Source: Amphibalanus amphitrite (Eukaryota > Arthropoda > Thecostraca > Balanomorpha > Balanidae). Taken from it: a stretch of 64,000 nt of DNA. Position numbers and translations under genes: made by a program. Where the stretch lies: the NCBI RefSeq assembly GCF_019059575.1, contig NW_024881705.1, positions 62,001-126,000 on the forward strand, read 5' to 3'. The notes under the pieces were generated by a model that did not search any database, was not told the origin of the DNA, and worked only from the letters and a program-made list of their open reading frames with translations. Shown piece after piece: positions 1-64,000 of the stretch; position 1 is the first letter of the stretch; each line of letters begins with the position of its first letter.

Positions 1-1811
1 AATGTTATTTTGTTATTTACCAATGAAGAATATCACCGGAATAGCAATCGACTATCGCCGATGAGCCCGATGAGGTCACTGCAACGAATCTCCACATGCA
101 TCAATGCATAACTCATTCTAAACTCATCAAACGCCTATATCTAATAGCATCTACTCAATGTACGGAATTTAATACGCCAATGTCGTATGAAATACTACCT
201 CCGCACTCGAGCGGCCAATGACAGCAATAATGGCTCGGAGGGCGACCCATTTCGGCTGGCGGCAGTACGTGAGAAGGCCCGTGAAATGCGGGTGATGACC
301 TCTTAGCTAGAACACCAAACAGCCGCTGCCAGTTCCGGCACAGAACCAGGCCGATCGGTCTATTGTGAGATCGGTGAGCAGTGAGTTAGCACTCACGGTT
401 ATATCAACTCAACTCGAATGTAACGGTGGGACATCACTTCAGGGCAGACAATTCTCGAACTCCTGCGAGTATTTGTTTACTGGGTTTGCCTGCTAACAAA
501 TAGATTGTTGATTAATAATTCGCCGTGTTACGCCGGCAGAGAGTCTTCAATTTCTTAGTTACATAATTCAGTTGCTGAAGTTTGGGAGGAAGACCTTGTT
601 TTCGTCAACACCAATAAACGACACTCACACTACTGCAGTTCGGAATGAAATTTAAAACCCAAGCAAGCATCAATGGCAACGCAGATGAGCTCACAAACAG
701 TGCCCAAATGAACATGCCTGGAATACGCCTACACAGATCGAATACAGACTGAACCATGGTTCCTTGCGCGCCCTTTGTGGTACGGTGACAGCGGAAAGCC
801 TTTTGGTTCTTCTTTCAATTGGAAACTGGGCTGTTTGTGCCGTTATTTTTCATCTAGTGCCGGGCATTTAGCCCATAAATAGTCGGTTACTTCGACATCA
901 GCACCTCCAACGCTTTGGGCGGCAGCGGATTTACCGCATCGCTTCACCAAAGCCAAACACAAAGAACGTTTATCGCTTCAGGATCGATGGAAATGGTGGA
1001 TCTTCTTGCACAAATCAACGTGTAAGCTAAAAATGGAAAACAACGTGCCGTGGCACCTTGCTGCGATAGGCGAATACAACAAGCCAATGTCCTTCGTTTA
1101 CACGATAAACAAAATGATTGGCATTTATCAAAATGTTCGTAATCCATCAACAAGAAGGAATGATGAGGACTAGGCAACAAACAGCCGCCTACTTATTTGC
1201 CAAGTTGCCAACATGATTCACTTCGCCAGCAATATCAAGCTGGGAATTGAATAACATCGGTTCTTTCAATTGATGGAGCGGGGCATGGCACAGCATTCAC
1301 AGCAACCAGCCCTTTACACATTTTTGTCATTCAATACATCAATGACAATAGGAATGTCTGTGTAAAGGCTGATTTACGTCATATGCAGCAGTTTGACAGT
1401 CTGTATAAAAGTATGAAATTATCGGAAAACACCATCAGACCCTGAAGCGGTCGGCGGAAAATGGTCTCTCATCGTTCTTGGTCAAGTTTCACGGCGAAGT
1501 TCAATAGATGGATGGATCTATTCAGCAGTTGATCCATGATGACCCGCCCACCGGAGGCCGAGGAACCGGTCGGGCACACGCCACGGCGACACGGAAACTG
1601 TGGCGAGCACGCTCCGACCAGAAAACGATAGAGGAGGTCCCACTCTGGGACACTGAGTTGGCAGACTAGAACCATTCGTGACATGGCCCGATGTGTTAGA
1701 AGTTGGATACTTATAGCCAAAACTACACGACACGCTATGCCACGCCCAGCACAGTCGCACGGATAGCAGAAACCTTTACATGGAGGCTATGATTGGGTAC
1801 CATTTACAGCC
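1..1811. other. Region with no recognisable gene
   Basis: Mixed-composition DNA with only short unrelated open frames on both strands. I recognise no protein family, RNA gene or terminal-repeat pair here. It ends where the GC-rich tandem repeat begins. Confidence 0.5.
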
Positions 1812-2493
1812 AATGGGGACCAGTATAACGCCTTTTGGGGCGATTAACGGAGCGAGCGAGAGGGTGGGCCTTGCACGTGCGAAATTTCGAGGGGGTACCT
1901 CCAACTGACTTGTGCACGGCACCCTACTAACCGGTCTCTAGCGATGTGCCAAATTTGAGCACAATCGGCTCAGCCGTTCTCGAGATCTGGAAGCGGCACC
2001 CGGCACGTGCGCACGTGCAAAATGGGTCCCAACTGACTTGTGCACGGCACCCTACTAATTGGTCCCTAACCGTGTACCAAATTTGAGCGCCATCGGTCCA
2101 GCCGTTCTCGAGATCTGGAAACGACCCCTGCACGTGCGCACGTGCAGCAGCACCCCAACTCTGGCACATGGATATGCAGTGCCTAGTGGGTGCCTATCTA
2201 CATGCCAACTTTCAGCGCAATCGGCCAAGTAGTTACCGAGATATTGCAACAATTACAAAAGTGACACCTCTTCGTTTTGCACGTGGCACGTGCATAAGGG
2301 GTCACCCACATGCATCGGGAATAGTCCAATACTTGGTAGAAGGAATGAAGCTATCCTACAAAAATTACCGCATGTAAATCGGTCAAGTGGTTACTGAGAT
2401 ATAAGCGTCGCAGAATCGTGACCACGGCCGGCCGCTCATACTCAGAAATTTCCGTTATTCTACGTGAGACTCCGCTCGCTTCGCTCGCTCCGT
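1812..2493 (+). repeat. GC-rich dispersed repeat, unit 1 of a tandem pair
   Basis: About 680 bp beginning with a 26-bp lead (CAGTATAACGCCTTTTGGGG) followed by TAACGGAGCGAGCGAGAGGG, and ending in GCTTCGCTCGCTCCGTAA, so the two ends are partly inverted copies of each other. The interior repeats a block containing CGTTCTCGAGATCTGGAA and the palindrome GCACGTGCGCACGTGC several times. The same unit follows directly at 2494, and two inverted copies lie at 54478-55656. It looks like a non-autonomous transposable element or satellite-like unit; I cannot assign a superfamily. Open frames inside it are by-products of the repeat. Confidence 0.75.
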
Positions 2494-4056
2494 AACCAGT
2501 ATAACGCCTTTTGGGGCGACTAACGGAGCGAGCGAGAGGGTGGGCCTTGCACGTGCGAAATTGCGAGGGGGTACCTCCAACTGACTTGTGCATGGCATCC
2601 TACTAACCGGTCTCTAGCGATGTGCCAAACTTGGGCACAATCGGCCCAGCCGTTCTCGAGATCTGGAAGCGGCACCCTGCACGTGCGCACGTGCAAAATG
2701 GGTCCCAACTGACTTGTGCACGGCACCCTACTAACCGGTCCCTAACTGTGTACCAAATTTGAGGGTAATTGGTCGAGCCGTTCTCGAGATCTGGAAACGA
2801 CCCCTGCACGTGCGCACGTGCAGCAGCGCCCCAACTCTAGCACATGGATATGCAGTGCCTACTGCCCTGGGTGCCTACCTACATGCCAACTTTCAGCGCA
2901 ATCGGCCAAGTAGTTACCGAGATATTGCAACAATTACAAAACGGACACCTCTTCGTTTTGCACGTGGCACGTGCATAAGGGGTCACCCACATGCATCAGG
3001 AATAGTCCAATGCTTGGTAGAAGGAACGAAGCTACCCTACAAAAATTACCGCGTGTAAATCGGTCAAGTGGTTGCTGAGATATAAGCCTCGCAAAAGCGT
3101 GACCACGGCCGGCCAGGCCGGCCGGCCGCTCATACTCAGAAATTTCCGTTAAAGGTAGTGTGCCACCTTTGAAAGATTTCCCATTTTATTTTTCCTAGGA
3201 TAAGAAGCTTCTGTTTTTACCTAATATCGCAAAAAAAAATCAAAAATGGGCCTGGAATAGTGCCTTTTTCGCCTAAAAGTTTTTCGGTTTTTAGATATGT
3301 ATAACAACTGTAGTGGGCTCACCTGCAAACAGGCGTCGGGCAACAATCGCGAATGCGGCGCACTTGTGACAATAAGCAAAGGTCATTATAGTGTTACGAC
3401 CATACGACGTACGGGAATGAGTTATCAGCTGTCTAATCGTAGACAACACAATGTCGAGCCTTAAACTGTAAGCCCGTATTGGTATTGTTTCTTTTATTTG
3501 GCTGTCGAACATTATTTATGGTTTGAAATATGATTTTATGTAAAATAATTGATATGAAAGAGCCGTCTTATAAGTTATGACCCCATTTCACCACACGCAA
3601 GTGGCAGAAATGACAATGATCAGCTGACGCATTTTTCTTGGCCGAAGTCAGAGCGCGCGGCCCGACGCACCACGCGTATTTGGAAATTCCGACCTCGACG
3701 AGCATCAGAAGCCACCTAACAGGCGTGTTCGAAACCGCAGGAGATGATGATGAACGGGTTTATCGAAACTTGATTGGATGAGCATATCGGTAATAGCGAT
3801 TTCAGTGTGTGCATTTATTGTTCATAGTGGTGTGAAATGTGGTTGGGGTACGACCGACAACCCGTCGGGGCGAATTTCGCACTGGGGTACTTAAAATTTG
3901 AAGAATTTAAGACGTTTCCATGAGTTTTGAAGGTATGGATAAGTTCTAAAAATCCGGTTCTCCTTATCTGGGCCATTAACTCCATACGGCCCAAGAAAGC
4001 TGGCACACTACCTTTAAAATCTAAGGAAAGACTACACTCGCTTCGCTCGCTCCGTA
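2494..4056 (+). repeat. GC-rich dispersed repeat, unit 2, interrupted by an insertion
   Basis: Second tandem copy of the 1812-2493 unit, with the same lead, the same CACGTG-bearing inner blocks and the same GCTTCGCTCGCTCCGTAA end at about 4039-4056. It is split after CAGAAATTTCCGTT by an insertion of about 860 bp (3153-4013). Just before the break it carries a run of GGCCGGCC motifs. Without the insertion its length matches unit 1. Confidence 0.7.
3153..4013. mobile_element. TTAA-flanked element nested in the GC-rich repeat
   Basis: Perfect 13-bp terminal inverted repeats, AGGTAGTGTGCCA at 3153 and TGGCACACTACCT ending at 4013, each flanked by TTAA (3149-3152 and 4014-4017). TTAA duplication is the hallmark of piggyBac-type insertion. 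The 861-bp interior codes for nothing recognisable, so this is non-autonomous. It interrupts the second GC-rich repeat unit and is therefore younger than that unit. A lone matching end, TGGCACACTACCT, occurs at 20450-20462. Confidence 0.65.
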
Positions 4057-7000
4057 ATAATTGATGTAACCACGCCAACCTGGAGCACCCTTACACTTCC
4101 ATATCTCCAGAGCCTCATTCTAGCCGCACGTCAGATAGAGTGACAGTGGTTTGATCAAACCTCTCAGAAACGCCTGGTGGGATAAACACAGCCACCAGTA
4201 TTCTCTAATTAGCTCGGCGGGTTCATCCGCAACCACCCGCCCACACCAACGTCTTGGTGTGGGCGGGTCGGACCCGGTCCGGCTTCAAGGGACTCGGGGT
4301 ATCACTGGACGAGGTAAGATATCCCGACCGGCGAACTGCCTTACCGAGAATACTGGAAAGGGTTGGGGCGGAATCCACTACACATAAACCCGGGCCAGAT
4401 TCCACATCACTGACCACACCAGACGCTATAGCTTAGCGATCAATTACAATCCTTCATTCCTCTCTTACGTTGCGTTGGCATTGGGATCCATCCACTGTAC
4501 TGTATAGCAACCAAAACGGCACCGCGGGCTTATGGTCGTGTATTTCATATTTGTCACACACAACACAAGAATAACACAAATACCAACATCGGCATGATGC
4601 TACACTTAGCGTGCCACAATAAACCTGTAAATTATTTCATTTCGGGACGTTATTTACCGGAGTAGAGTAAGATGACATAACGCCATAAATCACCACAGAA
4701 ATAACTCATGGCGCCACACGAGCGATTACACGCACCCACTAATCACTGCACGCTTCTGTTCTCAATCACGGAAATGACACGCCGTCTGACAGAGTACACA
4801 CGCAACCAGCCAATCACCACGCCGCGCCCATAATCGTTTACCGATACCAATACACGACACACGGACCAATGAACATAACGCACATAATTACACATGGGAA
4901 TAATCGAGCGGCACAGAAACACAGAGTGGCGCGTGCGTATACACAATGGGATTCCTCCGTGGCATGGCAAGACACAAGTGCAACATAAACGTGGCTTGTT
5001 ATTAGACCGAATTCCGAGGATGCCGCATACTTGTCAAGTCTTTCACACTATCTTTCGTAGCATTGCGGCATACAATTAATAGGATAAACGCTAAATTGTA
5101 GGACAACTATGGGTCAAGAGGTCACCATGGGCACAATTCGACCAGCTCAGACGGTGCTAGCGCTCCATCTTTCACGAGCTCGACTCACCAGTACAAACAC
5201 CTGCTGTGATCAAATGATCACGGTTATGTCTCCGTTTTAATACCACCTTTACCACCATCCGTCCTTGGTCGTATGCAAGCTCCACGCCTGTCCTGTTCTG
5301 TTCGCTATGTCGGTGCCACCATTTTTCCATAGGTTAGCCATCGTCGGCTTTAGTCCGTGTCACAGTTCAGTCACAGCGGCTAGCCAGTTCAGTGAACCGT
5401 TCATCTGTGACAGTCGCACTATCAGACAGGTCAACATACTGAGAGTCAGATCGGTGGGCCTCCAATCTAACTGAATCAGTGTCGCTGACTGTCAACACTA
5501 GTTGACCTCCAACTAGCTGTTTGGCTAGTTGGACGTCCAACTGGACCAGCTGATCGCCCGCCCAGCAGTCGGTCTATCTATCATGCCAGAAGTCTAGCTA
5601 TCCATCCAACTAGCTGAGTGTGAGCGCCCCCAGTAGCTGTTCCACGGGCTGGTTGTCCTCAGAGCCACTCGCCTCACGGTACCTGCCAAAGAAGACCCGG
5701 TCAGACCTCCGAACGCTGATACGGCATAACCCAGACAAAGCCCCTAGGATACGGTAAGGCTGGTGTGCCTCCCACGCATGGTATTAAAGACAGTATAGTG
5801 ACACGAAAATAAGCAGCCTTAACACACGGAAATCATAGTGAAATGTCAGGAACAAACTCTGGCCATGGTAGTGTATTAGGATATCCTACGGGAAGAAGTA
5901 TAGAGACCAAATTTCGAAGGCAGAGCAAGATATACTCGCAAACGGCGAGCAAGTCCCTTGACTGCCATTCCTCCCCGACTTTAAGTCGCTTCAACCAAGC
6001 GTCAGGACTCTCAGTCCGTCAATGACAGCCAATCTGTCCTTCGCTATCGCAGCAGCACACATAACGCCGGCGCCGGCCAGCCATAACCGGTACTTACCCG
6101 TGCTAACCGGTACTAACCGGACATGGCCGGCCCTAACCGGCAGTGGAGCGCGGCGTCCGGCAGCTTATCATACACGGTTAGCTCGACCACGACCGGAGAA
6201 CGGACGGGAACGGCCAAGGAACGGCCAAGGAACGACACTCGTCGCCGATGACGACGGCAGGGCGACGGACCGGCGCCACGCCACGGACGAGTCGGTGGAT
6301 AGACACGGAGGGATGGGATGGATGGGATGAAAGGAATTGGAGAGGATGAGGCGGGACGGACGAGACGGCATAAGACGGGGTGGTAAGGGTAAGACGGGAC
6401 GATACGTAACGGTTTCAAATGTGAGGCCAATCGAAAATAAGAACAAATTCTGTCAGCTTCCCCAAAGGGTCGTTTTTTTTAGAAAGGTCATGAGCTATCG
6501 GGTTTGGACATCACTAGAATCTTAGAAAGGGTATACATGCATACGTGGTTATGAATATGCGTTACTGAATTCCATGCGTCAGCACGACGAGCATAATCTC
6601 ACATCTCCAAACCGTCTCGATATTATGAGTGAAAACAATGAAGCTTCCAGAATCTCTCTGGCAAATTTAACTAAGTAATTCCAACTCCAAATGCATCACG
6701 CTAAGAGCCTCCGTTCCGTCTGAATGACAGCTTCGAGACAAGCGACAACCGTCGGACGAAAGTTATAAATGTCTGTCCATTTGACTGCACATAAAAGTCG
6801 GAGCTTATGACATGGTGCGTCATCAAGAATCAGTCATTTGCATTTAGTCTGCGTGTTTAAAAATAGGCAGCAAGCTTCCAAAAGCGTACTATTAAAATAA
6901 TTCAGACAGTCAAGAGTCTCCACTGCTCTATATACGTAGCTTACAGTTAGCACCTACCCTGTCGACAAAGCCAAGCTGAACTACCTAGCTATAACAAACT

Positions 7001-7581
7001 GTCAGCCAGCCAAGTCCCGACCGCCACCACCGCTGTCACCTCCACCTCCATCCTACTCTCCCCAGGGACAGCTCCACACCAAAACACACACGTAACTACC
7101 ACCAGCGCGACACACCGCCCCAAACACCGACCGTGGTGGTCCCCCGCTCCCACCGGCTCTCTATATCCGCTGTCACTGGTCCACGACCCCGGCTCGGACA
7201 GAATCTCACAACTCGCGCCGGGAAGACACGCGGATTTCGGCGGCTCTACCGCGGACAAAGTTAGAGCCAGCTTGGGTGGGAGAGGGAAGGCGATACCAGG
7301 TGGGTATCAGAAGAGAGATGCATGGTCGAGGGTAGACGTCGGAGCGTGTGGGGGGATGGACAAGTTGTTCTCTTGCAACTGAATTGTTCTTTTTCTTTTT
7401 TCTTTTTTATGTTTTCTTTTTTCTTTTTTTTTCTTTTTTTTTGTTCTTTTGTTTTTTCTTTTTTTGTTGAATTGTTATTTTTTAACTGAATTGATCAACG
7501 AGAATTGTTCTTTGCAACTTCACTTCAGGTCATCGTCATGTTTTTGATTTCCGGAGTAGTATAACGGAGGGAAAATATAAT
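4057..7581. other. Intergenic region, no recognised gene
   Basis: No protein family seen. Notable items are a 15-bp-arm perfect hairpin at 4235-4268, an AACCGG-rich patch at 6085-6140, a GC-rich stretch at 6130-6330, a CCACC-rich stretch at 7015-7200, and a polypyrimidine T/C tract at 7387-7470. None is enough for a gene call. Confidence 0.5.
4235..4268. repeat. Perfect 15-bp-arm hairpin
   Basis: ACCCGCCCACACCAA at 4235-4249 and its exact complement at 4254-4268, separated by a 4-base loop (CGTC). Such a long perfect stem with a tiny loop could be a foldback remnant or a recently formed quasi-palindrome. There is no T-run after it and no other sign of an RNA gene. Confidence 0.6.
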
Positions 7582-7609
7582 GCAGCCACCAGGGGTGGAT
7601 TTTTATATC

Positions 7610-7639
7610 AAGTTGGGGTTGCACGTGCAACCCCAACTT
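7610..7639. repeat. 30-bp perfect palindrome at the hAT-like element end
   Basis: A perfect palindrome centred on GCAC/GTGC, with arms AAGTTGGGGTTGCAC and its complement and no loop. The AACCCCAAC motif then recurs twice in the next 50 bp. Subterminal repeats of this kind often bind transposase in hAT elements; that role is inference here. Confidence 0.7.
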
Positions 7640-7845
7640 TGAATTGTGCAACCCCAACATCGGTTTGTGCAACCCCAACTTTACAACTGAAATAAATCGG
7701 CGGGCGACTCGAATGGTGCCGCCCCCATAACCCTGAGCCATCCCAAAACTCTATGCCACCCGTTGACTTGGCACCATCTTTCAAAAGAGCCCTACCCATC
7801 ATGTAGGCAATAGTCACCCCTCAACTATCTAGTGTACCTAGTTGC

Positions 7846-9030
7846 CGCCTCCTCAGACCTCAAATGTAGGTGCCGCTCCCTTCGAATGTAGGTGCCGCCC
7901 CCTCGAATGTAAGTGCCGCCCCTCGAATGTAGGTGCCGCCCCTCAAATGTAAGTGCCGCCCCCTCGAATGTAGGCGCCGCCCATTAAATGTAGGCGCCAT
8001 CCCCTCGAATGTAGGTGCCACCCCCTCGAATGTTGGTGCCGCCTCTCAAATGTACCTAAATGCCGCCCCTCGAATGTAGGTGCCGCCCCCTCGAATGTAA
8101 GTGCCGCCCCCTCAAATGTTAGTGCCGCCCCCTCCCTCGAATGTAGATGCCGGCCCTCCTCGAATGTAAGTGCCGCCCCCTCGAATGTAGGTGCCGCCCC
8201 CTCGAATGTAGGTGCCGCCCCCTCGAATGTTGGTGTCGCCCCCTCGAATGTAGGTGCCACCCCCTCAAATGTAAATGTCGCCCCTCGAATGTAGGCGCTG
8301 TCCCCTCGAATGTAGGTGCCGCCCCCTCAAATGTTAGTGTCGCCCCCTCGAATGTAGATGCCGGCCCTCCTCGAATGTAGGTGCCGCCCCCTCAAATGTT
8401 AGTGCCGCCCCCTCGAATGTTAGTGCCGCCCCCTCGAATGTAGATGCCGGCCCTCCTCGAATGTAGGTGCCGCCCCCTCAAATGTTAGTGCCGCCCCCTC
8501 GAATGTAGATGCCAGCCCTCCTCGAATGTAGGTGCCGCCCCCTCAAATGTTAGTGCCGCCCCCTCGAATGTAGGTGCCGGCCCTCCTCGAATGCAGGTGC
8601 CGCCCCCTCAAATGTTAGTGCCGCCCCCTCGAATGTAGGTGCCGGCCCTCCTCGAATGCAGGTGCCGGCCCCTCGAATGAAGGTGCCGCGCCGCCCCCAC
8701 AAATGTTGGCCCCGGCCACTTATGCATAGGTGTCATCGGTCATCCCATAAAATGTAGGTGCCGTCCCTTCGAATGTAGATGGCACCCCCTAGCGTGTAGT
8801 TGCCGCCCCCTAAGGCCTAGTTGCAATGCAGCCCCCTCAAATGTAGGTGCCACCCCCTAAGTGTAGGTGCAACCCCTTGAAATGAAGGTGCCTTTCCCTC
8901 ACATGTAGATAGATGCCGCCCCCCCCCCCCCATGCGTGGGTGCCACTCCTCAAGTTAGGGTGCTGCCCATAAAATGTAGGTGCCGCCCCCTCTAAGCGTA
9001 GGCGCTGCATCGCCGCCCCCTCTAATGTAG
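7846..9030. repeat. 21-bp minisatellite array (CGAATGTAGGTGCCGCCCCCT)
   Basis: About 55 imperfect copies of a 21-bp unit around CGAATGTAGGTGCCGCCCC, with common variants CTCAAATGTTAGTGCCGCC and GATGCCGGCCCTCCTCG. Between 8320 and 8660 the variants form a higher-order repeat of roughly 63 bp, which shows local amplification by unequal exchange. Because 21 is divisible by three, long open frames with a 7-residue period run on both strands; I do not regard them as genes. There are no uniform spacers, so it is not a CRISPR array. Confidence 0.9.
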
Positions 9031-9339
9031 GTACCCGTACTACCCTCCTCTCAAGAGCTTGAGCTGTCACAAGGCCGTAGAGCTGTCGGACATGCAAAAA
9101 TGACCAGTTAAAAAAAATCGTGGATTTCGATTCCTGGTGCGCCGCTCACCGCCCAGTGGAGGTCGCAGGGGGGCATCAGGGCCATGCCCCCCCCCCAAAG
9201 ACAAATCAGGGGCCAAATGGCCATCATATAATTTGCCCCCTTAAACAACCGATGGGCCCCGATGGGCGTAGGGGCCCTGGCTCTTACCCGATTGTCACGA
9301 GGCTCAAGAAACCAACGCCAGGTATTATGTAACAGCCCC

Positions 9340-10850
9340 CATACCGGTCTTTGAGTATCCTGACTTCTGAGGGCGCTTCAGTGGCCTTCAAGGGCCCACC
9401 TTGACCGATGAGGGCCCACATCGACCTCCCAGAGCCCTCCACTGGCCCTTGAGGGCCCGAAAGCGGCATCAGGAGTCCCCCAACCGGCCTTTGAGGGCCC
9501 CACACTGATCTCTTGATGGCCTCATTTCTGTCTCTGGGGTTCAGGACTGACCTTTGGGTGCCGGTCACTAAGAGCCCGCATCGACCTCTGAGGGCCTCAA
9601 ACTGGCCTTTGAGAGCCCTGTACTGGTCTTGAGGGCTCCCAAACTGGTCTCTGGGGGTCCACGCCTCTAATGGCCTCATTTCTTTTTCTGAGGGCCCCAA
9701 ACTGGCCTCAATGGGCTCCAGCCGGTCTATGGGGTCTCTACACCGCCCCTGATGGCCCTTTTATGGTCTCTGGGGTGCCAGGTTAGTCTGGTCACTGAGG
9801 CTGCTCTGAGGGACCCACACTAACTTATGATGAACCCACTCCGGTCGCTGAGGGCTCAAGATTGAACTTTGGGTGCCTCGCACTGGGCTCTGAGGGCCCA
9901 CATTGACCTCCGAGAGCTCCACACTGGCCTGTAAGGGATCATATTGGGCTGGCCTCTGATGACCAACTGGTTTTTGAGGGCCAGTACTGGCCAGTGGCCA
10001 CTCAGGGTCCCAAACCGGCTTTTGAGGGCCATAACCGGCATCTGATGGACCGAACCGGACCCTGGTGGCCCAAAACAGGCCTCAGAGGGCCCCGCACCAG
10101 ACTCTGAGAGTCCCATATTTAGTCTCTGGGGTCCAAGGAAGAACTTTTGGCGTTTCATGCCGTCCTCCAAGGCTCCTTGTCAGTCTCTGTTGGTCCCCAT
10201 GTCGGAATTTCGGAATTTGAGGGCCGTTATCTCGTCGCAACGGACCGGCATTAAGGTCTATTACCATATCGGGGTCACATCGGTTTCTGAGGGCCCATGT
10301 CTGCTGCCAAGGGTCCCTGGTCTCTGATAGTTCCATTTAGGTCTTTGAGAGCCCGGGCCTGCCCATCATAGGCGCCTCATGCTATCTTCTTATTCTCTGC
10401 CGATCTCGGAGGGCCCCTGTCGATCTGTTTGGCCCGTACAGGTTTTTAAGGGCCGCTGCTAGTCTCTGAGAGCCCCATGTCGTTAGTTGTGTCTATTTTG
10501 GGTCGCATTGGCACCACACATGTCTCTTAGGGCCCATACCAGTCAAGGGGTCCCACATTGACCTCTCAAGGACCAACGCTGGCCTCAAGGGCTCACACTT
10601 CCTCAGAGGTTCCGAACTGGCCTTTGACGACCCCGCACTGGCCTTTGATGACCCCGGGCCCGCACTGGCCTCTGATGGCTCAGGCAGGTCTCGTAAGACC
10701 CACGTTGGAGTTCAAAGACCCATACTGCTGTGCGAGGTCTCACCCGGTTTATGAGGGTCAATCTCAATACTGGCCTTAAATGATCTTAAGCCGGGCTTAA
10801 GATCATTTAAGATCATAAGGGTCTCATATTGGTTTCAGAAGTTTTCCGCT
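9340..10850. repeat. Degenerate GAGGGCCC / ACTGGCCT repeat array
   Basis: An irregular array with a period of about 27-30 bp built on TTTGAGGGCCC and ACTGGCCTCTGA motifs, more diverged than the 21-bp array beside it. It lies inside the hAT-like element. Similar GAGGGCC/GGGCCC-rich copies occur at 33160-33335, after a CCAGGGGGAGG motif, which hints at a related decayed element there. Confidence 0.75.
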
Positions 10851-11109
10851 ACTTACGAAAAACTTCAGGGGGAGGGGGCGGATATTCGCCCCCCTACGCG
10901 GTACGTGGGTTAAGCTAACACACCGCCCCCAGCGAGGGTCTACAGGGGCCCCTTTGCCAATTCCCCCCCCCCCCCCCCAACGCCAAGTTTACGACCGTAC
11001 CTGGTGGCGCCCACTTCCGGACTATAGCGCCCCTCGGTACCGCTTTGGGCGCCCTTTCAGGGCTGTGCAACCCCAATAAAAAACAAAAAAATCCACCCCT
11101 GGCAGCCAC

Positions 11110-11844
11110 CAAGGATCGAACATCAAGATCATGTCAGCCTTCTTCCGCCTCTGCAAATTTCACGCACATAGCCTCCAGCCTGACTCCCCAGTGACATTGC
11201 CGGTCACAAAAGCCTCACGTTGGCTTCTGAGGACACCAGCTCGCCTCCAATATCGAGTCTGATGATGGTACTGACGGCAGCGAGGCGGTAGCGGAGACGG
11301 CGTACCGTACGCGGTCGTCCAGATGGGTCTCACTCAATAGTTGATGACAGGGACGCGGCGGCACGTGACATGGATGAGGACGCGAAAAGGAGGAGCGGGA
11401 GAGAGCGGGGAGCGGGGGGAGGCGAAGAGAAGTGAAGAATAGAGGGGATGGGTTTGCTCTTTATTGGGGCTTTAGGAGACGCCGACTGCTATGGTCCATT
11501 TGGGCTCGGATCAATAGGGAACTAGTACATCTTGAGGGGTTTGAAGGGCTTTGTCTATAACATGAACACATACAATAGTAGGTCAACTCACAAACTCATG
11601 TGCTCGGAACTCGAAAGTAATAAAAGCGTCCGTTCGACCCGGTAAACAGACTCGAACAACAGCCCGACGGGGCTTTGTCCAAAGTTCAGCGTGGCCATGA
11701 TACACGAGTGGTGTCAGCGGAAGGGCCGGCGATTCAGTACACCGGACTGGTCGAGCCCCGTGGTTCGATCGGTGCTGTAGGAACGGAGTCAGTGGGGAGC
11801 GAACGATGGGTGGTAAACGGTAGGAAGGGGAGCTCGGTACTCAC
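11110..11844. other. Putative EMC2 intron or 3' region
   Basis: Lies just downstream (minus strand) of the last EMC2 exon I can identify. That exon ends in a good donor, so a further exon should follow. A phase-compatible candidate of 46 bp at 11134-11179 reads LEAMCVKFAEAEEG then a stop, but it does not resemble the EMC2 C-terminus, so I do not call it. Nothing else is recognisable. Confidence 0.4.
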
Positions 11845-14800
11845 TTGTCTGAGATACACTGCGCGGCCCACTGGCCGATCTTGGTGTTCTCTTTCTTCTT
11901 CTGAGCCTGAGCTTTGGGTGAGTTGGCGATCTGAGAGCAGCACTGAAATAAACAGGTCATATGGTTAGCAATAGGCAGCGAATGAGTGTTAAATAAGTGA
12001 GCGGCAGGACAACCGAACCATTGCGATTTTTTCCTGTTCTTTGTAGGGGATGGCGACACAAACCATTCATCGCGAGTGTCATTCCCAGAGCAGCAGGCTG
12101 AAGCATAACAACGGCTCGCATTTACTTTCAAATTATAACATTTGCATCATTTATACTGCTTTTCATATGCGAAATTATCATTCTAAATAGCCTTTTACAC
12201 GACCGCCGACCAACCAAAGCAGGTATTTCAGCATCGGTAATTAAACACGGCACATACTTCAGTCCAGTCACGGGGGTTCACTGGGCGGCTGCACGTTATG
12301 ACGTCACGGGCTGTAAACCAATCACAGCGGTAACTGACGGGGACATTTCCTCTCCACGCCCAGTGGCCTGTATCCGTTTCGCAAGGCACCGACCGCCAGT
12401 ATTAACGGCCCACCCGTCAGGGATGAGCCGTGAGACTCTAGAGTCTAGACTCTAGAGAGTCGAGACATAGACATAGAGAGCCGTGAGCCTGGGGAAATCG
12501 TTACTGAGTACTTCAGGGCGAAATTGGAGAAAGTAGCACTTCGCCAGCTAACTGGGTGAAAAAAGTAACCAAAAACTCGAGATAGACCGATCCTGTTCGG
12601 GAATTTGAAGTCGCCACTAAACTCAGAACTAAAAATTGCGCCAAGAACTAAAATATCTTAGTTCTGAACGCAAATAGTGTGTAAACATACCACTCCGTGC
12701 CCGAAAAAAATGCATCCAGATGTCCTTCCACTTGAAGTCCTTATTTCATAGCATTGAAACAGCCCACGAAAAACAAGAATTGAAGACTAAAACTCAAGAA
12801 TAAAGAGCATAACAGTCGATCTCCTCCTCTTCATAAGCCGCTCATCCAAACAAACAGCCTCCATAAAAAGACGCCCATCCTATCGCTCATCCAGACCTCT
12901 CCATGACATACCCTGCACCGAACTGGCCTGCCATTCCTTTCCTGACCTCCACTCATGTCGACAAAAGTCGGACCGACCCATCATCGTCCGGCCTTTCACC
13001 GTCGTTCTGACACGGCACTAAAGGACCCCAGATGAGCCATCGGGACCCCGCCGCCGCCCATGGATCGACCAAGTTGGCTAGCCGAAGCGGCCGGCGAGTC
13101 TCGTGGCCGGTCGGCGGCGGCCCCTCCACTGTGAAGATCGGCCCATCAAACGAGCAGCCGGTACTATCGATCAAACAGCGCTGTCCAGTGGCTGGGCGTA
13201 TTTCGAACGGGTCAGGAGACGGGGGATGGGAAGGAGAGAGTGGTCAAAGTTTTGCTAGAGAGGACAGAGCAGTGTGAGGCATGGGTCGCCGGAGAGGGAG
13301 AGTGGGAGCCGGGAGGGTTACCGCAGTCTGGACATGCCGAGAGCCGTGATCGCCAAACATTACGGCAGGGCGTAATTGCGATGGTAAAAGAATGTCGATT
13401 ACTGAACTTTGTCATCACATACCGCTGTTTCAAATAATTACGTAGCCCATGCGCGTAGTTATGATACCGGTTTCGCTTAACTTCCCTTGCAAGATCATTC
13501 ATGAGGTAATGAATAAAAAGATCGAAATTACACCACGCTTCTCCAAGCCTTTTACACAAATGAAGGACCATCAACCTGGAAAGCAAAGACTGTGAAAAAC
13601 AGCGCCGAAGAACGACCCCTCCAAGCATCCACTGTTGCTCCCAGCGCCCTCTACGACTATCCATTGCCAGCCGCCGCGGCGGCGCCGACAGGGGCCAAAA
13701 GCCAAGGAGCTCTCACGCCAGCCACATAAAGCGCTCGCAGACAGACCTATCCTCACCTATCCGTGCTTCTATCCTCAGGATACTGAAATCCTTCTCCTCC
13801 ACGCCACAACCCCACTCCGGGCTGGACAGGCAACTTTATCTCATGCGGGCTGCTCCCTTGGAGCGGCACCGCTGCTCCTGAGGGAGCGCACCCCGTAGCC
13901 GGGTGCAGTGAGTGCCTTGGGGCTGGGTGGCCTGTCCTCTGGACGGGCTCAGCCCCGGCGACTCACTAGGGTGCCTGCCCAGACCAATGTCTCCCCCTAA
14001 TTCCTATCATCCTTCCGGCTCTGCAATGGTCTTGTCGACCGAAAGGGCCTAACCCAACAAAACAAACAAACAAAGACCTACCCTAGATTCGGATTCGGAG
14101 ACGATGAAGAATCTACGTTGTGCGGCCAATGCCGTTCAAGGTCGGCGGGGGCTCGGCTGCGGTTATCGAACAGGATTGGCCGGACGACGTAGAATGTTGT
14201 TCGTCCGAGGAGACTGCGAACGCACCCTAAGAGAACGCTACCACAGCTAGACGAACAGTAGACTAGTCACTACAATGCTCACCAGCAGTAGCCCGTAGAG
14301 GGCTCTCATGTTGTTGGCGGAGCTCAGTTTCACAGCTCTCGAGTAGTAGGAGCGTGCCACCTCCACATTGTCAAAGCCGCCCTGAAACACACGGTGGACG
14401 AGTTGACACGGTGGACTTGTGCCTCAACACAAGGCACAAGGACGGCAGAGGAGCTAGCTGGCTGACGGCACTGTCAGTTACTGGTCGAAGTAGACAACAC
14501 AAACAGCTCCCACAACTACCCCTCCAACCTCTCTCAACTCGTACACCCTATTTCCCAGCCACCATACCTGTGAGCTAAATATCGGCGTACTTCTAAAAGT
14601 GGTCTATGTGGTGGTTAGGGTTAAGCGTACCTGAGTATATTTTATATCGACGTACTTCTGAAAGTACAGGTAGTAGTGGGGTTGTGTGTGTGGGGGGGGG
14701 GGCTGCGCCGCGTACCTGTGTATATTTAATGTCGGCGTATTTCTGAAAATACAGGTGGTGGTGGGGGTTGTGCAGCAGCAGCTCCTCCATGCAGTAGGCG

Positions 14801-16969
14801 GCCTTGGCGTAATCCTGCTCGCTGATGTAGAGGTCAGAGAGCTCCATCCACGCCTCAGTGTCCGACATGAACCTGCCGAAACGGGTGGGTGAGCGTGAGG
14901 GACAGAAGCAGACGCAGGGAGGATGACTGGAAACAAAAAACTGTCAAAAGGAAACAAATGAACGGGAAACATAACCCTGCATCAGCCTGAAACATAAGCG
15001 AATGTTGATACCCGAAATGAGAAAGAGCAGAAAATCGGCCGACGAGGCTAGTAAAACGGTCTGCAATACAGGCTACATAAAAATTAAAAAACAAAACATC
15101 CTGACGGATAGGAACGTGCATGAATGCACATACGATCACCAAAATTGCGACTGCAGCATAGCATCGATAGCAGTCAGTCATCGCGTCGTACTTTTTCAGG
15201 TACTCGACCAGTTCCCTGATGGCCTCCGACGTCTTCCCCAGCGACTTCAGGATGGCGATCTTCCGCTTCCGGACCACCGTGTTGGTCTCGTCCTTGCGCA
15301 GGATGGCGTCATACACGTCATTGGCGTCCTCATACCTGTAATGGGGGGGGGGGGCGCAGAGAGGGATGGGGAGTCAAGAGAGGGAAGAGTATGGTGTAGG
15401 TGAGACACGTCTTTCACGTTCTGTGCCTTGTCCGCACATCTCTCTTATAACCCTCTCTCTGCTTTCCTCTCCTTTCCTTTCCTTCCCTAGTCTCCTGTCC
15501 TGTGCTGTCCTGTCCTGTCCTGTCCTGTCCTGTCCTCTCGTCTCATCCCACCCCATCCCAGCACACCCCATCCCCATATCTTCTCATCTCCTCTCCTTTC
15601 TCCTCTGCTCTGACCTCTCGAGCGCCTCCAGTCTCAGCGCATTGAGTTTCCGCCATTTCTCCCAGATACACCCTCCCTCTCCACTCCTCTCTCCTTTCCT
15701 CTCCCCTCTAACCTTTCCAGGGCCTCCAGTCTGAGCGCCTTGAGTTTCCTGACGCGCTGGCTGCCGGGGAACTGTTTGGACAACATCACCAGACAGTCTT
15801 CTGCCACGGTCATCTTGTGCAGGTCCAGCGCGGCCACGGCCACCTGTTCCAGTACCATCCACTCTGCGCAGAGAGAACACAGACACATGTGTGTTATAAT
15901 GAGCTGTAAAAGCCGTGCCACCATCCACTCTGCAGGTAGAGAGAACGCAGGGACACCTGTGTTATACTGAGCTGGAAATAACGCAGTAACAACATCCGTT
16001 CTGCACAGGAGCATTACAAACTTGACGCTCTTGAAAAACGGGGTACACATATCCATTCCGAAGAGAACACGGACGTACGTGGGTGCTACATTCCGTGAGG
16101 GAAGACGGAATTACATGTATTGTTCACACAGATACACATTTTCGTATGCTACATGTGGGGAAAACCGGGGGTGTCTAGCCTAATATCGCATTCTCTTCGA
16201 CAAATCGAAAGGCCAGTCAGTAAAGAAAAGGTCAGCATTTGCCTCATGTCACTATCAGCCCACCAGCGGTGGTGATAGAGTGAAACCAGCGGTGGGCTGA
16301 TAGAGTGAAACCAGCGGTGGGCTGATAGAGTGACGGATCTGCTGCACACACTGGCAGCAGATCCGGCCCGGGGAATTCCTACCCATTCACTCGACCCCGA
16401 GTTTCACAACTCGTACTGTATTAATGACTTTTAAAATGGAATCGAAGCGCAACAGACCGCGATTTCGGTCATACCCAGCTGTCATATTTATACTACAGTG
16501 ACATAAAACACTGCCTGACAGATTCACTGCCACCTGCGGCCCAGGGTAGAATATAGGGGCATGGAAACGGAGAGGGTGGCTCAAGACGGCAGCTAGGGCG
16601 GGCTCTGCAGTGCAGAGGGCGCTGTAGGTCAGGGGAGAATTAGGCGACACAGTGAAACCACAAAACCGAGTCACAGGTGGCGTGTATTTAAATAATTTGG
16701 CAAGATATTTTTTAAGAAATCAATAAATAAAAGACAACATAAACGAACGTTTTTGAAGATTTAGCATGATCCTGAAATCTCAGGTGTGGTTGTTACCCCG
16801 AGTTCTGGCGATTAGGTCCGTCCCTGCCCGACATGTCCCACCGCTGTGCACTCACTCTCATCCCCGAGTTTGTCGACCTTGGCGCAGAGTACCTCCTCCC
16901 AGAGCTGAACGATCAGGTCACTGTTGCGGGAGTTGTCCTCCCTCCAGCGGCGGTACCGCTCCGCCACAT
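11845..16969 (-). CDS. EMC2: ER membrane protein complex subunit 2 (EMC2/TTC35), first and last exons not found
   Basis: EMC2 is a cytosolic TPR-repeat scaffold of the ER membrane protein complex, which inserts tail-anchored and multipass proteins. Six minus-strand exons join in frame: 16856-16969, 15713-15863, 15192-15335, 14716-14872, 14283-14381 and 11845-11942. All have GT donors and AG acceptors, and the phases agree. Diagnostic pieces are [76 protein letters not shown] and [17 protein letters not shown], all close to the known family. Together they encode about 250 residues, against about 297 in human. Missing are roughly the first 15-20 residues (exon 16856-16969 opens mid-codon) and the C-terminal 30 or so. 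Exon 14716-14872 is followed by decayed copies of its own end. A SINE-like repeat sits in the last intron seen. Confidence 0.92.
12436..12457. repeat. 22-bp perfect palindrome of TCTAGA motifs
   Basis: CTCTAGAGTCT at 12436-12446 is followed immediately by its complement, within a patch of GAGTCTAGA repeats, in an EMC2 intron. It is probably simple-sequence expansion. Confidence 0.5.
13771..14075 (+). mobile_element. SINE/LINE 3'-end repeat with (CAAA)n tail, copy 1
   Basis: About 300 bp, starting near TCCTCAGGATACTGAAATC, containing GTAGCCGGGTGCAGTGAGT, GACGGGCTCAGCCCCGGCGA, CCAATGTCTCC and ATGGTCT, and ending in AACAAACAAACAAAG. A homologous copy in the same orientation lies at 57805-58088 with the same A-rich CAAA tail. 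A tandem A-rich tail at one fixed end points to a retroposed element such as a SINE or truncated LINE. It sits in an EMC2 intron, on the opposite strand. Confidence 0.7.
14566..14688 (-). repeat. Two decayed tandem copies of the EMC2 exon end
   Basis: Segments 14625-14688 and 14566-14620 repeat the last part of exon 14716-14872 with its splice donor (coding [14 protein letters not shown] then GTACG). Each copy is more diverged than the one before it. The first keeps a readable [16 protein letters not shown] and a GTACGC donor. The second has lost about half and is degraded. They lie in the intron just after the true exon, so they are tandem duplications of about 85 bp made after the gene was formed. 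Confidence 0.75.
15480..15560. repeat. CCTGT/TCCTG microsatellite in an EMC2 intron
   Basis: A pyrimidine-rich intronic tract with about eight consecutive near-perfect copies of CCTGT around 15493-15535, flanked by CTCTCC and CCCATCC repeats. It is low-complexity and has no coding meaning. Confidence 0.85.
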
Positions 16970-16979
16970 CTGCCGGCGC

Positions 16980-17100
16980 GCCGGCACAGGTCAGAGGTCA
17001 CAGGTCGGAGGTCAGAGGTCAGAGGTCACAGGTCGGAGGTCAAAGGTTACAGGTCTGAGGTAGGAGGTCGGGGTCAGATGTCAGGGGTTAGGGGTTAGAT
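16980..17100. repeat. AGGTCA-type heptamer minisatellite
   Basis: Tandem 7-bp units (AGGTCAG, AGGTCAC, AGGTCGG) begin about 15 bp upstream of the acceptor of EMC2 exon 16856-16969 and drift into GGGTTAG at the far end. On the plus strand they give several AGGTCA hexamers, the half-site of nuclear receptors, a motif also abundant in the transposable elements of this window. Confidence 0.8.
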
Positions 17101-18235
17101 ATCGAGAGTCAGACGGCAGGTGCCGCTGGCCAGTTTTTTTTTAGCTCTCGTCACACATTTGTTGGACCATAGTTTGGTGAGAACGAGGTAAGCTTAGAAC
17201 ACAGCCGATGAATAGAGCTAGGTATGGTCATGGAATTGGCAAAGTTGCCGAACATTATTAATTTTGTATGCAGGTGCAAATATTTGGCTTGAGGTGACGG
17301 TCGGCACAGTAAACTCCGATAAGTTTAATGTTAGTGTATTGAGGATTACTCACGACATACGTAACAGTCCGCGACTACAAACAGTCCGGCACAAGAATAA
17401 TGGACCAATCGAATAGCGACAGCTTCTGAGACTGATGAATTGGTCGCTGAATTGGGACACACCAAACTGGACTTGGATGGGGCCATAAGGTAAGGCCAAG
17501 ACGACAATGGAGGAAAAACAGGCCGACCGCGACCCAAAGTTTACCGGTAGCAACAGTGTTTACATAGCACCGCCTCCACGAAAATGTTTGGACAGTCCCC
17601 ACATTCAGTAGCCACAACAGGTGTCCAGCACCGGTAACGTCTGTTATTTTGCAGAATAATGCTCAAATAGCTCACGTCTAAGCTGCTGCTGGCTGCAGTA
17701 GCCAACCACAACACCGAACTGCCCGGAAAATATTTACGATACATGCATGTGCACACTAATAATCCGCGAACAACAGGCAAGTAATGACAGCGGATCAGTG
17801 TCCATCTGAAATGCTTGTCATCTGTGGTGGCTTGCGATACGATACAACGGGATGCTGTGGCAGCAATCGACATTGCGTGAGAACTGTAGCCCTAAACTGA
17901 CAAAGGTATTTGTCAACAGGTGCGTACTACACTACTACAGGGTATTAATAGAGCTATACGATGATCCAAATATACGAAATAATGCATAAGAAACAGGTAC
18001 TTATGGATGAGAAATACACTAAGTATTCAGCATCCATGCCGAAGTTAGGCACGACACATTCGAGGGACAAACAGTGATACCCGTCGAGCTAGTTATTGGA
18101 TATTTTTTATTTATAAATTTAGCTCGAATGTTTGAATGGAGGGACTGACAGAGCCGGAGCCCACGCTAAGCAGAGCTTGTTGAGTAAACACCGACCCCTA
18201 CCGTCCGAACGCGCAGTTCCAGGTAACGGGAGAAT
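17101..18235. other. Region without a recognised gene
   Basis: Unique-looking DNA between the EMC2 exons and the SINE copy. The first EMC2 coding exon must lie upstream on the minus strand, here or further right, but I could not identify it. Short open frames at 17346-17873 match nothing I know. Confidence 0.45.
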
Positions 18236-18430
18236 TTAGATGCCAAAGTTTACCGTGCCCTTCAAAGACGGACACGGCCTGTCCCACTCAACTGACTTCA
18301 ATTGGCTGCGGCTGCTCCCACCAACCGCAGATTATCCCCGTCAGGAGTCTCAAATATCGAGCGCCAGAGCGTCTCGAACCCGGGCTCTCACTACCGGGAG
18401 TCCGGTGCTCTACCAACTGAGCTACGGGAC
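18236..18430 (-). mobile_element. tRNA-derived SINE, copy 1
   Basis: Read on the minus strand, it opens GTCCCGTAGCTCAGTTGGTA and has a pol III A box (TAGCTCAGTTGG) and B box (GGTTCGAGACG), followed by a tRNA-unrelated body that ends near GGTAAACTTTGGCATCTAAA. The anticodon arm does not fold as a proper tRNA stem, so this is not a functional tRNA gene. The body (GGGAGCAGCCGCAGCCAATTG, GTTGAGTGGGACAGG) is shared with a plus-strand copy at 20791-21019. It lies 160 bp downstream of the gustatory-receptor stop codon. Confidence 0.8.
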
Positions 18431-18590
18431 AAGCGACGAGTTGTTAACTCGTAATAACCCACATTAGCCCACAAGTTAACCCACATTACGAGCTAAGGTG
18501 CTGTGGACTACCTACACCTATCGCTAGTACAGCTACGCATCGCCCGCTGTATGAGGTGTAGCACGTCGCGCTATACCACGTCGTCCTGGA

Positions 18591-19910
18591 TCACGGCGCG
18601 CTGGTCATCTCCGACATCTTGAACTGCGCCATCACGATGATGTAGGTGGCGATGGTGGACCAGACGCTGAGCAGGGTGGAGCGCCGCAGCCGGAACAGGC
18701 CCAGGTCGCCGACCGTCTCCAGGTCGTGTTGGACGCTCCTCAGCAGGGGGCCGACCGTGCCGCCCAGCTGCGGGCGGTGCCACTCGAGTCGCAGCAGCAG
18801 CCGGCGGCCGGCGTCCAGCCGGTTCAGCAGCTGCTGGCAGGTCTCGCACGGTCCGCCCATCGCCACGGCCGCGAGCGGCAGGTAGCGCAGCAGGAAGGCC
18901 ATGTCCCGCAGCGGGTAAAAGAGCAGCGCGGCCAGCATCACCTGCGACATCACGGCCACCGCGATCAGCGTAGTCAGCTCCGGGGACATGGAGGAGCACA
19001 GGCTGCTGGTCACCTCCGACAGACGGCGGTGCAGATGACCGAGCCGACGCAGCTCGGCCTCATCCGACAGCGGTGGCTCGGCGGCTTCCACAAGCGTGAC
19101 GTCAGCCTTGGCGGCGACGGCTTCGACAGCGACCACCTCATCAGTGGCGGTGGTGTCAGCGGCAGCGGCGGCGGCAGCCAGAGCCTCCAGTCTGCCGTTC
19201 ACCAGCTGGAGACCGTGCGCCAGCAGCAGCCCGACGAGGAGGAACTTCGTGGCGATCAGAGCGAAGGACACGGTGGAGTAACCGAGACCGACTGTCAGTG
19301 CGACCCACTCTGCGCATGAGAAACCAGAAGTCGCGCCGACAGGAAGTGGTATTGCTTCGCATATCCACAGGGTGGTATGCACCTTGGTAGCGAAATAGCT
19401 GACCGTCACGCCAGCGGTAAGCGCCCACATGGTCATACCGATAGTGCTCGGTCGCAACCACGAGGTGACGGGCTGTGGCAGTTGCTCCAACTCCTTCAGA
19501 ACGCTGCAGAGTTCGGCCAGCACACGGCTGTAGCGGCGCCGGCCCACGGTCAGCGACAGCATCAGAGACAGGTAGATCATAGCCAGGGGAATCCCAATGA
19601 AGTTCGACTGGAAAAACGATCTGAAGAACGGCTCTCCGGCGCGCTGATCCTTCCAAAACTCCTGGAGACTATATATGGCGAAGATGAATCCAATGACGGA
19701 GTGGATGACGAAGGCTACCAGCGCTCCGACGACGGGAGTCCAGCCGCGGCCAGCCATCAGGCCGGCGGCACTCAGCAGGCGGACGAACGAGCGACAGGCG
19801 CCCGACGGCAGCTCGATGCGCTCGTCGGCACACTTCGCGTCCCCAGGTGCAGGACGGTTGGCCGGCGAGCGCGGTGGCAACGGACTCACTCGCAGAAAAT
19901 GATTTACCAT
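18591..19910 (-). CDS. Gustatory-receptor-like seven-transmembrane protein, intronless
   Basis: A 439-residue open frame with several strongly hydrophobic segments (roughly residues 58-80, 93-116, 147-170, 202-230, 308-350 and 412-430). The C-terminus carries TYIIVMAQF, matching the TYhhhhhQF signature of the arthropod gustatory receptor family (7tm_7), whose members are ligand-gated cation channels in chemosensory neurons. The usual family length is about 350-450. Between the fourth and fifth hydrophobic segments sits an unusual Ala/Glu/Val-rich stretch (about residues 242-280), probably an expanded cytoplasmic loop. The gene is GC-rich and has no intron in the visible frame. The start at 19910 is the first in-frame ATG; a later Met near residue 52 is possible. 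Frames on the other strand are shadows. Family assignment is good; the ligand is unknown. Confidence 0.8.
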   Translation of the reverse strand: MVNHFLRVSPLPPRSPANRPAPGDAKCADERIELPSGACRSFVRLLSAAGLMAGRGWTPVVGALVAFVIHSVIGFIFAIYSLQEFWKDQRAGEPFFRSFFQSNFIGIPLAMIYLSLMLSLTVGRRRYSRVLAELCSVLKELEQLPQPVTSWLRPSTIGMTMWALTAGVTVSYFATKVHTTLWICEAIPLPVGATSGFSCAEWVALTVGLGYSTVSFALIATKFLLVGLLLAHGLQLVNGRLEALAAAAAAADTTATDEVVAVEAVAAKADVTLVEAAEPPLSDEAELRRLGHLHRRLSEVTSSLCSSMSPELTTLIAVAVMSQVMLAALLFYPLRDMAFLLRYLPLAAVAMGGPCETCQQLLNRLDAGRRLLLRLEWHRPQLGGTVGPLLRSVQHDLETVGDLGLFRLRRSTLLSVWSTIATYIIVMAQFKMSEMTSAP

Positions 19911-20790
19911 TTCGGATGGGGAGATCTTCCGAAGACACGGTTAGCTTGGTGTCTTAACAGCTTCCTCCTGTTCAAAATTTCGAAAATGTCGGTGGCGCCA
20001 CGTCAGTAGGAGCTAACCGAAGTAGGACTTGCCCGATACTGGTGAAGCTCAGGCGTTGTTCGATACAAACACCTCAGCAGCAGCGGCGGCGGCGTAACTA
20101 TCAACATGCCTTCCCTATAGAGCCGCAACAGAAAACCTCATACAAAAAAAGACAACACGCTAGCGACGTGCATTTAACATCGTACTACCTTCGTTCATTC
20201 TGAGACAAGACATTGTTTGATTTCCACCCAATATAAGCAGCAGGCGCACGCCAGAATGGCCTAGTCAATGGAGAACCTTGCTGCTGAAGTGTCCTCCCGC
20301 TTTCCGGTTCCAACACGCACCACTGCCATTTGTCAACAAGGTCGACCATTTATTAATTGGGGTCGATATAGCACGAATGGCGAATCGCCACTTTATTATG
20401 TAACACGAGGTTGCACTTCAACGTTGTGTGACGCATGAAAAAAGGAATTTGGCACACTACCTAAGCAGAAAGAAATATCGAATTTCCAACGAATAGTGAA
20501 ACGTACAGGATAGATAATGCTAATTCAGAGCTATCCGAGTAAAATTGGCTACAAGGGAGAGCATGGATTGCTGTGACCGGACACCTTTGTCAACTCTGCC
20601 TGGTCCTGTGAGTTGTGACAGCACATGCCACCGAGTGTGGTCAGAACGGTGGGCCGGACGCGACATGACATATAATTTATCCACGAGAGTCTATAGTTTG
20701 TACTAAAGCTGATAGACGACACGACACATAAGTGCACACACATATGATTAATTGATCTGACATTTGACAATATGTATTGCCAAATGGCTT
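19911..20790. other. Intergenic, upstream of the gustatory-receptor-like gene
   Basis: No gene recognised. TGGCACACTACCT at 20450-20462 matches the terminal repeat of the TTAA-flanked element at 3153-4013 but has no partner nearby, so it may be a solo element end. Confidence 0.4.
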
Positions 20791-21019
20791 GTCACTGAGC
20801 TCAGTTGGTACTTGGTAGAGCGTTGGCCGGTAGGTAGTGAGAGCCCGGGTTCAGGTCGTGAAAGCCCGAGTTCGAGTCGCTACGGCGCCCGATATATGAG
20901 GCTCCTCACGGAGATGTCTTGCTGTTGCTGGGAGCAGCCGCAGCCAGTTGAAATCGGTTGAGTAGGGCGTGCCGTGCGCGGCTTTGATGGCACATTAAAC
21001 TTTGACGCCTAAATTATTC
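20791..21019 (+). mobile_element. tRNA-derived SINE, copy 2
   Basis: Plus-strand copy of the SINE at 18236-18430. It shows the A box (GAGCTCAGTTGG), a duplicated B-box segment (GCCCGGGTTCAGGTCG then GCCCGAGTTCGAGTCG), the body GGGAGCAGCCGCAGCCAGTTG, and an end near CATTAAACTTTGACGCC. The internal B-box duplication is absent from copy 1. It lies about 880 bp upstream of the gustatory-receptor start, so inverted SINE copies flank that gene. Confidence 0.8.
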
Positions 21020-21756
21020 TGTTACTGAGTTACTAAGAATTGTGTGACCGGATGGAAGGGGCCAGGGTCTCAAACAACAAATTCTGCTTAGACTATGACT
21101 TAGACTTAGAACAAGGCTATGGCTTTGTCAATCCAACCATAACACAAGAGCCTTTTGAATTTTTGTTAGCAGCAACAATAAAAATGACATAATAGCCTTG
21201 TTGCAAGAGCCACTCTAAGTGTATCTGTTAGGTCCTACAGTGAGAAGCTGCCACTCAATGAAAGATTGAGGCAAGGTTTGGCATGCTTCGGCCAACTAGT
21301 CTGTCCTTACATGGCAAAATGTTACTTATCTACAGCTTGATTGCTCCACCCATGGCAAGCAGCAAAAGCAGCATGTCCGGTATTTAACTACTTATTCACT
21401 CACAGCTTTGTACACAAGGTCCTCACTTCTCACCAGCACCCTAGTCTTTGATCTTGGAGATGTGCCCCTCCGGCCTCCTCACCTGCACAATGATGGCCTT
21501 TGAGAGGAGTACCTTGGACATGGACAGAGTTTCTTACCATCCATGTATGCACAAAACAGCAACAGAGATCACTCACTTACCTTGCCAGGACATACGGTTC
21601 ATCTTGAAAGCTGATTAGCAGCTATTTCTGTAAAAATGCAAGACACAAATTATATTACTAATTGTAGGTAAAAATGTCACAGGTAGGTTTACCAGAAAAG
21701 AGATTTACAAGCCTGAAAATGAAGAGAATTTCACAACAACTTGCTACTAACCTACA
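21020..21756. other. Region without a recognised gene
   Basis: AT-rich DNA with no clear open frame or terminal-repeat pair. It ends at the target duplication of the hAT-like element. Confidence 0.45.
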
Positions 21757-21764
21757 AACTAGCC

Positions 21765-23423
21765 CAGGGCCTCGGCTAAGGAATTTTGACTACTGGGGCA
21801 AATCGTCAAAGTGTGTTGGCGCCCTGCTGGGGGGGCCCCCAGCAGGGGGGGGGGGCCGCAGGTGTTTGAACACCTGCGGTTTTTCCTGCGGTTTTTCGCG
21901 GATATCTAAAAAACGGCGGCGCTCCATCACCCATCAATTTTACACGTGTTGTAAAAATCTCAGACCAAGGTCATTCAAGATCAGGTTACCAGGTCACTTC
22001 AAGTGACCTCACCTCATGAAATGTTTCCATGTATGCCGTAGCTACACCGAGTGACCGATCGCTTTGAAACTTTCAGCGATTGATAAGGGCAACAGCATGT
22101 ACAAAATTTATATCTCGGAATTTTCATATCGGTGACCTAAGGTCAGCTCACTTTTGCGACCGATCTATTATAAGTCAATGGGAGAAATTCAAAACCACCT
22201 CTTTTGGACGAAAGTTATTCTAAACACTATAAAACACTGTACGTGACTTTGACACACTGAACATGAAAATAGCACCCGTGACCCTTTTTTATGCCCCTGA
22301 GGTCATCTCAGTTCACGAATGGTATCTAACAGTTTTTCGCGAATAACTTTTGAAAGAGGCATGCTAGAGCGATGAAAATGCCTTAGATGTGTTTGGTTAG
22401 ACGATGCAGATCGACTGATATGCAACATGACAATTTCCGGTCAGATCATGACTTGAACCTGAGGTCGAATTTTCAAGTTGACCTTCAAGGTCAAATTGTA
22501 GTTAATTTGATGCGTCTTGACGAGAGGAACACGATGTCGGATAAAAGAAAGCGCTTGCATTGGGCCTTGGCTCGTGCAAAGCATGAGTCAAAAGTTATTG
22601 CAGAAAAACTGTTCCCCCAAAATCGTCTTTAGTAGTTTTTGCCCCTTGCAGGCAAAACCGTTGGCGTTAGGTCAAATCTAAGAGAAATAACCAGAAAGCA
22701 TGCTAATATGGCTATCAAATGCGCTTTTCCGCGGTGCTGTAGCTCTAATTGGTTCCCGAGTTAAGCGTCGGCATCTTGTAAACTGTCGATATTCGACCTG
22801 AAAATCGGCGAAAGTTGGCCTTCACCATGACCTGACCTTTGACCTCACCAAAAAAGTGGCTCAAGTAATTTCGTCATTATTTTTGACGCTCTTTCGAACG
22901 AAGATGGATTATGGGGTGTAAAAAGATATGCTTGCTAATGTACAGTCCACAGCAGAAGTAATGTGCGGTTTCAGTCATGGGTATGTTCTGCTTCTGAAGC
23001 TTAGGAACGATTAGTCAGACTACAATGAAACTTTGAATGTAGCTTATATGTATCGTCAGTCGTCACCCTTGCAGCTGCAATTTTAGCTATTGACATCTTC
23101 TTTTCGATCACTCCGCATTAAACAATCGCCAGTCAAAGCCAATCGTTGAGATTGGTAAAACCCTACATTACTTTAGCGGTGGGCTGTACGCCTATGTTTT
23201 TGGATGGAAATTGAGGGTGCAGCTGCACACCGTGCACTCCCTCTTCCGCCGCCCCTGATTTCTTGCCACAAACGTCTTCAACCGCTCCCGAATGAAAGAA
23301 TGTACGTTAATATTGATATATTCTCATTTTGTGGAGGTTGGGCAAAGCCTGACCACTACTGGGGCATTCCTCGACTCTACTGGGGCATTTGCCCCAGTAG
23401 TTAACATGTTAGCCGAGGCCCTG
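21765..23423 (+). mobile_element. hAT-like element with shared core, 1.66 kb
   Basis: The terminal repeat CAGGGCCTCGGCTAA at 21765 is matched by TTAGCCGAGGCCCTG ending at 23423. The 8-bp duplication AACTAGCC is perfect on both sides (21757-21764 and 23424-23431), which identifies hAT-type insertion. Inside the ends, ACTACTGGGGCAAAT recurs in inverted form. Next comes a CTGCTGGGGGG/CCCCCAGCAG hairpin and a GGTTTTTCGCGGATATCT arm like that of the TTAA-flanked elements at 50518, 60512 and 62164. AGGTCA motifs are frequent. No transposase. A TA-flanked MITE (22943-23186) is nested near the right end. Confidence 0.85.
22943..23186 (+). mobile_element. TA-flanked MITE (mariner-like), copy 1
   Basis: The imperfect terminal inverted repeats are CAGTCCACAGCAGAAGTAAT at the left and, read inward from the right, CAGCCCACCGCTAAAGTAAT, flanked by TA on both sides (22941-22942 and 23187-23188). 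TA duplication and CAGT-like ends fit the Tc1/mariner class. It is nested in the hAT-like element at 21765-23423, so it is younger than that element. An inverted homologous copy is at 29141-29377. Non-coding. Confidence 0.75.
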
Positions 23424-23431
23424 AACTAGCC

Positions 23432-25303
23432 TACACCATAAATCACACAGCTAACTAATCTGCAAGTCATGGCCTATGCACCTTTGGCATTCAATCTGAC
23501 TTTGTTGCATTTTACTTTTTTTAAACCTTCGTTTTATCATACTGATACATGAATGACGATTGATGAATGGTGCATGACAATGTCAATCACAATCACTTAT
23601 GGGTCAAATATGGCTATGCGGATTGTAGAGCAGCCTAAAAAACACCCAAAATGTTTTTTGGCACACCTTGGGTTAGCATGTAAAAGTTCTTAGTTTTAAT
23701 GCACTTTTCTTTTCAGTAAAATTGAAACCTAACACAGTTATGTATGCCAAAACCAGTCAATCAAAACGGAACAGGTAGGCATCGTATGCGTCCAACATGT
23801 GGTCCAAAATGAAAATATATTAGAATTACTTTCAAAAGTTTCATTTATGATCTAAAAATATGCAAATTAAGACAACCAGAAATGGAGCTAAAAAGGCATG
23901 CTAAAAGCAGGCTTTCATGCTTCAGCAAGCACTCGGTGGAACTCTATCTTTTCATACCATACTTATATTAATGTGATACTTATTAATATAATAAATACAA
24001 TATATTAATAAAATATTAATAATATATTAATATAAATAATTAGTATACTCTATGTAAAATACTGTTTGACTTTGACGCGGAAGCTTGTTACACATTGACC
24101 ATCATATTGTGTACCCATCGGCCGTAAGCAGCATGCTGATTTGCTAACAATGACGTGGCTGCATTCATCAGCAACACACTTTTTTGGGACGAAAAAAGGA
24201 ATATCTTTGCCTGGGGTGATTGTTGGGCCGTAAAAATATTGTTGTGCTTGTCTCAGCTCAAGCTCAAGCTATGAAACTGCTAGGCATTCAAGTTCGAACC
24301 CCCGGTCTCCCATGTTAAAAGCAAACTATTTCCTTTAAAGCATTCAATCCATTAGCAAATAATAAAAACGAAAATTGTAAGTATCTACTCACCCAATTAA
24401 CAATATAAGTTTTACGACCGGCCTCTGCCCAGTGCCCACTACCTAAAAGCAGAAGCGAAAAATCCATGAAACCCCCGAAACCCCTAGAAATCCGGAAATC
24501 CTATCGTCTCAGGTGCGTCACAAACCATGGCTAGAATTGCAGCATATGGTAGCAATGGGTTGTCCCCATATGAAGTAAAACTAGTAAGAGTAATCTCGGA
24601 GGCATTTGCAGCACATAAGTCATAACTACTGCCTTGAGCATAACTATCTTGATCTGTAAGAATCTTGAGCATAACCGCGTTGCATTGGCATACAATATGC
24701 TATATTGAGTGAGCAAGTATGCAGAGCCCCGCAGATTTTGCGTATTGTAGAGAAAACATTACCCTACTAAGAACACGTGATGTGAAGATTCAAAATCAGA
24801 TTTGGTGTTTTAGGGCGCGCCAGCAACGAGACTATATATTGGCGCCCATAACCAACCATTCTTCCTCAAAGTCGGAGGTTAAAAATCACATAAAGCCCGG
24901 AGGCCGTGATGAACGAAAAAGGCGAGAGGAATCAAGCAAAGGGAATCGTCGCGGAGAAGAGTTCTCAAGCAGAACTTAGGGCCACGATACCAAGAACGTT
25001 TTAGCCTCGGCTCGTAGTATGACATGTCGGCCTTGGACATCTTTATCTTTATGACAAATCCCGCGCAGAGCTTCGGAATTTGTCCGCATCGAAGGTGGCA
25101 GGCAGGCCGTTCACTGTTCTAGCTAATATCGTGTGTTCTAACCAATAGTGATGAACGACACATTTTCGTTTTGTCTTCTACATACATCATCGAGCCCCTA
25201 ACCTCTAACCTTTTTGCCCCTATCCTCTAGCTTAATCCAATCCTCTAACCTGACAGCGGTACAGTAGGTAAACACTGCCGATGTTCACAACCATAGGCAG
25301 TGT
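23432..25303. other. AT-rich intergenic region with element fragments
   Basis: Contains an AT microsatellite of TTAATA units (23960-24045) and, at about 24177-24343, a diverged copy of the right half of the element at 27771-28327 (shared GGAATATCTTTGCCTGGGGTGAT and AACTATTTCCTTTAA). A hairpin (AAACACTGCC at 25270, GGCAGTGTTT to 25306) abuts the next TTAA site. No gene recognised. Confidence 0.5.
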
Positions 25304-25307
25304 TTAA

Positions 25308-26634
25308 CCCTCGCCGTGCAGGGAGGGAGGGGGAGGGCGTCTTTTACGCCCCCCCCCCAGGTTTATCGCGAATATCTATATAAAAAGCGCCCCAAACTCA
25401 GGCGCGTAACCACAAGTCTGAAGTTACTGGGGACCACATGGAGGGCTGCGAAGACCAAATATTATATTTCAGGAGTCGCCTGAGGGGGGAGAGGGGGCGT
25501 TTTTGGCCAGACCTGCCAGTATTTTGCGCGTGTAAGGAAAACCGCGGCGCGCACCGCCACGAAACTTGGTATAGGTTATGAAACCCCAATTTAGCATCGT
25601 CTGTGAAAATTTTTACCCCAGGTCACCTAAGGTCAGGTCACCAGAGGTCAGCTATACCAACAGAAAAATAGCCGGCTGACGCAATTTTTCTTAAAAAAAA
25701 AAAAAAAACGCTGACGAGTTTCACCAACCAGGCGAAAAATATCCGCCGGTGTGAAAAAAAAAATATCAGCCAGAAAAATAGCCAACGAGTTTCACCAACG
25801 GCAAATGCGGCATTAATGAAACGCTAGCCTGGAAGCTAAGCCGTTGACCTTAGGTCAAAGCTGAGAGCATTACTCAGAAAGGCCTTTGAAACAGCTATCG
25901 AATGCGCTTTCCCGCAGCACTGCAGCTCTATTGGTTCCTGACTTATGCGCCGATTTGTGAAAAGTTGTCAAAATTGGGAACAAAACTTCGTGAAAATTTT
26001 GCCTTTAGTGACCTCCAGACTCCAGTGACCTCAGACTCCAGTGACCTCAGCGATGACCTGATAAAACATGAGATATGTAATTCTTGAAAGATACTGTAGT
26101 GAGCTCTCTGTTGCTTTTTACCGCGTCTTTCTAGCTTGCTTACTTTCCGAGATAATCTGGTGTGGCCAAAAAGCCCCCAGCCCCAACCCCATGGCGAAAT
26201 TGGCTGAGGGGCCCACCCGGGCGTTGGCTAAACAAAACGTGCATTGTTTTGTCTTCCGTTGACTACATATTACTCTTCACGTCGATTTAGAGACAATATT
26301 TGGCTATTTAAGCAAACTGAGGAGGTCGTCGGTTTTACTGGGTACGGTCCCCAGTAACCCAAAAGTTACTGGGGACCGGTCCCCAGTGTCCCCAGTGGTG
26401 GTTACGCGCCTGCCCAAACTAGGTTTAAAGCAATCTGATATGTTTGCCTTTCCCATAAAAAAATAAAAAACGATGTCGCCACGCCAATACCTATAGGTGA
26501 TGTCAAAGTTATATCCCGAAGTTGGATACATATCCGGCCGGCATTTTCGCCATGACTTGCTGCAGTTGCCCTGCCCCCCTTCCCCCCCCCCCCCCAAAGA
26601 AAAATCGGATGACCGCAGCCATGTGCGTCGGGTG
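25308..26634 (+). mobile_element. Possible TTAA-flanked element, split by a hAT-like insertion
   Basis: TTAA at 25304-25307 is followed by CCCTCGCCGTGCAGGG, then a GGGCGTC..GACGCC-type G/C hairpin and GTTTATCGCGAATATCTAT, the left-arm pattern of the 50518 element. It is broken at 25399 by the hAT-like element. The right end is uncertain; GTGCGTCGGGTG followed by TTAA at 26635-26638 is a weak match. Without the insertion it would be only about 305 bp. Confidence 0.4.
25399..26412 (+). mobile_element. hAT-like element nested in a TTAA-type element, 1.0 kb
   Basis: A perfect 15-bp terminal repeat, CAGGCGCGTAACCAC at 25399 and its complement ending at 26412, with the 8-bp duplication CCCAAACT on both sides (25391-25398 and 26413-26420). 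GTTACTGGGGACC repeats lie just inside each end. The interior has the same CGCGGCGCGCACCGCCACGA followed by GAAACTTGGTATAGG arm and AGGTCA-rich stretch seen in other elements of the window, plus an A-rich tract near 25700. No coding capacity. Confidence 0.85.
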
Positions 26635-26638
26635 TTAA

Positions 26639-27770
26639 CCATCGTATTTGTCTGATCCCCACGGTTTAAATTCATTCGCAGTTAGATGGTCAGCTCATGT
26701 GAGCTAAAACCGTCAGATTATGGTGCACACCCTGTCAAACGCATAAAAAATGACACCCACACTTTCAATAGTGAGAGCTTTGTCTAGCCGAATCACATAT
26801 AGCCCCATGAGACCTGTCTTGTTATGAGGAAACACCGAACTTTTACAACGACACGGAATATGTGCAATAAACATATTGCATAAATCTGCATTGCATTACA
26901 TTTAATTATATCCAGGAATGTGCGCTAAGTGCCCACCGGCTAATAAGCGGCTCACGTTTTCGGCCGTCAATCCTTTCAAAAGTGGCTGCACGAGCGGCGC
27001 CCATCCTCGGTCGGCCCGGCGAGCGGCGCGCGCGTGTTGCTGAGCGTGCCAGATGCGATTAGCGCGCGTGCTGCGCCGATTAGCGCGCGTGTTGCGCCGA
27101 CTGGGGGGGGGGCCCGGAATGGCGCTCTGAGCTGGTGTTTCAGGTCCGACCGGTGTATTTTCGGTTATTATACCCCGTGACCCATTAACTCACAGAGTGC
27201 AGGTCATATCGACTGGGCTGGGCGTGTGTTTCACCACAAATGGTCTCATGTCAACTCGCACGGGAACAAACGCAAACTCGAATCATTCTCTTGCTTCAAA
27301 TGTGTCGCTTTTTCATATAATGGTGGAATTTCTCTAGGAAAAAAGGCAGGTCCAATCCATTTACATCGATTCTCATCATGATCCATCCAAAGCATAGTTG
27401 AAAGATAAGTATGCAGACTGCAAGCCAGTTAGGAGTATGGAAAAACAAAATAAAAAATCCAAGGGCATGGGTGTCATTTTGTATAGGCTTTGGTAATGCC
27501 GGAGCCCTGCCAATAATTTCAGAATTCATTAGCCCTGTGGCGATGCACGGAAAGAGTTGCTTCGGCATTCTGAAATTAGCCATTAGAGTCCTACCAATAA
27601 AATTCAGAAAGTGACGCCTGTGTCATGCAATACTTTAGTAAATCAGTTAGAACAAAGCCGCTTCATGTCATCTGGCAATTGAGGTTGTCAGAACAAAAGT
27701 TTTTTCGCAGATTTAATTCAAATTGTAATGGTTGACTCATTTTCTAAAACGAATATACATTCGACGAGTA
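26639..27770. other. Intergenic region, no recognised gene
   Basis: No protein family seen. At 27000-27110 GCGATTAGCGCGCGTG.TGCGCC is repeated two to three times in a very CpG-rich patch. The remainder is AT-rich unique DNA. Confidence 0.45.
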
Positions 27771-28327
27771 CTTAAAGGAAATAGTTCACTTTCACGAAAT
27801 TATTTTTTTGCAACGGATTTATGATTTTTTATGTTCAAAATAATCAGCAAAGAAAATAAAACCTTTTTATAACAAAAGATTATTTTCTATATTTTGATAT
27901 AGGAAGAACTTTTCAGTTTCTGTAAGGCACACGCGATTCGGTATGAAAAGAGCATGGGTCCCGAAAATTCTTCAGAAACAGAGAAATTATCGCAGCCACC
28001 GGCATTTGGGCGATCTGCTCGATCTGATAATGTTCCCCTGAATGTCCTAATTGATCAGTACGAGAATTTCTCTAGAGTTCTCGTAGATAATTTCTCTAGT
28101 TTCTGAATAATTTTCGGGACCCATGCTCTTTTCATACTGGATGGAAATATATGCAAGGCACACATCCTCAACGCAAGACACCTTTTTCGGGACGAGAAAT
28201 AGAATATCTTTGCCTAGGGTGATCGTTGGGCTGTAAAAGCTCCTGATTTATGCTCGTCTCAGCCCAAGCTACGGAACTGCTATTCCAGTTCAAAACCCAT
28301 GTTAAAAAGTGAACTATTTCCTTTAAG
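27771..28327. mobile_element. Terminal-inverted-repeat element hosting a nested MITE
   Basis: Perfect 22-bp terminal inverted repeats (beginning CTTAAAGGAAATAGTTCACT) at 27771-27792 and 28306-28327. I see no convincing target duplication. A 191-bp foldback MITE is inserted inside. The right part is shared with 24177-24343, so this is a dispersed family. Non-coding. Confidence 0.7.
27944..28134. mobile_element. TA-flanked foldback MITE nested in a larger element
   Basis: The left arm TGAAAAGAGCATGGGTCCCG through AAATTATC is mirrored with few mismatches on the right by GATAATTTCTCTAG to CATGCTCTTTTCA. TA flanks both ends (27942-27943 and 28135-28136). Arms of about 50 bp on a 191-bp element are typical of MITEs mobilised by Tc1/mariner transposases. 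Confidence 0.75.
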
Positions 28328-29138
28328 GTCTATGATGAGCAAACAATGCCTACATGAAATGGAAACATAATTCCCAAGGTGATGCCTGCTTTGCTGGAAA
28401 TCATCCTGGAAATCACCCGTTTGACTTTTTACATTTACAAAGGGCAAGATTAACTATTGCATATCAGCGCATTGCGCAGTACGATTTCACTTTGTACAGC
28501 ATACCTATGTATTACCTACTATTTGTAGGTATATGTTCGAGGGAGTTTGAATCTTGTGTAAGCTGTCGTAGCTTATCATTGCAGTAGACGTTTGGTCTAC
28601 ATGCCTCATGTAATTGTAGATGCCATGCATGGGATTGGGTAGTGCAGCCATGGATGAAATAACGTTAATGGTTCAAGTCACCTGATGTAACCTGATGGGA
28701 TTGCACAAAAAGATTAGAGACAACGACGTTTAAAATAAATTCTGTAGAATACCTACAAGCTGAACAAAACGTAATTAAATCTGCATGTAGGTTTTCATCA
28801 GAAGAGATCACATTCAGGCGTCATGTCCAATTCGTGTATGTGCTATAATATGAGCTCGTCTCTTTACTGAACTGCTAAGAAGAACAAATAGGCATTTTGC
28901 TTTTTTAGTCCTACATGGGACGACAATATAGTACAAGATAGGAAACAGACATGGCAATGCGACCGTGGCAAGGTTAATAAAAGCTAAAAAAAAGTTATAC
29001 CGATCAATGAAAAATAAAAGCTGCATCAGACGTTATTGTCGACGAAAGCTTGACGCTTGACGGAAATAGTATGTTAGGGCACGTGCCTATCAACAGCTCT
29101 GTTTACGACGGGCACCTTGGTCTGTTTGATCCGTTTGG
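28328..29138. other. Region without a recognised gene
   Basis: AT-rich unique sequence with short unrelated open frames; nothing recognisable. Confidence 0.4.
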
Positions 29139-29140
29139 TA

Positions 29141-29377
29141 CAGCCCACCGCTAAGGTAATGTGCGGTTTTAACAATCTCAACGGATGGCTTTGACTGGCC
29201 ATTTTTTAATGCGGAGTGATCGAAAATAAGACGTCAATTGATAAACTTGCAGCTGCATGGTTAACGATACATGTAAGCTACATTCAAAGTTTCATTGTAG
29301 TCTGGTTAATCGTTCCTAAGCTTCAGAAGCAGAACATACCCATGACTGAAACCGCACATTACTTCTACTGTGGACTG
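29141..29377 (-). mobile_element. TA-flanked MITE (mariner-like), copy 2
   Basis: Inverted homologue of 22943-23186. It begins CAGCCCACCGCTAAGGTAAT, ends AGTAATGTG-complement..GTGGACTG, and is flanked by TA (29139-29140 and 29378-29379). The interior matches copy 1 over most of its length (for example GTTCCTAAGCTTCAGAAGCA). Confidence 0.75.
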
Positions 29378-29406
29378 TACATGATCAATTTCAGTAGGTT
29401 GTTTAC

Positions 29407-29752
29407 GCTGCGGCCCGAAGGTTGGGACTTTGAATTGTGAAAAAACGCCCGCCCGCCGCAAAACGGAAACACCGCAAAATGCGCAAAACGCACGCCGGAA
29501 ACGCCAACGCAAATGTCGCAAGAAGAAAAACACACAAATAAATGCCCGCCCGCCGCAAACCGCAAAAAAAAACGCAAAAACGCCGCAAAAAATAAAACCG
29601 CCCGCATCGCACGCACGCTAACCGCCAACCGAAAACGCATAAAAAGCGCCCAACCGCCGCCAACCGCCGACAAATTGAACACCGCAAACGACGCAAAAAA
29701 GAAAACCGCCCGCATGGCCCGCACGTCCGCCGCCAAACACAAAACGCCGCCC
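29407..29752. other. T-depleted, A/C-rich insert with 13-bp flanking repeat
   Basis: Exactly 346 bp bounded by identical 13-bp direct repeats GTAGGTTGTTTAC (29394-29406 and 29753-29765). From about 29440 the plus strand is almost free of T and built from CGCAAAA, CGCCGCAAA and CCGCCCGC words. The 13-bp duplication looks like that of a retroposed or otherwise integrated fragment. An open frame of Lys/Arg/Pro/Ala composition runs through it, but composition alone explains that. I do not recognise the source. Confidence 0.6.
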
Positions 29753-29765
29753 GTAGGTTGTTTAC

Positions 29766-32700
29766 TGATAGGGCTTCCACCTTTCGAATGATATTGCTAT
29801 TGCTTTGCTTCATTGCATTCAAGTTCAATCAAATAGCCCAATGTTCCGTCGTTGAAAAGGCTGACAAAGCACATTTAAGTAGAACGCAATGGAAGTGAAG
29901 CCGATATTAGCTGTCTGTGGTGGTTTCGCCGTCACCCGTCGGATATTCGACAAAGAAGCTCAGCTGTCTGATCTATGCAAGTAGGGTAAAGCCGAACAGG
30001 CGGTTGCCAAGGTAAGATTTGTGTCTGTGGTTCACTAGGTCAAATAATCCTGACTGACTTCCACCGCTATGTGGAAAAACAACTTAGAGCAAGTGCTAGA
30101 CAGCAGAGCTCTGGCTAGATAAGAATCGCTGTAAAATCACAGCTTCTAAAGATGTCAACAAGAAGTGAGCCAGTCATGAAATATTTTTATTGAAGTGTTT
30201 AAGGCTAGTTGTCTGTCTTCAATAGACTTCCGAAGATTAAGTAAAGTGGAAGGCTAGCGCTATTTTTATGGAAACGTTCGATGTTTATTTCTTCTTTCCT
30301 CGTATCACCGTACTAATGAATCATTCCTGTCAGAGCATTTTTTCCCAACGTGGTGAAACCATAGGATGGGAATGTGCAATCCGATTTTTTTTATAATCCA
30401 TTGAACTGTTCAGTTTCTATAGCAACTACATCATTGACACTGTTTCCGAACGAGTTCACATACCGCCGATGCTTGTTATCTTCCTCGTCGCCAAGTTACA
30501 ACTGTTCGGCGACCAGACAACTATATCGTCCAAAGTATCAGCGCGACAGGCAGGTGAAAAGCGACAAGAGGCTTTACTGGAAGCCATCACACGCGCTGCC
30601 GACAGGGGCGGGTGACATGCGACGCACGAGCATTGTGTCAACGACATGCGGCCGGTCGAATCACTTTTGAAATCATGACTGATCCGTCACACACATCAAA
30701 AAATTTACACAGCCGCTACAAGCTGAGAAGTGCAGCGCCATGGAAAGTCTCTGCGGGCGCGATTAGGGAGTGCCGGTGGCGCGCGCGCTGCGTGATACTT
30801 CCTGAGCTGCGGAGAAACCGTCGGCCGCCGGAAGGATGACGTCGCGATCCGCCGAGCGCCGTGATCCTGGTGCCCCGACGGGGTGCTTCAAGTCGGCCGC
30901 CGCCTGCCACTCGCCGTGATCGGATTGCGGCCGCCCGCCCGTCTGACCTGACCCGCCACGTGTCTCTCCATAAGCTGATGGAAGCGGCCGCGAGGCGGTC
31001 GAAAACGGCATTGCAGCACCGGCCGCGGCCCGTGCTGCTCCACACACGCGGCTATCCAGGTCGAAATAGGCTTTCACACGTTGATGAACCGCAGTAGCAG
31101 GAACCATGTAAGATCTGTTGTAAAACAGCCTTATTATACCCCTCTGGCATCTCCTAACAATGTTTCGAATACATTACAAAGTACACATGCATTTTTGAAG
31201 ATGAGCATCATCCTTCAACACACCTTGAATTTCTCCGTATATCCTGGAAACTCCGCTCTGACTCAACTCCGGAGAAAAAAGTATTGCCAGAAGTATTCCT
31301 AGACATATGCCAGCCTCAGCAGAGCTAAAAACAGCTGTAGCACAGATGATGACCGCCCACCGACGTCTTGTCCCGTGTCACTCCGATACGGTGCAGCCGC
31401 GGAACCGTGCCAGGAAGCCCCGTGCTGAGCTGGATCAGCTCAGCAGCCAGCTCTGCACACGCGGCGGGCGGCTTACGCGGCCGGGGCTGCGCTCTGCAGG
31501 GCCGCTCTCAGAACAGTACAGGGTGCGACCGCGGTCCCCGGCCGGTCAGCGCTGCCTTCTCTAGCCTCCTGTGACTATGTGTGGAGCTGCTGAAGCCCTC
31601 TCGCACATAACGCACGTCGCGAGAGTAAAAGCTGCATGTAGATTATCAGCTTGTTCACTATCCAAGAAGTGGCATGCAGTGCGCGCTTGCCTTAGGTACG
31701 GCCCTCCAGCAAAAGAGTGGTTGGTTAGCCTATGTGCTTTTGGTGCAATAACTTTGAATGACAGAGACACTCCTGTAAAATGACTCAATAGAAATGAGAA
31801 GAGGGTTCGTGCACACTCTTTGGCAATGGTTTTCAACAGCCATTAGACGTATTCATCAATGCAGATCGATTATTGTGATGTTGGCAAACAACCACTAAAT
31901 ACCTGGAGGGCCGTACCTAGTCCACAATCATCAAACAATGCCTGCCGTTTGACGCATTGCAGGACGAATTTCAGTGATGTCAGTTCATGGGATGTTGCCT
32001 TTATGAAAAGTCAACTGATGAGTGATGAATGCTTTTCTCTGCCCAGAAATTGTGTAAAAACAAGCGAATAGTACGGTTTCCATAAAGCTGGTTTTTCTAC
32101 GTGAGATTAAGATTTAGAACGGTTGAATGGCTGAGTACCTATGAGTTCACAAATCCATAACTAAAACGGGATGCTGTAATGCCCAGTCTCACTGAGCCGA
32201 TATTTTTCAACACTCGCCAGGAAATATGGTGTCCAAAGCTGTCTGATCCCGACATGTACTACGCAGATAAGGCGGAGATTTTATCACTTCACTACGACAT
32301 AAGTATGTAGTTGCAGAACGGATGTCTGGACATATGTCAAGGATTATACAGCAGTGCTGCACATCTTCGTGGCTTTCTGATTAAAACCATTAACGCTGGG
32401 GCTGTCTTGACAGACGTCATTAACGCTGGACATTTGGAAAGCCAGGAAATAAGGACAGACAAATACAAGCTTACGTATGTTTGCATGTAACTTATGTTGG
32501 TCACAAGTGTCATAGAAGCTATCTCGTTAAATGACATGGGCCATGCATGATTATTATTCATTTTTCACAGAATAATAACAAAAATTACAAAACCTTACGA
32601 AACACAAGCTAGCGACAACGTCATATTACAAATGATTGTTAACGAGGGATACCAAGGCTAAGCTAATTAATGTGAGATGATGTTTTTCGTACTCCAAAAA

Positions 32701-33770
32701 ACAACACCTAACTAAGCTAATTAACTAACGAAAAATAAAACCTCAAAGAATCCCCTCTATTGTCGACATCGTGGACGATAGTTATAGGATGCAAACGCCT
32801 TTTCAAGGAGGCAGATCATCTATGCCTTACGAGTAATAGAAAAGTACGCCTAGCAAAGCGAACCCCGTACAAAAATGGGTACATTGTTGAACGTTTATGT
32901 TTTTAGCGCAAATTCCCTTGACTTTCAACAGTATTTTTCATCCATCAGTGACGTATCCAGGGGGAGGCCAGTAGGCAATGGCCTCCACTTTGGCTTCAGA
33001 CACACAAGTGTCTGAAGTCTCAAGTTCAGATACAAGTGTCTGAATTGGGGCACTTGAGTGTCTCATGAGAAAAGACTTTCATGGCCTCATCAAAAGTTCT
33101 GGCCCAATCATATATAAAGTCAAACCGCGTTCAAACTATCGTAAATTCGCCATTTGAAGGCCAAGGTCGAGCCCCTTGAGGCTAACTTGGGCCCCTAAAG
33201 GTCACTTTTGAGCCCTCAAGGGCCAGAATCGGGTGTGGGGCCCTCTGACGCTAGCGTGGGACCCTAAGAAGCCAGCGCGCAGCCCTCTAAGGCCAGCGTG
33301 GGGGCCCTGTGGGCCAGTGTGAGTCCTCCAAACATCGAAGTTTCATGCACTTGTGAGTTGTGTGATCGGTTCGGTACTCGTATACTATTTTCAACTGCAT
33401 TATCCAAGCATCAGCCACAAGACAGTATGCTTGTATTTGCCTACTAATAGGTAATCGTTGAGGTAAAGATAATGAGAAATATGAAATAATTCAATTCATT
33501 TGTGAAACTCATTCGTGTGGAAACACAAAAGTCTTACAGGCAGAGCACAACATATCTATTAGTACAACTGATGTACTAAAGTAATGTCAGCAATCGACAA
33601 GCTTTATGCTTAAACATTGCCTTCGCTCATGACCAAAAAGCATCAATCCTAGCTATTTACTCTTGGGAAGGACAGTGCAAGGTTACTGTACATACCTACA
33701 TGTGCAACGACTAACGAATGCAAGTGTACAATATCTTTACGAGTGAAGTTGGGAAGCAGGTTTTCACGAA
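29766..33770. other. Long region without a recognised gene
   Basis: No protein family or RNA gene found. Two CpG-rich patches (30760-31060 and 31370-31560) contain open frames on both strands with no recognisable domain; they could be unlinked 5' exons or promoters. A TTCAGACAC..GTGTCTGAA hairpin lies at about 32995-33017. At 33160-33335 there is GAGGGCC/GGGCCC repeat DNA like the array at 9340-10850. Confidence 0.45.
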
Positions 33771-33783
33771 TACATCTTCAATG

Positions 33784-33960
33784 AAAATGATAGCGTAACG
33801 GGCGTTGTTTTGCTTTTTGTCAAGATTCTCTAGACTTCTTACAGTTTTCCGATCTGAAGAAAATTAATGTAAAATAGTGCTTATATTTCCAGGCAACGTT
33901 TCGTTGACATAGCCGTTAACATCTTCAGCCGTGCACATAGTATTGTATGCATATAATATT
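33784..33960 (-). pseudogene. Decayed paralogue of the signal-peptide exon at 39.4 kb
   Basis: On the minus strand it reads EDVNGYVNETLPGNISTILH, then a stop codon, then VRSLENLDKKQNNARYAIIF. This aligns along its length with the intact exon at 39379-39559 (EDVNGDINETLPDNIGTILH, VRSLENLAKKQTNARYAVIF). The in-frame stop and the loss of a hydrophobic leader upstream indicate a pseudogene. The homology ends just after the shared IIF/VIF, as expected for an exon edge. Confidence 0.65.
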
Positions 33961-34841
33961 TTTATGATATATCAAGTCCATCCGGGGATGTAGTTTCAGC
34001 TACACACAAAGGTATACAAGCCTGTCGTATTTAGTCCGGCTTTCCGTTATTCACTCGGCTAAGGATGGCCCGCGATAGTGTCTAGCGGAAACAGTCGGCA
34101 TGGTGCTTTGGCGTTATCAGGAAAGTTCAAAGGTGAAAAGTCTGTTGTTTGAACGAATGTCAGACATGACAAAGGATTTGATTTTAATGTGTGCTCAAAA
34201 CTCCAAAAGATACAGAGCAGAGCCTGCATGAAAGCATGGTTTGAATGCGAGCAATGAGCATGTAGAGCCTTTCAGCGATCATAAAAAGACGAGGGTCGTT
34301 TACGGGCACCAATAAAACGCTATGTTAATTGAGCGAGCGTTTGATTAGTAGACATTATTCCAACTTCCATGGGTTCGAAATTGAGGAAAGTCCAGCATTA
34401 TCACTTTGGAGAAGCAAAAAAGTCAAATAAAGTTACATTGCTCCGGCATACAACTTCGAAATTCGACAATCAAAAACAGCTAGAGTGATGTGTTCTGTGA
34501 CTTTTATAACAGCAAAGCGCGAGTTATAAGCGCGTAACCGTCGGAGACCATCCCAAACATGGGTTAATTTCGATGGATTTTAACTTACGTCTCATGAAGA
34601 TGATGATTCACTAGGCAGCATTTCAAACAACGTCAGCATGCGGCAACTTGCACTGGGTTCTTTGCACTCTCTTGCTGGCTTGCAGGCTGGCAAACATATC
34701 GCAAGAGAGCAGCCATAGCCCATAACACACTTACATGGAATATGTACTGATGTGCCTATGACATCAGTGTTACAATATGCACCACCTCACCTGCCGTTGC
34801 TCCTGGTGTCCCCTGTCGCATCTTGCCGTACACCAGGGCAC

Positions 34842-34965
34842 CCCCGATTGTCCCGGGCACCCCTGAGTGTCCCGCGCGGGCACCCCGGAGTGTCCCGCGC
34901 ACCCCTGAGTGTCCCGCGCACCCCTGAGTGTCCCGCGCACCCCTGAGTGTCCCGCGCGGACGGAG
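34842..34965. repeat. 19-bp minisatellite upstream of gene A
   Basis: About six copies of a GAGTGTCCCGCGCACCCCT unit, about 200 bp upstream of the gene A TATA box. GC-rich tandem DNA; any effect on the promoter is unknown. Open frames through it are not genes. Confidence 0.85.
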
Positions 34966-35164
34966 GTGGGCGGGACTCGCTGCCGCCGCGGCGCGGGCGA
35001 ACCGCGGGACCGACATTTGTCGCCGAGGCCCCGCCTACTTTCTCCACCTGACGCCGTGCGGTGTCTCATGAGCCGTGTTGACACCTTTAACCGTGCACAT
35101 ACCGTACGTCGGGTGGCCGCCGGTCCGGCTGGTTATGAAAGTGGATGCGACATTTTCGCGGCGG

Positions 35165-35171
35165 TATATAA
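35165..35171 (+). promoter_or_regulatory. TATA box of gene A
   Basis: TATATAA lies 59 bp before the ATG at 35224, the same arrangement as in genes B (60 bp) and C (63 bp). Confidence 0.75.
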
Positions 35172-35223
35172 CCTGTGGTGACCTGGCAATGGCCACTTCG
35201 GAGTGCGAACTGACATCAGTGCC

Positions 35224-38200
35224 ATGAAGAGGTCTACTCAGCTCCTTTGGATCGTTCTGGTGAGCCAAGATGTGACTTACATGATGACCCGCTGTTTTGG
35301 TGTATTGTACAGTGTATATCGCTTGAAGTATATATCTTTTACATTTTGAAAAACAAATCCAGCAAGCATTGTGACAATCTATTTTTTAGAATCTTATCAG
35401 CAAAACTGCTCTTCGAAAAAAAATTGATACCGGTGCGTCCATGTAGTTACCTTTGAAAATTTATCAGATCAATACAATCGATAGTAGAAATGTTTTTGCT
35501 GCGCGCCACCAACGGTGGCGAGCATATTAGATATTATATATTATTAGCATATTAGAAATGTCTATACCTAACTGTCCCTCAATGTGTCCTCAGGTGGCGG
35601 CGGCGGCCGGCAGTGTTGCCGCGGCCTCCTCTGCCGACCAGCCCGCCCCGGTGGTCGATCAGGGGCCCTCCGAGGTCGCTAAGGATGGAGAAGAGACCAC
35701 CTCTGGCGGACGCAAGGGACGCTTCTTCGCCAACTTCCTGCACCTGCTCGGCCTGGGAACGAAGGAGACTCCGGTGGCCGCGGCGGCGCCGACCACGCTG
35801 GTTCAGCCGCAGCCCGTCACGCTCAACGTGCAGCGACCGCTCCACATCAAACCCGTCATTGTGCTCAAGACCCACCAGCCGAAACCCGAGCCGCTTGTCG
35901 TCGGAACGCCATCGCACTACGTTGAAACGCCCTGCACGGTAGGTAAACACTGAACAGGTTAAGAAAATTGATTTGGCGGCTAATAGTCTTATAAGCATTC
36001 TAATCTCCTTTCTTGAAAATATGCAAAGATATCTTTTTCGAACCCCTAAACCTAATATCAATATGTGCGACGTGGTTCGCCATGCCGGAATATTTTCTGT
36101 TACAGTGTGCAAGCTCTGCTGCTGGTTACCTTCTCGGTGATGTCCGCGTTCGCGTTGATATTATTTATGTCCAAAGCCATTAACAAAGAAGTCCCTCGAA
36201 CGTGCCACGTCTCCCTGAGTTGACCCATCTCTGTTCTCCGCAGGGCGCCCACTGTCCCGAGTGCAGCGATCACGCGCCCTGCCACAGCGGCTACTGCCTG
36301 GCCGGTCACTGCGTGGCCTGCCTGTGGGACGCCCACTGCGGCAGCGGCTACCAGTGCGCCTCCAGCGTCTGCGTTCAGATCCCCGTTCTGACGCCGGTCC
36401 TGCCTCCAGTTGAGTGCACTCAGGACGAGCACTGCTACGACGGAGGCAGCTACAAGAACCGCTACCGCAAGAGCTGCGTCAACAACCACTGCGTTGATCT
36501 CTATGATGGCGACCACGGTGGAGACAGGTGCACCAAGTACTCTGGATGTCAGGGAGGACACTACTGCTCAGATGGGGTCTGCAAGCCGTTCGTTCCCGAA
36601 TGGATGCCGTGCTCGGTGGCCGAGAGCTGCCAGTCCAACAGCTGCCTGCAGGGAAAGTGCGCCGAGTGCTCCCAGTGGAAGCCGTGCCCCTCCGGACAGT
36701 TCTGCGACCACGGACACTGCAAACGTCCCGGCCATACAGGAGACAGCTGCTGGCTCAGTCTCCAGTGTAAGTCCCACATCTGCTGGCACGGCGCTTGTGC
36801 CGACTGCGCCCACCACAGCGACTGCAAGGCGGCAGGCGAGTTTTGTGACAAGGGCCTGTGCAGGGCGATGCTCGGATTTGGAGACAAGTGTTCCAGCAAC
36901 AGCCACTGCATGTCGAATATCTGCGACAGGAGCTCCCGAAGGTGCGTCGACTGCAAGACCTCGGCCAGCTGCGACAGCAACTCGTTCTGCAACGCCGACT
37001 TCAAGTGTACGCGAAGAGGCGTATTCAACGACCAATGCGTAAGGGACCAACACTGTGAATCGAATCTGTGTGGCCCCAAGAACAAGTGCGTAGAGTGCAA
37101 GCGCAAACGGGACTGCAGGGACAACTCAGACTTCTGCGACGTGGAAGAGGGACGCTGCATGAGAAAGAAGACCCTCGGCCAGACGTGCGACCGAAGTGAG
37201 GAGTGTGTCGACCAGCTGACCTGCAGCACCACCACCAGAAAGTGCGTCCGGTGCCAGATCAACAGCCAATGTCCCGACAGACAGCGCTGCGACAGCGCCC
37301 TCGGCATGTGCGTGCCCAAGAACGACCTGAATCAGAACTGCGTGGGCGACTCCGACTGCCGGAGCGGCTTCTGCGGCCCGGAGAACACCTGCGTCATGTG
37401 CCGCGCCAACGTCATGCCCACCACGTGTCCGACCAGCAGGGAGTTCTGCTCGCGCCAGGGCATGTGTCTGCCCGGTAACGTCCGCGCCGGCAGGATGTGT
37501 CTCTCGGGCGAGAGTGCCCAGTGCGCGCGCGGCCTGATCTGCACTAACCGGGTGTGTGAGGTGCCTCAGAACAGCGGCCAGACCACCCAGCGGCCCGGCA
37601 CGAGCAGCTCCATTTCGGCTCCGAGGCCGGGCGTCAGTCCGCCGACGCCGGCCACCCCCACCCCGCCTACGTTCCGGCCCACCTTCCCCACGACCACTCC
37701 CCCTGGCACCGGCAGCTCCGTCTCACCGGACTTCAACCAGCCCAACCCCGGAAACAGGCCGAACCCCGGAAACAGGCCGAACCCTGGAAACCAACCCAAC
37801 CCTGGAAACCAGCCCAATTTTGGAAACCAACCCAACCCTGGAAACCAGCCCAATTTTGGAAACCAGCCCAACCCTGGAAACCAGCCCAATTTTGGAAACC
37901 AACCCAACCCTGGAAACCAGCCCAATTTTGGAAACCAACCCAACCCTGGAAACCAGCCCAATTTTGGAAACCAACCCAACCCTGGAAACCAGCCCAATTT
38001 TGGAAACCAGCCCAACCCTGGAAACCAGCCCAATTTTGGTAACCAACCCAACCCTGGAAACCAGCCGAACCCTGGAAACCAACCCAACCCTGGAAACCAG
38101 CCCAACCCTGGAAACCAGCCCAACCCTGGAAACCAGCCCAACCCTGGAAACCAACCCAACCCCGGAAACAGGCCTGGAAGCAGACCTAACCCTGGTAACA

Positions 38201-38547
38201 GACCTAACCCTGGAAACCAACCCAACCCCGGAAACCAACCCAACCCTGGTAACCAACCCAACCCTGGAAACCAGCCCAACCCTGGAAACCAGCCCAACCC
38301 TGGAAACCAGCCCAACCCTGGAAACCAGCCCAACCCTGGAAACCAGCCCAACCCTGGAAACCAGCCCAACCCTGGAAACCGACCCGTCACCATTACACTC
38401 CCCACCGGTCAGCTTCCTCTCCCCGGCGGCGGCCAGATTCAATTCCCGGGCGGCCAGATTCCGCTGCCGAATCTCATCAATAACCTGTCGAACCTTGGTC
38501 AGCTAGGGCTGTCCACATTACCGCAGCAACAGCAAGGACGCAAATAG
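35224..38547 (+). CDS. Gene A: secreted cysteine-rich protein with NPGNQP repeat tail
   Basis: Three exons: 35224-35259 (MKRSTQLLWIVL), 35594-35938 and 36244-38547, all phase 0, joining to about 894 residues. The N-terminus plus VAAAAGSVAAAS forms a signal peptide. Exon 2 encodes a proline- and lysine-containing linker. Exon 3 encodes about 440 residues of tandem cysteine modules, roughly C..C.....C....FC....C......G..C......C, resembling Dickkopf N-terminal/EB-type cysteine-rich repeats. Then come about 36 hexapeptides NPGNQP, seven of them NFGNQP, and a short hydrophobic C-terminus. The protein is probably extracellular, with a stiff disulphide-rich part and a disordered, possibly elastic or adhesive, tail. 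Function is unknown. Paralogues B and C lack the hexapeptide tail and the second intron. A possible AATAAA is at about 39066. Confidence 0.85.
37735..38387 (+). repeat. 18-bp coding tandem repeat (NPGNQP) in gene A
   Basis: About 36 copies of AACCCTGGAAACCAGCCC in frame. In the first half, units with AATTTTGGA (NFGNQP) alternate strictly with NPGNQP, giving a 36-bp higher-order repeat with seven NF units. One degenerate unit (GSRP) interrupts near 38170. The high nucleotide identity shows recent expansion or homogenisation. Confidence 0.95.
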
Positions 38548-39308
38548 ACGAATCACATGCATCCGTACCACGCTGGCAGGTAGATGGAAACGGCGGATGC
38601 TGCAGACACCCAGTGGGAGGGTTAAGTGCTCTGTGCTAGCCCAAAGTGTATATTATGGGATGTGTTAGGGGCAAACATCGATCAAGTGTACTTCGATTGC
38701 TATACGAAAGCAAAGGTATAGTCACCATTTTTAGAAATATTTACTGTTCTCGGCTCTAATGGTATCATATCATTTGAAAAAAAAAAAAACAGTAAAAAGA
38801 TCAAAAACAGGAAGTAAATGAAATTCACTTAGCAGGGTTCGCAGCCACATCATATCAGCCCACTTACACCCTTGCATGCCAGCGGAACAAGCTTCATACC
38901 AAATGCTCGCTTTTTGTTTTGTTTTCTTGTTTATATAGTGTGTGCCTGTGTCGTCCATTACGTAGCGCCAATATGGAGGGATACGGGTCATTGTTCTGTG
39001 GTTGGCGTCTTTGTTGTGTTGTTGCGCATTGGAGAGGAACAATGTATGTTGCAGTGTGGCACGAAAATAAACCGTTCGACCGGAATGAGCTTCATTTTTT
39101 AATGAGACAGAAATGCTGATCTAAGTCCTCACGCTTTCATGAGGTTGATGAAAAAGCCTTTGCTCATACTAAATAGAAAAATGACGAAAAAACAATTATA
39201 TAAAAGAGACTGATATTTCACCCTTGTGGCTTCGAGCAAAATGATTCCATAGCTTTGCAAAAACAACTCAATGTAAATAACACAGTTTCGGTATATAATT
39301 ACTGAAAA
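38548..39308. other. 3' region of gene A
   Basis: Presumed 3' UTR and intergenic DNA after the gene A stop. A possible polyadenylation signal AATAAA occurs at about 39066-39071. No other gene recognised. Confidence 0.4.

Positions 39309-39309
<1 letters not shown>

Positions 39310-39360
<51 letters not shown>
39310..39360. repeat. (TA)n microsatellite
   Basis: About 25 uninterrupted TA dinucleotides, beginning a few bases after the signal-peptide exon that lies to its right on the minus strand. Confidence 0.98.
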
Positions 39361-39362
<2 letters not shown>

Positions 39363-39378
39363 CATGTTTGTGTAAAAA

Positions 39379-39559
39379 TGACAGCATAACGGGCGTTTGT
39401 TTGCTTTTTTGCCAAGTTCTCTAAACTTCGTACGATCTTCTTGCCATCTGCTTCAAATTCATGTAAAATTGTGCCTATATTGTCGGGTAACGTTTCGTTA
39501 ATATCACCATTAACATCTTCACCCATACAAAACAGACACAATAACACCAAATATAACAT
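39379..39559 (-). CDS. Signal-peptide-bearing first exon of an unknown secreted protein (partial)
   Basis: Starting at ATG 39559 on the minus strand it encodes MLYLVLLCLFCMGEDVNG, a clear secretion signal, then an acidic/basic stretch ending LENLAKKQTNARYAVIF. The first in-frame ATG is 15 codons further up (39604), but the leader fits the later start better. A homologous but broken copy is at 33784-33960, and similarity stops just after VIF, so the exon edge is probably there; the exact donor is not clear. No second exon was found, and the (TA)n tract follows at once. The gene may be real and continue to the left, or may itself be a fragment. The size and helical look recall the start of the TULIP-like protein at 46308, but that link is weak. 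Confidence 0.5.
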
Positions 39560-39604
39560 TCGTCTCGTCTCGAAAATCGCAAGGAATGAGTTTCCTATTG
39601 ACAC

Positions 39605-40345
39605 GGATCTAATTCAATTTGATGTAGCACTTTAAAGTACAAACGCACATGATCATTGCAATGGCACCTCTCGCGATTACATTTTCAGCGCAAATATACG
39701 GACACTCTACGTACATATTCATTATACACCGACACACATTTCGCATACACAAACATTCAGTTACATCATTCGGTTACAATCATCGGTTCAGTTACATTCA
39801 GTTACAATCATCAGACAAGCCACACATGTTTCAATGACAGTTTCGCATGCATTCGGTCTACACATAATCAACTAGCACACAAGTCTAAAACCTAAGTGCT
39901 ACCTATCTGGGCGCCAAGGGTCTTCCATCGTATAAGGACAGAGTACCCGTCATGTTCATTTGACGGTTGATAGCTGGGTCTCTATCCCTGATGAAGACGG
40001 CTTCAAGAATCGCAAGCTTATGTTTTTTGGGACATCTAGCTATGATGCTGGTATTGTTAACTATCATGCTGCGAGTGAGTTTGCGAGTCTATTATCTATA
40101 TGCGAGTCTATTATATATATAATAGACTACAAAAGCAATATTCCTAAATAAACTGTGAGAAGTGAGAACTTTTGCGACTTGGCGCTCACCGCTCCAAGAA
40201 TTCTTGGAGCGGTTATACCTACGTTAACGTAGGTATAAGCCACTTGATTTTTGTTGTTCTAAGACATGCAGGATTTTCGACAAATATCGATAAAGAAACC
40301 CAAAGCAGACCTGAAGCCAGGCCAAAGCAGCTGGTGGGTGCCACC
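39605..40345. other. Region without a recognised gene
   Basis: AT-rich. Contains TTCAGTTACA-type short repeats (39750-39800) and two small hairpins at 40189-40240 (CCAAGAATTCTTGG and ATACCTACGTTAACGTAGGTAT, perfect palindromes). No gene. Confidence 0.45.
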
Positions 40346-40349
40346 TCCT

Positions 40350-42320
40350 GACTTTTTCACGATTGCTCGGAGCGCTAACCACGGAGAGAGTTGAAAGACG
40401 GCATACCTAACATTTCACTCTAGCCAAATCTTGTAACACCAACCACATTTTCGGGCCCGGGCAAGTCACTGATATTGTATGTGAGCCGCTGCGTGATCCT
40501 AAAACTTTGCAAAGCAACGGCCTTAGTACACAGAAGGTATTTCACAGAATGATGAAGCTTATAGGACTGACCTCCCTGCACCCTCATATCATTTACATCT
40601 TGGATTTTTCCTGGGGTCTCCTGAGGTCAGGAGTCCAGGATGGTCACGTTATCACAATTTTAAGTAAGTGAGGGAAATTTAGAAACTGTTATTTTAACGT
40701 CAGAAATAATCTTAAGGCGTTCTCACACTCTTGGCACGACTTTTGGCCAGGCTTTCGTCGTGGCAGATCGTGCCATTTTGGAGCACAAACTGGGAGACTC
40801 CCGCGTCATTCACGACTGTCGACTAGCTCACGCATAGTACACGAGGAGTTCATGGTGATTTGACGAATAGTTCACGAATGAGCATGCGTCAGTGTCCACA
40901 ATGCACAAACTGGCGCTATGAGTTCACGCATAGTTTAATCGCATAGTTTGCGCATAACGTGCACATTTTCCGCATGTTGGCACGACGAGTTCCCGTATCA
41001 CGTAATTCGTGAAGGCTGGGGCACGCCATATAAAAATGAGAGCTTCCTTTTCTGGATTTAGCGTCATGTTTTCATTCTTAATCATGGTTATTCAAAGTTA
41101 TTAGCTTTTGATGCCCTGCGGAGGAGACAACATGCTGAATGCCAGAGACACAAGTATTGCAGAGAAGAGAAGATGTCCATACCTGGCAGCTGCTCTATAG
41201 TCATTATATAAGAAGAGCAGGAAAGGTTGGAGGAGAATAGCAAAAAAGGCATCCTCACATCAAAGAAAGGCTCAGAAAAACGTTGGTCAGGAACTCGTAG
41301 ACCAGAAGTCGCGAGATTGCCAGTATTATGCCAGTATCAATAGGTATTACTGTCCAGAAATGTAGTATGACAGCCCAGTTCAGTCCATTGGAATGGCGAG
41401 CAGTGTCCAGGAAGACCCCACACCGACACGAGCGCCACTCTCAGGCAGTAGTCGTGAACTGTTCGTGAAATCATCGTGAACTGCGCGTGTCATGCACAAA
41501 CTATTCGCAATGTGCGTAAAGAAGTCGTAAACTATTCGTGCCATCAATGCGTGAAGAATACGTGATAACATACCGTGTCAGCGGGAATGTACGGCCGTGT
41601 TGCGATATCCATCATTTCGTGAGCATGTCGCGAACCACTCGTGAATTCGATTTGAGATGACCATGTGCAGCGTGACAGACGTGGTATGGCGCGTATCGTC
41701 ACGCACTGGCACGCATCCTCCTGCATCGACATGACGAATTCACAATGATTTCACGAATAGTTTGCGCTTAGTTCTCTCCTTGGTCGCGGATTTTTATCGT
41801 GAACAAAATTTTGAACATTTCAAAACCCTCGCTCATACACGGCACGCAGTAACTACGGCGTTGCGAGTTCTTCACGTCAGTGAACGACTATGACTACTGT
41901 ACTGTAGTTTGCGCGCTAGTAAAGCCCCATATGTTCCTCGAAGCTTTTCGTCAATAGCTCTCGATCAAATTGAGCTAGAGAGTCGCAAAATCCATTCGTA
42001 TATGGACTAAAATATACCTTCCAAATCGGAAGTAAAATGTAATGCAACGCACCTGGGAATTTCGAACATGGTGGCACCAAAATCGCTGCTCTGCGACCAT
42101 TTAGGGCGAGCTCATTCACCAAAAACTGGATTCCTGCCTAGGGGTTTTGACCTGACCTCAGAAATCACAGGCTGACCTGAGACCTTAAAATCGGGCATCA
42201 GTCACAGGATCACAAAACGGCGCACACACTCGCCTTTTCCGCGATGCTCTAGCTCAATTAGGGGCGAAATGGCAAAGAGGGTTTCATCTACCCACTCCCC
42301 CACCCTCGGTCAAAATCATG
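40350..42320 (+). mobile_element. Decayed relative of the 50.5-kb element, with a 1.2-kb insertion
   Basis: 40360-40710 and 41930-42310 align in order with 50570-50930 and 51050-51490 of the TTAA-flanked element: CGGCATACCTAACATT, CACCAACCACATTTT, GGATTTTTCCTGGGGTC, TCTCGATCAAATTGAGCTAG, and CTTAAAATCGGGCATCA near the end. The terminal repeats and TTAA sites are no longer clear. About 1.2 kb between the halves (about 40720-41930) is unrelated and rich in TTCACGAATAGTTCACG-like and CGCATAGTTTGCGC-like words, probably a later insertion of another repeat family. Confidence 0.65.
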
Positions 42321-42688
42321 CAGGATACCACTATTGATCTCGTCTTCATGATTACTAGTTACACACGTGTTTTTCGTTACTTTGCAACCCTCATGGATAA
42401 ATGCAACCCTCATGGATAAAAAAGACGTTCATACCGTACGAGCCTCAAGTAGAGACAGCACAAAGGACAACAGCTTTAGTATACTTATGCACATATGCAC
42501 CCCACCGCCACATCCGGACATTCCTGCCCAAATGCAAAACTGTGTAAAGATGCACGTGCTACCTGCTATGCTTTCTCTATGGACCGGCGAACCGAAGCGC
42601 GTAAGACGACATGCTACTTAACTACCGTTTTAAGGCTGCCTCTAGTAGGGCCAGTTCTGAAAGTAGTCTCACGGCTGATTTATACAGG
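42321..42688. other. Upstream region of gene B
   Basis: Nothing recognised; ends at the gene B TATA box. Confidence 0.4.
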
Positions 42689-42695
42689 TATATAA
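42689..42695 (+). promoter_or_regulatory. TATA box of gene B
   Basis: TATATAA, 60 bp before the ATG at 42749. Confidence 0.75.
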
Positions 42696-42748
42696 CGCGC
42701 GGCGGACCTCGGTAGCACATCATCTGTGCCTGCACCGCCGACTGCAGT

Positions 42749-45434
42749 ATGAAGACGCTCCACCTGCTGTGCGCCGCCGCCCTGGTAAGTACAGGTCTTC
42801 TGAAATGACCTCAGCACAAACAACCTAACGTCTGGAATGCATCGCTATTTGGTTAACTAACAGATCTGCCTACATACCGTGCAGCTTTAGAATGCGTGGA
42901 ATAATGTGTTTGCAACGAACCCAGTGCACTTCAGCAATCAGACAGAGCTTTGATGTGAAGCTTTGTGTGAGAAAATTCCCTTAAATGCACGCGGGCCATA
43001 TATGCATATTTAATACCTATCCAGGTGTAGTCAGTAAAGTTAGTGAACTAATAAAGATAAGAATGCAACTCAAAAGCATGCCAGATATTCTAGAGCCATA
43101 CGGAGAGATTACACCTTTCCATTATGCAAAGTTAAATTAATAAAATGTAGGGCAGCGCATGGTCACAATGCATCCGAGGTGACAGTTGCAATAGGCTTGG
43201 CAAGATGCCAATAAGAAAACATGCTTCTTTGGCTCGGAAAAATATATCTTAGTTTGAAGACAAGTGAAGTTTGTTTATTGCTCGCCATGATTTTTTTTTC
43301 ATATAGGTATGTCAGCGTATCTGTCTTGAGAGTGCCGCTTGCAATGCAAAGGCTTCGTGCATATAGTCATCTTGCGAATTCTAAAAATTGGAGATTTTAT
43401 TATAAAATAATATCAATTTTTTAGGGATTGCTGCATATCGAAGAAAGCTCTCAAATAACCATGCATAATGCAACGCATTCGCCATGCATCCTTAATATCT
43501 AGAGACACGTCTACACATAGGTACTCGTATGTTCACCAGCCAAATGATACGCCACGTAGTCATACACGTACAAAACATGAGTTCAGGTGACATACTGCAT
43601 CTATCTAACAGACATATTCCTATGCTCTCCTCTCCAGGTGGTGGCTGCCGCTGGCAGTGCCGCGGGAGCCGAGTCCGCCGACCCGCCGGCGGTCGACCAG
43701 GGGTCCTCCGAGGTCACCAAGGAGCGGGAGACAGGCTCAGGCCAGCGCAGGGGACGCTTCTTTGCCTCCTTCTGGAATCTACTCGGCTACAATGAGGAGA
43801 AGGAAGAGACCAAAGTGGAAACTGTTCCCGTTCCTGTTTCCGTGGCAACGGTGCAAACTGCTCCCAAACCCATCCATATCAACCCAGTCATCGTCCTGAA
43901 GCAGGAGCATCTAACGGCGGCGCTACCCAAACCAGTAATCGTCCAGTCTGCCCCTCCGAAGCCCATATTTGTTCAGCCTGCCCCTCCGAAGCCCATATTT
44001 GTCCAGCCAGCCCCTCCCAAGCCCGTGTATACGCCGCCAGTCCACCCGGAGCCCGTGTACGCGCAGCCAGCACATCCGAAGCCAGTGCATCCTCAGCCCG
44101 CCACTCCTGTCATCCAACACGGCAACGACGGGTGCAAGACTGATTATCAGTGCCCCAAGGGTTCCTACTGCTTCTCCTACAACTGCGTCCAGTGCATAAC
44201 TGACGAGCACTGCTCCGCTGGTGGCCGGCACAGTCGTACCTACCAGAGGCGGTGCGAGCACAACCGCTGCGTGGACATCTGGCAGGACGACGTCGTGAAG
44301 TGCACCAAGTACTCGGCGTGTCCCGATGGCCAGTACTGCTCCGCAGGAAAGTGCACGCCCTTCGTGCCCGAGTGGATGCCGTGCTCGGTGGCCGAGAGCT
44401 GCCAGTCCAACAGCTGCCTGCAGGGAAAGTGCGCCGAGTGCTCCCAATGGAAGCCGTGCGCGGCCGGACAGTTCTGCGACCACGGTCACTGTAAGTCGCC
44501 GGGTAAAACGGGAGACAGCTGCTGGCTCAGCTTCCAGTGTCAGTCGCACATCTGCTGGCAAGGCCTCTGCGCCGACTGCGCCCACCACAGCGACTGCAGG
44601 AACGCAGGAGAGTTCTGTGAGAAAGGCCAGTGCAAGTCCCTTCTTGGGTACGGCGAGAAATGCTCCGAGAACAGCCAGTGTGCGTCCAGAATCTGTGACA
44701 GCATCACGGGCCAGTGCGTTGACTGCAGGAACTCACTGACCTGTCCTGACAACAGCTTCTGTAGCACCGGCTTCAAGTGCGTGCGCAAAGGCATGTTCAA
44801 GGATGCGTGCACGTCAGACAGCCAGTGCCTGTCAAGAAGATGCGGACCCAAAAACACTTGCGTTCAGTGCAACCGTCTGCAAGACTGCAACAGCAGCACT
44901 CACTTCTGCGACATCTCCTTAGACGGAGCGTGCACGCCGCTGAAGCGAGTCGGACAGATCTGCGACGCGAACGAGCAATGTCTGGCACCCCTGACGTGCA
45001 GCCCAAGCACCAACAAGTGCGTCCAATGTCAAATCAACAGTCAGTGTATGGACAGTCAGCGCTGCGACAACACCCTGGGCATGTGTGTGGCCAAGTCTAT
45101 CCTCGGTGACTCCTGTGTGGGAGACTCGGACTGCCAGAGCGGGGTGTGCGGCATCGTGTCCAACCAGTGCGTCCAGTGCCGCGCCGGTGTGGTCGGGTCC
45201 TGTCCCGCCACCTCCTTCTGCACCGTTGATGGCACCTGTGTGCCCACCAGCGTGCCACTGAACGGCGCGTGTCCCTCGGGGCAGAACGAGCAGTGCGCCG
45301 TCGGTCTGGTGTGCACAAACCTCGTGTGCAGATCTCCGACATCGGTCATTGACCCGTCACAGACCACCTCACCCAACACCCCCACCCCTGCCGCGTCCGG
45401 CCCGTTCCAGGCCCGATCCTTCGGACGCCGCTGA
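42749..45434 (+). CDS. Gene B: secreted cysteine-rich protein
   Basis: Two exons: 42749-42784 (MKTLHLLCAAAL, then GTAAGT) and 43638-45434, phase 0, giving about 610 residues. The leader continues into VVAAAGSAAGAES, so a signal peptide spans the intron as in A and C. Then come a basic linker (RRGRFFASFWNLLG), a Pro-rich repeat of about ten residues (QPAPPKPIFV, QPAHPKPVHP), about 420 residues of tandem cysteine modules (FCDHGHCKSPGKTGDSCW, FCEKGQCKSLLGYGEKC) and a short Ser/Pro/Thr-rich end. There is no second intron and no hexapeptide tail, unlike A. A protein of this make-up is likely extracellular and disulphide-bonded; the function is unknown. Much of the cysteine region is almost identical in DNA to gene C. 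A possible AATAAA lies at about 45970. Confidence 0.87.
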
Positions 45435-46307
45435 GAGGTCATGCAACTAGTCGACGGAGATTCAGGAGGGTCGAGCAACCAGAGGCGATCAGATGACTAG
45501 AAAACTGCTAAAAGTAAATGTAAATGTAAATGGTATAAGTGGAAGGCCGACACCTTTGGTGTTGCGATTGCTTTTAAAGAAAAACGATTTGCACTGTAGC
45601 GATGTATTTCATAGCGTTGTTCAGCTTCACGGTCACTCTATTCGTGGTAGCATATCCTCGTCATGATGGCTCACTGGTTGCAAATGACCCTCCAAACTCT
45701 GTTGCTGATTTGCCCCTGTTCGTTATTTGTTATTATTAATCGGTATTTAAAGGCGATACACGTATGATTGCCACTACGAACACCTAAGTTGGCGTAACGT
45801 CCTTCCTTGGACACAAGGACGACTGTGAAATATATTGTTGAGTTTATATGTTGACGTTGTTTCCGTATGTTTTGTTGTTTTCGTTGTTTGGTGGAAGTTG
45901 TTACATCACGTGAATGTTGTTTTGTTATGTGTCTGTGCTGCCTTACATGTTGTATAGTCACGTTTGGCAAAATAAATGCATGTCCCTTACACACTAGTAT
46001 CTTCTGCTTCATGGCAAAACGGCAATCGTTTGAAAAGCAAGTCACAACTAATAGATAGCGGTAAAGCTGACATAAAGAGTTTCTCATATGGCTATAAAGT
46101 GTCCATCACGTTTTATGTATGCTATCATCGGTGCATCGCACATTTTATCAGACTTGAGCTGGACTTATCGTCAGATACAAATACGGAACCTTAAAGTATA
46201 ACTCATTGAGTCTGATAATTTCATGCAGCCCAATTTCCTTACTGAAACAGCTCGCAAAGACTGGATTGAGGGAACCAAACAATGTACTGCATCGTCCTGA
46301 ATGTTTA
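45435..46307. other. 3' region between gene B and the TULIP-like gene
   Basis: Presumed UTR and intergenic DNA. A short TGTAAA repeat is at 45510-45535, and AATAAA at about 45970 could end gene B. No other gene seen. Confidence 0.4.
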
Positions 46308-47030
46308 CTAAGCGACACCCAGCAGCAAAGCTCCAAATTTAGGTGAGACATGCTCGTAAATCAATGAATGGATTTCTGCCTTGAGCCAGTCCTCCACTAC
46401 ATGTTTCTTTTTCTCCCACCAGACCGTGGTGAGCTGTTTAGCGTACTCCTTGGACGGCGATCCCAGAAACTGGTCGAGCGCTCCCAGCAGACCGTCCAGC
46501 CGCACCTCCACCTCGATGTCCGGCAGGCTGACGGCTATGCTGGTGTCTCGAGGGATGACAGTCCACTTCTTGTTCTTAAACTGCAGGTCCAGTAAAGTCT
46601 CCAGCCTTGCGTACGGCCTGATCAGCTCAATATGAGGCCGCCCCGTTAGGGAAAAGCATGTCAATTTGCCGAAAAAATGCGTACAGTGACGAATCTGCCC
46701 ACGAGCAGTGAGGTTTAGTGACGGCCAAGTGACATTAAACTCAAGCCTGAGGGCAGAGCTTTTGGCATCGACGATCCTTAGGTGGTGAATTTCGTACCCA
46801 GAAAGACCATTCACCCGAGTCTCATTAATCCACCAGTCGACACTCGATTTGTTCACTTGGCTCATGTTCTTCAGGTGGACGGGTTCATACTTTCTCTTGA
46901 TCATGTCGCGCCCCGTCTCCAGCAGGTTTGTGAGACACCTGCCCAGCGACTCGGGACTGGAGATGATGCATCCATCGCTGAAGCAGACGACCGAAAACAT
47001 CACCACGATCACAGTTACACGGCTCGCCAT
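46308..47030 (-). CDS. Secreted TULIP/JHBP-like protein, intronless
   Basis: 240 residues from the ATG at 47030, chosen over an upstream in-frame Met at 47114 because it has an excellent Kozak context (GCCGCCATGG) and opens directly on a signal peptide, MASRVTVIVVMFSVVCFSDG. The mature part has ETRVNGLSGYEIHHLRIVD, then alternating strands (ALRLEFNVTWPSLNLTARGQ). This is the layout of arthropod juvenile-hormone-binding/takeout and mite group-7-allergen-like proteins, a TULIP fold that binds lipids. Likely N-glycosylation sites include NMS, NKS, NET, NVT and NLT. The cysteines are few. It sits between genes B and C. The family call rests on pattern, not on a strong signature, so treat the ligand and role as unknown. 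Confidence 0.65.
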   Translation of the reverse strand: MASRVTVIVVMFSVVCFSDGCIISSPESLGRCLTNLLETGRDMIKRKYEPVHLKNMSQVNKSSVDWWINETRVNGLSGYEIHHLRIVDAKSSALRLEFNVTWPSLNLTARGQIRHCTHFFGKLTCFSLTGRPHIELIRPYARLETLLDLQFKNKKWTVIPRDTSIAVSLPDIEVEVRLDGLLGALDQFLGSPSKEYAKQLTTVWWEKKKHVVEDWLKAEIHSLIYEHVSPKFGALLLGVA

Positions 47031-47114
47031 GGCGGCACGCACTCCGGACCGGGCAGCGGCGCACGACACAGAGATGGCTCCGGCGTGGTGTCGGCGCCGC
47101 GTCCGGCCCCTCAA

Positions 47115-47719
47115 CTGGTCAGACTAAATGTCAGCAGAGCTTCACCGTGTTCACGACAGACAACGGAGCGACGCAAAGGTCACAGAGTGAGCGCAATGAC
47201 CTTTGGTCACTGTGTGAGCTAGTGAACGTGACGCGGCAGCCACGCCGCTCGTGGCCCGAACACGTGGGGTTTGTAGAACCTAAAAATAAGGATCTTGGCT
47301 TTCGCTGTTCTTTTGTGTAAGTAAATGAGGCGGGTTCCCCTGATTGGTATTGTATCTTACAATAGTGAATGAACTAAAGAGGCAAGTGCATTTTTGTAAG
47401 GTATATTTTGTTGCATGCAAACACAGTCTACGACACATAAATCCGAAAAAGATCAACAAATAGCAATAACAACGCTCCAAGCCCCAATGGATATCAACAA
47501 GAACAAACAACAAAAGGGACGAATCACGATCAGTAGCAAAAACAAACAGGTTTCAAGGAAAACAGCTCACTCGTCAACTTCGGCATGTCAGTAGCTGATT
47601 GCAGCAGTCACAATTGCATAGCTTGCCTGTCCTGTGATCCTAGCTCAGTTTCAAAGCACTGCTGATGGGTGGCACACTCCTGTCACCGACGTTTACTCCC
47701 GCCACCGTGTAGCCCTTCC
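47115..47719. other. Intergenic between the TULIP-like gene and gene C
   Basis: Upstream DNA of the minus-strand TULIP-like gene and presumed 3' UTR of gene C. No gene recognised. Confidence 0.4.
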
Positions 47720-49963
47720 TCAGCTGCGTCCAAAGGATCGGGCGGGGGCCGGGACGGTCGCGGTGACAGTCGGAGTGGTGAGAGTGACCGTCGGTGACGG
47801 GTTGATGGCCGTCACCGGGCTGGTGCACACGCGGTTGGTGCACACCAGACCGGCGGCGCACTGTACGTTCTGTCCCGAGAGGCAGGCACCGTTCAGCGGC
47901 ACGTTGGCCGTCAGACAGGCGCCCTCGAGGGAGCAGAACTGTCCCAGAGTGCAGCCGCCGAGTGTGCCGGCCGGCAGTCCGGCGCGGCACTGGACGCAGG
48001 TGTCGGACACGCTGCTGCACACACCGCTCTGACAATCGGCGTCTCCCACACAGGAGTCACCCAGGACAGACTTGGCCACGCACATGCCGAGGGTGTTGTC
48101 GCAGCGCTGACCGCTCAAACAGTCCGTGTTGAACAGGCACTGCACGCACTTGTTGGTGACGGGACTGCACGTCAGACTCGGCAGACACTGTTCGGTGGTG
48201 GAGCAGATCTGTCCGGCACGACCCAGAGGCGTGCACGCGCCGTCCACGAGGTCGCAGAAGTGCGTGGTGCTGTCACAGTCTTGCACCCGGCTGCACTGCA
48301 CACATCTGTTCTTGGGCCCGCATTTGTTGGACAAGCACTGGTTGTCGGACGTGCAGACGTCCCTGAACATCCCCTTGCGCACACACTTGAGGTCGGCGCT
48401 GCAGAAACTGTTGTCAGGGCAGCCCAGCGAGTTGACGCAGTCGACACACTGCTGTGTTTTGCTATCACAGATTCTGGACACGCACTGGCTGTTCTCAGAA
48501 CATTTGTAGCCGTATCTGAGGAGGGACTTGCACCGGCCCTTGTCGCAGAACTCACCGGCGTTCTTGCAGTCGCTGTGGTGGGCGCAGTCGGCGCAGAGGC
48601 CTTGCCAGCAGATGTGAGACTTGCACTGGAAGCTGAGCCAGCAGCTGTCTCCCGTTTTACCCGGGGACTTACAGTGTCCGTGGTCGCAGAACTGTCCGGC
48701 CGCGCACGGCTTCCACTGGGAGCACTCGGCGCACTTTCCCTGCAGGCAGCTGTTGGACTGGCAGCTCTCGGCCACCGAGCACGGCATCCACTCGGGCACG
48801 AAGGGCGTGCACTTTCCTGCGGAGCAGTACTGGCCATCGGGACACGCCGAGTACTTGGTGCACTTCACGACGTCGTCCTGCCAGATGTCCACGCAGCGGT
48901 TGTGCTCGCACCGCCTCTGGTAGGTACGACTGTGCCGGCCACCAGCGGAGCAGTGCTCGTCAGTTATGCACTGGACGCAGTTGTATGAGAAGCAGTAGGA
49001 GCCCTTGGGACACTGGTAATCAGTCTTGCATCCGTCGCTGCCGTGGTGGATGACAGGAGTGGCTGGCTGAGGATGTACTGGCTTCGGATGTGCTGTTTGC
49101 GCGTACACGGGTTTTGAAGGGGCTGGCTGCGCGTACACGGGCTGTGAAGGGGCTGGCTGCACATAAACAGGCTTCGGAGGAGCCGGCTGCACATAAACAG
49201 GCTTCGGCTGCACTGGCTGCACGAGCGTCGGCTTCGTCTCTATAACTGGCTGCACGATTATCCGCTTCGGCTTGGGCTGTGCTGGCTTCACGACAATGAC
49301 GGGGCTGATATGAATTGGCCTGTGAACATTCTGCACGTGGGGGACAGGCACATCAACGACCTTCTTTTCCTGCTTCAGTCCTAGGAGGCTCAAAAAGTTG
49401 GCGAAGAAGCGTCCCTTGCGTTCGCCAGAGGTGGTCTCTTCTCCATCCTTGGCGACCTCGGAGGGCCCCTGATCGACCACGGGGGCGGGCTGGTCGGCAG
49501 ATGAGGCCGCGGCAGCACTGCCAGCGGCAGCCACCACCTGAGAAAGGAAAAGGCAGGGGTTAGTTGTTTTCTTTATTCGTAAATGAATGAAATTAGAGCC
49601 ATACTTGTCGTAAAACTCAGGGAACAACCAACAAATAGCAGAGTGAATCGATAAACATTTATGTTTATTGTCAATCTTTTTTGTTTGTTTGTTTTTTTTT
49701 TTGCCGAAATAAAATGGCATATTGTCATATTAAACGTAGTCTGAAAACTGTACAGAAATGCAGTACGACAAATCGATTAAGCGCTACCTCTGCGACAGGT
49801 AAATAAAGTCGGAAGCGCATGAAAGCCTACAGTGTGCTGCAAAATGAACTATTATACACATAGATCACACAATAAGCACCGTAACGACCAAATGAAACGG
49901 AATGCTGCAAACTTTGATTTAGTCACTCACCAGCACTAGGCAAAGAAGCTGGAAGGGCTTCAT
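47720..49963 (-). CDS. Gene C: secreted cysteine-rich protein, paralogue of B
   Basis: Two minus-strand exons: 49931-49963 (MKPFQLLCLVL, then GTGAGT) and 47720-49537, phase 0, giving about 616 residues. The signal peptide spans the intron (VVAAAGSAAAASS). Next come DQPAPVVDQGPSEVAKDGEE and RKGRFFANFL, identical to gene A, then a Pro-rich repeat (QPAPPKPVYV, QPAPSQPVYA, QTAHPKPVHP). About 420 residues of tandem cysteine modules follow, nearly identical to B at first (TDYQCPKGSYCFSYNC, YSACPDGQYCSAGKC) and more diverged later, and the end is ARSFGRS, matching ARSFGRR in B. It is oriented opposite to B. The role is unknown; it is probably extracellular. Confidence 0.87.
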
Positions 49964-50513
49964 GTTGCTGCTGCACTGGGAGTCAGTGCGATGAATGATC
50001 CAGCTCTCCTCGGAGAACGCTTTATACCCAGTTCAAATCAGCCGTACCCACTTTCAAAACCAGAACCGCCGCAATCAGTAACAGAAACGGAAGCTAAGCA
50101 GCGGAAGCCTCTTTGCGTGATGCGTTAAACGGCTTAGCAGTGGATGAGAAGAAAACGGTGCTGGTGGTCACGCACCTTAGGGGGTACGTGGGTAGGTCAG
50201 GCCGTGTTGGGGGCTCACACCCCGAGATTGCGCTAGTTGCTGAAGTCGGTCGTGTCTCTATGTACTTTCGATGAAGGTGGCGGCGGTCTTGCCTGAGAGT
50301 GGTCAAAGCAAGAGATGGGTGAGTTTATGCATACTGATACATCTTTGGATTAAATATTGCTTTCGCTGCTCCAGCTTTGAAGAAAATAAAGCCAGTTACT
50401 GGTGCAATTGCTCCATAAACCATCAGTTACAATTTGAAATTCATTCCAAGCGACTTTCACAATACTGATACGAAATATATGCTTTTTATTTCTCGCTTAC
50501 CATATAGCTTCGT
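49964..50513. other. Upstream region of gene C
   Basis: Holds the gene C TATA box, then no recognised gene up to the TTAA-flanked element. Confidence 0.4.
50021..50026 (-). promoter_or_regulatory. TATA box of gene C
   Basis: TATAAA on the minus strand, 63 bp before the ATG at 49963, matching the spacing in A and B. Confidence 0.75.
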
Positions 50514-50517
50514 TTAA

Positions 50518-51544
50518 CCCTCGCCGGCCGAGGGGGGGGGCGGGTGCCGCCCCCCCCATAGGTTTTTTTCGCGATAGCTCCGAACACGCTGGCGATAGAG
50601 AGCTGAAACTTGGCATACCTGACCTTGGATCCAAGCCGCATCTTTTGACACCAACCGCATTTTTGGGTCAAGTCAGGTCACTGACCTATGACGTCATAAG
50701 TGAACCTCTGCACGGTCTTCAGATGTCGCAACTTCGCAACGCCCTCACTGCCAGAGAAGATGTCACAGGGAAATGAAACTTGCAGGATCTAGTATCCATT
50801 ATGAGTCCCACAACTTGTAAATCTCGGATTTTTCCTAAAGGTCATATGAGGTCAGGTCATTTTCGTGACCTCACCATTATAAGTCAATGGGGAAAAATGA
50901 AAACTGCTATTCTGGCGCCGGGAACGATCTTCAACTATCTCAAGCACACAGAATCGTGATTTCATGCACTCCTTGCAAGGTTAGATGCGTCACTTTTGCA
51001 ATGTTGACCTTGCGTGACGTCATTTATGACGTCATCAAGGTCATATTAGTTTTTCGTCAATAACTCTTGATCAAATTGAGCTAGCGAGTCGGGAAAGCCA
51101 CCAATGGACTCAGGAAGACCTGCCGAATCGAATGATATGCGACATGACCTCTTTCGACCAACTTCGTGACCTGGGGGTGCTGACCTGACCTTGACCTGAG
51201 GTCAACACCCCAAGTTGACCTGACCCGGACAAAAAGTATATCATTCGACGCGCCTGAGCGAGAAGAACACGATGCTGCCAAAATCGGCGCTCTGCGGCCG
51301 TTTTTTGCGAAGTTATTCACCAAAAACTGAACCGTACCTTGGGGCACTTGACCTGACCTCAGAGGTCACCGGTTGACCTAGGTCCTTAAAATCGGGTACC
51401 AATCTCTGCGTCTTGTAACGGCGCACACGCTCGTTTTTTCCGCGACGCGCTAGCTCCACCAGGGGCGAAACGGCGAGGGGGGTCGTACCCGCCCCCTCCC
51501 CCTCGGCCGGCGCGTATGTAGAAAACCAATAGGTCCGGCGAGGG
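50518..51544 (+). mobile_element. TTAA-flanked non-autonomous element 1 (piggyBac-like ends)
   Basis: TTAA (50514-50517) then CCCTCGCCGG at the left; CCGGCGAGGG then TTAA (51545-51548) at the right. CCC..GGG ends with TTAA duplication fit piggyBac-type insertion. Inside the left end come CGCCGGCCGAGGGGG, a G-run/C-run hairpin, and a TTTTTTCGCGATAGCTCCGA arm. Before the right end an extra inverted copy of the terminal repeat (CCTCGGCCGGCG) precedes the true end by about 35 bp. The interior holds many AGGTCA/TGACCT hexamers. Non-coding, 1027 bp. Related copies: 40350-42320, 55670-56160 (inverted), and more distantly the other elements. Confidence 0.82.
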
Positions 51545-51548
51545 TTAA

Positions 51549-53429
51549 CCCTATTAGTGGCAGGGGGGGGGGGGTGTTTTTATCCACCCCTCAGGTTTTT
51601 CGGGAATATCTCCGAAACCGCTGAAGCTACGATGCTGAAATTTTCTGACTTTTCCTAAAACTAAATTGGGCACATTCCCTGAAAATTTCAAGTTCATAAC
51701 TTTACCAGGGGCGGCTCCAGAGCACTGGGAATTGGGGGTCCTATTCGTGAAGCGAGTCATTTGGGCGAAGATCACGATGCTGCACCAGTTTTACGAACAG
51801 TGAATGAAAGGTATCATGTGATAACATATACAGTTATTGTGCATCCTCTTTTGACACGTTTTTGCTATAATAGGCGGATCCAGGCGTCCAAAAAGGGGGG
51901 TTATGTTTTACCTCCCAACATAGGTGCCCTGACACCGCCTATGCATGACCAATACAATTGTAGTCGTTCTCTCATAAGAAAATTGTAACATAACAAGACC
52001 ATTACCACCCTTTTTAGAAACAGTACCAACAAAAACCTTATTAACTATACTTTTTGTGTACCCCCAATCTCAATGATCTGTATCCGCCTATGATTTTTAA
52101 AAATGCATATTTTTAGGATCCATGTGAATTCCTGGTTCATTCTCTATCGATCGGCAAAAGTTGCGTTAAAGGGAGATAATGAGCTTTCTTTTTTCTTAAA
52201 TAAAAATTACTCGACATCTATACTATTTCTACTGTAGTTTCTATAAAATATGAAAATTTCCTAGCACATTTTCGTATGTGAAAAAGGTTTTTATTTTTGC
52301 AAAAAAGAAGCAGTACTTGCAGTACTTGTAACACCCACCGAAATGCGTTGTCCTTCTCTATAAAAAAGTCGCAGTATATGGCGCTTTTGTTTCAAACAGC
52401 GACGCTTGGGTTTTTGTTTATGTTATCGCCTTGTCGTTGCTTGGTTGTAAGGATTCTAATTTGAATTAGAGTTAATTCGGTTTAGAATTAATTAGATTCT
52501 AATTCGGGGGTACATAGTGCCTACTCTTCTTTGTTTCCAACATTATTTTGCGCCACAAATGAACGGCATGCGCCAGAAACGCAGCCAAATCTTGCGAATG
52601 CGACTACGAAATTCATTATTTTGGCCTCAGAGCCTGAAGCGAAAAATACAAGCATATTTATTTCAAAAATACTTCAGGTTTGTCGAACGGTGTTATGAGA
52701 ATTTTGATAACAGTACTGCATAAGTTTTTCAGTGATGCCGCAAAAGTGTTGTATCTATCTTCTTTTATTGTGCAGTCGGCGGGACCGATTCAAAATTGAG
52801 TCGTTGCTACTAAAATAGCAGCATATGGCGACAGATGATGAACAGGAAAAATAGTTGCGTAAATTTAGACATAAACCACCCCCAAACCATGAATATCTTT
52901 TGAAGGCACTATAGACGACCATTAACTAACTAGATGTGATGAAGATCAAATGTAATGAATACGCTCATTTTACAAAATTACATGCCAAAAAGTGATGTAA
53001 GTACTTATTCAACGGTCATTTTCAGCGCTCCCCGCTAACGTGACTTCAAGTTGAGATATTTGCGGCAAGGTACCGAATTGAGCAAAATGGTTTTAATTGA
53101 CATTATAACTTGTTGTGTTTTGTCAGAAAATGGTCCTAACTCAGATTTTGTGGAAAAAGGTCATAATCTCCCTTTAAGATTAGTTCAGAAACCTGGCCGT
53201 GATAAACAGTCTAAAATGTATCTGCAATTTGCCCGTTTTTACCCCCCTCTACCCCCCTATTGACATTTTTCAATTTTTATTTTTTATAAATGTAGATCAC
53301 GTTGAGCGAAATCGAATGCCGTTTGAATTTTGAAAATCGGCCCGTTAGATCTCGAGATATCAAGGAGGGGGGTCGTAAACAGCCCCCCTGCCACTAATAG
53401 GGGTAGCCAGGAGCCTGCCACTAATAGGG
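51549..53429 (+). mobile_element. TTAA-flanked non-autonomous element 2, abutting element 1
   Basis: CCCTATTAGTGGCAGG follows TTAA at 51545-51548, and CCTGCCACTAATAGGG precedes TTAA at 53430-53433, a perfect 16-bp inverted repeat. The left TTAA is shared with element 1. It has the same plan: a G-run/C-run hairpin, GGTTTTTCGGGAATATCTCC, and a right arm ATCGGCCCGTTAGATCTCGA before GGGGGGTCGTAAACAGCCCC. An extra copy of the terminal repeat (CTGCCACTAATAGGGG) lies 26 bp before the true end. It is longer than its relatives (1881 bp). A TAGGCGGAT-ended segment at about 51870-52092 may be a nested insertion. Confidence 0.82.
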
Positions 53430-53433
53430 TTAA

Positions 53434-54477
53434 GGGCTAGATGGCTAAAAAAATCAGTCATCCTACGAACCGAACGCTTTTTATTTTGAAGTCGATCGGC
53501 GCTAGTAAACGAACAATGTTTAACGGGAATGTTCCGCTTTAACCCTCGCCGATTCTACATATTCGTTTTCCACACGGCACACACATTCCGGCCGAGGGCT
53601 ATAGGTGGCAAGTTTGTTTGTTTATCGTTTGTTTATGGTAATGGACATGACATACTACGTAAATTACGATATAGTACGATATAGTACGACGGATTGTATT
53701 TAAACGTTTGAAGGATTGTTATTGCAATTACAGATTACTAACTATAGTTCGTTTTTCTTAAGTTCGACCCTCACTGTAATCGTCTCTTTGAACACAGCAC
53801 GAGAATTGCTAGCTGAATTACTTAGAAAACTGGCTGGCGCACATTGATTTCACAGACGATTAATTTTACTCAAAATTATTTCTTCCTGGCTCTTATTTCC
53901 CAGACTCCTAGCTCGTAGTTACCTTTACATACAACCCCACAGGGACAGACATCTTGTCAGAAATTATAACTGAACTGATCAATAGATCGTACGGCGTTTA
54001 ACAGAACGGTATATCATCGGTGTTTAAAACTCATTTGGAAAATATTATTCATGTCTGCAGTACAATGTGCGCTAACCAGTTTTCCTAGTAATTTAGCTAG
54101 CAATTCTCGTGCTATGTTCAAAAAGATGTTTACAGTGAGGGTCGAACTTAGAAAAAACGAACTATAGTGCGACGGAAAATAAAGTTGAATTGCTGCGAAA
54201 ACATTTGAATTTATTATAAGGCACCTCAAGTCGAACCCCCTCTCACCGTTTCACGCCTTATTGAACTGGAGCCACGCAGTAAGACGAGCGAATGCGCCAT
54301 TACGAGACGCAGCGACTGGTATCCGACTTTAAGGTCTCAGGTCAATCGGTGACCTTTGAGGTAAAGCAAAATGCCTCCAAGGTAGAGGCTTTTCTTTTGA
54401 TGAATAGCCTCGTCAAAAGTGGTCACAGAGCCGCGGTTTCGGCACCATCCTGTTTGACATGATCAAGCGCGTCAAAT
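53434..54477. other. Region without a recognised gene
   Basis: AT-rich. Two segments form an inverted repeat: about 53745-53835 (CTATAGTTCGTTTTTCTTAAGTTCGACCCTCACTGTAA and on) and about 54055-54170, which reads as its complement. This makes a foldback structure of about 420 bp, likely another MITE. No gene. Confidence 0.5.
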
Positions 54478-55656
54478 GATTACGGAACGAGCGAAGCGAG
54501 CGAGTCTCGTAGAATAACGGAAATTTCTGAGTATGAGCGGCCGGCCGGCCGGCCGTGGTCACGATCTGCGACCGGGAAGTTGGCAGTTGGCACCCACTAG
54601 GTAATGCATATCCATGTGCCAGAGTTGGGGTGCTGATGCACGTGTGCACGTGCAGGGGTCGCTTCCAGATCTCGAGAACGGCTGGACCGTTTACGCTCAA
54701 GTTTGGTACACGGTTAGGGACCAGTTAGTAGGGTGCAGTGCACAAGTCAGTTGGGAGTTGGGACCCATTTTGCACGTGCGCACGTGCAGGGTGCCGCTTC
54801 CAGATCTCGAGAACGGCTAGGCCGATTGTGCTCAAATTTGGCACATCGCTAGAGACCGGTTAGTAGGGTGCCATGCACAAGTCAGTTGGGAGTACCCCCT
54901 CGAAATTTCGCACGTGCAAGGCCCACCCTCTCACTCGCTCCGTTAGTCGCCCCAAAAGGCGTTATACTGGTTACGGAGCGAGCGAAGCGAGCGGAGTCTT
55001 AGGTAGAATAACGGAAATTTCTGAGTATGAGCGGCCGGCCGGCCGTGGTCACGATTCTGCGACGCTTATATCTCAGCAACCACTTGACCGATTTACATGC
55101 GGTAATTTTTGTAGGGTAGCTTCATTCCTTCTACCAAGTATTGGACTATTCTCGATGCATGTGGGTGACCCCTTATGCACGTGCCACGTGCAAAACGAAG
55201 AGGTGTCACTTTTGTTATAGTTGCAATATCTCGGTAACTACCCGGCCGATTGCGCTGAAAGTTGGCATGTAGATAGGCAACCACTAGGCAATGCATATCC
55301 ATGTGCCAGAGTTGGGGTGCTGCTGCACGTGCGCACGTGCAGGGGTTGATTCCAGATCTCGAGAACGGCTCGACCGATTGCGCTCAAATTTGGTACACGG
55401 TTACGGAGCAGTTAGTAGGGTGCCGTGCACAAGTCAGTTGGGACCCATTTTGCACGTGCGCACGTGCAGGGTGCCGCTTCCAGATATCGAGAACGGCTGA
55501 GCCGATTGTGCTCAAATTTGGCACATCGCTAGAGACCGGTTAGTAGGGTGCCGTGCACAAGTCAGTTGGAGGTACCCCCTCGCAATTTCGCACGTGCAAG
55601 GCCCACCCTCTCGCTCGCTCCTTTATTCACCCCAAAAGGCGTTATACTGGTATACT
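54478..55656 (-). repeat. GC-rich dispersed repeat, two inverted units
   Basis: Reverse-complement copies of the 1812-4056 repeat. One unit, 54478-54971, is internally shortened; one, 54972-55656, is nearly full length. They keep the same terminal TTACGGAGCGAGCGAAGCGA, the GGCCGGCC run, the GCACGTGCGCACGTGC palindromes and the AAAAGGCGTTATACTGG end. Tandem pairing occurs at both locations, so the dimer may be the unit that spreads. Confidence 0.75.
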
Positions 55657-55669
55657 TTATGTTTAGGGC

Positions 55670-56160
55670 AGGTCAACTGAAGTGTTGACCCAAGATTAAG
55701 GTAAGGTTACAGCATCGTCACAAAACTGGTCGAAGGAAATCATATGGAATGTTATTAGATTTGGCAGATCTTCTTGAGTCCATTGGTGACTTTTCTGACT
55801 CGTTAGCTTTATAGTTGATCGATAGTTATTGGGAAAAACCTCGATGGCCTTAGTGACATAATAAATAACGTCACCTAGGTCAACAATGTAAGCGCTAAGT
55901 ATCGGTGTTTGCCAAGAGTGTATGAAATCACGAGTTTATGTGCTTGAGATAATCCTCGATCATTTTGACGTCAGAATGGCACTTTTCAATTTCCCTTGAA
56001 TGAGAGATTACGGACCGATCATGACTTCAGATGATTTTAAGAATAATATGCGATTACAAGTTTGGTGGCACGTCAGAGTCAGTCAGTGAACTGACCTGAC
56101 CTGAAAATGCGGCTGGCGTCACAAGATCTGGCTGAAATGAAAGGTGTGCCAACTTCCATC
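55670..56160 (-). repeat. Inverted fragment of the 50.5-kb element family
   Basis: Read on the minus strand, it follows the interior of element 1: CACACCTTTCATTTCAGCCA, the TTGTGACGCCAGCCGCATTT block, the CAAGCACATAAACTCGTGATT block and ACCTGACCTGA-type motifs. Neither terminal repeat is visible, so this is a truncated copy. Confidence 0.6.
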
Positions 56161-57804
56161 TCATTATATTCATTTTTTTATTTTTATCACTTTGTTCTTA
56201 AAGGGACTATCCCACCTTCTAAAATGTTGTTAAAACCAGTTAAATTGTGCCCGACTTTATAGATTGGATGACCAGGAACACGGTTCTGGCATTTATTTTT
56301 CATTAAACATCTTAGGCTTCCCATATTCCAAACACAAACTTTCAAATATGTGATGTCACAGTCCAACATTACTTCCTTCCCCAGGCCACATTACTGTCAT
56401 AAAGCTGATTCTTTTTACTCTGTAGGCACCACAACAAAGTTCAGACCAAGTTTTAAGCGATTTTTCAACGAACAAACCCATTTAAATCAGAATGACTAAA
56501 CGAGGTGACGTCACACTAACGGTCGCTCCATGTTGAAGATAGGGCCTTGTACAAGGCCCATTTTCAAATGAAGGGAACGAATTTCTTCAACACCAAGAGG
56601 CCGCGGGGGTTGCAACCTAGATAGATAGTGGTTTCTGAGCCTCGCCGCAAACTTGGCTATCTCAACTCAAACCCCAGGTTAAAGGTGGGATAGTCCCTTT
56701 AATTGCCCAAAACATTGATTCGTTTAATAACAAAAAGAATGTAAGAGCCTTTGGCTGAGACGCCCGGGGACGGCGTCCCGCACAACGGTGTGGGCTCATC
56801 ACTTGAGGTAACCACCGGTAGGTAGCGGGCACGATGAACAGTTATTTCTCAGGTAGCGTCTTGGTCTAACCGGCAGGAGTTCATTAAGAATAATTACAAA
56901 AAGACGTGAAAACTCACTGCACATAAATAGCGTCGCCTAATCGTTCATTACTGCAATACTGCATACGCCTCACTGAGCCAGTCGTGGGAAGAGCGGTCGG
57001 ATGACTCTCACGGCTTGTGACCTTAAGCTTAGGTGAATATCTATCTATACTACTCTCAATTCTCATTGCAATCCACATTCTGCTTGCACGGGGGGTGGGA
57101 GAACACAAATGACATTAAAAAGGACAAAGCACAATGGTCTTCCCTATCTAACAAAGACATTTTATTTTAGTGACCAGCGACTACGTAGCGATCAAACGAC
57201 GATGCTCTCCCATTCTAAGCTGACCCGACGGTCACCCCGGCAGGCTAAAGGCAAGGGCAATGCCTGTCAGGGCGTCCTGAGCACTACTCTGGGGTGACTG
57301 CATTGACGGCTGGGCATCCTGCCCAGGTACAGTGTGTTATGATGAAAAAATGAGCAGAAAGTACACGTGAGATGTTTGTCCGCAAAATAGACAGTAGATT
57401 GATAACAAATAGCCGTTTCCCATTTGTCCAGAGGTTGTGTCACTATGACTGATAACGCCGTCTGGTGGTCAGTAGGTGGCGCTTCGAGCGGCGGTCCCAC
57501 ATCGGTCCCACATCTGTCGGTTTTCTGGTCCGTCCGCTGACACCAGTCCCTCAGCCTGACCACCTTTGCACAACTGACAGACGAAGTGGTGTAGGAGAAT
57601 AACAGTCATCAGCTCTCTCGGAAACCATGCATCGTGAGTGAAAAATCATATCAATGAATAAAAAAAAATATCGCAGGGCAGTTTCATTCGAGGTCTACAT
57701 TACACTGTTCATGTAGGTGGGAGTTCGCTTTGAGATCAACTTATTTTCGTTGTGATTAGAGGTCATAGTGTGTCAGAACATAATACATCGTTCCGTCGTT
57801 TCCA
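56161..57804. other. Region without a recognised gene
   Basis: An inverted pair, AAAGGGACTATCCCACCTT at 56200 and AAGGTGGGATAGTCCCTTT at 56682, encloses about 500 bp, suggesting another terminal-inverted-repeat element (about 56200-56700). TTAA follows the right arm at 56699-56702; the left flank is TTAA at about 56196-56199, so TTAA duplication is likely. No gene recognised. Confidence 0.5.
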
Positions 57805-58088
57805 ACCTCAGGACATTCAAATTTTTCTCCTCCACACCTCAACCTCCTGTTACGGGCTGGACGGGCAACTTCATCCCAAGCGGGAATGCCCGTAAGAGCA
57901 CGCCCGTAGCCGGGTGCAGTGAGTACTTGGGGGGCTGGTCGGCCTGTCCTATGGGACGGGCTCAGCCCCGGCGACTCACCAGGGTGCTCGCCCATACCAA
58001 TGTCTCCTCCTAATTCCTCTCATCCCTCCGGCCCTGAAATGGTCTCGTCAGACCGAAAGAGCCAACTAAACCCTACAAACAAACAAAC
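57805..58088 (+). mobile_element. SINE/LINE 3'-end repeat with (CAAA)n tail, copy 2
   Basis: Homologous to 13771-14075 in the same orientation: CCTCAGGACATTCAAAT, GTAGCCGGGTGCAGTGAGTA, GACGGGCTCAGCCCCGGCGA, CCAATGTCTCCTCC, GAAATGGTCTCGTC, and an ACAAACAAACAAACG tail. It lacks about 20 bp present in copy 1 around the GCTGCTCCCTTGGAGCGG segment. Confidence 0.7.
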
Positions 58089-58850
58089 GTAAAACGTTCA
58101 TGGAGTTCCAGCACATCCCAATATCCTTGCTTTAGTGTATAGACTATAGATTGACGGATGCAAATGATTGGAAATGTTTTCAGCTGGAATCCATACGCTC
58201 ATTGCAAATACAGTGCAACAGGCAATTAAAATAGCATGTCATACCAGCAAGGTCATGTGAATCTGGTCATCAGGTGTTTTTGAAATGCATGTGATATCAC
58301 CTCAAATTTAAGTGCCGCTACCATTCAAATTTTGGATAACTGAAGTTTCATTGATAGTTAACTTTCCTGTCATCAGTATTTCACATAGATGTACATAATG
58401 CTGTGCTATCCTTTACCCTATTAGAACTTTAACATAAGGTGTTATAATGCGATAGTTAAGTTTTTTAGATGTGATACCGTTTACATTAAAAATGTAATAG
58501 GCAAGACGCATTTGGCCAATAGCCATCGCGAGGAATGAATATTATTTGGGATAGCAACCATTTAGGGACTTTGATAAAACCATTTTACTTGAGGTCTGGT
58601 ACCTCACGACTGCGTTGTCTAATCTTATTTCACATTTGCAGATAAGTGTTGGGGAGCGCGATGTTTTCCTGAGATGATTAACGCCTCTGTCATCCATGCA
58701 ATAGTCGATTTATGAAGAGATTTTCAAAAACATGTTTGGGCCGCCTCTGTAACACAGAACAACTGCAACGAGTCACAGCCAAGTGTTCATGTTTGTCGCG
58801 GTGTTTCCGATCGGTGACAGACCACTTCATTAGCACACCTCTAACCCACC
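58089..58850. other. Upstream region of the CUB gene
   Basis: AT-rich DNA without a recognised feature, ending at a clear TATA box. Confidence 0.4.
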
Positions 58851-58858
58851 TATATAAG
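58851..58858 (+). promoter_or_regulatory. TATA box of the CUB gene
   Basis: TATATAAG, 48 bp before the ATG at 58899; a CAGCAGTTCG start region follows at normal spacing. Confidence 0.8.
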
Positions 58859-58898
58859 ACCGTTACAGTCGTCAGACCACACCCAGCAGTTCGCCGAC

Positions 58899-60545
58899 AT
58901 GCGTCCCTCTCAGCAACTGGTCTGCCTTCTGGCAGTCGCACTGACTGCCGTATCGGCTGCAACGATTACTTCAAAAGGTATGTTGCGCGCAACGAATAAC
59001 GGTTTCTTCTTCAGGTAAGTTAGGTGTAACGATTACTTCCAAACGTAAATCAGGTGCAACGAATACTTTCAAAGGCTGTGTGTATGCCGGTCTGAACGAA
59101 TACTTATAGGTATAGGTACGGGGTGTAGCCAATAATTCTAAACGGATGCTAATTCATAACAAATAAGCCTTTTTCGGTGAAAAGTGCGCATTTTGTTTTT
59201 GATTAGATTTTTCTGACAATTATGCATGGAAATAAACACAGCTTAACATTGTCTTCTCTTTGAGGACAATCCATGTAAGAATTTATATATAGAAAAATAG
59301 TAAAGAAAAAGTCCATGAATCGTCCCTTTCTAAGTGTAACGAAACTGCTGATGTCGGTGGTAAATCCATTTCGAATTATGGCTAGGTCTTGTGCTATAGA
59401 ACCGCAGGCCGCGCTCGATAGCTTACCCGGCTTACAGCACGACAAAATTTCCCAGATGAGTTGAACCCGAGCTTCAATGATTTAATGAATTTTAAAAAAT
59501 GAAACACACCAAGCTTAGACCTCAAATTTGATAGAAACGGTACAGCAAAGTCCACGATCAAAAACTGTGGTCCACGAACGCCGTATTTCGTAAAAGCCAG
59601 CTTCAATTCAGCGGTGTCCAGGCTCCAGCTCATACCTGTTCACTCAAGATAGCTCAGACATTTATAATTTACTGTGTTTCAGATGCCATCATGCAGCGTG
59701 TAGACAATAGCGCTGAGGCCATGACACCTGATAGACAACACTCAGCAATTGCAGCCCAACAAGTGATCGAACAACGGTCTCTGGACGACGCTACCCTTCT
59801 TGCATGTTACGACGGTCAAGAATATAAGCCACTACCTGCGGGGGTGTACTACATACAGTCACCCAACTACAGACCAGGCAATCCCGGAAATTATACCAAT
59901 AATTACCAATGCATGTACAAATTCAAGGCGGCTGACAACAAAAGCAAACTACGGATCGACTGCTTCTTCTTTCAACTGGAAGGCAATATGCCAGATTGTG
60001 TTAGAAAAGACTACCTACTCTTTCAGACCGAAGACCTATTTGCGACCTATTGTGGAAAAAACATACCGAAGACGATGCTCTCGAGGTTCGTGTATGCTTT
60101 TTTCCAGACCAATTCGGAAATCACCGACAAGGGTTTCTTCTGCACGATTATGTCCAAAGAGGCGTTGGCCGGCTCCGGCAGTCTGCCGTGCGGCAAACAT
60201 AACCTTCCACCGGGAACGTACAGCCTCCTCAGTCAGAACTACCCCGACAACTACGGAACCAACATCTACTGCAAGTGGGAGCTGGTAGCCAGCGATCCGT
60301 CAAACACAGTGGACTTCAGCTGCAGCAGCTTTGACATGATCTCCTGGGACAACTCCTGCGAGTGGGACTGGATGAAGGTTGACGGCGTCCGCCACTGCAA
60401 CAACAACAAGCCCGCTCCGCAGCAGTTCACAGGCGGCGTCACCGTGGAGTACTCCACACCGAACTTACCCCACAAAACAAGAAAGGGATTCAAATGCACT
60501 GTTACTGTTATACCGCGCCCCACTGGGGGGTGGGGCTATTTATAG
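58899..60545 (+). CDS. Secreted two-CUB-domain protein; 3' end inside a transposable element
   Basis: Exon 1 58899-58977 encodes MRPSQQLVCLLAVALTAVSA, a signal peptide; a GTATGT donor joins an AG acceptor so that exon 2 starts at 59683 (phase 1). The product is about 313 residues. After a short pro-region come two CUB domains (about residues 68-170 and 180-300), with PAGVYYIQSPNYRPGNPGNY and PPGTYSLLSQNYPDNYGTN as domain starts and GFFCTI and GFKCTV as domain ends. CUB domains bind proteins and sugars outside the cell; in arthropods they often precede a trypsin-like domain. Here none is seen. Translation runs VTVIP, then RPTGGWGYL and a stop, and this last part lies in the TTAA-type element at 60512. 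So the gene may be truncated, or the element supplies its natural end. Confidence 0.82.
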
Positions 60546-61672
60546 CCCCCCTCCCGTTTTTCTGCAATAACTTCGAAACCGCTTGACGTATCAACGCCAA
60601 ACTTTCACTACCTTCGGCTGCATCAATTTGAAACCTTGTGTCAAAATTTCAACTTCGTACCTACCATAGGTAGGCCGGAAATGACGTCAGAATGACGTCA
60701 TGTTCGGCCGATTTCGACGTAAAACATTGAACCACGGCAATCGCTCCCAAGAGCTCAGCTTTTAAGCTAGATCCAATTTCTTTGCATGAGAGGACTCAGA
60801 ATCGACTGCGCTATCAAACTGCTATCTCGGATTTTCGAAATTTTGAAAATTTCGAAAATTTTATATAATAAAATTCAAAATTTATATTTTTACATTTTTT
60901 CAAAAACTTTTTGACTTTTCGAAAAAGCCGGAATATATGTGATAGAACGCATTATTTTGACAAACTCTAGCAAGTTTTAGCTAAATATCTTTAAAAATGG
61001 CCAAGTTATACGCATTATTGCAAAAAATTAACAATTATTAATTTTTCAAATCAATTTTTCAGCAAGAATTTGCCATCGTACGCCAACATAAATAGCACCA
61101 TCGTGTTCCTGAGCTAAAACTGCATCCAATAGACACTTTTTCTGTTGAACCTTTTTTGACCTGAAAGTGACCTGACCTGAGCTAAATTTGACTCAAAATG
61201 ACCTCGAATGACACAGACGACATCAAATTCGAAATGTTTGGCCTAAATGGACCATAAAACATGTGTCACGTGATCGACGGATGATATAATATTTTTGTGA
61301 CCTCTGATGACCTGACCTTGACCTGAAAATCAAAGTACAAGTTTGGTACCCTCAGAGAATCTAGAGCATCTGTTCACGAGTGTGTGAACCAAAAATGAGC
61401 CTGATCTGACTTGTAAGACGGCGGCCAGAGCCCAAAACGTGAAGAAGCCAAAATGCTAATAATTTTTACTTTGACCTGACCTGTGACGTCATCGGTGACC
61501 TCGAGGTCAATGAAATTAGGTTACGCTCGACAGTTTTTCCGGGGCTATCAGACGCCGTTTGAATTTTGACGATCGGCCCAGTAGTTTCGGAGTTAGGAGG
61601 GGGGGGGCTATGAATAGCCCCCCCCTCCCCCCCAGTAGGGCGTGTTATACGCAGACCCCAGTGGGGCGCGGG
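60512..61672 (+). mobile_element. TTAA-type non-autonomous element 3, inserted in the CUB gene 3' end
   Basis: The right end CCCCAGTGGGGCGCGGG precedes TTAA at 61673-61676. The left end ACCGCGCCCCACTGGGG follows TTAT at 60508-60511, so one side of the duplication has changed by a base or two. It has a GGGGCTATTTATAGCCCC hairpin at the left and GGGGCTATGAATAGCCCC at the right. The left arm is TTTTTCTGCAATAACTTCGA and the right arm GATCGGCCCAGTAGTTTCGG. An extra terminal-repeat copy (CCCAGTAGGGCGTG) lies 12 bp before the true end. The interior is rich in TGACCTGACCT words. 1161 bp, non-coding. Confidence 0.8.
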
Positions 61673-61676
61673 TTAA

Positions 61677-62159
61677 ATAAAGAGGAAACAGCATATAACT
61701 ATGAACCCAACAGAGTGAGTGTGCGCATTCATGTGGTTTTACTAGAAATGACACCCGTCGCAAATTCTCAAGCCTCTTAGAACTGTTCGCTTTTGTTATT
61801 TTGAGTTTCAAATAAATTTTGCTTTCGTATAAGTTATTCCTTTCATAGGCTTTACGGAGTGCTTAACTAAGAAACACCAGGCTCCTCACTTCTCCATCAC
61901 CGTTTTATGATATTCGCTATTGGGCACAAATAAATGAATTGGCATGCAAGCCCTTATCTTTTTGGACGACCAAACAAATAAATTGCATGCTACACAAAAT
62001 GATGATAAATACGAGTATGCGCGTTGCAGAATGCAGCGATGCGTGCGTGTGCTAAATGCAACAGCGGATTGCTGGCATATAGGCTTACATTAATACTTAT
62101 CGCTGAATTATCGTCATAATATAGTATCAGTATGCATATGTATTCTCATGGAACGGTCT
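61677..62159. other. Short intergenic stretch
   Basis: AT-rich DNA between two TTAA-type elements; no gene seen. Confidence 0.45.
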
Positions 62160-62163
62160 TTAA

Positions 62164-63370
62164 CCCGCGCAGGGCTGGGGTCTCCAGCCGAACGCGCGGG
62201 GCTGGGGGGGTGTAAATTTTACCCCCCCCCCCTTGTTATCTCCCGAACTAATGGTCCGATTTCGAAAATTCAAACGCAAGTCGAAAGATCTCATCACGAA
62301 CAATTAAAAACATGTACTCAATTTAAATTTTGAGGTCAAGGTCAAGGTCAGGTCAAGGGTAAAAATTGCAAGTTTCTACAGTATCGGCCTTGCACCGTAG
62401 TTGCCGAAGAATGGAGTCATGGACTGAGACTGATTGCCCAAATCGTGTTCTTAGGCTACCAAGACAATATTCGTTGCATACAATATCATTCAAAGGTCAA
62501 GGTCAAGGTCAGGTCAGGTCAGGTCAGGTCACCAAAAACAAAATATAGAAAAGGGCATGTGCGACACATGTTTTATGGGTCATTTTATTCATAGAATTCA
62601 ATAGGCAAACTCAATAAGTGATATGGACCACCTCTGGATGAATTTCAGGTCAAGGTCAGGTCAAGGTCAGGTCAAGTGAGGTCAAATTTTGAAGTTGGTT
62701 GTTAAGGCCTAAAAAGGTGTCTATCTGATGTAGGTAGTTTTTCACGGCAAATCGAATGGTGCTATTATTGTTTCTGTACGAGGTCTAGAACTTCCAAAAA
62801 AACATCATTTTCCAAAAATTTTGCGTGTCGTGACGTCATAGAATTTGAAATAACTCCCACATTTTTGAACCGATTCTTTTGAAAATTGATATGTAGGTGC
62901 ACATAGACCCCTTCTCTGACATATATTCCGGTTTGTTCGATACACTCAAAATTTTGGATTTTATAATTATTTTCCCAAAAAATGTCAGTGTTTTGGAAAA
63001 ATTTGGGCCAAAATCTAAAATTTTCAAAAAACCGAGATAGCCATTTGATAGACAAAGTAGAATCACGTATAACCTTTTTGTTACGTCTTGATTCCCTTAA
63101 AAATGAGGATGTTAGCGGCGTTTGAAATTTTGCCGTTTTTGAGGCGAAAATGACGAACATGACGTCAGTAAAACGTCATTTTCTCAAAAAATTTCTGAAT
63201 GAGTTCGTTCAAATTTTCAGGGAACGTGTCAACTTGATGTAAGAAAAGGTACTGGAAGTTTGGCGGCGCTGCGCGCCGCTGTTTTTGAGATATTGCAAAA
63301 TTCGCGAGGGGGGGGGGGGTAAAATTTACCCCCCCCCTCAGCCCCGCGGGTGCTGAGGGGGTGCTGAGAG
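62164..63370 (-). mobile_element. TTAA-type non-autonomous element 4 (reverse orientation), rich in AGGTCA
   Basis: TTAA at 62160-62163 and 63371-63374. CCCGCGCAGGGCTGGGG at the left end is followed 10 bp in by a second copy (CGCGCGGGGCTGGGGGG). The right end carries CAGCCCCGCGGG then two GGTGCTGAG units. GTAAATTTTAC and GTAAAATTTAC sit in G/C-run hairpins at the two ends. The arms show it lies reversed relative to elements 1-3: GGTCCGATTTCGAAAATTCA at its left is the complement of their right arm. Long head-to-tail runs of AAGGTCA and AGGTCA occur at 62333-62360, 62490-62530 and 62646-62690. Non-coding. Confidence 0.78.
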
Positions 63371-63374
63371 TTAA

Positions 63375-64000
63375 TGTGTACGAGTATGATTTACTCATTC
63401 ATTAATTTCCTTCATTGAAATTCAGACGCGCAGGCGATATCACCATTTCCATAGGCGGCGGAACGGGAGGGGACACCGAGGCACCGTGCCCTCTTTGATT
63501 TTGGCATTTTAACATTAGCCCTATGGGCGTTGCATGGAAAGAATGGGACCAAAAGTCGGCAGTGCCCCCCCCCCCCCTTAATTGAAAGTGTTCCGCCGCC
63601 GCCCGCCACTGACCATTTTCCTTTACATTCTTTAACATTTCCCCGCAAACAGAGTCGCTTACCATCTCTGCCCCTCCCCAAGCCCAGATAAACCCATTCT
63701 ATAAACAATTTCGCCCCGGTCCCGGCGCATTCAGCGCACAGTGCGTCGCGCCGTCCCACTGTGCGCCGTCAGGTGAGAGTGGCGGGCGGCGCACGCGGGA
63801 GGTCAGCCGGTGGTGGTCGGTGGGGCGCCGGCCGCTCCGCCTCCGCCGACCGGCGTCAGTGACACGGCCAGGGCCGCACGGGACGCGCGGGGGGCCGCGG
63901 CGCGCTCAGCTCGCCGGCGGAGACCACGGTGACCCGTGACCCGTGATTCGTGATTCGTGATTCCGTGATCTGGTGACCGTGACTCGGTGCGCGGTGTGAG
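63375..64000. other. CpG-rich right edge, possible promoter or 5' exon
   Basis: From about 63710 the DNA becomes very GC- and CpG-rich. CGTCAGGTGAGAGTG at about 63768 is a good splice donor in a non-coding context, so this could be the 5' UTR exon of a gene lying to the right. The far end (63930-63990) is a short GTGACYC/GTGATTC tandem repeat. AGGCGGCGGAAC at 63453 and GTTCCGCCGCC at 63590 form an inverted pair around about 125 bp, possibly a small MITE. No open frame of recognisable family. Confidence 0.35.

Follow-up and report, generated by a model that had tools for sequence, protein, structure and literature searches.

The classification of non-autonomous DNA transposons is based on their ends, and the window analyzed here (the whole stretch of 64,000 nucleotides of Amphibalanus amphitrite DNA) carries non-coding elements of two end types, namely hAT-type (CAGGG/CAGGC with an 8-bp duplication) and piggyBac-type (CCC...GGG with TTAA), which raises the question of whether one long core lives between the ends of two transposase superfamilies. 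If it does, the core has its own history, hidden by end-based classification, and it could be asked directly which of its properties makes it worth keeping (transposase binding, the hairpin or recruitment of a host nuclear receptor). In our view the elements are probably non-autonomous DNA transposons whose non-coding cores are homologous across the two end types, and the core probably exchanged its ends a single time in the distant past.

Non-autonomous hAT elements are characterized by 8-bp duplications and by inverted repeats starting with CAG, and two elements in the window share these features:
E1: 21765-23423, forward strand, a non-coding hAT-type element.
E2: 25399-26412, forward strand, a non-coding hAT-type element.
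Their short terminal inverted repeats start with CAG and match over 15/15 bp in both cases (CAGGGCCTCGGCTAA in E1 and CAGGCGCGTAACCAC in E2), and perfect 8-bp target duplications lie flush with the ends (AACTAGCC at 21757-21764 and 23424-23431 for E1; CCCAAACT for E2), confirming the hAT-like ends given for 21765 and 25399 in the preliminary description. The hAT ends in the window come from these two elements, whose terminal repeats are unlike each other. A further five features are of the TTAA type:
E3: 50518-51544, forward strand, TTAA-flanked, with terminal repeat CCCTCGCCGG, a left hairpin, 20 AGGTCA words and internal inverted repeats.
E4: 51549-53429, forward strand, TTAA-flanked (CCCTATTAGTGGCAGG).
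E5: 60512-61672, forward strand, left flank TTAT and right flank TTAA, with hairpins at both ends.
E6: 62164-63370, reverse strand, oriented opposite to E5.
E8: 25304-25398, forward strand, the left end, with TTAACCCTCGCCG, a G/C hairpin and an arm, of a TTAA-type element that E2 interrupts.
PMC2872659 gives CC[C/T] ends and TTAA duplications as the hallmark of piggyBac/TTAA non-autonomous elements, and these are seen in E3 (terminal inverted repeats CCCTCGCCGG/CCGGCGAGGG, TTAA on either side), in E4 and mostly in E5 and E6; the present elements differ in their G-run/C-run hairpins, arms and AGGTCA arrays, which are not in all of them, and in that the E3-family core also occurs in the hAT-type E1. 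The CCC..GGG ends with TTAA ascribed to E3-E6 held for most termini, as seven of the eight ends abut TTAA (the one at 51545 being common to E3 and E4), but the left end of E5 reads TTAT followed by ACCGCGCC (beginning ACC), and the right end of E6 reads GAGAG followed by TTAA, without GGG. E3-type ends in the window number four, with TTAACCCTCGCCG found at 25304, 50514 and 53539 and, reversed, at the right end of E3. E8 has TTAA on its left side and a tentative right end, placed by eye, of CGTCGGGTG followed by TTAA at 26626-26638. The hairpin and arm at 25304-25398, formerly counted as part of E2, lie outside it and belong to E8, which E2 splits with a perfect duplication, so such nests occur.

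We compared the cores across end types using nhmmer and shuffled controls, and found the clearest match between E1 and E3:
E1 core: 21839-22747, forward strand, a collinear homologue of E3 nt 7-941 (E=1.6e-33).
E1 right block, common to E1 and E2: 22645-22845, forward strand (E=5.4e-19), spanning the stop of E3 homology.
The collinear non-coding core shared by E1 and E3 measures ~900 bp and is still detected with AGGTCA-type words masked (E=2.7e-18, 22100-22746); these matches demonstrate homology of the hAT core (E1) to the TTAA core (E3 family). Among the eight hAT x TTAA pairs (score against the maximum of 100 shuffles each), five exceeded all shuffles (E1-E3, 450/94; E1-E6, 104/87; E2-E3, 97/76; E2-E5, 93/92; E2-E6, 132/90), while E1-E4, E1-E5 and E2-E4 did not. 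With AGGTCA, TGACCT and GACGTC masked, two pairs stood above the shuffles (E1-E3, 163/85; E2-E6, 132/79) and the other six lay at shuffle level (e.g., E2-E3, 59 vs. a maximum of 80). The earlier statement that most of the elements share one core in the same order was therefore too strong: the order holds for E1/E3 and E5/E6, but not for all six. E6 matches nearly the whole of E5 (nhmmer E=5.1e-59), and E4 matches E5 and E6 in two places only, its leftmost ~150 bp and a stretch at 53260-53402 on the right. Lenient long alignments of E3-E5, E4-E5, E4-E6 and E2-E3 lacked a shuffle control and were set aside. In the nhmmer controls, six queries against 360 decoys returned one match at E < 0.01 in total (0.0089), and the reversed window returned one E2 match at 1.2e-5. 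Words and runs do inflate scores, given that three of the five high-scoring hAT x TTAA pairs, together with E3-E5 and E3-E6, dropped to shuffle level once words were masked, as would be expected had G-runs, AGGTCA and AAAATTT been gathered independently through mutation bias or selection. Such convergence is nevertheless very improbable, since E1-E3, E1-E2 and E5-E6 exceeded all shuffles even with both words and runs masked, and the nhmmer matches persisted.

Two E3-family copies and a Helitron-like repeat had been overlooked in the preliminary description:
E7: 40320-42330, forward strand, a decayed E3-family copy (nhmmer E=7.9e-33, 2.8e-9 and 2e-38).
E10: 53543-56167, reverse strand, an E3-family copy with right end TTAACCCTCGCCG at 53539 (nhmmer E=6.6e-51, 5.6e-34 and 3.5e-9).
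T: 54480-55650, forward strand, a Helitron-like repeat within E10, with a 56-nt motif resembling the arm.
E7 has no recognisable ends and ~1.2 kb of its interior is without match (about 40718-41929). E10 has TTAA on one side, at its right, and is interrupted twice (at 53606-54236 and by T), its E=6.6e-51 match extending about 90 nt into T. The presence of the core in E3, E7 and E10, the last with its own TTAA end, indicates that it is the E3 family's own. T displays the Helitron hallmarks of insertion at A/T, no duplication (if placed between A and T) and a CTRR end with a preceding hairpin, its terminus reading CTGG (CGCCCCAAAAGGCGTTATACTGG before T, by eye), but begins with TT rather than TC; once it is cut out between A and T, the joined flanks read AAAGTATATCATT, the same as E3. 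Inverted kin of T lie at 1819-3114.

The best nhmmer match of the E3 core to E4-E6 was 2.9e-9 (E5), and with words masked a short arm match to E4 was all that was left (1.5e-4). By nhmmer the E3 core is nearer to the hAT-type E1 than to the TTAA-type E4-E6 in the window, so kinship of the cores crosses end type. Within a block common to E1, E2 and the three E3-family copies, identity was 74% in the hAT pair, 67-76% in the TTAA trio and 50-58% across the two, a distribution by end type in keeping with a single ancient exchange of ends rather than with a module that moves about freely. The original proposal, that a module was captured by different transposase systems or that both end types arose on one family, is partly supported, by the E1/E3-family homology. 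We also weighed plain nesting, in which an E3-like TTAA element sits within a non-autonomous hAT element, or a hAT element within a TTAA one, the inner ends have decayed and the shared core is a mere composite copy. The insertion of E2 in E8 proves that nests occur, and homology starts near the left terminus of E3 (nt 7). Even so, we judge this rather unlikely: E1-E2 homology runs unbroken past the point where E3 homology stops, so E1 is more than a hAT element harbouring an intact E3, and an ungapped search of E1 and E2 found no E3-type end with fewer than four mismatches. Moreover, E1 owns a strong hairpin near its left end. The comparison covers one window in which E1 is a single copy and could be a degenerate composite.

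The arms link otherwise unlike elements, and one lies in E2:
E2 arm: 25526-25621, forward strand, 96 nt, matching a model built on the arms of E3-E6 without gaps.
This arm scored 36.3 with the 96-nt model of TTAA arms (maximum of shuffles 10.7; 0/500) and 17.2 with the 56-nt model (reached by 1/500), the register having first been spotted by eye in the same sequences, E2 among them. With the 56-nt model run over the whole window, E2 reached 16.0, against a best score of 17.5 (median 9.0) among 20 shuffled windows, and identity between the E2 and E3 arms was 38% in register, no higher than the 40% of the best shifted register. The nhmmer arm matches of E2 (about 6e-5) are not trusted alone, because the reversed window yielded an E2 match of 1.2e-5, and we take the arm model as the evidence. 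E1 did not stand out against the arm model (457/500 shuffles reached its 96-nt score and 42/500 its 56-nt score), and about 24 nt of its arm region are missing in the alignment. The right arm described for the TTAA group is, in E5 and E6, an inverted relative of the left arm. Stretches like ATATCTC..AAC..CT..ACCGATT....GAAA presumably also occur in repeats of other invertebrates. Arm conservation differed slightly by three-base phase (0.67, 0.66 and 0.73) and was not read as coding.

These arms bear on the possibility that hAT, TTAA and Helitron-like elements each picked up the core, or its ~90-nt arm, on their own, this being a repeat in its own right or a motif widespread among the repeats of the genome. 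The linking of unlike elements and the motif in T (56-nt model, 18.3 vs. a maximum of 12.4 in 500 shuffles) agree with this, but the T match is unclear with the 96-nt model (23/500 shuffles reach the score), a MITE nested in E1 at 22940-23189 and tried as an arm carrier fails both models (298/500 and 133/500), and the core in E1 and E3 has, by eye, no ends or duplications of its own. We regard separate capture as possible but doubtful, an estimate that overlaps partly with the one for a single end change, the two not being exclusive. Improbable in our assessment is the more general claim that a selfish non-coding module, built from ~90-nt arms facing inward, from hairpins and from nuclear-receptor half-site arrays, exploits three or more transposition systems (hAT, piggyBac-like and Helitron-like) in one genome by changing its ends, as a parasite of transposase systems generally. 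The terminal hairpins were confirmed in part, with seven of 12 stretches folding at z <= -2, but the G-run region within E2 itself showed no folding (z +0.87), and folding was not clear at either end of E4 (z -0.5 on the left, -0.7 on the right) or at the right end of E3 (z -1.0).

Coding capacity was assessed in eight regions, which contained 88 open frames of at least 50 residues. Ten of these 88, excluding the four longest frames of E10 and T, were scanned against Pfam with no match near the cut-off (three gave weak matches, E 0.029-0.2, far under it), and no hAT or piggyBac-like transposase was seen among the ten. The window had no Rfam match at the gathering score and no tRNA. Absence from the contig collections searched, which hold viruses and prokaryotes, says little: five of six element patterns had no match in the viral collection, where a 16-base word matched 14 stretches, and two patterns gave 0 and 5 matches in genome contigs, 5 being close to a rough chance expectation of a few. 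One of the five (L016) looks like ordinary bacterial coding sequence.

Under a single end change, each end type would depend for its movement on a separate transposase acting in trans, of the hAT or the piggyBac-like kind, and the change would predate the divergence of the copies in the window. A likely route is the landing of an element of one type in another, as with E2 in E8 today, after which the inner ends may have been lost via deletion or faulty gap repair and the product spread with its outer ends. The core might have been retained as helpful to mobility or expression.

Several SINE families have highly conserved domains, each a single domain at the centre of elements whose heads and tails are interchangeable; the likeness lies in a central domain with swappable ends, and the difference in that SINEs are retroposons moving via RNA and the present elements are DNA transposons. 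PMC6887750 describes a central highly conserved domain in SINE V and a V-SINE core carried between Tc1/mariner ends in MER6/MER6A. As here, the core of one element class sits between the ends of another, but the donor there is a SINE, whereas here both carriers belong to the cut-and-paste class and no donor of the core is known. The CMITE coral MITEs (PMC2872659) are non-coding and about 100 bp long, of which 75 bp form the core, with CCC..GGG-type ends and TTAA duplications; between families their interior is better conserved than their terminal repeats, and a new element has arisen by nesting. Here too an internal region outlasts the ends, in one pair only (E1-E3, in which cores align and ends differ), but the elements measure about 1 kb or more and the core also occurs between hAT ends (8-bp duplications in E1/E2). 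The assertion that no described family has this plan thus needs narrowing, since CMITE and MER6 already combine a conserved core with differing ends, although a literature search, itself of low yield, found no precedent for core exchange between hAT and TTAA ends and no paper for the motif spelled out as letters.

The AGGTCA/TGACCT words were abundant in five of the elements (E1, 12; E2, 10; E3, 20; E5, 12; E6, 17; shuffle means 0.40-0.71, 200 shuffles each), as originally noted, but not in E4 (one word vs. 0.68 expected). AGGTCA, a nuclear-receptor half-site, was the most enriched 6-mer in E1, E2, E3, E5 and E6 (12.6-fold, among 6-mers with at least 10 occurrences). We speculate that such arrays might recruit a host nuclear receptor and open the element in the germline or early development. 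Whole AGGTCA words do turn over, with 3/16 aligned E3 words being words in E1 and 60/816 of other hexamers kept, in an alignment that favours words.

Two kinds of ends occur on the non-coding elements of the window, and a homologous core is present in E1, a hAT-ended element, and in the TTAA-flanked E3 family. The preliminary description listed E3 but overlooked two further copies of this family, E7 and E10, which were found by nhmmer.

21765-23423: E1, hAT-type; inverted repeat 15/15 bases (CAGGGCCTCGGCTAA), 8-bp duplication AACTAGCC
25399-26412: E2, hAT-type; inverted repeat 15/15 (CAGGCGCGTAACCAC), duplication CCCAAACT
50518-51544: E3, piggyBac-type; CCCTCGCCGG at either end, TTAA outside
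51549-53429: E4, piggyBac-type; TTAA at 51545 common to E4 and E3
60512-61672: E5, piggyBac-type
62164-63370, minus strand: E6, piggyBac-type
40320-42330: E7, E3-family copy (E = 7.9e-33, 2.8e-9 and 2e-38), about 1.2 kb of unmatched sequence within
53543-56167, reverse: E10, E3-family copy (E = 6.6e-51, 5.6e-34 and 3.5e-9), right end at TTAACCCTCGCCG 53539

The hAT-like ends and perfect 8-bp duplications described earlier for E1 and E2 are both present. TTAA, said to flank E3 to E6, adjoins seven of their eight ends; the exception is the left end of E5 (flank TTAT, then ACCGCG), and the right end of E6 (GAGAG, then TTAA) is imperfect. The E3 terminal word TTAACCCTCGCCG marks four termini within the window: 25304, 50514, 53539 and, reversed, the E3 right end.

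We compared cores by pairwise local alignment of 21 pairs after masking G, C, A and T runs, each pair being set against 100 dinucleotide shuffles (values are score/shuffle maximum). The proposal of one core under both end types was upheld in part: five of the eight hAT x TTAA pairs exceeded all shuffles (E1-E3, 450/94; E2-E6, 132/90; E1-E6, 104/87; E2-E3, 97/76; E2-E5, 93/92) and three did not (E1-E4, 83/96; E1-E5, 88/93; E2-E4, 70/92), while masking of AGGTCA, TGACCT and GACGTC left only E1-E3 (163/85) and E2-E6 (132/79), the other six pairs failing. Within end types, E1-E2 reached 358/96 (278/86 with words masked), E5-E6 605/98, E4-E5 152/115 and E4-E6 151/95; E3-E5 and E3-E6 dropped to shuffle level once words were masked, and E3-E4 was there even unmasked (81/92). 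A single collinear nhmmer alignment joined E3 7-941 to 21839-22747 of E1 (E = 1.6e-33; words masked, 2.7e-18), and 293/427 aligned bases were identical in the strictest region by local alignment. The opposite-strand E1-E3 score (127, above shuffles) is expected because inverted repeats lie within the core. All of E3 forms a nested imperfect palindrome, its halves mutually inverted with a further inverted pair mid-element (E = 1.9e-9 and 3.2e-8). As controls, six nhmmer queries against 360 shuffled decoys gave a single match under E = 0.01 (0.0089, from the E6 query), and E2 had one match, at 1.2e-5, in the reversed window; the nhmmer arm matches of E2 are therefore weak if taken alone.

Directly inside the G-run region, E2 to E6 have in common an ungapped arm of about 90 nt, with pairwise identities of 38-64% in register and a mean of about 25% in shifted registers. 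The in-register value exceeded the best shifted one in nine of the ten pairs, the exception being E2-E3 (38% versus 40%). The register was originally spotted by eye in the same sequences. A 96-nt model built from E3-E6 only scored 36.3 on E2, where the best of 500 shuffles scored 10.7, and the 56-nt model score was equalled by 1/500. Leave-one-out scores of E3 to E6, from models including E2, beat 500/500 shuffles at both lengths. E1 failed this ungapped test (96-nt score reached by 457/500 shuffles, 56-nt by 42/500); about 24 nt are absent from E1 in the alignment. The Helitron-like repeat T passed at 56 nt (0/500) and was not clear at 96 nt (23/500). In E5, and likewise in E6, the two termini match one another in inverted orientation, across the hairpin and into the arm (E = 3.6e-5 to 1.8e-4). 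At 25304-25398, a hairpin with an arm, previously assigned to E2, lies outside the E2 inverted repeat; it forms the left terminus of a further TTAA-type element, E8, which was entered by E2. With E2 removed, the E8 flanks joined at one duplication read ...AAGCGCCCCAAACTAGGTTT....

In single-stranded DNA folding, seven of 12 stretches gave z <= -2 (left of E1, E8 and E3, both of E5 and E6); the left of E2, the right of E3, both of E4 and the right of E1 (-1.7) did not, the G-run region of E2 itself folding no better than shuffles (z +0.87).

Identity in a right block common to E1, E2, E3, E7 and E10 tracks end type: 86/116 (74%) for E1-E2, 67-76% within the TTAA trio (E3-E7, 90/119; E3-E10, 89/118; E7-E10, 79/118) and 46-53 of 92 (50-58%) between end types. 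By nhmmer over whole elements, the E3 core is nearer to E1 than to E4-E6, which match in arms and words only. Taken together, block identity by end type and the closeness of E3 to E1 are read as one old change of ends on a common core, not frequent swapping, and within this one 64-kb window we consider that reading moderately probable. Because the core is present in three E3-family copies, it is the TTAA family's own and has not merely fallen into E3. That E1 is a hAT element with an intact E3 inside is countered by the E1-E2 homology, which runs unbroken across the stop of E3 homology just before the right G-run of E3; an ungapped search of E1 and E2 for E3-type ends with <=3 mismatches gave none.

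Each end type would be moved in trans by its own transposase; none was seen among the open frames scanned. The core probably changed ends via nesting, after which the inner ends were lost or repair was faulty; E2 within E8 is a present-day instance of the nesting step. AGGTCA arrays, which we take to be nuclear-receptor half-sites, might, as a guess, recruit a host receptor.

AGGTCA/TGACCT counts were 12 in E1, 10 in E2, 20 in E3, 12 in E5, 17 in E6, 3 in E7 (41930-42320 only), 1 in E4 and 0 in T (54589-55651), whereas the means over 200 shuffles per region were 0.14-0.71; these eight regions (9,407 bp) hold 75 of the window's 125. AGGTCA was the top enriched 6-mer among those seen at least 10 times (E1, E2, E3, E5 and E6 pooled; 12.6-fold relative to the remainder of the window). 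The arrays endure and individual sites turn over: E3 and E1 are identical at 71/102 word positions and 404/790 elsewhere, and whole words were retained in 3/16 cases for E3-E1 (other hexamers, 60/816), 4/9 for E3-E7 (105/757) and 4/16 for E3-E10 (98/742), counts in which the aligner is biased towards words. E1, E3, E5 and E6 have one AACACGAT each, in varying position and orientation, and the rest of the window has none. GACGTCA words, which are CRE-like, were also enriched in E3 (6), E5 (6) and E6 (4) versus about 0.1 expected, with none in E1 or E2; both strands were counted, so that one TGACGTCA site gives two counts.

Cores under changing ends are known. Like E1 and E3, coral CMITEs have differing ends and an internal region better conserved than the terminal repeats, with TTAA (PMC2872659), and MER6 carries its core under other ends, although that core is a SINE-derived V domain and the ends are mariner (PMC6887750). 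A literature search of partial coverage found no core common to hAT-ended and TTAA-ended elements.

T (54480-55650) splits E10, whose match of E = 6.6e-51 extends about 90 nt into it; with T removed, E10 reads AAAGTATATCATT, as E3 does there, and T left no target duplication. T and a relative at 1819-3114 (minus strand) have an internal tandem duplication and GCACGTGCGCACGTGC palindromes. E10 also holds a palindromic MITE-like insert (53741-54168, arms 90% complementary). Another MITE, about 250 bp long and bounded by GTACAGTCCAC..., lies at 22940-23189 (nested in E1) and 29138-29388 (minus strand); its target is possibly TA. SINE-like repeats at 13941-14074 and 57954-58087 are 82% identical, with (CAAA)n-like tails.

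The window (G+C, 48.9%) also contains CUB and EB-module frames, which with the chemosensory receptor frame listed below indicate arthropod DNA, together with the following:

18591-19940, minus strand: 7tm_7 chemosensory receptor frame
36184-38547: cysteine-rich frame, containing an 18-bp coding tandem repeat (NPGNQP)
43581-45434: cysteine-rich frame, DUF7107, EB module (Pfam; the only one of the three submitted)
47720-49729, minus strand: cysteine-rich frame

The three cysteine-rich frames are mutually similar, and a long array of 21-bp tandem units (GAATGTAGGTGCCGCCCCCTC-like) occupies 7857-9000.
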